From: Enchytraeus crypticus
Taxonomy: Eukaryota > Annelida > Clitellata > Enchytraeida > Enchytraeidae
Assembly (NCBI GenBank): GCA_905160935.1
Contig: CAJHZI010000476.1
Coordinates: 432,001-496,000, forward strand
Direction: 5' to 3'
Length of the DNA: 64,000 nucleotides
A program made the position numbers and the translations under genes. Shown in pieces: positions 1-64,000 of the stretch. Each line of letters starts with the position of its first letter. Positions within the stretch are counted from its first letter, which is position 1. A model generated the notes under the pieces. That model ran no database searches. It was given only the letters and a program-made list of their open reading frames with translations, and had not been told where the DNA came from.

Positions 1-189
1 CTAAAGAAATTAAATAGAAGTTAGAAAAATAAAAAACACTAACAAAATCTATAAAGCATACAATGTGTGTAAATCCTGTATTTCCGCTCAAAACACTGCA
101 GTATTATGCTGAGTTGCCACCAGGTTATTTCGGATATTAAAGCTATGGACTCAAAGAAAATTCCACTAATGTACGAGATAAACTTGCGT

Positions 190-460
190 AATAATAACAC
201 CATTAGAGTGCTACAGTCATCAATGACAACATTGAGCACTATTGAGACAAAATCAAGCCGGCGAGCAAAAAAGAAGGTCCAAAAACGGTGCAAATTCCAA
301 AATCCAGAAATTCAGTCCAAAGTAAAGGGAGTTAAAGAAAAGGTGGTTTAGGCGCAGGTCGCTGCTCATGAACACTGGATAGAAAAGAGAGATGGAAAAG
401 ATAGGTCTTCAACTGCTTATGGAACTGCTCATAGGAAAGCAAAGGCTGATGTGATGTATC
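190..460 (-). mobile_element. LINE 3'-end copy (family L-A)
   Basis: This block is nearly identical to 23460-23720 and similar to 36890-37150 and 3815-3960. In the LINE orientation (minus) it holds the last codons of a reverse-transcriptase-like C-terminus and a 3' tail. The tail has the diagnostic piece GTAGCACTCTAATTGTTGTT, followed by a short (ATT/GTT) end. It is truncated at its 5' end, as expected for target-primed reverse transcription. Confidence 0.7.
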
Positions 461-984
461 AAATAACCGTTACAGATGTAGTTAGTTATTGTATTGATAG
501 ATATCTAGCCAAACATATCCAATAGAAGAAAGCATTATAGGCTAATAACCATGCAATTTCAAGCGCGAGTAGGCCTATGATTGAAATTTTTCAGTAAATT
601 ATGCATATTTTTTAAACCCTTGTAATAAGGTAAAATGAACACTCAGGACAGTGTCGGTCACTTTTAATGACTTTACTCTGACATTTCAGTACACAAAATT
701 GACCACAAGCAATTTAAAATATTATCATCTTAATTATTCGCATTGACCTTTATTTATTTATTTTTATTATTTATTTATTTATTATTATTTCAAAATGTAT
801 ATTTATTTATTTATTTATTTATTGACATTAACCTCTGATTATTCGTACATTTGATGATTTTAAGAAGTACTTGGCTTCGCTGATGCTGCTTTCGGTCACG
901 CCACGCGCCGTCGGAGAGCAGAGGCCGTGGGTTCGGTCCGTTACTGTAATTGAAAGCCATGGCCTGCTCTAATGCTCGTAAATT

Positions 985-1118
985 TATGGTTAACGTCAGT
1001 TTCCTCATTCGAAAGCCATGTCGATCAGTGACGGGCGAGCCTAGGATTTGTACCCCGCACATACAGATCCGTGGTTGAGTATCTTACCGCCGTGGCCACT
1101 GGCACCAGCCAGTAGCAA
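985..1118 (-). mobile_element. tRNA-derived SINE, family S1
   Basis: On the minus strand it reads: A-box-like region (gccagtggc...cggtaagatactc), a B box within GTGCGGGGTACAAATCC, then the family body CGTCACTGA...GAGGAA...TGACGTTAACC. It is one of about a dozen S1 copies in the window. Confidence 0.7.
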
Positions 1119-3814
1119 TTGCGAAAATTCGTAGTAATTGTGAGAATCTCTATCAGTGTTTAATCCGTAACTGAAAACATACTTATCCAAGTCACACACA
1201 AGTTTTAAACAAGAATCATTGCAAGTTTTAAACAAATTTTAAAATATTTGAAGTTCAAGGCATTATACCTGCCACTCCACACACTGAACTATTGAGACAT
1301 TCATTGTCAATACGTTAGAGACAGTAAGACTGACGTATGCTACACATTAATTGAGGATAGCAATGAAAAACCAACCTAGAAAGTCACATTTCTTCCTAAC
1401 ACTTTTATAAGTCCAGGAGTTATACAGGAAAGATCTAAGGTGAACTCACATTCGTGAATAAATTAACTCCCTTTTCTGCAGCAATTGAGATGACGAATTG
1501 TATTCGTGATCTAACCTCCTTGGACGTGTCAATTGGAATGCCGTTCATGGAATTGGGATCAACATATTTAACGGCTCAAAGCGCTAAGTTGCAATGTTAA
1601 GTGTTGAAGCCTTCAAGCTCTAATGAAAAAAAAAAAAAAAAATGAGCTTTATTATCTTTGCAATTTGTACTGGCATTTCTGGAATTGAGGTATTCATTGA
1701 TTCTGCAATTGGTTGAGTAAGAGCAGTCTGATGTTAAACCATTATTGATAATAATTGTACACTTACTACGCTGTCTTATACTCCCTTGAGTATTTACTTC
1801 TACATTGCAGGCGTTTTCCAGCAGTTTAAACATATGCAGTTATTGTTGAGCCTATTCCTAGGTTACCCTGATTTCACAGGGTAAAGTAATTCCATGAAAG
1901 TTAATAGCTGCAATAGAACCACAAGTCAGTATCTAACTGTATGACTAACTACTGCAGAAAGCAAGCCTTGTACAAATATAATTATCAAAGTTTAACGTCC
2001 GTAGATTTCAGCTGACAGGATTACTGTCAGAGACTCCAGTAGGAATAGATTAGATGACCTCTAGCTTACAAGGCAAGCATTCTACAACTCGGCTATTCAG
2101 CAAGTATAAATAGTAATTAACTAGTTTAATTAGATAAGACAGTAACACAAATGTCATTCACGTTATACTCTTTTCTTTAATATAAGATCATCCGTTACAA
2201 TTAACGGTAGTATCAACTTGAAAAATAAATCCATCATACACAACCACGTATTAGATGGTGATAAGATACAACAATTCAAAACCCGACAAAATGGCGGTGA
2301 TCGTAAAAACAATTATAATGCTCTATTTGAAACAAAAAACCTATGCCCTGAGCAAAACGGCTTCATTCGAGGGCTAACATTACAAAACTATCACAGAAAT
2401 ATTCAGATTGAAATATCTGAGGACTTGACTATGTCTAAGCCTTCCCAGTTCCACTTGACTAGCTTTAATATAAAGAATTTAATAATCATAATAATAATAA
2501 TAATAATGTAACAGAATTTACATTATGATAGAGAATCTCGGTAAAACTGTAAAAAATAATGAAAAATTAATCGACTACATTAAAAGCTTAATCACGAAGT
2601 ACAATGCATAAAATAATTGTACCCTTTTAATTTAATTCGCAGATCATTTGAGTACAGTTATGTAATTAGGAGAATATTGGCAATAGTTAATTCAAATACT
2701 GTACAAATTGATCTTTAGGAATAGGCCTAGAGATTAAATAGAATAAAATATACTGATGATGGATATGTTTTAGATGAGAAGAAATAAAAAGTATAGGAAA
2801 CATTTTACGATACTGCTAGTTAAAAACATGCGATGACGCATAATCCAGCAAGTTGTACATGGTTACCGTGCAACTTGCAGATAAACGATGATTGCTGAGT
2901 CCTTTTGAGCACCAAACTCTAACCTAACACTATGGCTACTGCACAATGCACTGTAGCAGAAATTTACATTTAAAAACAATTACCTAAGATGGTTAAATAA
3001 ATGCCCCAAAATGATGGACTCAAAAAATAATATTCAATCAGGTATAACTAACTTCTACAACAGATGTTTTGACTTTAAGAGCTCTAAGCAGGTCAATTAG
3101 AGGAAAGTGATATAAAATGGATTCACAAGAGTAATAAAAGGGGCTGGGACGTAATGGGAAGAGTTGAAATATATGAGAAAGGGATGACATCTGCTCCAAA
3201 TGTTAAGAATATTTCACAGGATAAATAGTTCAACAGACAACGTCTACAACTTAATGCACATAATTACCTAAAAAAATATACAGTCGCAAATGCAAAAGTA
3301 AATAATTAGATTCAATTTCCTACATCACGCATTACTTTCACTGCATACAAATAAGCAAAATTGCATCATAAAATAACCTGAGAAATATATGCTAAATTTA
3401 TCCAATTATGTTTTAGAAATCAGGCTTAATATGGCACAATTTACAGAGATCAGCTTGTTTTAATATGAAATCTAGTCCTAATATATAAGCTTTAAATATA
3501 TCTGACAAATTAAACATACACTGAATAGACCAATACACAATAAAAGCCTCTATTAATTCTTACATCTAATTAGAGAGAAAGTTTACAAAATCACAATGAA
3601 ACAGTGCGAATGGTTATCACAGTAATTACAGGTTTTGTGTATATTACAAATAGAAATTCTGTAGCACCAGTAGAAGACATTTATAGTAAGAAGAGTGCAA
3701 GAGCCCATTCAGCAGAATTAAACAAAACTTCAAGTTATTTGGTGAATCCTCAGTGGATACGGCTTATGCAGTACATATAATGCAGATCACATGGCTGAGA
3801 TACTGTGGAGAGGT

Positions 3815-3960
3815 AATGATAACAACATTTAGAGTGCTACACTCATCAATGACACGATCAAGCACTTTTGAGACAAAATCAAGCCGGCGAGCAAGTAAAA
3901 AGAAGGTCCAAAAATGGTGCAAATTCCAAAAACCAGAAAATCAGTCCAAAGAGGTAGCGC
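3815..3960 (-). mobile_element. LINE 3'-tail copy (family L-A), truncated
   Basis: It shares the GTGCTACACTCATCAATGAC start and the following ~130 bp with the copies at 190 and 23460. Only the 3' tail is present. Confidence 0.65.
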
Positions 3961-5235
3961 AGAACAGAAACAAGATTAGCCTATGAGAGCACTCAAGTGG
4001 AGTTACTCGTTGAAATGTATAATTTGAGGCTTACAGAGGCGCAAATAGCATCTTCCAATAAAAAGTTGGCAAAGGAATAACTATTCCACATTAAAGGCAG
4101 AAATGAAGGAAATATCCGAGCATCAGGAACTGTTCTAAAGAAAATAGTTCACAAAAAAAATTAATTTCTTTATTTCGCCTCAGTGAAATAATACATTTTA
4201 TTATCACACTATTGGTGGACTCTGTTAATATATAAATCAATGTATTTAATTTTAAAAAACCACATTTACTTATGAAACTACTTATTTTATGGCACTTTGG
4301 CACATCAAAGGCACAAACACATATCTCGTTTAAGCATAGAATATATTTGAATGCATAAGCTATATTGCTCAAATCCAACAAATAGGTTTTAATTTTACTA
4401 TTCTCCAGCTGCTTTCTCCAACATATGGTAAAGTGTTAATTAATATGTGATAATATCATAATATATCCTATAACAAAAGGGTACCTAAAGCTAAGTTCAC
4501 AGAACACTGGTTGCTTAACAATAAATGCTGGTAGCTCTATTCATAACATTTGTTAAAATCTTTAAGAAATCTGTATTAAAAAAATTTGTATCACAACAAG
4601 CAAATAACAAAGAGAGCATAAAAATGATAATCCGAGATAGCAAACGAAAGTAATTTAATAATATTTTTATATTCATATAATTTATGATAATTTATAAATA
4701 ATGTGAATATATTATATAAACAAATAAGAAATTTAAACAAAAACATTTAAATTTAGAGACTACCTTCTAATTCAAATATAAGATTAATATTATCAAAATA
4801 GAAAAAAGTTGCTCAAATACTGACTAAGGTTCAGCTTCTAAATTCAAAGCTATAGCACATTAACTAAATAACAAAACATCTGCAACATAAAACAAAAATA
4901 TAAATTCACATATAATTCAATTGATTTTATTACTCCTACCAAAAACACAGAATACAGTTCAATTCAGATGAGCAAGTTCACATTTATCAATTACACTGAG
5001 TTAGGCCTATACAAATACAAAAAATGTAACAAATTCAAGATTTAATAACATTTAAATTAAATTATATATGAAAACATGGTATAAAGAAAGTGAAGAAGTA
5101 AAATAGACAGGGCCTCTGTCAAGAAAAAAACCAGCATGAGCTGATCTCAGACAGGTGGGAGTCACAACTATCACTAAAGCAGAGGCTAGATCAACAGTCC
5201 TACAGATCACGCAAGATTATAAACTAGGCCTTTTA

Positions 5236-5285
5236 ATCATCATCATCTTCCCTTGAATCCCAGTTTAACTAAAATAAATTTAGGC
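5236..5285 (-). mobile_element. SINE family S2 fragment with (GAT)n tail
   Basis: The segment contains (ATC)n followed by TTCCCTTGAATCCCAGTTTA. This is the end of the S2 element seen in full at 28355 and, inverted, at 30830 and 50005. Confidence 0.55.
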
Positions 5286-5959
5286 CCTTTAGTATCTGAG
5301 AAAATAAAATTAAGAACAATTTATGATTATCTCGAGATTGACTCTTGAGTTAAAATGACAAATTTTCAAATTTAAATCTTTCAAATTTGTAAATTTAAAA
5401 AGATTTAAAACAACCCAGATATGGCATTTAGGTGATTAAAGTAGCAAAAAAACCTTAATAACTTGGAAACAATCATCGGCTATAACTAAGTCAAGTGCCT
5501 TAAGTGGTTTGGTAAAATAAAAAATTGATTATAATTATATCAACAAATAATAATTAATTATAATTATGTCAACAAATAAAGAATAATAAGACAAATATTA
5601 TAAAATAAAATAAATTTTAATATTACCCTTATCTTCTATTAAACTATATTTATATGTACTATCGACCAATAAGTATAAAAAATCGTGTGACTCAACACAA
5701 AAAGTATAATTTTCCATCAAGGGAAATTATACTTTTTCTGTTACACTTTTTCTTATAAGGAATAGCAAAACAAGAGGGGCTTAAGGATTCCTCAAGACCA
5801 CAGAAATTTCAATGAATGATATTTCAGTTGTTTTCTCAGTTTTGTAACGTTAGCCCCATCTTGAGAATCAGTCCAACAATGATGGTCGTCATTCTTGTAA
5901 CTGAGATATTACTCGTCAAAAAAATGCTGTAATTAGAATCTGCAAACCACTGCATCATT

Positions 5960-6430
5960 GACAGCAATATATATACACATCATATTTACAAGTATTCATT
6001 TTTTTCCAGCATATATCATTTTTTATCTACTCATTTTTATAGTGTTTTCATATTTTTATTTCATAGTACAAGCAAAATGTTTTTGATGCATTTTATAATA
6101 CTATCTTAAATTTTTTTTCATCGTCTTTTATTTAGATTTTTTTTGTTTTTAGAAATTGTTCTTTTTTTGTTACTTTCATTTTATATTTTTTTGTATTTTT
6201 ATTTTTTACATTTTTCTATTTTTATTTTTTTATTTTTTTTCTAGAATGACTAGCATTCCCATTTTTCTTTCTTCTTGTTTACGGCGAGAGACATGCTAAA
6301 GTAACACCAGATGGCTGTTTCGATAGACACAGTCACTCACAGGATCAGCACATTCTGCACCTTTCCATTTGATTTTTTGTTTTTTTGTTGATTTTTTACT
6401 TTTTCAATTTTTTTGTTGATTTTTTAACCT
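5960..6430. repeat. T-rich low-complexity tract
   Basis: About 470 bp dominated by runs of T with scattered A, such as repeated TTTTTATTTTT. It may lie in the 3' part of a minus-strand transcript or be simple-sequence expansion. No protein signal is seen. Confidence 0.6.
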
Positions 6431-8504
6431 TTTTTTTATATTCTCAAACACATATCCTTTGCGACGATCAAACGATGTAATTTTCAATTACGATTAAGCA
6501 GAGACAGATAGCGAACAGTTTGAAATCATAACAGAATGTCTGGCGACATATTAAATGCTTCAAATGTCCACTCAAGTCCTTCCAGAGTCTTATACCTAAC
6601 GACTAAATTTTTACAGTCCCTTCGCTATATACAGAGCTCACAAGCGCACACTTCCTCGTCTTGAATGTTTATGAAGTTCCTTCATTGTTAATATCACTCA
6701 CACACAGCTTTCCCAATTAAAAGTTCAGTTCACAGTCCTTCATAATTATACATAAAAACAATATAAAAGCTACTAGAGTTCCACTGTTCGGTGTTGGTCT
6801 ATATGCAAGTTTTCACGTTAGGATTATAATACAACCTAACTTAGAATTAAGTCTGACACACAGCATAATAAACATACCTAACAGTCCTTATGCTAAATAT
6901 TGCAAAATGTTATGGCATAAAAGCATTAACAGTCCTAATATCCTGCTATATATAGAAATATCTTCATAGAATCTAGTATTTAAATCAAATGTAGTTAAAA
7001 TTTTACTTTAGAATTGTAATGTTAACTTTTGTTCAAGATTAATGTATGATCTTTATTTTTAAAATTACCTAAAATACTTAGTAGCCTACATAATTTTTTT
7101 ATTTTTAACTTGTCATAATTTAGGAATTAAAATGGTTTAATAAATGAGATAAAGTTATTTTTTTAAATTATAAATATATACAGAATAATTATACATATAT
7201 AGAATAAAAACTTATTTTAAAGAACATCTGAATTGATGAACAGACGATTAAAAACAAAAATAAACAACTGTCAATAATTTCAGTCCCAACTGAAAGTACT
7301 TCATAGTCTCATTTCACCGTTAATATTTACACAGTTGTCAATTACTTAAAGAATTACAAGGACCAGAGTTAGACATTATTGTACAGGGATTTCCGTGAGA
7401 TGATTTGCAATCATTCCAGACCAGTGTCGCAGTTTAATCCACAGATTCCAGCCGCATCTTCTTGGCACCAGTCCTGAAGTAAAGCAACAGTCAAGGTTGC
7501 CATTACTTCACAAAAAACCCACTAATTTTACGCAATAGGTCTGGTAACGTGTAGAATTGTAAAACAAGGTCAACAAGATGTTAATCTAAATTATTCATAG
7601 CAACAGCAAAATTACTTTTAGAACGGTTATGCTGAATATTATATAATAAAATTTAACTAATTATGAATAGGACAATAAAATTCAATAAAACAATTGTACC
7701 ATTCCTTCAGCATTTCATTAGGTAAATAGAACTTAATTGTTTCAACTGAACGTCCCATAATATTAACAATATTATTAGTAGTATTAAATTATTATAGCAG
7801 ACATATTAAATGAATGCTTACTTATTATAATTAAATATTACACTAATGGTGGCCCTGATATAAAAATTAAATGCTAATAAAATAGGTATTAAGTATCGGG
7901 CACACTAATTTATAACTTGGAAATTATTGTTTCAGTTCAGGTAGGAGTTCAGATCAATATGGATCTACAAAAGACATGCACAACTTCAAAACACAGGAAA
8001 CAAAAAACAGTTGTAATTTAACTTCTTAGAAAAATATATATAGAAAAATGAATAGCCTATGTACAGAAAATGAACTTCTCTTAAAACAAAAAATTTACAA
8101 AAAAAGATATCTATAGCATTAAATTATGATTGATTTTAAATAAATATAATTGTCTAAAAACTAGTCAAACATGAGAATATGAAACCTGTTAGAAATGGTA
8201 AACGAAAAAGCAAAAATTAATTCTGGCCCAGGTGCACTATTCGATGGTAGTGGCCCTACAGTTTTGAGCAAAGAAGAAGAACAGGCTTATTTTATTGACT
8301 AGAGTAGATTAATCTAAATTAATTCTTCTAATTTATGAAAATATGTAATGACAAAAACTAAATAAATTCTTTTAATTTCTGCAAATATATAATGACAAAA
8401 ATTGTTCTAACTAATTTACAAGTTAAAAATTATAATTAACAATACAACAGCACTCATCGCAATGGCATCATCTATACTCATTCGAATTGTTGATATTTTT
8501 ATAA

Positions 8505-8580
8505 AGCTAGTAAAGCTAATGTCAACGTCAGTTTTCACACTTGAAAGCGATGTCGGTGACGGGAGAGCCCAGGTATAATA
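8505..8580 (-). mobile_element. SINE S1 fragment
   Basis: Contains the S1 body (AACGTCAGTTTTCACACTTG then GCGATGTCGGTGACGGG) without the tRNA-like head. Confidence 0.6.
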
Positions 8581-9217
8581 GTGTGGCTCTAGCTACAGAG
8601 TTAAGTGAAATGTCAACCTCTGAGGCACATGATGACAAAAACATTTTTCTATATTTACAACTAGGTAAGATTTAGACAAAAACACAACAGAAATATCACA
8701 GATTAAATAGGATGTTGTATTAGTTTAATAAATCATTCATAAATTAATTTAGTAAGTGAATAGGTTAAAATCATAATAAATTCACTACATATTTACATCC
8801 ACAAGACTAAAAAGAAAATCATCTGCACCAAGCTGTCGTTGACCCTGCCTAAATCACAATTTAGTTTAATTTAGTTGCAGTATTCTCACAGCACTTAATA
8901 ACAATTACACAAAATTACATAATAATTAATGTTTTAAATGAGCCAAAATTGAAATAATTTGTATTAAGTGATTACAACAGCATATAAAGTGACTAACATT
9001 TAAGAAGTTATACAATTTATTTTAAAACAAATTAAACCTTTTATACTAAAAAGCACTATTAAAATTATTAAATTGAGAATCACTTCACTGGATCTTCAAA
9101 TAATAAATAAGACAGCTATCACATTTAATGCCATGTGTTCAAATTACAACTACACAGCACACTGTTGGTTATCAAATTGCCAATCTCTTGCATGTACGAG
9201 ATTTTTGCATTAAGAAA

Positions 9218-9345
9218 AGCTAATGTTAACCTCAAGTTTCTTCACTCGAAAGCGATGTCAGTGTCGGGCGAGCACAGGATTAGAACCCCGCACATACTGA
9301 TCCTCGGTCGAGTATCTGACCAACATCGCCACTGGCTTTATGACC
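9218..9345 (-). mobile_element. tRNA-derived SINE, family S1
   Basis: A near full-length minus-strand copy. It has body, B-box region (GGGGTTCTAATCC) and head (CAGTGGCGATGTTGGTCAGA). It lies just 3' of the Maf-like stop codon, so it may be part of that gene's 3' UTR. Confidence 0.7.
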
Positions 9346-9498
9346 AGCTCTGCAGGGAATCGAACCCACAATAGATCCAATCACCTTGGGCATTTAGAAT
9401 TCCCAACACGACCGATCTCTCTACACAATGAACTATTTAGACATCTGAAGAACTATCACAGCGAACTCGTACGAATATATCTGGACATAAAAAGGCTT

Positions 9499-10458
9499 TT
9501 ACCCGCTCGTCTCAGTCGCTGCCATCTTTAGCGACTGCTCCAGACTCCTCACTTGCTTCTGCAGCTCCATCCTTGAGGCTCGCTCGTTAGCGAGCATCGT
9601 CTTCAGGCGTAAATTCTCCACGCTGGACTCCTGGTGACGACCAATCTTCCTCTGACGACATTCCTGGGCGTAGCCGCGGTTCTTTAGCGTGCGTCGCCTC
9701 CTCTTCCACTTCTTCCCCTCCTCGTGGGAAATGCCGAGATCTTGAATACGTCGATTGAAATCCTTGGTGGTGACGGTGAGTAGGTAGTTGTCGTCGAAGA
9801 GCGGAGATTGCGACGAGAGCATGGAAATGGGAGATTGGTTCACGAGAGACAGGTGGAGATCAGACGTATAGAAGATGAGTTCAGGATTGGTGCTGTCCAC
9901 CATGTTGTTCATGACCTCCACTGGCTGACTGGCTGCCTCACTCAACTCATCTTCCACCATCAACGAGCACACGCTTGTCGGCAGAACTTCCTGTTTTATG
10001 ATTTCCGGTAGGACAATTTCAGAATTGTCTGGAATGTGGTAAACTATGCCCGAGAGATTTTCTTCGAGATAATCATTTCCAACCGGAATGACGCTGGCAA
10101 AGGAAAGCTCTGGAAGCGTTGTCACTTCTGGACTTAGCTGTTGAGGTGAGCTGCTTGCATAAAATAATGGCTGCTCTAAAATATCTGGACTCAGCTGCTG
10201 CGGCATGATTGTACAGAACAATGCCTGATCCAAAATATCGATTGATGAATCCGACGGGAACTTATTGTCATCGTCTATTGTTGGGGTTTCAAGACCAAAT
10301 CCGAGGTCATTCTGAATAATCGAATCAAAACCCGGCATTTCTGGCGAATCACTCCACTGGAGAGAGAGCAATGATGACAAGTCTTGCCCGTCGGGCAGTC
10401 CATTTTCCCAATCTCGACTCTGCTCATTGAAGAATGTTGAGAGTTCGAAGTTATCCAT
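9499..10458 (-). CDS. Maf-like bZIP transcription factor, single exon
   Basis: A nuclear DNA-binding factor of the Maf branch of bZIP proteins, predicted at 319 residues. Near residues 228-248 is an extended homology region (TTKDFNRRIQDLGISHEE). It runs into a basic region at about 249-272 with RRTLKNRGYAQECRQRK, which is nearly the Maf signature (RRTLKNRGYAQ-x-CR). A short leucine zipper with leucines and other aliphatic residues follows to about residue 312. Large Mafs bind MARE sites, palindromes containing a TPA or CRE core. The N-terminal 220 residues are acidic and rich in S/P/L, fitting a transactivation domain. I chose the ATG at 10458 (MDNFELSTFF) over the ATG ten codons upstream because the N-terminus then begins with the acidic region; either is possible. 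Large vertebrate MAF genes are often intronless too. Within-Maf orthology is not resolved, and the basic-region glutamate after YAQ differs from the usual serine. Confidence 0.85.
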   Translation of the reverse strand: MDNFELSTFFNEQSRDWENGLPDGQDLSSLLSLQWSDSPEMPGFDSIIQNDLGFGLETPTIDDDNKFPSDSSIDILDQALFCTIMPQQLSPDILEQPLFYASSSPQQLSPEVTTLPELSFASVIPVGNDYLEENLSGIVYHIPDNSEIVLPEIIKQEVLPTSVCSLMVEDELSEAASQPVEVMNNMVDSTNPELIFYTSDLHLSLVNQSPISMLSSQSPLFDDNYLLTVTTKDFNRRIQDLGISHEEGKKWKRRRRTLKNRGYAQECRQRKIGRHQESSVENLRLKTMLANERASRMELQKQVRSLEQSLKMAATETSG

Positions 10459-10819
10459 TATAACACACAGCAGTTCACAAAGTTTCACCGGAAATATCGC
10501 AACAGAATGACACCGAGTTGGGCGGAAAGAGTAATGTTGCCTAAGAATAGATCAGGTATTTTCATAAAATATTGCTGACTAGGCTATCTTTAAAGTGATA
10601 GTAAAATTCATCGATTGCACTGAGATTACAGTCGTTTTGCGATCTAGTTTAGATCTAGCAATAATCCAGAGGTATTTACTGTACTATTGCTAATATTTTA
10701 ATCTACTAAATCTGCAGAAATATGAGTAAATAAGACGAATTTTTTACAATTTTAACGTGAGTAAATCCACAACTACTCACGGGTTAAAACATCAAAGCAA
10801 CAACACTGCGCGCGGCAGG

Positions 10820-10865
10820 TGCTTCGTATATATACCAGGCGTTACGTCATGCCTATAAATAGCTA
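10820..10865 (-). promoter_or_regulatory. Predicted core promoter of the Maf-like gene (TATA plus CRE)
   Basis: Read on the minus strand, a CRE/ATF half-palindrome ATGACGTAA (10842-10850) lies just upstream of a TATA-like GTATATATAC (10826-10835). A second AT-rich box, CTATTTATAG, lies at 10853-10862. A start site about 30 bp downstream, near 10797, would give a 5' leader of roughly 340 nt. The spacing and order fit a TATA promoter responsive to bZIP factors; this is inferred from motifs only. Confidence 0.5.
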
Positions 10866-11036
10866 TGAAGTCATCATTGTCCAATCAGAGAGAACCGTCT
10901 CAAGACCCGTCTGATCTTGTCTGTGATCTACATAAATATTTTTCACATCAATGATCGAGTTGGATTCTGATCTTCATCGTTCAAGCAAAAAGCAATCGTC
11001 TTTTTGATTAAGATAGGGTCAGGAAGCACGGGTGTT

Positions 11037-11220
11037 CAGGGCCTACTACGCAGAGGGAGAAGGAATCAGTCCGCTGCCACGAAAAGCCAGGGGGAAAATT
11101 CCCCCGATATTAAAAAATAGAAACAGTGATAACTTTTTAACACTTTTCAAGCAAATCACAATTTTATTCTGGGGTAGAGGTAGGGTTTAGCCTGACCTCA
11201 GGGGGGGATAGTAGGCCCTG
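11037..11220. mobile_element. Short inverted-repeat element (MITE-like)
   Basis: The ends are perfect 12-bp inverted repeats, CAGGGCCTACTA at 11037-11048 and its complement at 11209-11220. They enclose about 160 bp of noncoding DNA. CAGGG ends suggest hAT ancestry. The flanking 8-mers match at only 5 of 8 positions, so a target duplication is not proven. Confidence 0.5.
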
Positions 11221-11384
11221 CAGATGCTTGTTCTTAAGTTCCATACTTTGCCGTTTTCGCTATTTCCTCTCCATGGAAATTAGTAATCCGTGCATTTTGA
11301 TGGTGCATCGATTGAAATTATAGCCTGCGCTGATTCAAGAGTAACCTTCCAACACCTTGGAGATTTTTTCCATTCCATGCTGTC

Positions 11385-11462
11385 AACACTCGCTCGGTCT
11401 TCCAAGGTGGTCACCCATCCAAGTACTAACCGCGCCTGTTATAACCTAACGTCACTTACTGG
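11385..11462 (-). pseudogene. 5S rRNA-derived sequence
   Basis: On the minus strand, GTTAGTACTTGGATGGGTGA followed by CCACCTTGGAAGACCG matches the 3' half of eukaryotic 5S rRNA (internal control region and loop E area). Upstream similarity is weaker and the 5' half is missing, so this is not a working gene. It could be a 5S pseudogene or the head of a 5S-derived (SINE3-type) element. Confidence 0.7.
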
Positions 11463-11628
11463 CGGAGCTATTGAACCAATTATAAGTGCGCTAAGTCCCG
11501 TTTTCCAGGAAATTTTAAGACGCGCTTTGTAAGGATTTAGGAATTTGAAGACTTAAAGGTCGATCCTGCTGTTAATAGTAAAGGCAAAATGAGTCTTAAA
11601 CAAGTATCTAAATGCTCTCTGTACCCAC

Positions 11629-12532
11629 CAGGGTCGGATCCAGGAATTTTTTAGGGGGGGCGAAATTTTTTGTTTAGAGCACATTTTTTTGCTTACGCCC
11701 CGCCTTCTCGGGACATGTGACGCAACCAGACAAATTTCTGGGGAGGCTCAAAATTTATTCACTACTGAATTCGGCTCATAGAGTGAGTGTATCCCCGTAA
11801 CTTACCCCCCCCCCCCCCGCTTATATCCGTACTAAAGTCAGGGGAATACATCAAATCCTACATTTTGTTTTGGAAAAAGTAGGTTAATTTTGTCACCTCT
11901 GAAGAAACTCTGACGATCTCGACGAAATGCAAAAGTGACCTAATTTTGGAGGTGGTGGTGGGGGGGGGCGCTTAACCCCTCCCATCCAAGGCTATTTGCA
12001 CCTCTTCTACGGGACAGAGTTCACTTTTTTTACTTACACCCTTTTTTTCCTCCAATGCATAGGTTCAAGTGAAAATTGATAGCTAGTGAAACGGTCAACA
12101 TTTTTTGGACCTCCTTCCATTCTACAGGGCTCCTAGTATATCCTAGAAAAAATCGAGCTATTGGAAATGATTTCCCTGTCGTACCACACCCCCCCCCCAC
12201 CCCTGGGCCCCCTAACCACTGCCATTACTAACATATTTACACATCGAAACTGCTTTAGAAATAAAAAACTATGCCCTGTCATACCCTCCACTCCGCCCCC
12301 CCCCCCCTATCCACTACCATTACTAACATATTTACACATCGAAATTGCCTTAGAAACAATGAAACTATACCCTGTCATACACTCAACCCCACCCCCCGCC
12401 CCCCTAACCACTGCCATTAATAACATATTTACACATCGAAATTGCTTAGAAACAATGAAAATATAGATTAAAATTTTTTATCGGCGGACCTAAGGGGGGC
12501 GGGCCTCCTGGGCCCCCCTGGATCCGCCACTG
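11629..12532. mobile_element. Non-autonomous hAT-type DNA transposon with 8-bp target duplication
   Basis: The element starts CAGGGTCGGATCCAGG and ends with the complement of CAGTGGCGGATCCAGG (14 of 16 match). It is flanked on both sides by the same 8 bp, GTACCCAC (11621-11628 and 12533-12540). An 8-bp duplication with CAG-starting ends is characteristic of hAT elements. The interior has no transposase. It contains C- and G-runs and a roughly 95-bp unit repeated three times (12180-12465). Confidence 0.8.
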
Positions 12533-12934
12533 GTACCCACTAATGTTATTAACATTAATATTACAACGCATCGTAGTACCATTCTGATTATGCTCAAATA
12601 GTTGACAAGGAGAACTCTAGAATTCTTCTCTCAAATTTTGGTGGAAAATGAATGCCGCATGTCAAAGCAAGGATCAAGGAGCTATTAAAGGTTATAATAT
12701 TGGAGCAACTTGACTCTTTTTCTGAAAATTAAAATTTCTTCGGTGAAATAACATAAAACTATAAACTATCAAACTAAAAATAAGTTTAAAAGCTTCTTCC
12801 TCAGTCAATGATGATTTCAGTTACAAAGCTATCCATAGAGCTTTACTTTCAATTAACTAATTCGCTATAAATAACAAAAGCCGAACATTTATTTGTGAAA
12901 CAACTATAATTATATACAGCTTACACAACCCAAC

Positions 12935-12937
<3 letters not shown>

Positions 12938-13008
<71 letters not shown>
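12938..13008. repeat. (AT)n microsatellite
   Basis: About 70 bp of uninterrupted alternating TA. Confidence 0.95.
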
Positions 13009-13011
<3 letters not shown>

Positions 13012-13857
13012 ACAATATAATTTTATATATTCGACCGCAAAGGCGCAAATCATGTCAGAGTTTTATTTTAAAAAGGGTAGAGTTTCGATTTTCAGTTCAA
13101 ATATTCAACTTCATGATCACGTCAGCAAGGAATGTTTCATATTAATAAAAATGGGCTAACATTGCAAAAATATGCAGCAACTTAATTTCATATTTGCTTA
13201 ATTTTTAACCTTAATTTTAATTTTGCTGTTTAACCCTGCCATGCCTACTGACTAACAATTATATCAAGTCACTTTTCTTTCATTTCTCAAAATTATATGC
13301 TGAATTATAATTATTAATATAATATTTTCCACAATATCACTTAACTTTATATATTTTAAATTGCTAATTCAATTACAAATTGCTGCCACAGTGGCCAAAA
13401 TTTGTTACAGAGCGAAATGACAAATATAGACTATATCTAAGGGCTTTGAGGAATTTGGAAAAACAGTAGGGAAAACCAAACGTTTCTGTGATTAGAAAAT
13501 TTACGCGTTAAAACGAAACCAGACTAATTATAGATCTAATGTTGACGTAATGTAAAGCGAAAGCAACTAAGTTACTTTAAGTTTATATTGTATAGTTTAT
13601 CTTCGACATTTAAAACAACTAAATGTTGAAAGTAAGTATTCATAACAAATCTTTGTACTTTAGAAAAGTAAATTTAAAGACTGGCAAGCATTAGGATGAG
13701 GCTTTATTTGGTTATATGTTAGCAGTTAAGTGACTAGTTATAGGCTATACGGTTTTACGCAAAGCCTGGTTTCATGAAATCAAATTTACATATTTTGGTG
13801 CAACTAGCTGAATATATTAGCCCCATCTCCCCGTAAAATTTGCTTAAATCTTCTCTA

Positions 13858-14005
13858 ATACTGGCTGGAGCCGGTGTCGACGTCGGTACGACACTCGACC
13901 GCGGATCAGTATGTGCGGGGTTCAAATCCTGGGCTTTCCCGTCACTGACATCGCTTTCGAGTGAGGAAACTGACTTTAACCTTAGCTTTAGCTTTAGCTT
14001 TAACT
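13858..14005 (+). mobile_element. tRNA-derived SINE, family S1
   Basis: A plus-strand copy with head (GGAGCCGGTGTCGACGTCGG), B box (GTGCGGGGTTCAAATCC) and body, ending in a short (CTTTAG)n tail. It lies about 270 bp upstream of the first recognised exon of the A20-like gene. Confidence 0.75.
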
Positions 14006-14057
14006 GTTGCATCTGTCATTATCAATGTATCCGTGACTGCATGATTCCTCGACTAGC

Positions 14058-14271
14058 AATTGATTGATTGCTGTAATTCTAAGCATAAAACCTGTCATCA
14101 TTGTAGTAGTCTTCCACTAATAATTAACTGATTGATTGCTGTAATGCTAAGCATCAATCCTGTCACCACTATTCACTAACTGATTGATTGCTGTAATGTT
14201 AAGCAACAATCCTATCGCCACTGTGATAGTCTTCCACTAATAAATAACTGATTGATTGTTGTAATGTTAAG
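14058..14271 (+). repeat. Tandem duplication of an acceptor and exon start (A20-like exon A)
   Basis: Four copies of a 52-68 bp unit containing CTGATTGATTGCTGTAATG, then TTAAG or CTAAG, then a version of the exon start CAACAATCCTGCCACCACTG. The junctions fall at 14083, 14151, 14203 and 14271. Only the last one opens into the reading frame; the three upstream copies carry decayed exon starts. Confidence 0.75.
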
Positions 14272-17200
14272 CAACAATCCTGCCACCACTGTGGTGGCGA
14301 CCACTGCACACACCCGGTGCTCGCGTCCTACTACACCCAGGCCAACCTCAGGGACGTCGTCCCTAGACCCTGGGGGGAGTGCGGCTGTCAGGACTGCCTC
14401 GCATGGATCACCCGTGACCTAGCCCACTGCACGGAGAAATCCCGTGAGAGTCCCAACATGGAGTACATCTGCAGCAGACTGTCGAGGTGGACTGTTTGGA
14501 CGATGACTGATTTCACGGAGTTCGGGTATTTCTATCCGGTTGCAAATGATCACGACACGGATTTGTTTCTGATGTCGAAGAATATAACTAACTGGTGGAG
14601 TCCTGCTGTGAACACGCTGACTCCCATTAAGATAACAGGTGAGACTTTCTTAGAATATATGAAGATGTATTAATGTGAAATGTGATGATTTAGAGACCCA
14701 CTCATATGTGAACATAAAGAGGAAAGCGGAAGACAGAGAAGAGTGGAGGCGTTATATACCATGGACCTGCCAGTTGGCAGTGCACTAAGAGAGAGATATA
14801 TATATATTTTATATTAAGATTTATATTTCTATTTGCAGATAACTTTTAAGTTGATTTAGAGATTCTGAAATAATTCTTCCTCACAAAAAAGTGTTACGCA
14901 ACTGACGACACTTTTATGATATCAAACGATACAATGCTGTAGATACTGATTTACTAAAATAATTTTCTTGTAATTTTTCGAATCTGTTACCACCATAGAC
15001 ACATCCTCTTCTTCTTTCCTCTCCGCTTATCGGACTGTAGCGGACTCTTACTGATCTCACTTGCTCGTCTGTGACTTGTAAGAGCATCCTGGTGGTATCA
15101 GTATATCCTGTAGTTGTGTTCCTAAAATCGTCTTCAGCTTTGAAACCAGAATTAATATACTAATTTTTAAATCTTCATTATGTTATACCCATGAATATTG
15201 TTGACAGACCACTGTACTCTGTTGTGTTTTTCAGGTGATGGTAACTCTGAACATTGTGTGTTTCAGATGCTGATAACTCTCTCATGTATTTCAGGTGATG
15301 GTAGCTCTGTTGTGTGTTTCAAGTGATGGTAACTGCCTGCCGCACGCTGTATCGATGTACCTGTGATAGTAACTCTGTTGTGTGTCTCAGGAGTCATGGT
15401 AACTCTGTTGTGTGTTTCAGGTGATGGTAACTGCCTGCCCCACGCTGTATCGATGTACCTGTGGGGCATGCAGGACCACAGCATGACGCTGAGACGGCTG
15501 CTCCACACTACCCTGCTCAACTCTGACCCCGCTCTCTTCCGTGAGCGCTGGAGAAGAGAGCGAGAGTGGCAGAACTCACTGGTGCCTGACGGGGGGCTGC
15601 AGTATACAGAGGAGGTAAACTTGTTCGTCTGTCGTGATTATCGGTCTTTGAAATATTTGTTTTTGCGTTAAAATGCTTCATGTCTTCATCGGTATTTTAT
15701 AAGGTTTTTGAAAGATTTGTTTTAGTGTTAAACTATTCATTTCTTAGTATTTGGTAAAGAACAAGATTCTGAATGATGTTAACTGTAAAAAAGCTAAAGC
15801 TAAGGTTAACGTCAGTTGTAGATGAATTAAGCAGAAAATGACGACGTTGATGGGTATTGGGTTATACGGATGTATGAACAGTTGTTCATACATCCGTAAA
15901 CTGAACTGTTGTTAACAGTTTAATTACGACCTGTGGTTAAAGTGGGACTACAGAGCTAAGAGAACGGTCTGAAATTTTCAGGCCCACCAGTAGTAGAAAA
16001 GCTGGTAAAGCTAAGGTTAACGTCAGTTTCCTCACTCGAAAGCGATATTAGTGACGGGCGAGCCAAGGATTTGAACCCGCACCTACTGATCCGCGGTCGA
16101 GTATCTTACCGACTAGTTACTGGCTCCAGCTAGTGTATTTAAGGGTTTTCTAGTATCTAATATGGGCCCCCAGCAGGGGAACGCACCTCAGAAAAAATGA
16201 AAGCTAGGGGAACACAGTTCCCCTGAGTCCCCCTCCCTCACTTTAACCATTGCACGCGCCTAAACCATTACGATCAGTTAATGGCATTCTGTTAATAGAT
16301 GAAGAAATACATTGTAAAAATGTGCTTATGTATTAAATATTGCCTGCCGTCAATATAAAAACACACCCCTTCCACTCCCCCACCACTGCCCCATCTAGCT
16401 TTGTTTATAATCTATTCAAAGCTGCCCCTACATATTATGAAAGGTCTGTATAAACTGTTGTTATATATATGGTATATGACTAAAACCATTAAATAATAAA
16501 TAATAATAAAGGTTTAACGTCCGTTTACTCATCCAGGGATGATGTCAGGGACGTCCCCAACAGCACACATCACTACAGATTAAGAACACTTGTTCTCTCT
16601 AGTAGGATATGTACGCCTAAAACCATTAAGAACACTTGTGCTGTGTGGTAGGAGTGGACGAGGGAATGGTCTGAGCTGGTCTCAGCGGCAGAGGATCAGA
16701 GGCGGGACTTCGACAGCGCCCGCCCCTCCCTGCCCTATGAGAGCCTCGAGGAGATCCACGTGTTTGTTCTAGCCAACGTCCTACGTCGTCCTATCATCAT
16801 CCTCTCCGAGCCCGAGATAAAGAGCATCGTCGACGGAAAATCGATGGGACAGAACAACTTCGGAGGAATATACCTTCCGCTTCTGTGGCCTTCAAAACTC
16901 TGCTACAAATACCCAGTCGTCATGAGCTTCCTCTTCAACCATTTCGAGCCTTTAGTGGCTGAGCTGCCGAAGAAGGCTTACAACGTAGCATGGCTGAAAG
17001 GAAACGTGATTCCACTTGTGACATCAACGCTGGAAATGCTTCGAGTTCACTTTACAAGCGCCGAGGAAGAGAGCGCAGTGCATAAGGTAGTACAGAACTA
17101 TCTCTACTGTAGTGAAATGGCTGTCAATCTTCAAGGATCCACAGAGTCTATTCTAGTGGCGGAGCTTCCCGGACCCGATCCTATGGTTCAGTATAAAGCA

Positions 17201-18962
17201 GAGTATCAGCTAAGTCGACCTCTCTGCTCAGATGAACTCAACCTGATCTTCACTCACAAGCAGCTCGTGTACGACCGAAGTGGGCGAAGAATTTCTAGTG
17301 AGAGTAGTGGGCGCAGTGACACTACCATCGACTTAAAGGGTTGTGTCTACTACAAGACGTATAAGATGCTTGTGGGACTGCTTGATAAACCTTCTACTAG
17401 GGACAAACTGACGAAGAAGCAGCGAAAATTAAAAGCACTGCGTGGAATACAGAATATGTCCCGTATGCTCATAAAGTATTATTTGAATCCACAACCGCTG
17501 TCGAAAATCATGACAGATATGGAGCTGGAAGAGTTGGCTGCACGGTTAGAGGAAGAATTGGACTCTAGGGATCCAGGAATGATTCCACATGGGACTTCCG
17601 GAGCACTCTCAAGTACGCATAGTGGTAGGACACCTCTATATGTTGTAAAACTTCCTTAATTACTGGAAATTAGGTTTTTGTTTTAATTAATAAAGATAAT
17701 GATTTAATGGCCTACGTATAATCTAAAAATCTTCAAAGAAGACTACTAAAGCACCGCATATGAACGCTTGAGCTGATTAACGGGCAAGCTGCAGAAGGCA
17801 AGTAGATACACCTCTAGGTATTAGCTACTTTTAAAATAAATGTGACCCGAGCCAGAATCGAACCCAGGACCACATGATCTAAAGTCTAGCACCTACATGT
17901 ATACCACTTAGCCATTAATGCTTCCGCTGGAAGAACGTTGAATAGATGACGTCAACATATCGTATTAGAAAATCATAATCTATATAGATGTAAGTCACTC
18001 GACAGATGGGAGCATGTTATAATTTTGACGTGTTTTGAAATATACCATTTTTTGGTCATTACACATTATTTTATAAATATTTTATTGGCTAATAAGCAGG
18101 GGCTGCTGGAGACGAATCCAAAATGTCAGAGATCATGAAAATAACTACTTTCTAATTATTTCTAATTATTTCTAATTACAATTACTTTCTAGATTATTGA
18201 ATCAGTTAATGTTTTCTTCTAAACTGCACGGCAATGTTGCTGCATTGATGGAATGATTGACTGATTTATTTATTGAATGATTGATTGATTGATTGACTGA
18301 TTGATTGATTGATTGTTGCAGAACTCGATGATTTACAAGACCACACTGGAGACAACTCCACTTCTCTTCGTCCTGTCTATCTCCTGTACATCCCCGCTGC
18401 TACAGGATCAGGACCCCCTCCAGAATCCTCAGGACCTACTAACAGACGTGCTCTACCTCTTCTCTCCTGCGACGAATCCGGATTAGATTACCTGAAAAGA
18501 GATACTGGACAACTTCCCTCCAGAAGTGTTCAACACGGATATAATCCTCCGGGAGAGTATAGACAGCATGAGTCCACATCGAAGTCCTCTGATGGATTAG
18601 CGGAAGTGGCTGAGTCCAGTAGTAGAACAGTCGATCCTACCCTCAGATCATCTGATGGGAGTCGTCTAGCGGAGTTGATGAGTAGAGGTCGCTTCAGAGC
18701 CCAGTGCTCGAGGTCAGGCTGCCTCAGAATCTCTGAAGTCAACAGCAATCTCTGTAGTGATTGTGCAGGCAGGGAAGGACATTCTGAGGAAGGAGCCGAG
18801 GCTGGAGTTAAAGATACATCAGAGAACATGGGAGCAGACAAGAAGAGAGATAATTGTTTTAACAGAAGATGCAATAGGCCGTGTCATGATAAGAGTATTT
18901 ACTGTAGAACCTGTGAGACAATGCTTCAAGAGAGTGATTTAGTAGAAAATATCAAACAGTAG
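14272..18962 (+). CDS. TNFAIP3: A20-like OTU-domain deubiquitinase with A20 zinc fingers (5' exon(s) not found)
   Basis: A cysteine protease that edits ubiquitin chains; A20 restrains NF-kB signalling downstream of TNF and Toll-like receptors. Exons: A 14272-14638, B 15421-15614, C 16652-17624, D 18322-18962 (724 codons plus stop; phases 1, 0, 1). Exon A begins with a Cys/His cluster (SCHHCGGDHC) and ends in NITNWWSP, as in the helix before OTU. Exon B carries GDGNCLPHAVSMYLWG with the catalytic Cys at 15432-15434. Exon C has SLEEIHVFVLANVLRRPIII and FGGIYLPLLWPS, and the catalytic His in NHFEPLV (16940-16942). Exon D has two A20-type fingers, CSRSGC-x10-CSDC and CFNRRC-x10-CRTC. The OTU block resembles A20 more than Cezanne or TRABID (YLWGMQD, CYKYP), but vertebrate A20 has seven fingers. 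The exon C donor at 17625 was chosen by phase; TCAA/GTACGC a little upstream is an alternative. No initiator exon was identified. Confidence 0.85.
14705..14800 (+). mobile_element. Dispersed repeat R5 with purine tail
   Basis: Contains GAGTGGAGGCGTTATATACC, then CCTGCCAGTTGGCAGTGCAC, ending in a GAGA/TATA tail. The same block recurs at 32632 and 34600. It is a short non-coding retroelement with no coding capacity, and lies inside intron A of the A20-like gene. Confidence 0.65.
15210..15420 (+). repeat. Acceptor array before the OTU catalytic exon
   Basis: The unit CTGTTGTGTGTTTCAG followed by GTGATGGTAACT is repeated about six times, with junctions at 15234, 15266, 15294, 15322, 15390 and 15420. 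The fourth copy also contains the first ~45 nt of the exon (NCLPHAVSMYL), but its acceptor reads CAA instead of CAG and the copy soon meets a stop. Confidence 0.85.
15865..15898. repeat. Perfect 15-bp hairpin
   Basis: TACGGATGTATGAAC at 15865-15879 is followed after 4 nt by its exact complement (15884-15898). It lies in an intron of the A20-like gene, between a short S1 fragment and an S1 copy. Confidence 0.8.
16002..16130 (-). mobile_element. tRNA-derived SINE, family S1
   Basis: A full-length minus-strand copy with body, GCGGGTTCAAATCC B box and head. It lies in intron B of the A20-like gene. Confidence 0.75.
16500..16565 (+). mobile_element. Short repeat R3 (AAT-tailed, hairpin-forming)
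   Basis: (AAT)n, then GGTTTAACGTCCGTTTACTC, then GGGATGATGTCAGGGACGTC. The ACGTCC and GGACGT ends are complementary. More than ten copies of this element occur in the window, always with an ATT/AAT tract on the same side. Confidence 0.75.
16583..16651 (+). repeat. Two-copy duplication of the exon C acceptor
   Basis: TTAAGAACACTTGTTCTC...TAGTAGGA (16583-16611) is repeated as TTAAGAACACTTGTGCTG...GTAGGAG up to the used acceptor at 16651. Confidence 0.7.
17843..17935 (-). pseudogene. tRNA-like pseudogene or SINE head
   Basis: On the minus strand, an A box (TGGCTAAGTGGTATA) is followed by an anticodon-like arm and a B box (GGGTTCGATTC). The T arm has a mismatch and the acceptor ends do not pair well, so this is not a functional tRNA. 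It lies in an intron of the A20-like gene. Confidence 0.55.
18245..18321 (+). repeat. (TTGA)n array abutting the exon D acceptor
   Basis: About twelve imperfect TTGA/CTGA units run to within 6 nt of the acceptor TTGCAG at 18321. Each TTGAT or CTGAT matches the YTNAY branchpoint consensus. Confidence 0.85.
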
Positions 18963-19032
18963 GAGTTAACTGGAGCTGTGCAGAACCTGAGTGTATGAGG
19001 TGGATAGGAATCTGTCTGCGACATACCCAAAC

Positions 19033-19200
19033 GCTGGAATAAAAACTGTACTACATGGAATATAGATGATGGAGATGAAATAAAAACTGTACGAGATGGA
19101 ATGCAGATGCTGGAGCTGGAATAAAAGCTGCAAGAGACGGAGTTAGTACGATTGAGCTGGAATAAAAGCTGAACGGAGATGGAATGAAGATGATAGAGCG
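19033..19200 (+). terminator. Tandem poly(A)-signal array of the A20-like gene
   Basis: AATAAA hexamers lie at 19038, 19079, 19120 and 19161, exactly 41 bp apart, within a degenerate unit GCTGGAATAAAAGCTG...GAGATGGAATG...GATG. The array starts about 75 nt after the stop codon, where a 3' UTR would be expected. All four signals are canonical. Confidence 0.75.
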
Positions 19201-20074
19201 GGAAAGAAGATTGATGCCTCATTGGATGAGCTTATCCTGAAGTTTTGATGACAACAAATGCATAGGAAATTATCAGATTCATTTTAATTAACAGTCTGTT
19301 GACGACAGTCTGTCTATATCTAATAGTGATGCTCTTAAAGTGGTGCTTAGTTGTGCTGCACTGACGCTTATTCTATATTGTTATTCTGAGGTTTAGTACC
19401 CTTCCTCGGACTGAATTCTCGGATTTTGTCTAACACCGTCTTTGGGCCCCACACTCTGCTCATCGAATTGGATTTGGTACCATAGTGCTCAATGTTGTCA
19501 TGGACTACTGTAGCACTCTACTTCTGTTGTTGTTGTTTAGTGATACGAGAGTAGGCCTAGAACTATGCCTAGAAGTGAGGCCTAATCATGCGTTACTTTG
19601 ATTTAATATAATTATGCTACGTCTAATAATGCTATTTAGCGATACTGTATGTATAAGGGTACTATATCTAACGATCAGACTTTTGGAATGCTATATTGTA
19701 ACTGATAACTATAGATATGATAGAATGATACTGTAACTGATGCTTCTACTTTGTGATACTGCGTATATTGATACTACGTATTTGTGATAATATTGACAAA
19801 GTTAACTAATTCAACGCAATTTCAACTGAACCTTGTATAGATAAAGCTTTTGATTAAGATACCTTAAAGTTGATATGATAATGAAGAAAATACTACAAAA
19901 TTGATGATAATAGTTAAATAGTGAAGCATAATTACAGTAAAATGTTTATCTATGATGTTATCTGTCATTTCTAATACCAGTCAAATACATTTATATGATT
20001 ATAAGAAGCAGATTAGCATTTCATCCATTTACCGGTTACTTGCACGTCAGAGATTTTATCTGATCAGTGTTATT

Positions 20075-20200
20075 AACTATGGACTGATTATCTGGATTTT
20101 GGAATTTGCACCGTTTTAGACCTTCTTTTTGCTCGCCGGCTTGATTTTGTCTCAATAGTGCTCGATGTTGTCATTGCTGACAGTAGCACTCTAATTGTTG
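20075..20200 (+). mobile_element. LINE 3'-tail copy (family L-A)
   Basis: Reads GACTGATTATCTGGATTTTG through CTTGATTTTGTCTCAATAG to GTAGCACTCTAATTGTTGTT, the same tail that ends the copies at 190 (inverted) and 63400-63880. Confidence 0.7.
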
Positions 20201-21885
20201 TTATAAGTAACGTAATTAATTTACTAAGACCTAGCCTATTACACTATATTATGGTTATGTTAAGTTTAATTTAAGCGGTGACAGTAGTTATAATTTCTTT
20301 AATGAATTTGGTTTAAATTAGATATAAAGAGATGCTCATACTTGTATTCAAGACTTTCGCTGTGTGTTTTCAAGTGATTTAAAATATTTTAATCTTGTAT
20401 ATTTTAGTATATTTTAGTTGCTTAATTTTACAGCCTGTATAAATTATGCTTTTTTTATATTATTAAAGTTCAGATAGGCCTTAACTTCTAAAAATTGTCA
20501 CAAGTCGATGACAGGTCAATGTAACTTCACTATGCTGCACATAATATAACATAACATGATAGTTCCGAGTCAGAAAGCAAATTACAAGCTTGTTTAAGAC
20601 TCATTAAAAGCACTATTACAAATACATAATTAAATAACGAGATTGCATACTTAACTAATACAATATACTTAATAATATATAACATGCTTGATTTGTATAC
20701 TGACAATTTGATATATGACCGCATTCATATTCGCCAATCTATAACACTCTGATACTAAACTGTTACAAGAGATATTCAAAGAAAATTTCTCTCTATTTGG
20801 GAGAATTGGCTTCTGCTCAAGCCCTGTAAATTTAAAGAACTTCAGTCATCTCATTACGTCTTCATAGTAATATCAATAAGATATTTCAATAAATAATTGT
20901 AAAAGTTATGTCGCTCTGCTTTCCTTGAGAGGCTATCGATTTTTATCCCTCCAAATGAAAGGGCTGCACCTAAGCTACCCAAAATTAAAAGCATATTTAA
21001 AGCAGACTTTTGCATGTATTACAAAATAATTTTCAACTTAGTTGATCTAAAATCAAGTGAGTTTACATAACATAATAGTTTCTGAGTCAGACAGCAAATT
21101 GCTTGTTTAAGAACATTAAAACACAATTTTTTCCTATTCAAACAAGGTGTTACTAGGAATAATGGTAAATCCATTTATTTAATTTCCTTTTGTTGCAATG
21201 CTGAAAAGTATTATTTCAAAAATCGACGTGTTGCTTCTTGGAATTGTTTGCCTTATAATGTTGTTAATTTCATGTTAAATTGTTAAATTATTTTAAGAAG
21301 TGTCTAGTTTCTACCGATTTAAGAAAATTATTAAGGAGCAGATACGACTAGGATGGAAAATTTTAGCAATAATTTCATAATTTTGCAAAATAGAGTTACT
21401 TTAAATTTTAGTACACTATTTTATTTTGTTTTTAGAATTATAATCTTTTAGACTATATCAATTGAGTCGTCTATCTATTACTTTGTGCCGTTATGATCCT
21501 AAAAGCATTGTAAATGTCATTGTATTTTGTGTAGCTTAGGTCAGAACATGTAAGTGCCATTGTTGGCCTTTGTTTTTTCAGTTCACCCAAACGCTTGATT
21601 TTTTTGCAGTTAAGAGTTGACACGTATAGTTACATGTATGATGTGATTAAATTTTTTTAAATTTATATTTTTTTAATATTTAAAGAATTAAAATTGGTCT
21701 GCTAAGACCAACCATTAATTTTGTTCTGACAGCCTAAGAGTATTTTTAACTAAAGATAATCCAATGGTTACGTTTAGGTTGAAATCTGATAAAATAAATA
21801 AATAAATAAAATAAATAAATAAATAAAATAAATAAATATAAAGAAATTTTTATTGATTTTCCACTTTTGCCTTATCTGGCGCTCT

Positions 21886-21889
<4 letters not shown>

Positions 21890-21928
<39 letters not shown>

Positions 21929-21966
21929 TATATTATATAGAATATATATATATATATATATATATA
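21890..21966. repeat. (AT)n microsatellite
   Basis: About 75 bp of alternating TA with two small interruptions. Confidence 0.9.
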
Positions 21967-23129
21967 GTGCCAATAGTATTAGAAGGTGCTTAAGCTTATG
22001 CGACTAATACTATTGATCTACAGGAATATGCATGGCGCTACAAAATATCATTCAAAAGTAAACATAAAGAGGTTATAGCCTGCTTATGCATTTCAAAAGC
22101 AGTTAAATGTGCTCACTATAAATACTGTGAACAGTGAACACTTTAAAAATATATTATATAAATATATTTTCTAGCCATAGTATATACGCCAAGAAACAGT
22201 AGGCTACGCCTATATACATGGACTGTATAATGTAATTTTTATAACTTCATCGCACAATTAATTTAGTACCTTAAAAAGATCAATTCTTGAATCTAATTTT
22301 CTCTTTGAAAATGCTTGAATTTTTAATTTTAATTAGGTCTACCTATTTGGTTTTTTCATAAAAATTGTCAAAGTTATTCGATCGACTAAGAATAGTCAAA
22401 TCATTTTAGAGATCTTGAAATAAGCTTCAATGCAAAATTCTCTTATTGTGAATTTCATTATGTTTCAAATTTGTCAAAACTACCTTTATGGGTTAACTAA
22501 GTAGGTTAGTTTTGAAATATGGGAAAAATCGACTAAGAAGCGAAACTTATGAAATAGTTGTGTGCCTTAGTTAAACAAGGTCAAGGGGCTGCAATTGATA
22601 AATTTCTTGCACCCACTTGCCGATGGGTAGATGAAGAGAAAATTGATCATGGTTCTCTGAAAGAAAAGCTTTTCGTTCTTTGTAATTCTTTATTGTTTTC
22701 TTTATTTAACAGCTATTCATATAGTTATTATTATTATAGCTATTATTATTTGGATCCGCATAAGTTAATCCAGATAAGTTTCTAAGATATACATAGCAGA
22801 AAGTGAAAGAAGAAGAAGCCTGCTTACGATTGTGCAGATCTATGGTAAACAAAGCCTCGTGATGTAAACAAACTGGATGTTTACAACAAAAAATTGTATA
22901 TAATAATATAATAATAATAATTAGTTACTTTAATTAGTAAACTCCCTGCAATGCAAAAAGACATAAGAAATATAATAGAATCCACAACAAATGAGAACTT
23001 GAAAGTGGACATTAACTTCAAAACAGGAACAAGAAATTGACATATTTCATAGAAGTCTATTAAGCAAAATGCTTAAAATATATTACCCTCACATTATAAG
23101 CAACGATAACTTATATCAGAACAAATGGA

Positions 23130-23440
23130 AAAAAATGGAGTCTTGCAGTTAAAACACGAAGACTAAAATGGATAGGTCACTTACTTAGGTTACCGAACAT
23201 TGCACCTGTAAAACTTGCTTTAAATGAGCATAAAAAATCTCAGACAAAACAAAGAGGTTGTCAAAATAAACAAACATGGATCAAATTAGAAAATAAAGAT
23301 CTCAAAGATATAAATCAGAGTTTGAACATATTGGATGAGAGCATCTGTGATCTGGCTGAGGATAGAGCGAAGTGGGGTCAATTAACCTTGAAGCCTACTG
23401 CAGGGTCCAAATAGGACGTAGCGCAGTCTCAGTAGTAGTA
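23130..23440 (+). mobile_element. LINE C-terminal coding fragment (family L-B)
   Basis: The plus-strand frame gives RLKWIGHLLRLPN...KQRGCQNKQTWI...LAEDRAKWGQL, the usual C-terminal end of an animal LINE reverse transcriptase (arginine-rich, GH-x-LR, then a DR-x-xW motif). It is truncated at its 5' end and ends in (ATA)n. A second copy at 63065-63345 is split by a long (AT)n tract. Confidence 0.75.
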
Positions 23441-23449
23441 GTAGTAATA

Positions 23450-23985
23450 ATAATAATAACAACAATTAGAGTGCTACAGTCATCAATGACAACATCGAGC
23501 ACTATTGATACAAAATCAAGCCGGCGAGCAAAAAAAGAAGGTCCAAAAACGGTGCAAATTCCAAAATCCAGAAATTCAGTCCAAAGTAAAGGGAGTTAAA
23601 GAAAAGGTGGTTTAGGCGCAGGTCGCTGCTCATGTACACTGGATGGAAAAGAGAGATGGAAAAGATAGGTCTTCAACTGCTTATGGAACTGCTCATAGGA
23701 AAGCAAAGGCTGATGTGATTCAAATGAAGATTTCCAAAGATTGGATGGAAGAGAATTCCTGATCTGAGGTGCAGCATGCTGGAAGGAACGATTAGATAGC
23801 TTAGAGTGTGAAGGTAAGCTAGGTCTCACAAGAGTAATTAACTTAGAAGACCAAGTAATAGCTGGCTGCATCACTTTAATCAATTGAGACATACAAGTTT
23901 GTCCAGGGATGGTGATAGACTTATAGGTTGACGAAGCTGTTTTGTAAATGATACGCTCTTTAATCTTTAGCCAGTGCAAAGACTT

Positions 23986-23990
<5 letters not shown>
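23450..23990 (-). mobile_element. LINE 3' end with reverse-transcriptase C-terminus (family L-A)
   Basis: On the minus strand the frame reads LHWLKIKERIIYKTASSTYK...FQHAAPQIRNSLPS...FHKQLKTYLF, the classic C-terminal block of CR1/L2/Jockey-like LINE reverse transcriptases. The L-A 3' tail follows. It joins tail-to-tail with the L-B fragment at 23440 and begins at an (AT)n microsatellite (23990-24045). Confidence 0.8.
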
Positions 23991-24048
<58 letters not shown>

Positions 24049-25041
24049 TATATTCATATTTTATCTTGTAGTTGAGTGTTCAATTAAAAATTAAATTTAT
24101 GAGATAATCTACATGTAAAGACATTGATCAATTCTTTTGAGAATTTTCTTGTTTCTTGATAAATTCGTTTTTGTTTTAATAGAAGAAAGCTGCTTTACAT
24201 TTATATGATATGATTAATTTTTGATTGATCCGGTTCAGTAGTTGGAAAACTATTAGTTCTCTTCAATCAATTATTTGCTAGTTTAGTTCTTCATATTTTT
24301 AAGCAGCATAGGAGTGGATTTTGAGAAATTAAAATTTACAGTGATTTATGAGAAGGATACCGTTTAGATATGTTCTAATTAGTCATCCTGTAACTGCATA
24401 GTTTCTGAGTGGATTGCTGCTAGTGAAATAGCGAATACTATTTATCTGGCATTTATTTCTAATGTATAATAAACGAAGCAGTGAAAGCAGTTGAGCAGGC
24501 AACAGTTGTGTTATTGTATGGTAAATAATGAACCAAATTTTTTGCCAATCTAAGCGACTTCAAGCAGAGATTTCTATTTCATTACAAGAATTGTGACTGT
24601 TAGATGTATGGTTGTGATCCTTTTAATGATTGGCCTTCATGTATTTAATTGGTAATCAATAATGTTTGGTACCGTTACTGCCGTCTTGGTACTACCGACA
24701 TTTATGAAGGTCACTTCGTTATGGATCGTTATGGACTGTAATTGACCTTCGTACATTGAAGAAGTTCATGGACAATAGAACGAAATTAAATTATTTATTA
24801 ATATTTCTTGATTAACAGAAAATGCTCTTCTTGCTCATTCTCTTCGTGTTCGTGCTCTTTTATTATTTCGAGAACAGGTATCTAAATTAATTAATTTTTA
24901 TTTTCAGAAAATGCTGAAGATAAAGTCTTGAATTGGAATTGTATAAATGTATTTACTAATTTCTACAAACAATTAAATCAGTTGATACATATGTGGTTTC
25001 TTGGTATAGAGGTTCTAGTAATTAAGAATTAAAAGCGAAAA

Positions 25042-28000
25042 ATGTGGAGCTCTGTAAGATTTCTACCTCTAATTCTTCTGTCTTTATCCGTTAGCGGATT
25101 TCAAATGGATGAATTAGCCCACACATTGCAAGATGTCGCTCCATATCTACTGAAGCAGCATCTGAGCTTTATGGTAGAACCAAGTAGGTTCTATGCTCTG
25201 CTCTATGAATTACAAAGCTTTAAACACTTATATTCCCTATATATTAAAGAAATCCTGTATTTTGTCCTGGACACTGAAGAATAGACCAACTGTTAACTGC
25301 AGCAAGAACTGAGGAAGGCAATGGGAAATCACCTCAGAAGCCATATTTTTCCCACCTTTGAGCTACATGTAGGTATAATAATGATAATAATTATAATAAT
25401 AAAGATTTAACGTCCGTTTCCTCATCCAAGGATGATATCAGGGACGTCCCTGTATGGATATGGCATACCCTTTGTGAAGGGATTAGCTTGCTGACCTAAG
25501 AAGTGCTCTTTATAGACCCCAAAAAGCAGACTCAGATTATAAATATATATCTTGGACCTGCCACTTCGCTGAGCACTGTAGAAAGAGAGACTTGTATATT
25601 GTGCACTCTGTATATCACAATGCACTGCCTACTAGCAGGTTCATGCATATAACTCCATTTTAATAAATTTACTCTGTGTTTTCTCTTCATTTCTACGTGA
25701 AAATGCCCAATCAAATCATCAAGCATCCTGGGCCTCTCTCTCCGTTTGTGACTGTGAGTCTACTGCATTCTCTGAGTCAAAGGAGAGTCAATGGATAGAT
25801 GGATATTTAGTTGCATTGCACCTTTATTCTTGGATGAACCACCCAGCGCCTTTGTGCATGCATAAGAACTGACCAATTGATTGATTGATTATTTGTAGAT
25901 CAAGCAGCTTACTGGTTATTAATGATAGAGGCTTCAGAGAGAGCCTTGATATATACTTTGATTGATTGATTATTTGTAGATCAAGCATCATAGTTCATAG
26001 AGGATCCATGCAGTGCCTATATAAAGATTAACTGATTGATTGATTGATATTTCTAGGTAATGCATCACATGTGATAGAGGACCCATGTAGTGCCTATATA
26101 AAGATTGATTGATTGATTGGTTAATTGATTGATTGATTGATATTTCTAGGCAATGCATCACACATGATAGAGGACCCATGCAGTGCCTATATAAAGATTA
26201 ATTGATTGATTGATTGATTGATATTTCTAGGCAATGCATCACACGTGATAGAGGACCCATGCAGTGCCTATATAAAGGAGTTCAGTAGTGCTGCGGCTAA
26301 CTTCAGCTCTTGTTTTGTAGAGAACGCTCGACCTCTCACGGCCTGTCTCAATTGTATCGAACAATACCTGCAGGCTATTAGAGTATTCGACACTCTAAGA
26401 CGGGTATTGTATTATAATACATGTATTGTAGAATACCTGCAGGCTATTAGAGTATTCGACGCTCTAAGACGGGTATTGTATTATAATACATGTATTGTAG
26501 AATACCTGCAGGCTATTAGAGTATTCGACGCTCTAAGACGGGTATTGTATTATAATACATGTATTGTAGAATACCTGCAGGCTATTAGAGTATTCGACGC
26601 TCTAAGACGGGTATTGTATTATAATACATGTATTGTAGAATACCTGCAGGCTATTAGAGTATTCGACGCTCTAAGACGGGTATTGTATTATAATACATGT
26701 ATTGTAGAATACCTGCAGGCTATTAGAGTATTCGACGCTCTAAGACGGGTATTGTATTATAATACATGTATTGTAGAATACCTGCAGGCTATTAGAGTAT
26801 TCGACGCTTTAAGACGGGTATTGTATTATAATACATGTATTGTAGAATACCTGCAGGCTATTAGAGTATTCGACGCTCTAAGACGGGTATTGTATTATAA
26901 TACATGTATTGTAGAATACCTGCAGGCTATTAGAGTATTCGACGCTCTAAGACGGGTATTGTATTATAATACATGTATTGTAGAATACCTGCAGGCTATT
27001 AGAGTATTCGACGCTCTAAGACGGGTATTGTATTATAATACATGTATTGTAGAATACCTGCATGCTATTAGAGTATTCGACGTTTTAAGACGGGTATTGT
27101 ATTATAATACATGTATTGTAGAAATATATACTATTCGATTACTGTTAGTATAGTATTAAGGTATTAGAGTATTCCAATTTTTAGAGAGGTGTTGAATTAT
27201 GGTACATGTCTTGTAGGAAACATGCAGGCTATTGGAGTATTTCTAGCTATATATGATAGTCTTTTGACATAATGAGGCTTGTTATTATGTGCTTTCTATT
27301 GCGTATTACTTGTTTGACTGTATGTAATTGTTGTAATTTAATATAGCGGTGTGTGATTGCATAATATGACGTCTCTGACATTGCCTTATGACACAGAACT
27401 GGACATTAAATTGGTCAGTGAACTGGTCGGAGATGTGTGGAGAAAGTCCATTCTTATCCAGAACCTAGTAACTGGGATTAAAGGGAAGATGGTGATAATG
27501 CTAATGCTGATGATGATGACGATGATGATGATGACGATGACGACGATGCCGATGATGATGATGACGATGACGATGACGATGCCGATGACAATGCCGATGA
27601 CGATGACGATAATGATGATGACGATGATGATGATGAGAATGACGTTGACGACGACGTTGACGAAGACGAAGACGATGATGATGATGACGATGATGCACTG
27701 TTGTGTATTGAATCAGGCGCCCTACAAGCCAGGCCTGACCTGTGAGCAGCATGTGCTCTCTCTCAGTCAAACACAGATCATCTGGAGCGTCCACGACTTC
27801 ATCACCTCCACATGGGAGGATTTCAACTGCCAAAGTAACACTCTCCGATCTTGTACATTAGGAGCAGTAATGAAGTAGATAATTATGCTGTTAATAGGTT
27901 ATTAATCAAGTTTTAATAATTTATTTTAAAAAGCTGGTAAAGCTAATGTTAACGTCAGTTTCCTCACTCGAAAGCGATGTCCAGGATTTGAACCCCGCAC

Positions 28001-29279
28001 ATACTAATCCGCGATCGATATCTTACCGATGTCGGTAAGGTACTCGACCGCGAATATCTTACAGTATAATATATCTTATATATATGAGATTAGTTATGCC
28101 TTTGTATGCTATATACGTGTGAATTGATGTACCTCATTTACTCCATATACAGACTTAAACTGTTGAATCTTGACTTCTTTATTTCATTGTTCATGTTTGT
28201 CACACTATGCATAGAACGATGCTAAAGCCTTAAATGATATTTCATATAGATGTATTTCATGTAGATGAGCTCTATTGCAAACTTGTTATAAATATATCTG
28301 TACACAATGTATCTAAGATGAAAATTGTTGTCAGTGTTTATTGTTCGATAAGCTATGGTACAGTGGTATTGCGCCTAGGCTCCAGAAATTGCTCCCAAAA
28401 ATTCAAACGAATTGAAAAGTCTCAAATAAGGGATTGACTGATGATATGATGAGGGACAGAGAGGATTTTAGACAGTATATTTGTATCCCAAACCTAGTTA
28501 AACTGGGATTCAAGGGAAGATGATGATGATTATGATGATGATGAAGCTATTGGTACAGTCGGCTAGATTTTCAACTCCAAATCAGCAGTTGGAGGATTCA
28601 AATTTAGGATCTTCAGCCCATTATGTCCTCTTTGTAATTTAACTGACGATAAAATATTCTCTTTCCTGTCTGCTATTTTAAACCATTTCTAGTCTCTTTC
28701 TGTTCTGTCAAGTGGTGAGTCCAGGGTTCATATTCCTACCCACTGTCTGGTATCTCACTCAGCAGTCCATAGTCAAGAGGTTGATCTAATCACTAAGGCT
28801 AAACCTTTACCATATCTTAATAATAGGCTCTGTTTTGAAAATATATGACTTTTTGATGATTCACCATTATCTTCCTTAGCTTCTTGCTTAGTCGCCTCTT
28901 AAGACATATGCATTTTGAGGTGAGTCTATTCTGTATTGGCGCAGACACAACACAAGGACTGTTTTTATTGTATGTAGTGAATGTTGTATGTAGATTGCTG
29001 TGCATTGTATTAACAGCAACTCGCAGAGATATTTTCTCTTGCTAGCGTTGCTTCCATAGTGTTCGATGTTGTCATTGACGACAGTAGCACTCTACTTGTT
29101 GTTATTGCTGTAGACTGTTATGCATTCTACACACTCAATGAAACGGTATCTGCCCCTGTCACAAGCAATGAGACAATACAGTTCTTCAGCATGACCAGTG
29201 CTTTCGGCGAATGCCTCTTTAACATCTCTAAGGTATGATCTACTGTGTGCTCAATGTTAGGAATTTAAATCTTCACTAA

Positions 29280-29321
<42 letters not shown>

Positions 29322-30175
29322 TTCTGTCAGTTTAGGCGAATTAAATTTTATTTCTATACAGCCATGTAATAACTGTAAAAAAAAATTATATTTAAAAACT
29401 AAACTGCTTAGGTTCTGAACTGCAACTGTACAGTTGTCCATGCAACTGTTACTTGTCATTGAATTAATTTTATAAATCAGAGAAAAATAATTGGTTATTT
29501 TTGCAATTTTGCAAATGTTTGGAAATTTTGACAACAGAACGAGGAACAGAGCACAGAGAAGGGCTCGTTTGTTGGGTCTATTCTAAATCATTTTTATACA
29601 TGAAGATGGCTATGATTTCGTCATTCTGTAATTTGGCATGGAGGTTATTTGCAGGATATCTATTATAGAAATATCATCAAATATTCTATTTTGGAATTTT
29701 ATTTACAATTTGAAAATTTAACAATAATATTATCTCGGATGTACTTTGTCCTATTTATTGCAAATTCTTAAATTGTAGTTGAAGACGTAAGAAAAAGGTG
29801 CTTTAGATGATGTTTTTGATGGCACGCAGGCGGAAGATGCGCCTATCTTTATAAGCAACATGACTTCTAATGCCTCAGCATGCAGGGACTGTCTGGATCC
29901 CTACAATCAACTCGACCAATTCTACTCCTCCATGGAAAAATCACACATGAGAAAAATATGCGCTGATCTAGCGGCCTCGGTTTGTAAAAACTGTTTCCAG
30001 TTTTGTTTGTTTGGTTAAAAATATGACACATAATCATCATCATCATCATCATCTTCCCTTGAATCACAGTTTAACTAGGGTCAGGATACGAATAGACTGT
30101 CTCAAATCCTCTCTGTCCTACATCATATCATCCACCAGTCTATTTGAGACTTTTCCATTCGTTATGTGATGTATG

Positions 30176-30232
<57 letters not shown>

Positions 30233-31853
30233 GGTTTAATGTCCGTTTCCACATCCAAGGATGATGTCAGGGACGTCCCCACAGCACACATCACTATGTT
30301 ATCGCATCAATTTGACGCATACATCAAGAAACTGAGTTTCCTCGATGTTTTCTAGTTCTCTTTCTTGGCATTGTTATACTTTTATAATGCGATCACAGCC
30401 AGTGGTAAAGCTAAGGATAACGTCAGTTTCCTCACGCGAAAGCGATATGCATGACGAGCGAGCCCAGGATTATAACCCCGCACATACTGATCCGCTGTCG
30501 AGTATCTTACCAACTTTCGCCACTGGCTCCAGCCAATTATTTTAAATATCTAGATCAACAACACGAGAAAGCTGTGGAACGAGGTGCTTAAGTGTGAGAG
30601 GGTGTACTCCAGTGTGAAGGGGGCGGTCACACTCAGCTGTCTGCTCTGTGTCCTGCCAATCATATTCTACGTAGCCAATAAGATTCACGGAACCAAAGTC
30701 GAGAGGACTCTAGTCAAACGTAAGTTGTCTCGTACGATAAGTTAAATATCAATTCTGAAGAACAAATTTGATTCCTGTAACTACTGGTTTGGAGTTGAAC
30801 ATCTAACCTACTGTACCTATAGCTTCATCGTCATCATCTTCTTCAGTTGAATCCCATTTTAGCTAGGTTCGGGATAAGAATAGACTGTCTAAAATCCTGT
30901 CTGTCCCACACCATATCAGTCAATCCTCTGTTTGATACTTTTCCATTCGTTGAAATTTTTGTAGCAATATCTGGAGCCTAAGCGCAATACCAGTAGCTTA
31001 TCTGATAATAAGCAAAGTTAAGAGTCTGCGTAGCACTTGTTTAAGTTCTTTATCTATCGAGCTGACCAGAGAATAAAATGGCGGACATTCAACAGCACAC
31101 GGCGTTAATCCAGTGTTACCGTTTGTCCATGACAACATTGAACATCAAAATCGCAGGTATAATAATAATAATAATAAAGGTTTAACGTCCGTCTCCTCAT
31201 TCAGGTATGATGTCAGGGACGTCCCCTCAGTACACGTCACTACAGATCAATTCACCCAGACCAATCAATCAATCAATAAGAATTTATCGTCCAGTTCCTC
31301 GCCATAAGGCCATGTCAGGGACGTCTCTTGTAGACAATCTGCAATTCACTCAGACCAATATGCATGGTATGGTAAATAGATAATGTATTAGACTTCTTAA
31401 TGATTTAATTTTTGTTCTAATTTATATATCTGATCACCAGTGTATGAGGCAAGAATGCTTAGATATTTGACTCGTAATAGTTCGAGAGTAAAAGTTTATT
31501 TGAGTAAATTGGTAGTGTTTATATAAGCGTGAATAGAATTAACTGCCTTAAAAGTCAAATTCTCATTTGAGTGACAGGCGCAAGTTTCATTTATACAAAA
31601 TACATCAAATTACAATATAGTTGTGATTGCATGTTGTTGTATTGTATTGTATTGTATTGGGTACATATGTGTTATGTGATTGCATGTTGTTGTATTGTAT
31701 TGTATTGTATTGTGTACATGTATGTTGTTGTGATTGCATGTTGTTGTATTGTATTGTATTGTGTACATGTATGTTGTTGTTGTAGAGAAGCGACTCGGAA
31801 CAATGCATCCATCAAGCAGTTCATCCAGTGGACTGGAGAACAGAACATTCTAG
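25042..31853 (+). CDS. OSTM1: OSTM1, osteopetrosis-associated transmembrane protein 1 (7 exons, complete)
   Basis: OSTM1 is a type I membrane glycoprotein of lysosomes and the beta subunit of the ClC-7 chloride/proton exchanger. Exons: 25042-25183, 26231-26403, 27717-27834, 29114-29232, 29830-29979, 30554-30719, 31786-31853 (936 nt, 311 aa; human about 334). All phases agree. Residues 1-19 are a signal peptide (WSSVRFLPLILLSLSVSG). The lumenal domain has paired cysteines (FSSCFVENARPLTACLNC; FNCQNCY; SACRDCLDPY; ICADL) and several N-x-S/T sites. NNTRKLWNEVLKC precedes the membrane helix at about 257-275 (AVTLSCLLCVLPIIFYVA), with a short basic tail, KQKRLGTMHPSSSSSGLENR. The C-block, the CQ-C pair and NNTRKLW all match the human protein as I know it. 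Repeat arrays surround exon 2 on both sides and precede exon 7. Using donors in the exon 2 array would insert multiples of 23 residues. Confidence 0.9.
25380..25455 (+). mobile_element. Short repeat R3 copy
   Basis: (AAT)n then AGATTTAACGTCCGTTTCCT and GGATGATATCAGGGACGTCC. It runs into a longer repeat body (to about 25640) also related to 57500-57690. It lies in intron 1 of OSTM1. Confidence 0.7.
25865..26230 (+). repeat. Five-copy tandem array of the OSTM1 exon 2 acceptor
   Basis: The units are 77-93 bp: (TTGA)n, then TATTTCTAG or TATTTGTAG, then GCAATGCATCACACGTGATA and CCATGCAGTGCCTATATAAA. Acceptors lie at 25898, 25979, 26056, 26149 and 26230; only the last leads into the full exon. The three later copies preserve about 50 nt of exon 2 almost unchanged. 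A still more degraded copy lies around 25830-25875. Confidence 0.9.
26367..27128 (+). repeat. 69-bp x 11 array spanning the OSTM1 exon 2 donor
   Basis: The unit begins in the exon (ATACCTGCAGGCTATTAGAG), crosses the donor ACGG/GTATTG and continues with TATTATAATACATGTATTGT. Donors lie at 26404 and then every 69 bp to 27094, eleven in all. Copies are nearly identical. The frame stays open throughout, coding a 23-residue repeat YLQAIRVFDALRRVLYYNTC plus IVE. Confidence 0.95.
27490..27700 (+). repeat. (GAT)n / (GAC)n trinucleotide array before OSTM1 exon 3
   Basis: About 210 bp of GATGATGAC-type repeats. It follows a piece of SINE S2 (GGGATTAAAGGGAAGATGGT at 27475), whose normal tail is (GAT)n, so it is probably an expanded SINE tail. 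It ends 16 nt before the exon 3 acceptor. Confidence 0.75.
27932..28060 (-). mobile_element. tRNA-derived SINE, family S1, rearranged head
   Basis: The body and B box (GCGGGGTTCAAATCC on the minus strand) are followed by a head duplicated in inverted orientation: CGATATCTTACCGATGTCGG then GGTACTCGACCGCG. It lies in OSTM1 intron 3. Confidence 0.65.
28355..28545 (+). mobile_element. SINE family S2 with (GAT)n tail
   Basis: A tRNA-like start (GGTACAGTGGTATTGCGCC resembles an A box) leads into TTGAAAAGTCTCAAATAAGG and a body ending GGGATTCAAGGGAAGATGAT(GAT)n. Inverted copies lie at 30028-30165, 30825-31010 and 50005-50165, with fragments elsewhere. Confidence 0.7.
29060..29105 (+). mobile_element. 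LINE L-A 3'-tail fragment forming the exon 4 acceptor tract
   Basis: GTGTTCGATGTTGTCATTGA then GTAGCACTCTACTTGTTGTT is the L-A tail. It ends 8 nt before the OSTM1 exon 4 acceptor (GCTGTAG at 29113) and supplies its pyrimidine-rich tract. Confidence 0.75.
29281..29315. repeat. (CT)n microsatellite
   Basis: About 35 bp of CT in OSTM1 intron 4, close to the exon 4 donor. Confidence 0.9.
30028..30165 (-). mobile_element. SINE family S2
   Basis: An inverted copy: (ATC)n, CTTCCCTTGAATCACAGTTT, then TGTCTCAAATCC and TGAGACTTTTCCATTCGTT. OSTM1 intron 5. Confidence 0.7.
30180..30290 (+). mobile_element. Short repeat R3 with expanded (AAT)n
   Basis: About 50 bp of (AAT)n are followed by AAGGTTTAATGTCCGTTTCC and GGATGATGTCAGGGACGTCC. 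It sits next to an S2 SINE. Confidence 0.8.
30395..30537 (-). mobile_element. tRNA-derived SINE, family S1
   Basis: A full-length minus-strand copy ending 16 nt upstream of OSTM1 exon 6 (acceptor at 30553). Confidence 0.75.
30825..31010 (-). mobile_element. SINE family S2
   Basis: An inverted, nearly full-length copy from (ATC)n CTTCTTCAGTTGAATCCCA to the tRNA-like head GCGCAATACCAGTAGCTTA. OSTM1 intron 6. Confidence 0.7.
31155..31235 (+). mobile_element. Short repeat R3 copy
   Basis: (AAT)n, GGTTTAACGTCCGTCTCCTC, then GGTATGATGTCAGGGACGTC. A third, diverged version follows directly at 31260-31335 (TTTATCGTCCAGTTCCTCGC, CATGTCAGGGACGTC). Confidence 0.75.
31618..31785 (+). repeat. Three-copy acceptor-tract array before OSTM1 exon 7
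   Basis: A unit of GTTGTGATTGCATGTTGTTG, (TATTG)n and TGTACATGTATG is repeated three times. It ends at the used acceptor TTGTTGTTGTAG (31785). Expanded TATTG pentamers lie inside each unit. Confidence 0.85.
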
Positions 31854-31863
31854 AACATTCTAG
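31842..31863 (+). repeat. Direct duplication of the OSTM1 stop codon
   Basis: GAACATTCTA is present twice in a row, so the terminating TTC TAG (stop at 31851-31853) is followed 10 nt later by a second copy of the same stop context. Confidence 0.85.
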
Positions 31864-31894
31864 AACTTCCTGCTTTCTTTCCATGCGAAAAATA

Positions 31895-32265
31895 TTTACT
31901 AAAAGTCTAAACATGAATGATTATACATGATGAAACTATTTTGTTTAAGACTCATTACGTGATGAAGTGTTGTGTGTATTAATCATTACAGGATGAAGTG
32001 TTGTGTTTGTGAATGATTACGTGATGAATTGATTGTGTTTATGAATGATTACGTGATGAATTGATTGTGTTTATGAATGATTACGTGATGAATTAATTGT
32101 GTTTATAAATTATTGCTTGATGAATTGATCACGTTTATGAATGATTGCCTGATGAATTGATCACGTTTATGAATGATTACATGATAAATTGATTACATGA
32201 TGAATTGATTGCGTTTATGATTACAGGATAACTTCATTGTGACTATGAATGACTACATGTGAATG
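31895..32265 (+). repeat. ~32-bp tandem repeat in the OSTM1 3' UTR
   Basis: About ten imperfect copies of GTTTATGAATGATTACGTGATGAATTGATT-like units (shown as GAATGATTACGTGATGAATT). They begin 40 nt after the stop codon. Confidence 0.85.
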
Positions 32266-32439
32266 ATCATATATTAGTAAACAATTGCTACAATTAATGA
32301 TATCTGATAGCTGCTTCCTCTGTCCAATCATCCTTTATCTAACAATTTATAGTAAATAAACATGCGCCGAGACAATCATTGTGATTGATTGAAAATCTAA
32401 CCAATCAAATACTTTGAGTTTTAATCTGATCATTTCGTA

Positions 32440-32625
32440 TTTTCAATGTATACTCTTGTGTTATACTTCTTCTTATACTTTTACATACTTCTTATACTTT
32501 TGCATACTTCTTATACTTTTACATACTTCTTATACTTTTACATACTTCTTACTACTTTTTATACTTATACTTCTTCTTGTACTTCTTCTTCTTATACTTC
32601 TTCTGTTATACTCTTGTGTATACTC
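32440..32625 (+). repeat. (TATACTTCT/TTTACATACTTC)n degenerate array
   Basis: Repeated CATACTTCTTATACTTTTA units downstream of OSTM1, followed by an R5 repeat (32632-32700). Confidence 0.8.
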
Positions 32626-33223
32626 TTACAGAGAAGAGTGGAGGCGTTATATACCATGGGCCTGCCAGTAGGCAGTGCACTAAGAGAGAGACTCTTGTGT
32701 TAAATTCTCGCTGAAATAAGAGCAACAGAACGAGGTCAGATTTCTCAACCAATGACATCCCACTCTGTTTTGTTGACTAATATCATGTCATGTCATGTGA
32801 TCATCCTGGGGCTGGTTCCAGCCAATGATTTCTCTATGATGTTCCTCCGCAAAACTCTAAATTCTTCGCTTATTCCTTGTGAATACAACTCAGTGGGATG
32901 AGAATTCACATGAAAACTATCAATGATTTACTCTACGGTATCATTTCTTTCTGTTTTGTCTGTAACTTTTTAAGTTTATATCAATTTTGTTAGACTGCGA
33001 TGTTGCTATGCATAAAACATTATCTAGTGTTCATCTAACGTTTCAGCAGAATTATTTTTTTACTACGTATGTACAAGATTTTTGCGTCTGTGTAAATATT
33101 GTATAATATGTAAGATTATATTATTGAACGTGTCTAGTTATGTTAGTGACGTTTATTATAATATACGTGCAAGTTTACTCGTGTGTTTTAATGTTTAGTA
33201 GAATATATCGTGCATCTCTAAGC

Positions 33224-34050
33224 AATAAAGTACACATAATCACAAGTAATCATAATCACAAGTAATCATAATCACAAGTAATCATAATAAGTAATAAGTA
33301 ATAATAATCATAATAATAAGTAATCATAATAAGTAATAAGTAATCATAATAATAAGTAATAATAAGTAATCATAATAATAATAAGTAATAATAAGTAATC
33401 ATAATAGTAATAAGTAATAATAAGTAATCATAATAATAATAAGTAATAATAAGTAATCATAATAGTAATAAGTAATAATAAGTAATCATAATAATAATAA
33501 GTAATAATAAGTAATCATAATAGTAATAAGTAATAATAAGTAATCATAATATAATAAGTAATAATAAGTAATAATAAGTAATAGTAATAATAGTAATCAT
33601 AATAATAATAAGTAATAATAAGTAATCATAATAGTAATAAGTAATAATAAGTAATCATAATAATAATAAGTAATAATAAGTAATCATAATAGTAATAAGT
33701 AATAATAAGTAATCATAATCATAATAAGTAATAATAAGTAATCATAATAGTAATAAGTAATAATAAGTAATCATAATCATAATAAGTAATAATAAGTAAT
33801 CATAATAGTAATAAGTAATAATAAGTAATCATAATCATAATAAGTAATAATAAGTAATCATAATAGTAATAAGTAATAATAAGTAATCATAATAGTAATA
33901 AGTAATAATAAGTAATCATAATCATAATAAGTAATAATAAGTAATCATAATAGTAATAAGTAATAATAAGTAATCATAATCATAATAAGTAATAATAAGT
34001 AATCATAATAGTAATAAGTAATAATAAGTAATCATAATCATAAGTACAAG
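33224..34050 (+). repeat. AATAAA followed by an 820-bp (AGTAATCATAAT)n array
   Basis: A canonical AATAAA (33224-33229) is followed within 12 nt by about 820 bp of AAGTAATCATAATAGTAAT units. These form higher-order repeats of roughly 60 bp. The AATAAA is a candidate end of the OSTM1 transcript (3' UTR about 1.4 kb); no AG-free run occurs inside. Confidence 0.8.
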
Positions 34051-34985
34051 CATCTCAGGGTCAAAACGTTGTTTTGCAATAGATGGGTAAACGTTTAACT
34101 TTTGCGTCACTTTCGTTTCTGTCAGGTAATGTCAGAGACAGACAGGAACTGTCAGTGACTGTTAGATACTGTCAGGAACTGTCAGAGACAGTCAGGAACT
34201 GTCAGTGACACTGTCAGGAACTGGCAGTGACTGCCAATGACTGTCAGGGACTGTAAGTTGGGACTTGAATCAATGGCCGTCTGCTAACACATACATTACA
34301 ACGAAGAATTAACGTCAGCTTCGTCATCTAAATGCGACGTTAGGGACATCTCAGGGAGAAACAACAGTTGTGTCTGCTTACGTACATGTCCTGGTGTCTA
34401 ACCAAGCGCTGTGCTGTGTAGTGAAGTGCAATGATTTCTGTGACGGTGTAGCATTGTTGTATCATGTTACTAGTATCGGCTCTTAGCCTCTTAATAATTA
34501 CAGCGCTTCGGTTGATCTATACCAATGTGTGCCCCAGATACAATATAAAAGAACTTAGAGCAATTACTTAATAACATAAGATTCACTCGGATGTGGATAC
34601 GAAGAGGAAATCGGAAGACAGAGAAGCGTGGAGGCGTTATATACCACGGATCTGCTAGTAGGCAGTGCACTAAGAGAGAGAGAGAGAGAGAGAGACATAG
34701 AGAGCAATAACAAACGTATTATAATATATTCGTTTATTATCATGAATCCGACTGCAAAAAAACTTACTTGAATATACGGATCTCTCGAGTTACTGTCAAT
34801 ACTGTGCAAGAATTTACAAAAAAGTTGAAAAATAGAAATTCTGTAAACCTTCCTAAAGATATTATCTACAATCATTATCTATGGAGGATGATGATCAAAA
34901 ACCTAGAATCGCTAATATCTATAATATTTACAAAATATTATATAACTGTCGTAGTCCACAATACGAGACCTTATAGAGGGAGATT

Positions 34986-35055
34986 CTTAAATTGTAGTAG
35001 AAGACGAAAGAAAAAGGTGTTTAGATGATGTTATTTGATGGCATGCAGGCGGCAA
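34986..35055 (+). repeat. Displaced copy of the 3' end of OSTM1 intron 4
   Basis: About 65 bp, starting TTCTTAAATTGTAG and ending GATGGCATGCAGGCGG, match 29762-29833, including the acceptor CAG and the first GCGG of exon 5. The remainder of exon 5 is absent. Confidence 0.8.
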
Positions 35056-35091
35056 GTAGGCCTATATATAACTATATATAGGCCTACTTGC
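35052..35091. repeat. Perfect 19-bp palindrome
   Basis: GCAAGTAGGCCTATATATA, a 2-nt spacer, then its exact complement (35073-35091). It begins exactly where the displaced intron copy ends. Confidence 0.9.
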
Positions 35092-35999
35092 TTCATACAA
35101 ATTTAGCCTATAGCTTGAGAAAAGGACAGTTTCCTGTTGTTTTTTCATTTCAATCTCGCTCACTTCTTACGACACGCACAGTTAATGGTTGGTCTATCCT
35201 TCAGTGCCCCAGGCATAGCACGTTGAACTCTTAGCATCGTTAAATCAAGTGCATATATTCAATGTTGTCGTGGACAGTAGTAGCACTCGAGAGAGAAAGA
35301 GAAAGAGAGAGAGAGAGAACTATGTTTATTTCGATACCCTCAAAATATACAGTGACATACACAAACAAGGCCGTCAAAGTGGTTACAAGTAACCTATCTA
35401 GTTGCCCACACCTCCATCCTACAAATTGAAAAATAACTAGGCAAACGAAATAAACATGCAACACAAGTAAAAGAAATTCTAGTTGATAAAGATTGAAATA
35501 ATAATAACAGGAATTTAAAGATAGAATAATGTTTCTGCCGATACAGAGAATCACTACAGAGAAACACAGAACTATACACAAGCATACAGTAGCACTTAAC
35601 TAATTCAAATTTGAAACTTAACAAAAGTTCTATAAAAGCTGGTAAAGAAGGTTAACGTTAAATAATTAAACAAGATAGCCCAGTATACGATTACAACGAA
35701 CGAACTAATCAAAATAATCGAACCACGTTGTTGTTGTTGTTGTTGTTGTTGTTGCATATTTAATAAATAATCTAATTAAATTAGCTCTAGGATAACCCTC
35801 GTCACTATGTCAACTCTTCACCCTGACTCTAAGATGCAAAGGAAAGGCACCTCAGTACCAGAATTTTCAGAGCAAGAAATATCTAAATTGAAGCATTTAA
35901 TTACGAAACTAAGACCCATTACTTATAAGAGAATCCAAACTAATTGATCAATGGCATGCTCATAATCTAATTGATCCAAGGCATGCTCATAACCTAATT

Positions 36000-36125
36000 G
36001 ATAAAGTCGGTATGATACTCGACCGCGGATCAGTATGTACGGGGTTCAAATCCTGGGCTCACTCGTCACTGACATCGCTTTCGAGTGAGGAAAAACTGAC
36101 GTTAACCTTAGCTTAAGCTTTACTT
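36000..36125 (+). mobile_element. tRNA-derived SINE, family S1
   Basis: A plus-strand copy: CTCGACCGCGGATCAGTATG, GGGGTTCAAATCC B box, body and (CTTA)n-like tail. Confidence 0.75.
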
Positions 36126-36224
36126 TAAGTGATATGACGGTGAATTTCGCTCTTAGGACCTTCTTACAATTAAACTCTACAGCAGACGATGAACTTTTTC
36201 CACCTGTTGAGATCTTCACTCTTC

Positions 36225-36365
36225 ATCGCCATTGGCTGGAGCCAATAAGGCGATATCGGTATGACACTCGACCGCTTATCAGTACGTGCGGGATTCATAT
36301 CCTGAGCTCTCCCGTCACTGACATCGCTTTCTAATGAGGAAACTGACGTTAGCTATACCAGCTTT
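36225..36365 (+). mobile_element. tRNA-derived SINE, family S1
   Basis: A plus-strand copy with a diverged B box (GCGGGATTCATATCC). It ends a few bases beyond the TRAF stop codon, so the TRAF 3' UTR (minus strand) runs through it. Confidence 0.75.
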
Positions 36366-36367
36366 TT

Positions 36368-39300
36368 TCATATTCTCTGCAGACCTTCGAGACTGACGTC
36401 AATCTTAATGAACGCCGCGTCGTCCTTGACAAAACCAATCTCTGGAGAGTCCAGTCGGCTCAGCTGCATGAAGCTTGGACATCCGCTAGCTATGTTCATC
36501 TCTGACCTTGGTCTTTGGAAGGATGAGCTCTGTACGTCTGGGTAGAAAGCATCCACCACGTGGTGGCTGGAGTTCTGGTTGAGGAAGGTGAAGGTTACTT
36601 TCTGACGAAATGGCCAATGAAGTAAGGCGTCACAGTTGCCCCGCATGATGACGAAGAAGATAGAGACATGGGTGCCCTTACCTACTCCGTCACCGTTCAG
36701 ATAGAGACGTGCGCACATCTTGTAGCCTGTCGACAACAACAACCATCTATCTATTCGCTATTAGGACCGCTGATTAAAATAATGAACGTGTAAGCTAGGG
36801 AGATCAGTAAGGGAATTGAAAATAACGAAATAAAATGTGAGAAAGCTTAAATTATCAAAGGATTGTCCAAAATCTTGTTCTAATGACAATAACAACAATT
36901 AGAGTGCTAAAGTCATCGATGATAACATCGAGCACTGTTGAGACAAAATCAAGCCAGCGAGCAAAACAGAAGGTGCAAAAACGATGTGATTCAAAATTCC
37001 AGAAAATCAATTCAAAGCTAAAGCAAATGAAAGAAAATGAGGTTTAGGCGCAGGTCGCAACTCAAGGATACTGGATGGAAAAGAGAGATGGAAAGATAGA
37101 TCATCAACTGCCTATGGAACTGCTCATAGGAAAGCAAAGGCTGATGTGATTCAAACATTCAACCTGCAAATAGTGCAAATAGTGAAAGAGGGAGAGATAG
37201 AGGAAGAAAGAATAGAGAGAGTGGGAGAAAGAAAGAAAGAAACAGAGAACCGGAGCAAGAGAGACAGAGACAGAGAAAGACAGAGAGAGAGAGACAGAGA
37301 GAGACAGAGAAAGAGCGATAGATAGAGACAGAGAGCGAGATATATAGAGAGAGAGATGACAGATAGACAGATAGAGAGAGCGAGAGAACAAACCAGTTTT
37401 GCTCGTATAGAATGGTGGGGAGTAGATACTCGGAACTCTGGAGCTAATAGCATCTTGTCTCCTCTGTCTCACTCCAGTGATCCTCCACAGCAACATCCCG
37501 TCATAGCTCGTCGACTCCAGTGTCCCAACCCTCAACTCCAGTTCTGCTATCACTGCCTCCTTCGTCGCTAACTTCCTGTCCATCATCCTCACTCGTTCCT
37601 CTAGGAGTCTTATTGCCTGTCTGTCTGTTTGTTCCTCTGTCTCTATCTTCTTTGTCTGATCAATAATAATCAATCGATTAAATCAGTTACAATCAATCAA
37701 GTAAATAAATCACAATCAATTATATAAAGAACAGTCAACCAATTAAATCAGTCTCAATTAATCAATTAAATCAATAACAATCAGTGAATTAAATCAGTCA
37801 CAATCCATCAATTAAATCAATAAAAATCAATCAATTAAATCAGTCATAATTAATCTATTATATCAGTCATAATCAATCAATTAAATCAATAATAGTCAAT
37901 CAATTAAATCAATCATAATCAATCAATTAAATCAGTCACAATCAATCAATTAAATCAGTCACAATCATTCAATTAAATCAATAACAATCAATCAATAATA
38001 TCAGTCATAATCAATCAATTAAATCAACCACATTCAGCCAATCATATCAATCATAACCAAGCAACAAAATCAATCAACAAAATCTAATCTTTGTCGTCTT
38101 TTACGACAGCGTCTCTATCTCGTCGTTAAATTACCTTATTGTCTATCCTCACTTACCTCGTCGTTAAATTACCTTATTCTTTAGTCTCACTTATCTTGTC
38201 GTTAAATTACCTTATTCTCTAGTCTCACTTATCTCGTAGTTAAATTACCTTATTCTCTAGTCTCACTTATCTCGTAGTTAAATTACCTTATTGTCTATCC
38301 TCACTTATCTCGTAGTGAAATTACCTTATTCTCTAGTCTCACTTACCTCGTTGTTAAATTACCTTATTCTCTAGTCTCACTTACCTCGTTGTTAAATTAC
38401 CTTATTTTCTATCCTCACTTACCTCGTCGTTAAATTACATTATTATTCTCTAGTCTCACTTATCTTGTCGTTAAATTACCTTATTCTCTAGTCTCACTTA
38501 ACTCGTTGTTACCTTATTGTCTATCTCACTTACCTCGTCGTTAAATTACCTTATTGTCAAGCCTCTCTATCTCGCTGTTAAACACTGACAGAACACTTTC
38601 TATTAGTAGTAGATTCTTAGTTGCGCCATCATCTAGAGCCGGAGATTCTGTTTTGTTTGTTGCCTTATCAGATATTAGTTTCTTTAATTCCTGAATCTGA
38701 TTTTACAGAAAACATTCAATCAATAAAATATATATTAGTTTTTGTAAGTTTATAAGCATAGGACTTCCATCAATTAGTCAATGGACTAATGAATCAATCA
38801 ATCAGATGCAAAATTCAGCGGATATTGTGCACTCTTGAAAAAGTCTCCTGGTGTTTATATAAAGCAAATATTGCACACAGTAGAGAAGTTTAAAATGAAT
38901 AGTAAAACACTAGTTCAATTTAGTTTTTGACTTCTAAATGCACTAAACCCGTTCAATTTATGTATATGTTATACTGTTGACTCTGGTCGACTTCACTGAG
39001 CTTTGAACCAGCCCTACGAGGTCACAGATTCTACAGAGATCAGCAACTTACCAACTGAACCACAGAAAAGTGCTATCTAATTCTCTTCACATTTAAAAGT
39101 ACCAAATTAGCAGAGCACGTAAGCATTCAGAGAGAAAGTGAGCGTAAATCAGTGCAAATCCAAAATCTGGTAAACTGTCCCAAGATCAGGAATGACACGA
39201 GAGGAGTATGTGGAATTATGAGGGATGTAGGATCTACACTTACTGCTTCGACTCGACATTATATCTTAGCTGGGTACAGTAGTAATCCATCAAATAGAAA

Positions 39301-40596
39301 ATGCTTTAAAATACAAATGCTTTAAAATACCCTGCAAAGATTAAGTGAGCAGATACAATGGTAAATATTTTATTTGTAACTTAACAATTACAGTTGTTTA
39401 TTTCAATGTTACTATTACAAAAGAAGGTAGTTATGTTTAATTTATCCTAGCTAAAGATTAGACCCTAGCTATACTGGGATTCAAGGGAAGATGATGATGA
39501 GTTTCATACACTTTTAATAAATAATAATAATATAAAAACAGAGTAATTAAAAATGAATAATATATTGAACAGACCTCTTGTTCTATACGCAGAATTCTAC
39601 CACTGAGCTCTGCAGTACAAGTGGCGCCCCCAGCCACTGGTGCGGTGACTTCTAGAGTGGTCAACCGCTGCAGCAGCAGTACAAGGTGCTGCACTGCACT
39701 AGACTTTATGTGTTCATCAAGCCTATCTGCTGAGATCTGCACAGTAGAATAAGTGCAAAAGTAAACAAGCATTATAGTGAAATGTTCAACTAAGTCGATA
39801 TCTATCACTTTTTAATACCACATGTTTAAACCGTTATGCAATTTAGTCCATTTTCCGTATAACCAGTCCAGTGAATGTCCGAGATTTTATTCATAGATCA
39901 GCGCGGCTGGGATTCGAACCCGCGAGAGTTCAATTCACCTGCTTATCAAGCTTATCTGATGAGATCTGCACATTAGAACAAGAGCACTAGACTTCATGCG
40001 TTCATCAAATATAGATAGAATTTATATTAGGTGCTTTTGCTTGCACATTTTTCCAGTAAACTTATCTTTTTCATAAAAATGATAAGTGTTCAATGGAATA
40101 GGATATTGTGCGCCCTCTTTGATGGCTTAGTTGATACACATGTACACAAGTATTTGCACTTATACAAGTCTGATGTGTGTGCAAGGACTAAATAAACAGA
40201 ACTTCTCTCTTTCTCTCTCTTCTCTCTCAGTGTCTCTCTATCTCTCTCACACACTCTCTCTAAGTGTTTCTCTCTCTCTCTCTCCCTCTCACTCTCTCTC
40301 TCAGTGTCTCTCTCTCTCTTTCTCTCTAGCAATAGGCCTGCTTCCAATATTAATAAAGAATATTTTGTCTACAGAACTGCCAATCATGAGTATGAGACTA
40401 GACTGTCACAAACTATTTGTATTTTCATTACAATGATACAATTTTTAACTCGATTATTTTTTCTAGTGTTCAAATATGGAATAGTGTACCCGATTCCATA
40501 AAATCGGCTAAAAATTTATATAATTTTAGTATCCTATATAAATCTTTTTTATTCAAGAACTGGTAAGCTATTCTGATAGAAGCAAAAATGACTAAA

Positions 40597-40664
<68 letters not shown>

Positions 40665-41275
40665 TTCTGAATTTCTTGGTATGGACTGCAATGCATGTTC
40701 ATGTTAAGTTGATTGCTGATTAGTTATAAAACTAAAACAAACGTATGTAATATTTTAAGATTTTGTATATGCTGGTGTTTTAAATGTTATTCGTGAATAG
40801 GTTTTATTGTATTAAGATACTTTTTCCTGCTAATGTGTAGGGGTATTTTGAAGTAAGTAATATTAGGCTTAGATTGAATGTCTTGATTGCTGTAAACTTT
40901 GAACTGCTTTATATGATTTTAATTTGCTATATAGGGCACATGCTGGTGCCTTCGTGGCCTTTGCGTCCTTTTTCACTTTGTCTCCATGTATTTCTGGTGT
41001 ACGATTTTACTGAAGTGAGGTGGGCGTGATTAAATTCAATTCAAGGTACTTTCCCTTACCATATCGGCGACTAGCTAGATAGAGCAATCCTCTCACTAGG
41101 GACCGATTGAATGGTATTGGGATTGTTTTAATTTTGCATCATTGATTATGTTGTAATCTTGCTCTTTTATTTCTCTTTTTGTACACTTTGTATGTATGTG
41201 ACTTCACACTGATGTTTGTTGTCGAAATAAACATATATATATATATATATATATATATGTCTCTCTCTTTTCTCC

Positions 41276-41307
<32 letters not shown>

Positions 41308-41316
41308 GCCTCTCTC

Positions 41317-41368
<52 letters not shown>

Positions 41369-44300
41369 GGACCTAACGCTTTGTCACAGTTTATATCATA
41401 TTCCAGATTCAATGGCAAACCTTTTCTGCACAATTGAATGGACACTGGTCCACTGCGTTTCTGCTGGAGATCTTTGTATAGCCGCACGTCGAAATATGAC
41501 TCTACATTGACAACAACAACAATTAGTTAAAGTGCTAGCACCGTCCATGACATCAGACAACATCGAAAACTACTGTATCATAGCCTGGGTGCCCAGCTAT
41601 GCTGGAGATACATTAAATGATTCAAAGCAAACCTCAGAAAAATAATCCACAGTAGAAATAAAATACCAAATACGAAAAAAAAGAAAAACAACTTGCAATA
41701 TTAATTGTTTGCTGTCACAGCATACAATTAATTATATTAAAATTATAAGCTCAACACCTATATTATTTACAGAACTCTGGTTGAGACAACAACAACAAAT
41801 CCCTGAGGCAAAACGTTATGAACAATAAAAACTAAATTACAAAAAGTAGCACACCGTGGTCAGTATATGGAATTTACTGAATAAGTAAAATATGCAAACA
41901 CTGAAACAGTTGATAGAGGTTTAACAAGTGACACAAACACTGAAGCGGCATCGGCAGCGAGATTGACAGCGATTAGAATCAACACAGCTCAGCAATTTTG
42001 AAACTACAACTACACTGAAAAATTACTGATAGAAATCATAGAATTGAAAATAAAAAATCTGTTAATAATAATAATAATAATAATACTAATAATAAAGGTT
42101 TAATGTCCGTTTCCTCATCCAGGGATGATGTCAGGGACGTTAAGAGCCCAAGTTGTTCTAAAATTATAACAATTAGCAGTAATTTTGTGTTAACAAGCTA
42201 GTTAAGTTACTGTAACCTACAATTTCAAATACTGTGAAGCAAGTTCTAAAGGATTAGTTTTTTTTAAAATTTAAGGTGAATGGCAAATTGATATTAGATT
42301 GTTTGTTAACATTTCTAACATCAAATTTAACTTAAGTTTTAAGACTTAAGTTTTTGTTGTGAACGATATAAAATATTTATAAGCATAAAATATTTCTATT
42401 CCAGTCTTGGTGTTTTAGATTGTTTTTGCCAGTTTTTGCTGGTTTTTGGCATAGTTTTTACTGGTTTTTGCCAGGGCACTGGCAAAAACCTTTTTTGCCG
42501 TGGCAAAAACCCAACTCTGGTTTTTCCCTGGTCGATACCAGTTTATACCAGTCTAAACACAGACTATATCAGTCTATGCCTAAACCAGTCTATACCAGCC
42601 GGTATCTTTCTATACTTGTCTGTGCTAGGTTATACCAGTCTGAATCAGTATATAGCAGTCTATACTAGTCTATAACAGTCTAAACCAGTCTATACCAGTC
42701 TATATCAGTCTAAACCAGTCTAAATCGGTCTAAACCAGTCTAAACCAGTCTATACCAGTCTAAACCAGCCTAAACCAGTCTATACCAGCCTATACCAGTC
42801 TAAACCAGTCTATGCCAGTATAAACATATCTATGCCAGTCAAAACCAGTCTATACCAGTCTAAACCAGTCTAAACCAGTCTGTACCAGTCTAAACTAGTC
42901 TATACCAGTCTAAGCCAGTCTAAACCAGTCTATACCAGTCTTAACCAGTCTTAACCAGTCTTAACCAGTCTAAACCAGTCTATGCCAGTCTATACCAGTC
43001 TATATCAGTCTAAACCAGTCTAAACCAGTCTAAACTAGTCTAAACCAGTCTAAACCAGTCTAAACCAGTCTAAACCAGTCTAAACCAGTCTAAACCAGTC
43101 TAAACCAGTCTAAACCAGTCTAAACCAGTCTAAACCAGTCTATACCAGTCTATACCAGTCTATACCAGTCTATACCACTCTAACCTCATAATCTCTAAAC
43201 AGCCCTGTCCACGTACAGCCTCCACTGATACATTTCACCGCCAGCCTATTCAATTCTCTCCTTAGTCCATTATCCGGATAAATCTACAAGCGTAACAATG
43301 CCAAGCTCAATGAACAAATAGTTACCACCTTTACTCTGGAGTTGTAAAAGTTTGTAAGATGCACTATAGACATAAAAATATTTTTATTCATGTACTATGG
43401 TATATAAATTATTCTTATATTGAGTTTTGCACATGGCAGTTGGGTCATCAATTTTTAAAATCGTTGTTATCCAAGTAATAATATTACATGAATTAGGCTG
43501 ACTCAGGGTAAGAGTTTGACCCATTTGAGTACAGTGAGGGTTAAAGCTAGTATAACTGAACAGGATTTTGAAAACCTGTTAAAATTAAGTAACAACGGTT
43601 TGACATTAAACAGATATTAATGATTGATTGATAATATTAGTCACCTGATTGACATTGAGTTCAAATAATGGATCATCATCATCATCGTATTCTTCTTTAC
43701 AGGCCGGGCAATTCACAGTGCATTCAGCACTAAATAACAAGCAATCTTCATGAATTACATTTAAAAGAGAAATAAGTATATAAAGATTTAAAAGAAGTAA
43801 TAGTTATATTACATTTATTAGCTACTAGGTATATTATCTATTTAGTTTATGTTATAATGAAGACAAGATGACAACATCTGAAGATGAAGACAGAAACCTA
43901 GAGTATTGTCAGTGAACTAGATCTATGAACTAAGAACTAGGAGGAAGAGCTGATCAATGGTAACTTGAAAATCCTCTCAGAACAAATACAATACTTGTTT
44001 TAAGAGGGTTTTTATACAACAGAGAGTGCTTACGAAAAATATAAGAGCAGAGAATAAGAAGAGGAAGACTATGGGGAAGCATGATGAATAGATATCAATT
44101 CAGTATGTAGAAATAAAGAGAGAGCAAAGGATTGTGAAGAGCAGATGGCCTATGATACATACGATAGGTATATAGCCTGATCCATCCATTAGGAATTGCG
44201 CTGATAGGAAATGTTCAATAAAACATTCATTAATCCATTAGGAATTGCGCTGATAGGAAATGTTCAATAAAACATTCATTATTCAATAAAACCACATTAA

Positions 44301-44537
44301 ATATCAAATTGCTGTGGCATTATATGGTCATAATTTCTTACTTCAAAATGAGGACTTTTCTTAATTCAAAGCACATTTTTTTACTTCAAAGGGAGGACTT
44401 CAAAGTACTAGCGGTAAAGAAAGGATTAATACCATTTATACCAGTAGTCTAAAAGCAATAAGGTCATGCTAAACTACATTGTTTACTTTACATACATGTA
44501 TTTAAGTAAATGTGAAACATTTGATTTAACTACTTTA

Positions 44538-44579
<42 letters not shown>

Positions 44580-44859
44580 GAGAGAGAAAGAGAGAGAGAG
44601 AAAAAAAGAGTGAGAGATATGTTTACTAGATCAAAACACAGTAAGGAGTCATTATTGAAGCTTACTTTACTCGTTTGATTACACAGTTCTTACAGAATCG
44701 ATGGCCACACTGATTCTGCATGGGTTCTCTAAAGATTAATTTGCAAATACTGCAGAGAAATTTACTATTGATTTCATTGCTGACAGCTATTTCTTTAGGA
44801 AATCCTTGGCAAATACCAGATAAATCCAATGAAGTAGGTAACTCCAATGAAACTGCCAT
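36368..44859 (-). CDS. TRAF: TRAF-family signalling adaptor / E3 ligase (8 exons, complete)
   Basis: TRAFs couple TNF-receptor and TLR/IL-1R signals to NF-kB and MAPK, and the RING confers ubiquitin ligase activity. Minus-strand exons: 44859-44666, 43729-43645, 43283-43185, 41501-41421, 39736-39575, 38696-38550, 37655-37394, 36726-36368 (1389 nt, 462 aa; all phases close). RING: CSICKLIFREPMQNQCGHRF, then CKNC and, across the junction, CTVNCPAC. Next is the TRAF-typical NGLRRELNRLAVKC. Finger 1 is C-x4-C-TWTGLFRDYESHISTC; finger 2 is CPFNC-x12-H-x7-H, spanning exons 4-5 (CPFNCAEK/ISADRLDEHI). The coiled coil runs from SSAVQHLVLLLQRL through exons 6 and 7. MATH domain: YDGMLLWRITGVRQR, IYSPPFYTSKTGYKMCARLY, LNGDGVGKGTHVSIFFVIMR, SEMNIASGCPSF, DDAAFIKIDV. 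The MATH part looks most like TRAF3/TRAF5, but with two fingers it is shorter (vertebrate TRAF3 has five), so paralogue identity is left open. Confidence 0.92.
36890..37150 (-). mobile_element. LINE 3'-end copy (family L-A)
   Basis: Same order as 190-460: tail, AAAATCAAGCCAGCGAGCAA, then RT C-terminal remnants, ending with GCAAAGGCTGATGTGATTCAA. It lies in the last TRAF intron. Confidence 0.7.
37180..37393. repeat. (GA)n-rich degenerate purine tract
   Basis: About 210 bp of GAGAGA/GACAGA/GATAGA simple repeats in the last TRAF intron. They reach the donor of exon 7 on the minus strand. Confidence 0.85.
37660..38095 (-). repeat. TTGAT-rich ~24-bp array before the TRAF exon 7 acceptor
   Basis: On the minus strand, units of TGATTTAATTGATTGATTGT and GACTGAT repeat about eighteen times up to the acceptor GATCAG. 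Each contains CTGAT and TTGAT, both branchpoint-like. Confidence 0.85.
38100..38555 (-). repeat. 38-bp array of the TRAF exon 6 donor
   Basis: On the minus strand the exon end GACAATAAG/GTAATTTAAC is followed by GACGAGGTAAGTGAGATAG and the same block again, about twelve times. Each unit repeats the last 9-15 nt of the exon plus the donor. Two donor-like GTs occur per unit (GTAATT and GTAAGT). Confidence 0.9.
38100..39574. other. TRAF introns 5-6: arrays plus AT-rich unique DNA
   Basis: Intron 5 (39574-38697) holds no recognised gene. It has a short S2 tail piece at 39465-39502 (GGGATTCAAGGGAAGATGAT) and otherwise AT-rich unique sequence. Confidence 0.5.
39880..39950 (-). mobile_element. tRNA-like SINE fragment (family S4)
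   Basis: CGGCTGGGATTCGAACCCGC and the preceding TATAACCAGTCCAGTGAATG recur at 45655-45735. GGGTTCGAATCCC on the minus strand is a B box; the A box is retained only in the 45.7 kb copy. Confidence 0.6.
39944..40015 (-). repeat. Decayed duplicate of the TRAF exon 5 acceptor and exon start
   Basis: On the minus strand: GATGAACGCATGAAGTCTAG, then TCTTGTTCTAATGTGCAG, then ATCTCATCAGATAAGCTTGA. This repeats exon 5 sequence and its acceptor in shuffled order, about 210 bp upstream of the real acceptor at 39737. Confidence 0.75.
40200..40330. repeat. (CT)n-rich tract
   Basis: Imperfect CT repeats with embedded CAGTGTCTCTCT; TRAF intron 4. Confidence 0.85.
40370..41000 (+). mobile_element. LINE 3' end with RT C-terminus (third LINE family)
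   Basis: The plus-strand frame gives VQIWNSVPDSIKSAKNLYNF and YKSFLFKNW, the common end of animal LINE ORF2. A TR-x-H-like block (RTANHEYETRL) lies before it. It is followed by a 3' UTR split by an (AT)n tract at 40598-40660. TRAF intron 4, opposite orientation. Confidence 0.65.
41233..41367. repeat. (AT)n followed by (CT)n
   Basis: About 26 bp of AT, then ~110 bp of CT, ending about 50 nt from TRAF exon 4. Confidence 0.9.
41513..41575 (-). mobile_element. LINE L-A 3'-tail fragment forming the TRAF exon 4 acceptor tract
   Basis: On the minus strand: TTTTCGATGTTGTCTGATG, GTGCTAGCACTTTAACTAAT and TTGTTGTTGTCAATGTAG, directly followed by exon 4. This is a diverged L-A tail, in the same relation to the acceptor as at OSTM1 exon 4. 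Confidence 0.65.
42060..42140 (+). mobile_element. Short repeat R3 copy
   Basis: (AAT)n, GGTTTAATGTCCGTTTCCTC and GGGATGATGTCAGGGACGTT; TRAF intron 3. Confidence 0.75.
42464..42489. repeat. Perfect 11-bp hairpin in a GTTTTTGCC repeat
   Basis: GTTTTTGCCAG, 4 nt, then CTGGCAAAAAC. It lies inside a short array of TTTTTGCCAG/TTTTTGCTGG units (42420-42520). Confidence 0.8.
42535..43184 (-). repeat. 10-bp x ~60 array starting at the TRAF exon 3 donor
   Basis: On the minus strand exon 3 ends TATGAG, the donor is GTTAGAGTGG, and then TATAGACTGG/TTTAGACTGG repeats about sixty times. Each unit boundary recreates GG/GTTTAGA or GG/GTATAGA, i.e. a donor-like GT every 10 bp. No unit is a clear consensus donor (GTRAGT). 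Confidence 0.9.
44539..44605. repeat. (GA)n microsatellite
   Basis: GAGAGA run of about 65 bp in TRAF intron 1, just past the exon 1 donor. Confidence 0.9.
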
Positions 44860-45654
44860 TTTGTTTGATTTATATTTCCTATGAATATTAATTCTTAGTG
44901 AATTGATTGTTAATGAATCAATTTCTTATAATTACGATACCTAACTAATAATTACCCAAATTAGAAATAATATGAATAATGTCAAACTGAAACAAAAGCA
45001 CCATTATGATTACAGAGAGATTGGAATGTTATAAACACTGAATGTACATTTTACCAAAAGGGAAACTGCTGCATTTGTAAGTTTAAAGTTGATATATACA
45101 CTGCAGGCCTATATGGGCTGCAGCAATTATGAATACAAATATCTATACTATATCTATCAATATCTATAAATATCTTAAGGGCTATCAATTTGTCTAACTT
45201 TTAATTATAGCAAAAAATATATAACAAATTAAATATAGCCAATTATATATTTTAATGATTCATCGGTGGGAATTAAATATGACACAAGTTGTAACTTAAA
45301 ACAAGCTGATTCAATTTAGACACCCCACTTCAATATTTCGATACTATGTATGCTATATATTCCTTAATACACAAAGCGTATAATTGATCTATATTATATG
45401 TATATCTGTAGTGTGCTTTTACAAATTATATTCACGATTATATGATTCATAAGAATTTTTTTTTACTTTCGCTTTCGAACTATAAAACCCGTTGACTGCA
45501 TAACATTTACCTTGATCAAAGCAAGCGGGGGAAAACCCATTCCAAGGGATGGCATAAAAATAACAAACATTTTAGTGAAAAGATCAATTCTGTTGAAATC
45601 TAGCTATAACTTTTAATACTACTTGTTTAAACCGTAGGCAATTTAGTTGATTTT

Positions 45655-45795
45655 CCATATAACCAGTTCAGTGAATGTTCGAGATTTTGCTCTCAGATCC
45701 ATGCGGCTGGGTTTCGAACCCACGACGATTCAATTCACCTAAATATCTGTCATTTAAAACCTCATGGCGTTACCTCAACGCTACTAAGCCGTTCT
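45655..45795 (-). mobile_element. tRNA-derived SINE, family S4
   Basis: On the minus strand: A box GGCTTAGTAGCGTTGAGGTA, an anticodon-like arm, and B box GTGGGTTCGAAACCC. The non-tRNA tail is shared with 39840-39950. Confidence 0.65.
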
Positions 45796-45894
45796 AATAA
45801 ATTATTAAGACATAATTAATTATTAAGACATTGACATAACATCTTATTTGCCAACAGCTCATACATATACACTCTAGAAATTACCAAATTGGGC

Positions 45895-45975
45895 AGTTGC
45901 CGTGCGCAGTGGATAGCACATTGGCATGCCAATATCAAGGTTGTGCATTCGTATCTGATATGCGGCACTTTTTGT
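45895..45975 (+). pseudogene. tRNA-like sequence
   Basis: GTGCGCAGTGGATAGCAC (A-box-like), TTGGCATGCCAA (anticodon stem-loop-like with a central TGC) and GTGCATTCGTATC (degenerate B box) lie at tRNA spacing. The acceptor stem does not pair, so a functional tRNA is unlikely. Confidence 0.4.
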
Positions 45976-48116
45976 GGGTCTCAAACAAGCAATTGTACTT
46001 TCTGACCTAGTGTCAAAAAGTACAACTGCTAAACAACTTACGAATCATATAATTGCTCGATGTTGTCATTGATGACTGTAGCACTCTAATTGTTATGTAT
46101 TGTTATGCTACACTCGACAAATTTTGCACAGAAATTAAAATTGTATTTTTCACAGGATTGATTGGTAAATATAGGCCAACTCTGCTAAAACTGTTTAAAA
46201 TAGACTTTGCAGACTAAACCTAACGATTTGAACAAAGTGTTATAAGTCTTAGCCTGTTTATCATAGTCATATAAGAATTAAGTTCTCGCTAACACTTCGG
46301 GTTATTATACTTGACACGAAATGCTTTTAATCTAACTCAGACAGCTGATTACACTTCCGGTCTAGTTGTTGACTGATAAACAAAGTTGAGTTTCTTGTCA
46401 ACTTTGCCGGATTCTTAGTTTACCATTAAGACTGTAAGTGCAACTTAATTTTTAATGGCAACGCAGTCTGCCTAGATATTTGTACACTCAATAATAGAAT
46501 CTTTAATTTTCATTATCATAATCGAAATGCTAGGTGAACCCCCTTGTAACTCGGAGCTTTTAGTTTTATATAATAAATTTGCCTAATTGTTTTCTGGTCA
46601 GTATCTGGTACTCTTTATAATATGACAATCAGATTTCGCGTGCATTGAGACAAAAATGATTACAGAATGTATAGAATCTAAAACTTATTTCTGAAAATAA
46701 AGAGTACTTGGCTTTCTTCTGATATTAAAAAACATGGACATCTTGGTTACAGAGAATTGCAAGATAGGTACTATAATACTGGTGACTTTGTGTTCATGGA
46801 GATCAATGGATAAATCTTGTGATCATGGAGAGCCGGACAAATTTATAAATTCTGGCCAGTGATGCTAGCGACTGTGAAATTTATATTAGTTCTAATTACA
46901 TAATTAATTAATAAGGTAGTACTTTATTAATCCTATGTAGATGCCAATTCTGGCATCTATTTCTGTATCCCGTCTAGAAGCCCATAGAGCGATTTTATAA
47001 TGTACAAAAATTCGTAAACAAGTTGAGCATTTGTGTCTTTTGATATGTATGACAAGTGTAGTTGATCTATATCTGTAATTCCCTATCTCTGGACTGGCTT
47101 TCTGGTTTTTAGATGTGTATAATTTCTTTGTCCTTCTGTTCTTTACTCGTTGGCTTAGATTTGGTTTAGTAGAGTTAGGTATTGTCATTCCTTGGCTTTA
47201 GCTTTTTTTAAACTAGTAATTTTCAAAGTTAAGAAGATTAATCTCTGATTATTTATTTATTTGAAGTATAAATGCAATTTTAATGTGACGTGTCATTTCT
47301 CGAAAAGATGTCAGTGATGTGTGAATCTGGTATTCGACTTCCTCATCTTTTGATCTCATTAATAAACCCAACATATTATATACCCACATAACATACCTAT
47401 TGTGGCATGACCAGTTTTTGCAAAAGTTCTGTTATTCAAATTGAATATTAGCCATGTTATATATAATGATGTTTTATCTGCGATGTTGTATTTCAGTGAA
47501 ATTTGACGCCATGTATAAGGCCAGGTTTACCGGTATACATCTAGCTAAGGTATACTTATCAGTATTATAATTAATGGGAAATTTAGTAAATGTGTATCTT
47601 TATAACACTACATTGCAATTGAAACACTTGGATGTCTTTCCATTGCTTTCATAGGATAAATGTTACTAGATGTATGTACAATGCAGTGTTAGGTCTAGCC
47701 TGCCTAAGACCACAATTGGTATAACAAACCCACAATTCTGAAATTTTTCACAAATATCTCTATAAGACAGACTGTACAGATACTGCAGCATCTCTAGTGG
47801 ATGGGTTGATCACATTTCAAGTTGTGTGGCTGTTCAAGACGATGTATTTATTGAACTGCGGAGGACTTATAGAATTTCTTCCTTTAAGAAGAATTTCTTC
47901 CTATAAGATTGATAATATGGATTAGATTGTGTTTGAGTGGTGAATACATTACTGTGATAGCATATATTAGGATGAAAATTTACTAATTTGGACTTTAATT
48001 GTTGTAATTGGTTAATTTATATTTACTGATTTACTGTGTGGTCCTTTGCATGAGATTTCTGATGGCTGTTGTTTTATTTGCTGATTCCATTTCGATTGTT
48101 TGCACTCCGTGATGTG

Positions 48117-48195
48117 ACCATCCTGGGCTCGCCCGTCACTGACATCGCTTTCGAGCGAGGAAACTGACGTTGACCTTTTAGCTTTACCAGCTTTT
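48117..48195 (+). mobile_element. SINE S1, head-less copy
   Basis: ATCCTGGGCTCGCCCGTCAC, then GACATCGCTTTCGAGCGAGG and the AGCTTTACCAGC end. The tRNA-like head is missing. Confidence 0.65.
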
Positions 48196-49404
48196 TTTAC
48201 CACATTGACTGCGGCATTTAGGCTAATTTTATTGGTTGATTTCAGTGCTACTTACTATTGTGTTCTTAATTGATTGATATTGTATCTAATATCTTCTTCA
48301 GGTGAGAATATGGATGCAAACTCTCCAATGATTACATTGTTGTAGTTACTGAGTGATTCATTGATTGACTGGTAAATGAGAGTAACCATGATGGGTTGAT
48401 TGAGTATAGATTGATTGATTGATTGATTTATAGGTTAATTAGAGTAGCCCTCGTAGATTTATTTATTGATTAAGCAAGAGATAGAAGATGATTGTTTGTT
48501 TGTCTTATTCAAATTTATTGATTGATTGATTTACTGGTTGACTAACTGACTGGTTGACTGATTGATTGATGTTTTTTGATTGATTGATAGGTAAATGGGA
48601 TTAACCCTGTTGGATTGATTGCACAGTTGAGTAGATCAGCTCTGCACACGAGGTAATGCTGATGGTGCCTTCGTGTGTATTCACTCTTCTATTGTGTTTA
48701 TTTTTATCTCATCCAATTGTGCTGATGTTGGGGACGTCTCTGGCACTACAAGATCTTACACTTTGCTGTGTCTAGAGAGTGCACTTGTGCTTTTTAAATA
48801 TTTTTAAAGATTAAAAACTATTTTGTTTCAAAGTTAAAGAATGGGTACTTAGTTCATCAACTGGGCTGATGGAACAAAATTGTGAACTTTTTTTGAATAT
48901 AAGTTGAAATAGTCTCTAGGATGTATTTGTATTTGTTAATTGATCTGTTCTGCTCTGAAATGATACTGATGTATATGATTAGTAATACAAAGGTGAAAAG
49001 ATACTGTGGTGCATTTCTCTCATTATTTGTTTTACATTAGAACAACTGCGGAGAGTGGTAACCCGCTACATTAAATCAACTGCATGTTGCCCACAGTTCT
49101 TTGTGTGTGTCTGTTAGACGAAACGTTTTAGCATGGGATCAATTATTAGAACTGTTAATTAGAAACTGCTGACTAATATTTTAGTAATTAATTCATTATA
49201 GAAATGCATTACAGCAACAGTCATTAAAATAATAACTGTTTCATATCAATTTTCCTGTACTTAGATGATATCAAAGATGCAATAAATCTAAAATACTCAT
49301 CACTTGCCTACTTAGCTCTTAATTCTTTATTTTAGTTTTTAATCTTAACAATTCTTGCACTGTTCGTTCTAATCAAACTTACAAAGCCTTACTCATTTGT
49401 ATTT

Positions 49405-49450
49405 ACGTCCCTGACATCATCCTTGGATGAGGAAATGGACGTTAAACCGT
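49405..49450 (-). mobile_element. Short repeat R3 copy
   Basis: ACGTCCCTGACATCATCCTT and GAGGAAATGGACGTTAAACC, running into (ATT)n that continues as the acceptor array of CPT2 exon 2. Confidence 0.75.
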
Positions 49451-49467
49451 CATTATTTATTATTATT

Positions 49468-49731
49468 CCAGCGTATTATGTATTATTATTATTATTCCAG
49501 CATATTATTTATTATTTTTATTATTACAGCATATTATTTATTATTATTCCAACGCATTATTTATTATTATTATTGTTCCAGCGTATTATTTATTATTATT
49601 ATTATTCCAGCGTATTATTTATTATTATTATTCCAGCGTATTATTTATTATTAATTATTAATTATTAATTATTATTCTAGCGTATTATTTATTAGTATTC
49701 CAGCGTTTATTTATTATTATTATAAATCCAG
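49468..49731 (+). repeat. Acceptor array before CPT2 exon 2
   Basis: (TTATTATTATT)CCAGCGTATTATT is repeated about ten times, with CCAG, ACAG or CTAG each followed by CGTATT, until the last CCAG (49728-49731) leads into CGTCGCAG and coding sequence. The (ATT) part may come from the tail of the adjacent R3 copy. Confidence 0.85.
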
Positions 49732-52700
49732 CGTCGCAGTGCACAAGTCTGATGACGCGGACCTGCTGCACAGAAGCATTGTCCCCACAGATCACTTTCA
49801 ACGTAGCTTGCCCCGCCTCCCAGTGCCAAAGCTTGAGGATACGTGCAGGCGCTACCTGACCGCTCTCACGCCGCTAGTCAGTGAGTCCAGCCTCTCCGCT
49901 ACCAGAAAACTTCTGGAAGAGTTTCAGAGTGGAGAGGGGAAAGGTTTGTGAAGTCTTGTTACTGGTTACCTCGTGACTAAGTTCTCTCAGATAATATATA
50001 ACAAATCATCGTCATCTTCCCTTGAATCACAGTTCAACTAGAGTCGGGATACAAATAGACTGTCTCAAATCCTCTCTGTCCTACACCATATCATCAGTCA
50101 ATCCCCTATTTGAGACTTTTCCGTTCGTTTAAATATTTGTAGCAATTTCTGGAGCCTAGGCGCTCACAACCGAATGCCCTTTCTGAAGTTGGTAAATAAT
50201 ATATAACAAATATATGGTATAAAAATATAATATAAATACTAATTTTATATATAATATAATGTATATAAAAATGCTGTAAAGTTTCAGTTTTTGAAGTTAT
50301 AAGTAAAATCATATCGATAATAGTAATGGATATTAAAATATTAAGTTTGCTACTATTTGATTTTATTTATAGTATTTTTATTAAGTCTGTGATGGTTCCT
50401 TTTACAAGTTAATGTATAAATGCTGCGGCTTTGTTGATATATGTAGGACAACAGCTGACTAATGTGCTGGATGGGTATATTTAAATTTTTTTAACATTTC
50501 ATATTTTCTTTTCTACAGAACTGCAGGATGCTTTGATTGCTAAAGATAAGAGAGAAAAACATACCAACTACATCTCAGGTATACCACTCAGGCAACCAGT
50601 GCTTAGGCAATGCAGAATAGTTTCACAAGAGAAATTGTAGTATAGTTTAGTTGGCGACTTAGGTAAGATACTCGACCGAGTATCTGTATGTGCGGGGTTC
50701 AAATCCTGGGCTCTCCCATCACTGACATCGCTTTTGAGTGAGGAAACTGACGTTAACCTTAGCTTTACTTTTATTATATTGAAATTATTGTATTTTAAGT
50801 TTTTGAAACTGGATGATCTATTACCTACTAAGCCATTTGAAGTTAGCTAAGTTTCTTGCATGTTTTGATTTCTGGTTATTTCTGGTTAAAATAAAAAATA
50901 TCCTATCCCTGCTGGAGTGTCAGATGGTAGAGAGCATTGTGATATGTTGCTATTTGGATCTCTAGTTTACCCGTACATGGACATGCTGTGTAGTTTGCTA
51001 TTCTTCTATTGGCTCGAAGCAGTGGCGATGTCGGTAAGATACTCGACCGTGTATCAGTATGTGCGGGGTTCAAATCCTGGGCTCGTCCGTTAACTTTAGC
51101 AGCTTTTATTCTCTTATACTGTTCTGAAGCTGATGAAAAGTATCAAATTAACTATCTGAAGCAAATCTAGTAAAGTCATGACTCAGTGTACTAAAATTGT
51201 GGATTTTAAGTTGGCTGTGCGTACAATATGTGACAGGTTCATGGTTTGACATGTACCTGAAGGACAGAAGACCGGTTGTTCTCAATCATAACCCCTACAT
51301 TGTCTTCCACAACGACAAGAGAAAAGCTCTCAATGATCCGGTATCTCTTCACTTAAATATACGGTTCACATTTTTTTATGATTTTTATTTCAGTCTTATT
51401 TGTAACAAGAAAGCATTTGATGCTGATTGTGGGATAAATGTTTGAGAAATTGTAGTTTAGAGATGAGATAGTGCTATGATAACGCAGTAGCTGGGTTTCC
51501 ACTGTGTGTGAAGGTGGATATGTTAGAGTGTGGCTGGGCTTCCACTGTGTGTGAAGGGGTGTACGTTAGAGAGTAGTGAGTGTGGCTGGGCTTCCACTTT
51601 GTGTGAAGGTGGTATGTTAGAGACAATTGAGTGTGGCTGGGCTTTCACTGTGCGTGAAGGGGGGTATGTTAGAGAAGCGGGTCAGTGTGGCTTGATTCGT
51701 TTGAGCAGAAGTGCAAGAGAACAATTCAGTGTAAAAACACAACTGAAATTAGTCTAGAGTCGTACTGTACGTGGTTCAGTCATACGAAGATTTATTTCTT
51801 GTGGACCTGCCATTAGTCTTGCATACAGAGAGAATTAAAGAGGGAGAAAGAGACTGTAAATAGATGCATTTGATGTAAGATTTAGATGATCATACAGAAC
51901 ATAAGATTTAGATGATCATGGAGAACATAAGATTTAGATTATCTTGCAGAACATAAGATTTAGATGATCATGCAGTACACAAAATTTAGATGCTCAAGCA
52001 GTATATTAGATTTATATGATCTTGCAGAACTTGATGTTTTTTCTTGAGCCGCAGGTTAACTCGCTCAGTCTATCAAATGAGTTTGATGCGTGTATGTGTA
52101 GATCGTCAGATCGACAAATTTCATCGTCTCTTCTCTGCGGCTGATGAAGACGATGAGAGCGAACGTGCTCGAGCCAGAGATCTACCATCTCAACCCTGAC
52201 AAGAGCGACAACAAGCAGTTCAGAAGATTTGTCAGGTCTCTTCTTATTTCTACTCTTTCTTGATTCATCATCATCATCTTCTTCCCTTGAATCCCAGTTT
52301 AACTCAGGATTAACAATATTTATATGAAAATAACTAATATAAATAATATAGAAAATAACTATGTATCCCATGATGTGCCATACAATGGGTCCACAGCATA
52401 CATTTGTACAGACGTTCCATACCTACTGGCTGGAGCCAGTGGTGAAGTCGGTAAGATACTCGACTGCGAATCAGTATGTGCGGGGTTCAAATCTTGGGCT
52501 CGCCCGTCACTGGCATTGCTTTCGAGTGAAGAAACTGACATTAGCCTTAGGTTTTTTTAGCTTTTTCTCATTTATGAACAGATAATTTCAGTAAGACACT
52601 CTTGTTGGTGATTAAGTTTTCTATTAGAAACTTTAAATATTTCAAGGTATAAGTTGCAATTGTAGGAATCAACACTAGAAGTAACATATACATGTATAAT

Positions 52701-53527
52701 ATGTTCCCTTTTGTTTTATATTTAAAATTTATTTTATTTTTTGAATTGTTATATAGTTTTATGTTGGCTGAAATTAATAGCTTATAGTTTGCCTATTAAA
52801 CTAGAATATCATTATTGTTTAAGTATATATTATTAAACTAGAATATCATTATTGTTTAAGTATATATGCTTTATACAAGCGCTCTGCTGTCTATACACAT
52901 TAGTATATAATGGATGTTATATTAGTAGCATTTGATATAATTTGTTCATAGCATTTGTACATTTTGTTCATAGCATTTGATATTAATATCCTGAATGCAC
53001 ATATATATTTACACCTTACACTGAAGTTTATGTGAAATATAGAATCCAAGGGATATTTATTAGAATGTGTGTTTGCTACAGTTACCTGCCTAAGGCTATA
53101 TCGTGGTACGGCGCCTATTGGTACATGGCCTTTCCTCTTGATATGAGTCAGTATGGGCGATTGTTCAACTCTACCAGGATACCCAGGTACATGTGTACTT
53201 ATACAATGCTAAGTATAACTTGTATATAATAGGCTATACCTGTGTACATATACAACGCTAAGTATAACTTGTATATAATAGGCTATACCTGTGTACATAT
53301 ACAACGCTAAGTATAACTTGTATATAATAGGCTATACCTGTGTACATATACAACGCTAAGTATAACTTGTATATAATAGGCTATACCTGTGTACATATAC
53401 AACGCTAAGTATAACTTGTATATAATAGGCTATACCTGTGTACATATACAACGCTAAGTATAACTTGTATATAATAGGCTATACCTGTGTACATATACAA
53501 CGCTAAGTATAACTTGTATATAATAAG

Positions 53528-53579
<52 letters not shown>

Positions 53580-54445
53580 CATAACGTTTGATGTCGTCAC
53601 ACAGCATAGAGATAGAGCATACAAAGAAATAACGTCATCAAACTGGTTTAGTATGACTGAACTGTACAAATTTAATCCTAATAATTTTTGTCTGATAGCA
53701 TTTACTGATTTCTCTAATATTATTAAACATTGATTTATTGTTTGATTGATTAAACGACTCAATGATTGATGGATTAATTGATTGTTTGGTGGGTTGATTG
53801 ATTGATTGATTGATAGACCAGAGAAGGACGAGCTGTACACAGATGTTAGCGCCAAGCACATTCTGGTCATACGTAACGGTCATCACTATGTATTCGACGT
53901 CCTCGACAACAATGGTATAATCATTAACTATAATATGTAATAGCTATAATATAATATAACTATAATATAACTATAATATAACTATAATATAACTATAATA
54001 TAACTATAATATAACTATAATATAACTATAATATAACTATAATATAACTATAATAGTGTATAATCATTAACTTATTTATATTTGTCATATTTAATATTAA
54101 TCATTCTCAGGTGTAATTTAACTAAGTACTTAATTATAATTACTATTGTTAAAAATTTAATTAGTCACCTCCTTTACTCGATAGCTTCATTAGTGGAGCT
54201 AGATATTTACATGTATTGGTGCGCTATATTGTAAAAATGATTTACAAGTTCTTTGTTTCAAGAAGTTCTATGAAAGACATTTCACTGAAGCTCTGTTGTG
54301 AGTATTTATATATTTTATTATTATTTATTATTTTTATATTTTTTTATATTTATATTATTTAATAAATTATATATATATTATATATCTAGATAGATATATA
54401 TATATATAGATATATATATATATACTATATATATATATATATGTA

Positions 54446-54484
<39 letters not shown>

Positions 54485-54497
54485 GTATAGATATACA

Positions 54498-54535
<38 letters not shown>

Positions 54536-57321
54536 ATATATTTATATATATATTATTTATCATGTATTTTCCACACAGGCTCTATCCTGCCTGCCTCTGA
54601 CATCATGGCACATCTCAAGTACATAGCGGCCGATAACACGCCCACCCCCAGCCACTGCACGGGTGTGTTGACGGGAGATGGGAGGGACGTTTGGTGCAAG
54701 GCCAGGCAGCAGCTGGAAGCTAACGGTGGGTTCCTCTTTCTCTGCTCTCTGTGTTCACGTGTAGTCTATTCCTAACTCCTGGAGTTTGATTAGTGATCCG
54801 TGACATTTTATCACAAATTTGCTGCCTCCATAATTCTAGTTGTCACCTGATTGATGAAAGAGAATTTGAGAGAAGTTAACAGTGTCATATAATATAGTAA
54901 TAGAGTATATTTCTAACTTCTCTTCTATACTTCAGATCACTTTAGATGAACCGATTGTAGTGAAATGTGATGTAGACACGTCCTGACATCTCCCCTATAT
55001 GAGGAAACAGACGTTAAACCTTTATTTTTGTTATTATTATTATTATTAGTACCATTATTATAGACAAATGATTGTTAGATGATTTTTCATTGATCACTAT
55101 TAATATACTACTGTAATGTTGTGGCTTTATTTAGTATGATTGTTTTTTAGCTGTTGATTTCAGATGATTTGATTGATTGATAGGTAACGGAGAGAGTTTG
55201 AAGCTGATAGATGGCGCTATCATGATGATTTCAAATGATTTGATTGATTGATAGGTAATGGGGACAGCTTGAAGCTGATAGATGGCGCTATCATGGTTCT
55301 GTCGCTAGAAGATGATTGTAAACTAGAAGATCCTAATCAACTCTCTCGTCTCTTTCTCTACGGCAATGCTGCTAACAGGTCAGAATCTCCTATCAGTCAT
55401 GTTGTAGATCTTCTAAGATTTTATACCTTGTGCTTGACTATAGGATTCTTCTCCTGATGTATTATTTCTTACTGTATATGGCATATTTGTAGAGATGTAT
55501 TGATTGATTGATTGATTGATTAATTAATGTATTGACTGATTGACTGATTGATTGATTGATTGATGATCAGATGGTTTGACAAGAGCTTCACACTGATAGT
55601 CACAGGTACTGGTACCACAGCGGTGAACTTTGAGCACTCGTGGGGAGATGGTGTGGCTGTGCTCAGATATATGAACGAGACGTTCAAGGACACGACGGAC
55701 AAACCCAAGGTCACGTCGTCCAGTGCTGGACCAAGAGTCACAACCGTCGACTCTGCCTCAGCCGTCAGGAGGCTAGGTGACAGTTAATTAATTAATTAAC
55801 TCAATAATATAATAATTAAAAAATAATACTAATAATAAATTTAATATATAATTAATTAAGTACCTGGATATTACATATACCGTCGAATGATTAGGTATAT
55901 CGTAATATATTTGTAGATTAATTAAATGAACTAAGTAATTAATTAATTAACTAATAAATCAATTCATTAACTTATAAATATGAATAGTGATTGCAGCTAC
56001 TTACGTCGTATTATTTGACGGAATGGTTCAGTTAGCTAATTTTGAATTCAGTGTAATGAAATATCCTGAGCGGCACTCTGTAGACAGCACGAGTATTATT
56101 GATATAGAGCTATTGATTAGCTGATTGATTGATTTAGACTGGAAGCTAAACGACGCGTTGAAGCAGATGATAGAAGAGTCGAGTAGACGCTTTGAGGACA
56201 GCACGAGTAGGATTGACATAGACTACTTCCAACATCACAAGTTTGGTAAAGATCTCATCAAGAAGAACAAGCTCAGTCCGGACTCATTTATGCAGCTCGC
56301 TTTTCAGGTCTGTCCTAATGATTAGCTCAACGTCGGCTAAACTCCACAAGGAATACTTTCAGAAGAGGCAAGGCTGGGATTTGAATGGATGGCCTCCTTT
56401 TTATTAAACAAGCTTGCTATCCTCTCGACTACACAACCGGTTGACTGGCAGATTTTAGCAGGCTTTTTATAATAAGCTTGCTAAAATAATTATTTATTTA
56501 TAATTATTTGATTTGCCAACAGATGTTATCTGATAGACCATTACTAACTATCTTGTGCTTGTATAGGTGGCGTATTACAAGCAGCATGGTGCCACTATTA
56601 CATATTATATATTGTAATACATCATCTTGTGTAGATGACGTATTACAAACAGTACGGTGCCACTATTATCTATCTTGTGCTTGTATAGGTGGTGTATTAC
56701 AAGCAGCACGGTGCCAATATTACATATTACCTATCTTGTGTAGATGACGTATTACAAACAGCACAGTGCCACTATTATCTATCTTGTGCTTGTATAGATG
56801 GCGTATTACAAACAGCATGGTGCCACTATTATCTATCTTGTGTAGATGGCGTATTACAAGCAGCACGGTGCTACAGTAGCGACATACTGTTACTATTGCC
56901 TATCTTGTGTCAGTGTAGATGGCGTATTCCAAGCAGCACGGTGCTACTATTACCTATCTTGTGTAGATGGCGTATTACAAGCAGCACGGTGCCACTATTA
57001 CCTATCTTGTGTCTGCATAGATGGCATATTACAAGCAGCATGGTGCCACTGTACTGTTACTATTACCTATCTTGTGTAGATGGCGTATTACAAGCAGCAC
57101 GGTGCCACGGTAGCTACATATGAGTCATGCAGCACTGCAGCGTTCAAGCACGGTCGCACTGAGACCATCAGACCAGCCACATCAGCCACCAGGGCGGCCT
57201 GTCAGCTCTTCTCTACACGCAAGGCCTCAGTGACTGAGCTGAGACATAGTCTGGAGCAGTGCTCTAAAGTACATGGGCAGCTCACTAAAGACGCTGCCAT
57301 GGGTATGTCCTGATCTCTTTA

Positions 57322-57375
<54 letters not shown>

Positions 57376-60129
57376 ATCTCTTTATCTCTCTGTCTGTCTC
57401 TCTGTCTGTCTCTCGCTCTCTCTCTCTCTTTCTCTCTCTCTCTGTCTGTCTCTCTCTGTCTCTTCTCTCTCTGTCTCTCTCTCTCTTCAGTGCACTGCCA
57501 AGTGGCAGGTTCAAGGTACGTATTCATACTCAAAGTCTGCTTTCTCGCTCCATAAGAGCACTCCTTAGATCAACAAGTTAATCCCTTCACAAAGTCTATG
57601 CCTTATCCATACCTTATGTAGCCTATATCTTGGGAAAAGTATGGCTTCTGAGGTGGTTTCCCGTTGCCTTCCTCACTTAGATGGATTAATTAACATTTAA
57701 TCCTGGGAGAAAATATTTCATGGTGAGGTGGGTCCCCTCTTGCCATCCTCAGCTCCTGCCTTAGTCGCCTCTGCTTAACCATACTCTAGTTATTTATTAA
57801 TTACTCATTTTGCTTCATTTCTATTATTTATTTATTATATTATTCTATTATTATTATATCATTTCTATTATTTATTTATTTATATTATTCTATTATTATT
57901 ATATCATTTCTATTATTTATTTATTTATATTATTTATTTTTCTTTTTTTGTTAGTTTTTAAGTTTTTAATGCCCTGGGCTGTATAGGGCCCTGAGCTAAA
58001 AATAAGATAAAAGCAGGAGTTTATTTAGTTAAAAAAAGATAAAAAGAAATGTTTAAAATAATTCCTCTACACTCTGGGAGGCCGCATTCGCCAATGTGCC
58101 ACGAACATAGACAGCAATAAAGCGCTGAAGTGCAATAGATAGGCGCTGCCATAGAAAGGCTTTTTCTCGTTGGTCGCCTGTAATAGTGCTGATTTTCCTG
58201 CCTAATTCGTTTATGAAGTCAGACGCGGCAGAGTTGATGGGGCCCAATGTCTCAAAAGCAATTAGCAGGAAGATGTAGCTGCTAGAGACTGCAGCATATT
58301 TAAGGGACTTCCAATTGGCAGCGGCTTCAGCAGCTGAGCCAGCAGCAGCACATGAAAGGCTGAGATTGCTTGCTGAGAATGTGTCTGTCACAGTGACATC
58401 CCAGCTGATACACTTGCCTTCAGCCCAAGGAATTTGAGATACACCATCCGGTCGTTTCCCATCCGAGCGGCTCAATCCCTGGGGCTCTTTATTAGTTGTT
58501 TTTATTAATTAATTATTAGTTGTTTCTGTTAATTAATTATTAATGTTTCTATTATTTGTTGGTTAGTGTTATTTAATTACTTTAATTGATTACTGTTTAT
58601 TATGGTATACATTTAATATTTTATGATTTAAGACTATTGCAGAAATCACCATATTTATATATTATTATTTTATTTGTATTATTTTCTAATTCTTTGTTCT
58701 TCTTTATTTATTTTAATATTTATTCAGTACTTTAATATTCTCTTAAGTCTATGTAGAGAATCAATTTATCTTATATTATTTTAAATTTATTGAAATTATT
58801 TTATTTTACTTTTGTTATTTAAACTTTTTATTTTTTATATCTTTTTGCACTCCTTAAACAGCCTTCGCTCGATTAATTAGTTAAGCCCTTCACAAATGGC
58901 TGCCATATCCACACCGCAATTTAATCAGTAGCTTGAAAATTTATGGCTCTGAGAGGGTTTCCCGTTGCCTCTTCACTCAACTCTTTCTTAGTCGTCTTTT
59001 TACGGCACATACAGTTTGTGGTTGGTCTATTCTTCAGTGTCTCGGACTCAATATATTGTATTGTTACAGGTCAGGGATTTGATCGACACCTGTTTGGATT
59101 GAGGAATATGGCGGAGTCGTTGGGTAAACCTGTGCCAGGGATCTACAAGGACCCCTCGTATGCCCTCATCAACCACAATATCCTCTCCACTTCCACGCTA
59201 TCCAGTCCTGCCATTCTTATCGGAGGCTTTGCTCCGGTAGTGCCGGATGGCTACGGAGTAGGTATGTATCAGCAACGCCAAGTCTGACGGCACGGCTGTT
59301 AGTGCTGAATCCTTGCTCTCAAGGCATGGAGTTGTTAACATCAGTGACATCTCGTGAATGTGTGCAAACTATTGATATGTAATTTACACGTATGTTGCCA
59401 TGATGTAACTTTCCATGATTTATGTAACTATGAATATGTAACCAGGTATAACTTTCAAGGCACATATTTATAATTTCTTTTCTAATCTCCTGAGTGAATG
59501 ATATGATGCTTTTAATAAAGCCATATACCAATAAACCAGTGCTGTGGCTGAATCTTATTCCTGATTTACGATTATTGCTTTTTGCTACGTTCATTAAACA
59601 GTCAAAGCTAAAAGAATAGTGATTAACTAATTGTTTGACTGATTAGTTTGTTAATTGCTGGACTGTTTTTTATATATTTATTGATTTTTTAATTGAATGA
59701 TGACAGATTTTTTGATTGATTAAGTAGTAATAATAATAATATAGGTGTAACGTCCGTTTCCTCATACAAGGATGATGTCAGGGACGTCATAGACGTTAGT
59801 AGTAGTAGTATGCACTTCTGCGCACCGATGTGTGCAAGCAACACTTGCAATCATAGGTACGTGAAAAAGAAGGCAGCACACTAGTCCCAATCCACTCCAT
59901 TAATTGATTGATTGACTGTTGTTTAATTGATTGATTGACTGTTGTTTAATTGATTGATTGACTGTTGTTTAATTGATTGATTGACACAGGCTATGGCATA
60001 GAGGACGACTATCTAGGGTGTAACGTGACGAGCTACCCGCCCAACAGAAACCTCAGAGAATTCCTCGACTGTGTCAGAGAGAGCTTCGACGACTTACAGG
60101 CCGTGCTAGAGGGCAGGGCTCCTAAATAG
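49732..60129 (+). CDS. CPT2: CPT2, mitochondrial carnitine O-palmitoyltransferase 2 (13 exons; first exon not found)
   Basis: CPT2 on the inner mitochondrial membrane converts acylcarnitines back to acyl-CoA for beta-oxidation. Exons: 49732 (or 49740)-49943, 50519-50578, 51237-51340, 52102-52235, 53082-53186, 53817-53914, 54579-54725, 55255-55378, 55571-55776, 56138-56307, 57080-57302, 59070-59261, 59990-60129. All phases close, giving 637 codons before the stop; human CPT2 has 658, so only a short N-terminal piece with the targeting peptide is missing. Landmarks: [68 protein letters not shown], the catalytic His in [14 protein letters not shown] (CAC at 55635), [20 protein letters not shown], and [14 protein letters not shown] with [14 protein letters not shown]. 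These match CPT2 rather than CPT1 (no N-terminal membrane pair). Exon 5 begins at an internal TAG/ATCGTC acceptor, giving [20 protein letters not shown]. Confidence 0.93.
50005..50165 (-). mobile_element. SINE family S2
   Basis: An inverted copy with CTTCCCTTGAATCACAGTTC and TGAGACTTTTCCGTTCGTTT; CPT2 intron after exon 2. Confidence 0.7.
50650..50775 (+). mobile_element. tRNA-derived SINE, family S1
   Basis: Head (GGCGACTTAGGTAAGATACT), B box and full body ending CCTTAGCTTTACTTTTA. Confidence 0.75.
51015..51105 (+). mobile_element. tRNA-derived SINE, family S1, internally deleted
   Basis: The head and B box are intact (GTGGCGATGTCGGTAAGATA, GGGGTTCAAATCCTGGGCTC). Most of the body is missing, with a jump from TCGTCCG to TTAACTTTAGCAGC. 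Confidence 0.7.
51490..51700 (+). repeat. ~45-bp tandem repeat in CPT2 intron
   Basis: Four imperfect copies of GTGTGGCTGGGCTTCCACTG followed by TGTGTGAAGGGGGTATGTTA. About 150 bp after the exon ending at 51340. Confidence 0.85.
51865..52035 (+). repeat. ~33-bp array upstream of CPT2 exon 52102-52235
   Basis: Six copies of AAGATTTAGATGATCATGCAG with AACAT spacers. They stop about 65 nt before the used acceptor and contain GCAG each time. Confidence 0.8.
52425..52565 (+). mobile_element. tRNA-derived SINE, family S1
   Basis: A full-length copy from CTGGCTGGAGCCAGTGGTGA through GGGGTTCAAATC to the AGCCTTAGG tail. Confidence 0.75.
53187..53530 (+). repeat. 49-bp x 7 array starting at a CPT2 donor
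   Basis: The array begins with the donor after CCCAG (GTACATGTGTACTTATACAA). It repeats GTGTACATATACAACGCTAA plus GTATAACTTGTATATAATAG with an exact 49-bp period. Copies after the first are identical, so expansion is recent. Confidence 0.9.
53530..53577. repeat. (CT)n microsatellite
   Basis: About 45 bp of CT directly after the 49-bp array. Confidence 0.9.
53790..53816 (+). repeat. (TTGA)n at a CPT2 acceptor
   Basis: GGGTTGATTGATTGATTGAT followed directly by TGATAG, the acceptor of the exon starting at 53817. Confidence 0.85.
53930..54055 (+). repeat. (CTATAATATAA)n array after a CPT2 donor
   Basis: About eleven copies begin 15 nt after the donor at 53915. The donor-proximal GTATAATCATTAACT is found again at the far end (54058). 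Confidence 0.85.
54360..54560. repeat. (AT)n microsatellite
   Basis: About 200 bp of AT with interruptions, ending shortly before the CPT2 acceptor at 54578. Confidence 0.9.
55170..55254 (+). repeat. Duplicated acceptor plus exon start (CPT2 exon 55255-55378)
   Basis: TTGATTGATTGATAG then GTAACGGAGAGAGTTTGAAG (acceptor at 55183) is repeated 71 bp on as the used acceptor (55254) with GTAATGGGGACAGCTTGAAG. The upstream copy carries about 40 nt of the exon, ending CTATCATGATG. Confidence 0.9.
55500..55570 (+). repeat. (TTGA)n at a CPT2 acceptor
   Basis: TTGATTGATTGATTGATTAA and ACTGATTGATTGATTGATGA run to the acceptor GATCAG at 55570. Confidence 0.85.
56070..56137 (+). repeat. Intronic copy of an internal piece of CPT2 exon 56138-56307 plus (TTGA)n
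   Basis: GTAGACAGCACGAGTATTAT with GATATAGAG resembles exon nucleotides 56196-56225 (GAGGACAGCACGAGTAGGAT and GACATAGAC). It lies just upstream of CTGATTGATTGATTTAG, the used acceptor. Confidence 0.65.
56360..56440 (-). mobile_element. tRNA-like element
   Basis: On the minus strand: GTTGTGTAGTCGAGAGGATA (A-box area) and CATTCAAATCCCAGCC (B box). Probably a SINE head or tRNA pseudogene; CPT2 intron. Confidence 0.5.
56520..57079 (+). repeat. Ten-copy array of a CPT2 acceptor and exon start
   Basis: Units of about 45-60 bp: CTATCTTGTG(T)TAG then ATGGCGTATTACAAGCAGCA and CGGTGCCACTATTAC. Acceptors lie at 56566, 56634, 56688, 56743, 56797, 56845, 56918, 56966, 57020 and the used one at 57079. 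Each copy keeps 25-27 nt of exon (MAYYKQHGA). Confidence 0.93.
57320..57490. repeat. (CT)n-rich tract
   Basis: CTCTCT with CTGT interruptions, directly after the CPT2 donor at 57303. Confidence 0.9.
57960..58490 (-). mobile_element. Retroelement fragment with possible restriction-like endonuclease domain
   Basis: The minus-strand frame of 140 codons (58475-58053) reads [40 protein letters not shown] and [20 protein letters not shown], then RLSIALQR. Sequences like this (RPDG...WDVTV, ETLG, ELGRR, TGD, RLSIAIQRGN) recur at the C-terminus of animal retroelement proteins. The RPDG...WDVT spacing resembles a PD-(D/E)xK nuclease; that reading is tentative. A 3' UTR (CCCTGGGCTGTATAGGGCCC) follows and is found again at 62003-62130. 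CPT2 intron. Confidence 0.65.
59720..59795 (+). mobile_element. Short repeat R3 copy
   Basis: (AAT)n, TGTAACGTCCGTTTCCTCAT and AGGATGATGTCAGGGACGTC; CPT2 last intron. Confidence 0.75.
59900..59989 (+). repeat. 24-bp (TTGA-containing) array at the last CPT2 acceptor
   Basis: TTGATTGATTGACTGTTGTT plus TAA is repeated three and a half times and ends in TTGACACAG, the acceptor at 59989. Confidence 0.9.
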
Positions 60130-60373
60130 AGTAGGGCAGGGCTCCTAAATAGAGTAGGGCAGGGCTCCTAAATAGAGTAGGGCTCCTAAATAGAGTAGGG
60201 CTTCTAAATAGAGTAGGGCTTCTAAATAGAGTAGGGCTCCTAAATAGAGTAGGGCAGGGCTCCTAAATAGAGTAGGGCTCCTAAATAGAGAAGGGCTCCT
60301 AAATAGAGTAGGGCAGTGCTCCTAAATAGTGTAGGGCAGGGCTCCTAAATAGAGTAGGGCAGGGCTCCTAAGT
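60108..60373 (+). repeat. Array of the CPT2 C-terminus and stop codon
   Basis: The final codons GGCAGGGCTCCTAAATAG (GRAPK, stop at 60127-60129) are repeated as GAGTAGGGCAGGGCTCCTAA-TAGA (18 and 23 bp variants), about twelve copies in all, through the start of the 3' UTR. Confidence 0.92.
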
Positions 60374-63064
60374 AATGTTGCTCCTGCTTACTGTAGAAAA
60401 GGTGATATATGATAGTATTGCTAATCTTATCGTATAATTTATCCGTCATTTTCTCCTATGTGAAACATGTCTAGGATTTGTTTTATATAGACGAACACGT
60501 GTGTATTTTAAATTCAGTGATTATGTTGAAAGCTTTAACTGTGCCAGCAACAGCAAACTGCCATCAGCCAAATATGATTAAAGGAATGAAAATAATGATT
60601 TCTGCTGCAATAGAAATAGTATACAAATTCAATTATGGTAATCAGTTGTTAATTCAATTACTAAATTATATGTATAATATTAAAGTAATTTGTTAAGTTG
60701 TATTTGCTGAATGTAAGACTGGCTGGTAGTGCATCATAGAGGGGCTGTTTTCCTCAGAACTTTGTTGTTTGATACTGCTTTCAAGTTCTTGGTAACTGTG
60801 AGAGACGTTGTTCTTTTGTTTTACCAAGCTAAAGCCACCAATGCATATCGGCGTCCCTGATATCACCCTTGTAGGAGGAAACGGACGTTCAAACATTATT
60901 ATTATATTACCTTTAAAAGTAAACAATTATTTCTTGTGATAGGTAACTTTCGAATGATCTATGATGTTCATTACAGAAGGAGCTTTATGTATAGGCTATG
61001 TCTTTTATTAATTCTATTTGCTTTTGAGTCTTAATGCTGTCTTTCATTATCTTGACGATTGATTGATTAGCAGTTATAGATATTTTAATTGATTGGTGTA
61101 AATACATGTTCATTAATAATTCACTGTATTCTTATTTTGCTTTCCTAGTTCATTCCAAACATATGGGACATCATAGAGCGGATTGAGTGGTTATGAATAT
61201 TTGCTTACTAATATAATTTAATTTATATTTTATATAGCAGATTTCTGAAGCCTACATAACTGTATGTTGTAGGCCTTTATGTGTTGTGTATTAATTTTAT
61301 TTTTTAGTTAATATTTATTAAGGATTAGCGATGTATGAAAGGGAGAATTAATATTACTAGGTTACTGATTCTGTTGTTTAGTTCTACTTGTTTGAATTTG
61401 ACTTGACAGGTCAAGTCAAAGCATGGTCATGCAGGTAAGCATTTCAACTCAGTATATGATGAGATGTCTCTACTAATAATCGCTACTCCTCTAGATCATT
61501 CACTGCTATATACATTTAACTTTGATTGTGCTCAGTTGTAAGATGTTGTTGATAACAAATTTTTAAATTTATATGAAAGTCTGCTGTGACCTCTGGAAAC
61601 TCGACCTGTGTCCAATGCAATATTCTAAATGTCTCGTGTATTGTTGCTACGGCTCATCGTTGTTGTTGCTCATTGTGTTGATCACGACGTCCCTGATATC
61701 ATCCTTGGATGAGGAAACGGACGTTAAACCTTTATTAATATTATTATTATTGAATAAGTAACTTTCTTTGGGTTTGAAGTCCCGGCCCATCTGATCTCGG
61801 AAGCTGGTCTAGCTAGTGTGTGTGATATTTTAGATTTCGTAGCTTTTAATGAGATGTATTGAAATATTGAAACAGAAATACTGAGGAAGTGAAAAGGGAA
61901 ATTTTAATGCATTAAATGTCACAGTAGTATTCAGCGCTAGTGTTGCATTTAGCTAGAGTGGCTCTTTATAAATATACGTATTATTATTATTGTTATTAGC
62001 ATTTTAATGACCTGGGTTGTATAGGACCCTGGGCTAAAAAAATAAAATAAAAGAGACTTGGTTTAATTAAAATTTAAAAAAGGAAGCGATTAAAATAAAT
62101 CCTCCAAACTCTGGGAAGCCGCAATTATTATTATTATTATTACTATTATTATTATTATATTTGGTGCATATTTAAATTTACAGAAACTATTTATCTAGCT
62201 CTGGAACAGTGTTAGCGAATACATTAGACATCTTGGAACGGTCTATGATGTCCTGCACATGAGCGCATCGACTTATTTTGATTAACTCATGTGTTGATCT
62301 TTGAACAAAGTAATGTGATACTTGGTTTTGTTTAGCTGTAACTTAGTTTGAATTCCTACGTTTAGTTTAAGCACGTCTTGCCGCAGTGTTTTGTAAGTGG
62401 CTTTCCTACGATCATTTTAATTTATTTATGTATGCTTTTACGCTAAGAACGAAGTTATAGAATTTATAATTTACTGCCTATGTTTATCGTCTGTTGTATT
62501 TAGCTCTTTTTATTACTATTTAACTCTTACGATATTCATATTAGCGGTAGGCTTAAGCCGTAACCTTTTTATAATTCTGTGAAACTTGTGATATAAATTG
62601 AATTACAAATGTGTATTCTTTTGCCTCTCGTTATATGGAATCATGTGGCCGAGACTACAGCTATAGCTATAGTTACTCGGCTGTGAACACGACTCTTAAA
62701 TTGTTAAAAGTCAATAAAATAAATAATAATAAAGGTTTAACGTCCGTTTCCTCATACAAGGATGATGTCAGGGACGTCGAATTGTTAAAAGTCGGTTAAA
62801 TGATCAAAATTCTTGAAGTTGATAGAATGAATCGAGTTACTTTTGATCATCTATTATTTTATGCAAAAGCAGATATGATGCTATGTATTTGCTTATGTCA
62901 CTAGGCTGCGCATGCATGTCTCGCGTACACAGATGGTTTGTGATCGTCCGCATATGTCCTAGAAAACTTACAGATATAATTGATCTGCTATAGCAATAAG
63001 GTGAAAAGCATACAGATCTTGATCCATTGCAAATTGAGTGAACAAATTACAGTGCTTACCATAG

Positions 63065-63345
<281 letters not shown>

Positions 63346-63399
63346 TTGTAATTTTATTCAATTTTTTGTACTTCTAAGTACTCACATGTTAAACCTATT

Positions 63400-63880
63400 C
63401 TAAAATCTTTGGACTGACTAAATATTAAAGAGCTTATCATTTACAAAACAGCTTCGTTAACCTATAAGTCCATCACCATCTCTGGACAAACTTGTATGTC
63501 TCACTTGATTAAAGTAATGCGGCCTGCTGTTACTCGGTGTTCCAAATTACTTAGTCTTGCGAGACCTAGCTTATCTTCATGCTCTAAGCTATCTAATCGA
63601 TTTTTCAAGCATGCTGCACCGCAGATCTGGAATTCTCTTCAATCCAATCTTCGAAAGTCTTAGTTTAAATTACATCAGCATTTGCTTTTTTATGAACAGA
63701 TCCATTGGCAGTTGATGACCCACTTTTCCCATCCAGTGTCCATGAGTTACAACTAGCGCCTAAACTCATCGCCTAAATGCCTAAACTAAACTAATCTCAT
63801 TTGCTTTAACCCCTTTATCTATGGACTGATTATCTGAATGTTTGAATTTGCACCTTTTTGGACCTTCTATGGTACGCCGG
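63400..63880 (+). mobile_element. LINE L-A 3' end with RT C-terminus
   Basis: A plus-strand counterpart of 23450-23990: AACAGCTTCGTTAACCTATA (KTASLTYKS-like) through CATGCTGCACCGCAGATCTG (HAAPQIWNS), then the CGCCTAA region and the TTTGCACCTTTTTGGACC tail. As at 23 kb, it lies directly next to an L-B fragment. Confidence 0.75.
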
Positions 63881-64000
63881 ATTTTGTTGCAGATTCTATG
63901 TTGCTCTTGTTTACATTTGGGAAGGTCAAGGTTTTATTTGTTGACATTTTTGCCTAAATCTCTCTAAAGAAATCTTTCTGTGCTTTCATTTGAATAAATT

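Follow-up and report, generated by a model that had tools for sequence, protein, structure and literature searches.

Zhuo et al. reportedly traced introns to tandem arrays in 2007. Several described systems come close to the arrangement considered here. In the potato RdRp gene, one tandem duplication across an intron-exon boundary made a new intron (PMC4974935), in Drosophila intron sliding is described together with the gain of introns through tandem duplication of exon sequence containing AGGT (PMC2891723), and human genes located in segmental duplications carry variable internal tandem repeats (PMC2812944), all as given in the accessible portions of these papers. The present analysis concerns a window of 64,000 nucleotides from the annelid Enchytraeus crypticus (assembly GCA_905160935.1, contig CAJHZI010000476.1, positions 432,001 to 496,000), as well as introns of three gene families elsewhere in the same assembly. 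Within the scope of these three families and this one assembly, an excess of tandem arrays at splice acceptors is clear.

Four spliced genes of the window hold the arrays of interest. The identities given to them in an earlier note, which was made from the letters of the DNA, are backed by Pfam in all four cases, with some scores under the curated cut-offs:

16652-17656, plus strand: A20-like gene, OTU domain (Pfam 42.1 bits, above the cut-off)
15333-15668: A20-like gene, second OTU match (Pfam 22.6 bits, just under the cut-off)
OSTM1 gene: Pfam OSTMP1 at 22.2 bits, under its cut-off of 25.8
TRAF-like gene, minus strand: RING, with zf-C3HC4 above the cut-off and TRAF3_RING (25.3) just under it
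CPT2 gene, plus strand: Pfam Carn_acyltransf above the cut-off in three exons

The CPT2 model comprises 13 exons, with an open reading frame through to its stop. Among the best 120 of 1585 matches listed, the CPT2 protein shows 54-57% identity with named full-length animal sequences (e.g. Lingula anatina) and up to 62% with unnamed ones, and no second allele of the CPT2 region appears among the matches listed (best 40 of 349 candidates scored). Outside the four array genes, a 350-codon open frame on the minus strand (9499-10551) holds a bZIP_Maf domain (49.9 bits). Moreover, a dispersed repeat is found on both strands of the window (for example at 15960-16130 and 27898-28035, and on the minus strand at 36173-36352 and 50568-50846), whose copies share a similar translation and which looks like an old mobile element.

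Array detection with TRF gave 134 rows in the window. When boundaries were taken from reading the sequence around the exons and from the CPT2 model, seven arrays were found to contain a used boundary (four acceptors, two donors and one stop), and a further candidate is listed last:

15216..15432, plus strand: A20-like (OTU) intron, imperfect array of acceptor and exon-head copies (TRF, sequence)
26028..26277, plus strand: OSTM1 acceptor array, each unit made of (TTGA)n, TTTCTAG and 47 nt of exon head (TRF, sequence)
26363..27123, plus strand: OSTM1 donor array, 69 nt x 11, 99% matches (TRF, sequence)
38119..38555, minus strand: TRAF donor array, 38 nt unit, last exon base 38550 (TRF, sequence)
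55155..55295, plus strand: CPT2 acceptor array, 71 nt x 2, spanning the acceptor 55255 with 41 nt of exon included (TRF)
56548..57150, plus strand: CPT2 acceptor array of several units, ending in exon 57080 (TRF, sequence)
60110..60371, plus strand: CPT2 stop array, beginning 20 nt before the coding end (the stop ends at 60129) and extending into the 3′ UTR (TRF, CPT2 model)
14061..14293, plus strand: candidate eighth array, its unit with a probable acceptor and exon head, exon start at about 14272 (TRF, sequence)

That such arrays often carry adjoining exon sequence, as the earlier note had stated, is borne out by the 47 nt present at the OSTM1 acceptor and by the 41 nt present at the OSTM1 donor, where the unit joins this exon tail to 28 nt of intron head (last exon base 26403; tail copy with 19/20 identities). 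In the A20-like array the used acceptor lies at the exon start 15421, the exon-head copy has 19/20 identities, and one of the upstream copies, in which AA replaces AG, includes about 46 nt of exon. The repeats of the OSTM1 acceptor array lie upstream of the used acceptor 26231 (head copy 19/20). In the case of CPT2, the exon-head copy shows 16/20 identities in the 71-nt array and 20/20 in the array that ends in exon 57080, whose unit joins TATCTTGTGTAG to some 29 nt of exon head. Two strong donor-like sites, AAG/GTAATT and GAG/GTAAGT, recur in every unit of the TRAF donor array. The 99% match between the 69-nt OSTM1 units points to an array that is either young or homogenised; 69 being a multiple of three, the stretch 26218-27150 (plus strand) is open in frame for 311 codons, and a retained intron would encode a 23-residue repeat. 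The open reading frame that holds the candidate eighth array has PIP49_C as its sole Pfam match (E 0.0059, under the cut-off).

Copies of the first 20 nt of the exon are present in the adjoining intron at 4/19 modelled acceptors of the window, and exon-tail copies at the OSTM1 donor and the CPT2 stop, among 18 exon ends examined. By eye, part of the interior of the next exon (56138) can be recognised in diverged form in a CPT2 intron at 56080-56115, GACAGCACGAGTA...ATTGA.ATAGA, like an old, decayed boundary duplication. Repeated AATAAA, the poly(A) signal, is present by inspection at 19033-19204. The stop codon and the poly(A) signal are each represented by one array only.

Another seven arrays of the window adjoin a boundary without containing it, two of them at donors and five at acceptors (before 18322, 49732, 53817, 55571 and 59990, at 2 to 8 intron bases from the exon). 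Four of the latter are (ATTG)n runs and one is TTATT-rich:

18244-18315, 53729-53814, 55499-55564 and 59899-59985: (ATTG)n runs, ending 2-6 nt before four used acceptors
49452..49723, plus strand: CPT2 array of TTATT...TTCCAG units, ending 8 nt before the exon start 49732 (TRF)
53188..53531, plus strand: CPT2 donor-adjacent array, 49 nt x 7, beginning at the second intron base (intron start 53187; TRF)
42631..43183, minus strand: TRAF donor-adjacent array, 10-nt unit, beginning at the second intron base after the last exon base 43185 (TRF)

The CPT2 array at 49452..49723 holds no 20-nt exon-head copy (best 10/20), and the TRAF donor-adjacent array is without exon sequence. The pentamer TTGAT fits the yUnAy branch motif, and the (ATTG)n runs beside acceptors might be rows of branch sites. 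The earlier note had counted at least fifteen arrays that contain or begin exactly at a boundary; the arrays themselves are there, but for about half of them the word exactly goes too far, with seven arrays containing a boundary and seven abutting one, and the figure of 15 is reached only when neighbouring arrays are included.

By themselves, the window counts stay near those given by random placement of its 26 arrays in the 16 introns with both ends modelled, a count outside which lie the first acceptors of the A20-like and OSTM1 genes, whose upstream exons are without a model. There is no array excess at window acceptors (2 spanning against 1.3 expected, and 0 ending at the acceptor against 0.48), nor at window donors (1 spanning against 1.28, and 1 starting at the donor against 0.44).

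The wider sample comprised introns of CCT (Cpn60_TCP1), MCM and kinesin genes from the 524-Mb assembly (802 contigs). Exon-match rows amounted to 52/57 for Cpn60_TCP1 at E 1e-3 (intronless ones omitted) with 15/23 extra from a lax search, 26/26 for MCM and 123/128 for kinesin; 24/27 kinesin regions were sampled. Junctions were called from profile-position continuity, reading phase and GT-AG sites scored by a generic weight matrix, and 93 introns were obtained in this way from the 117 pairs of adjacent exons, across 39 regions (188 kb). The remaining 24 pairs, without an acceptable GT-AG call, were left out, and some of the uncalled or later recovered pairs have acceptor- or donor-spanning copies by eye, so the counts are incomplete. 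One HMM-matched 'exon' in C268 was taken as an intronic copy and removed by hand. The null model was a random placement in which array-exon overlap of up to 40 nt was allowed, and the expected counts depend on it. Some Cpn60/TCP1-type matches are devoid of the introns of other family members (C259:219813-222410, C400:245545-248142 and C373:1699388-1700899); these intronless matches lie in open frames of 894 and 554 codons, and those of C259 and C400 have the same scores and spacing.

TRF arrays with a period of at least 10 nt number 112 and are located in 69 of the 93 introns; head-to-tail units of this size, the mark of tandem duplication, are present in the window and in the sample alike. 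Nineteen arrays span an acceptor where 5.25 would be expected by random placement, and 8 end at one against 1.97 expected, whereas those ending within 60 nt upstream of an acceptor show no clear excess (11 against 10.13). The excess therefore sits in the arrays that include the AG and not in those merely nearby. Donors in the same introns are at chance, with 5 arrays spanning (5.19 expected), 1 starting at the donor (1.94) and 12 within 60 nt (10.05). The idea put forward in the earlier note, that arrays are associated with splice sites beyond random, thus stands for acceptors (19 vs 5.25) and fails for donors (5 vs 5.19) and for the window alone. Donor anchoring as a general rule was dropped on this chance level, and the individual donor-spanning arrays (OSTM1, TRAF and five in the 93-intron sample) are genuine.

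In a measure free of TRF, the first 20 nt of the exon are copied (at least 16 identities) in their own intron at 19/93 acceptors, and the last 20 nt at 4/93 donors (McNemar p 0.0015). Control sequence taken 40 nt inside the exon has copies at 4/93 on the acceptor side and 0/93 on the donor side. As the sample grew, the exon-head counts at acceptors versus donors were 11 vs 2 (37 introns), 13 vs 4 (57) and 16 vs 4 (78), and the first kinesin batch showed no difference by this measure (2/20 at acceptors and 2/20 at donors). The locally duplicated share is 0.41 in the last 140 nt of the intron, 0.17 in the first 140 nt and 0.21 in the middle (79 introns, p ~2e-4); 350-400 nt upstream of the acceptor it is about 0.15-0.2, from where it rises until it reaches some 0.45 at -60, before dropping in the exon, and near donors it stays at about 0.1-0.2.

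With strict junction calls, 11 arrays span an acceptor against 3.62 expected, and kinesins alone give 6 against 2.06 (p 0.017), their donors giving 3 against 2.04. A bootstrap over regions puts the difference between acceptor and donor arrays at 0.226 per intron (95% CI 0.083-0.358). A gene-level sign test is not significant (acceptor above donor in 10 of 39 regions and below in 5, p 0.30), since several hits fall in the same genes. Introns with arrays measure 913 nt and those without 761 nt, which is not significant either (p 0.10).

Regarding the anatomy of the units, the -25 to +15 region of 22 acceptors recurs in 56 upstream copies, located 35 to 538 nt away. The median length of shared sequence is 31.5 nt on the intron side of the AG and 33.5 nt on the exon side, where the measure was capped at 60. 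There is no preference for units divisible by three (period mod 3 remainders of 0, 2 and 1 in 9, 7 and 6 of the 22 acceptors), and a branch-point signature is absent at the left unit end, where an A lies 5′ of the boundary in 6/22. On visual inspection, short direct repeats common to intron and exon are found at some of the unit ends. The AG is intact in 53/56 upstream copies. If used, 35 of these 53 would shift the frame, 16 would bring in a new stop and 2 would leave it open (51/53 breaking the frame). Scored against the used acceptor, 20 are higher, 22 equal within half a bit and 11 lower. Among 38 dinucleotide offsets the AG is the best kept (0.95 against a mean of 0.76), and AGs within other intronic arrays are kept at 0.79; this ranking was relied on in place of Wilcoxon p values, which are only approximate, since nearly every acceptor keeps the AG in either all or none of its copies. 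The retention of the AG in the copies speaks for either some function or the youth of these copies.

The most likely pathway, which we consider probable with a good measure of reserve, is that whole acceptors undergo short duplications repeatedly, that the copy nearest the exon is the one spliced, and that introns thereby grow at their 3′ ends. Short tandem duplications, typically from tens of nt to about 130 nt, recur in the genome, and at acceptors the duplicated unit consists of the intron tail, the AG and the exon head (medians of about 32 and 34 nt), with copies stacking on the intron side. The exon-proximal copy would then be spliced, as suggested by the continuity of the reading frame, and each duplication would presumably leave the protein unchanged and the intron longer at its 3′ end. 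As for the cause of the acceptor excess, two kinds remain: some process may generate duplications at acceptors, or the copies may be retained by selection. It is only tentatively, and with rather less than even confidence, that we take the acceptor to be favoured for duplication or tandem acceptors to be kept, so that introns grow 3′ and, in 27/93, the spliceosome meets a series of near-identical acceptors, among which the right protein comes only from the copy next to the exon. Between these causes we lean towards an acceptor-linked bias in how the duplications arise, which would be tolerated because the last acceptor copy stays complete.

Selection could instead keep tandem acceptors because they offer a redundant branch region, pyrimidine tract and AG, or regulated decoys for transcript decay. 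It would fit the excess of AG-including arrays and the lack of one for arrays just upstream, as well as the conservation of the AG in 53 of 56 copies, which was not a criterion in choosing them and which tops the 38 offsets. Against this, the copies inside one array are not independent (13/56 come from a single array), 51 of the 53 AG-bearing copies would be costly if used, unless they are ignored or serve decay, and acceptors with arrays are not weaker than the others (PWM medians 5.2 vs 5.6, p 0.30), so that weak acceptors in need of a simple backup were rejected as a cause. On balance, selection appears doubtful, but it is the main rival to the acceptor-linked bias as regards the cause. A uniform neutral duplication filtered by geometry, in which hits in exons are lost and boundary arrays are the survivors, would explain the direction of the arrays, their exon content, the donor counts (5 vs 5.19) and the window counts. 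Indeed, the observation in the earlier note that acceptor arrays run upstream and donor arrays downstream is correct as a description, but it is no evidence for a mechanism: copies inside the exon would change the protein, so arrays must extend into the intron, and under this constraint only their frequency, and not their direction, is evidential. Uniform duplication is nevertheless unlikely, since it cannot give 27 acceptor-including arrays where about 7 are expected, nor a density above that of the mid-intron, where tolerance should peak. Masking of dispersed repeats, incomplete and based on the sampled sequence only, leaves the excess in place (acceptor 0.416, donor 0.162 and middle 0.216 in 65 introns), which speaks against a dilution of the mid-intron by such repeats.

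Microsatellite slippage, with (ATTG)n and (TG)n tracts near acceptors seeding larger arrays, has in its favour that 18% of introns contain (ATTG)n-type 8-mers within their last 100 nt, versus 9% in the middle and 0% within the first 100 nt, that (ATTG)n runs terminating next to acceptors make up several of the arrays in the window, and that mid-intron windows filled by simple repeats reach a duplication density of 0.568, with no acceptor excess in such windows (0.465 at acceptors). However, where the last 80-100 nt are free of simple repeats the acceptor excess is the same (0.37 vs 0.145, and 0.36 vs 0.086), which makes slippage quite improbable as the explanation and agrees with the earlier note in that slippage alone is insufficient. 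The least credible of these routes, and a highly improbable one, is RNA-templated: a lariat-exon intermediate would be reverse-transcribed up to a stop at the branch point, with a switch to the exon head and recombination into the gene. Such a route would be acceptor-specific, and its units would start close to the branch point and reach into the exon; the usual distance of the branch point from the acceptor is indeed close to the median left extent of 31.5 nt. But an A stands at the left unit boundary in only 6 of 22 cases, and the short direct repeats seen by eye at some unit ends fit an ordinary microhomology-mediated duplication.

If the acceptor excess extends to the whole genome, intron growth would be tied to a specific splice signal and not to random insertion. 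The genome would offer a natural series of genes with one to thirteen extra near-identical acceptors competing with the real one, and how the spliceosome selects one of several equal 3′ splice sites would become directly testable. A bias restricted to acceptors also raises the questions of why donors escape, in what way introns lengthen and how the last of several near-identical sites is recognised in splicing.

The comparison with the known systems helps to delimit what is particular to these arrays. As in the potato RdRp gene, the duplication extends across the 3′ splice site, joining an intron tail with branch site, tract and AG to an exon head, according to the available text (PMC4974935); acceptor-crossing of this type was found in 19 arrays of the 93 introns and at 15421, 26231, 55255 and 57080 of the window. 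The potato case, as that text presents it, is a single event in one gene, with the donor for the new intron coming from the exon head (PMC4974935), whereas here many genes are involved, often with several copies, and use of the upstream copies is not indicated. With Drosophila the arrays share a tandem duplication near coding boundaries that alters intron structure, but in the accessible part of that work it is a coding segment that is duplicated, giving rise to a new intron (PMC2891723), and here the units hold intron tail and lie inside an existing intron. None of the acceptor units described here is a coding AGGT unit with a new intron between its copies, and the analogy with intron gain by duplication of AG/GT-containing exon sequence, drawn in the earlier note, falls away, the units being intron tail plus exon head within introns that already exist. 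The human paralogue repeats are similar in that repeats at exon-intron boundaries can change intron structure; they are recent, paralogue-specific and inside exons, and the accessible portion of the paper states no acceptor-versus-donor excess (PMC2812944). NAGNAG acceptors, named in the accessible part of the Drosophila paper (PMC2891723), also place more than one candidate AG near the exon, but their spacing is three nt, an arrangement that the arrays do not show, and here whole 3′ splice sites are repeated at 35-538 nt. No report of an acceptor-versus-donor array excess of this kind was found in the open-access literature, subscription papers being mostly outside the scope of the search. 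The kind of event is known from these systems, and what seems new is its frequency at acceptors, in multiple copies and not at donors.
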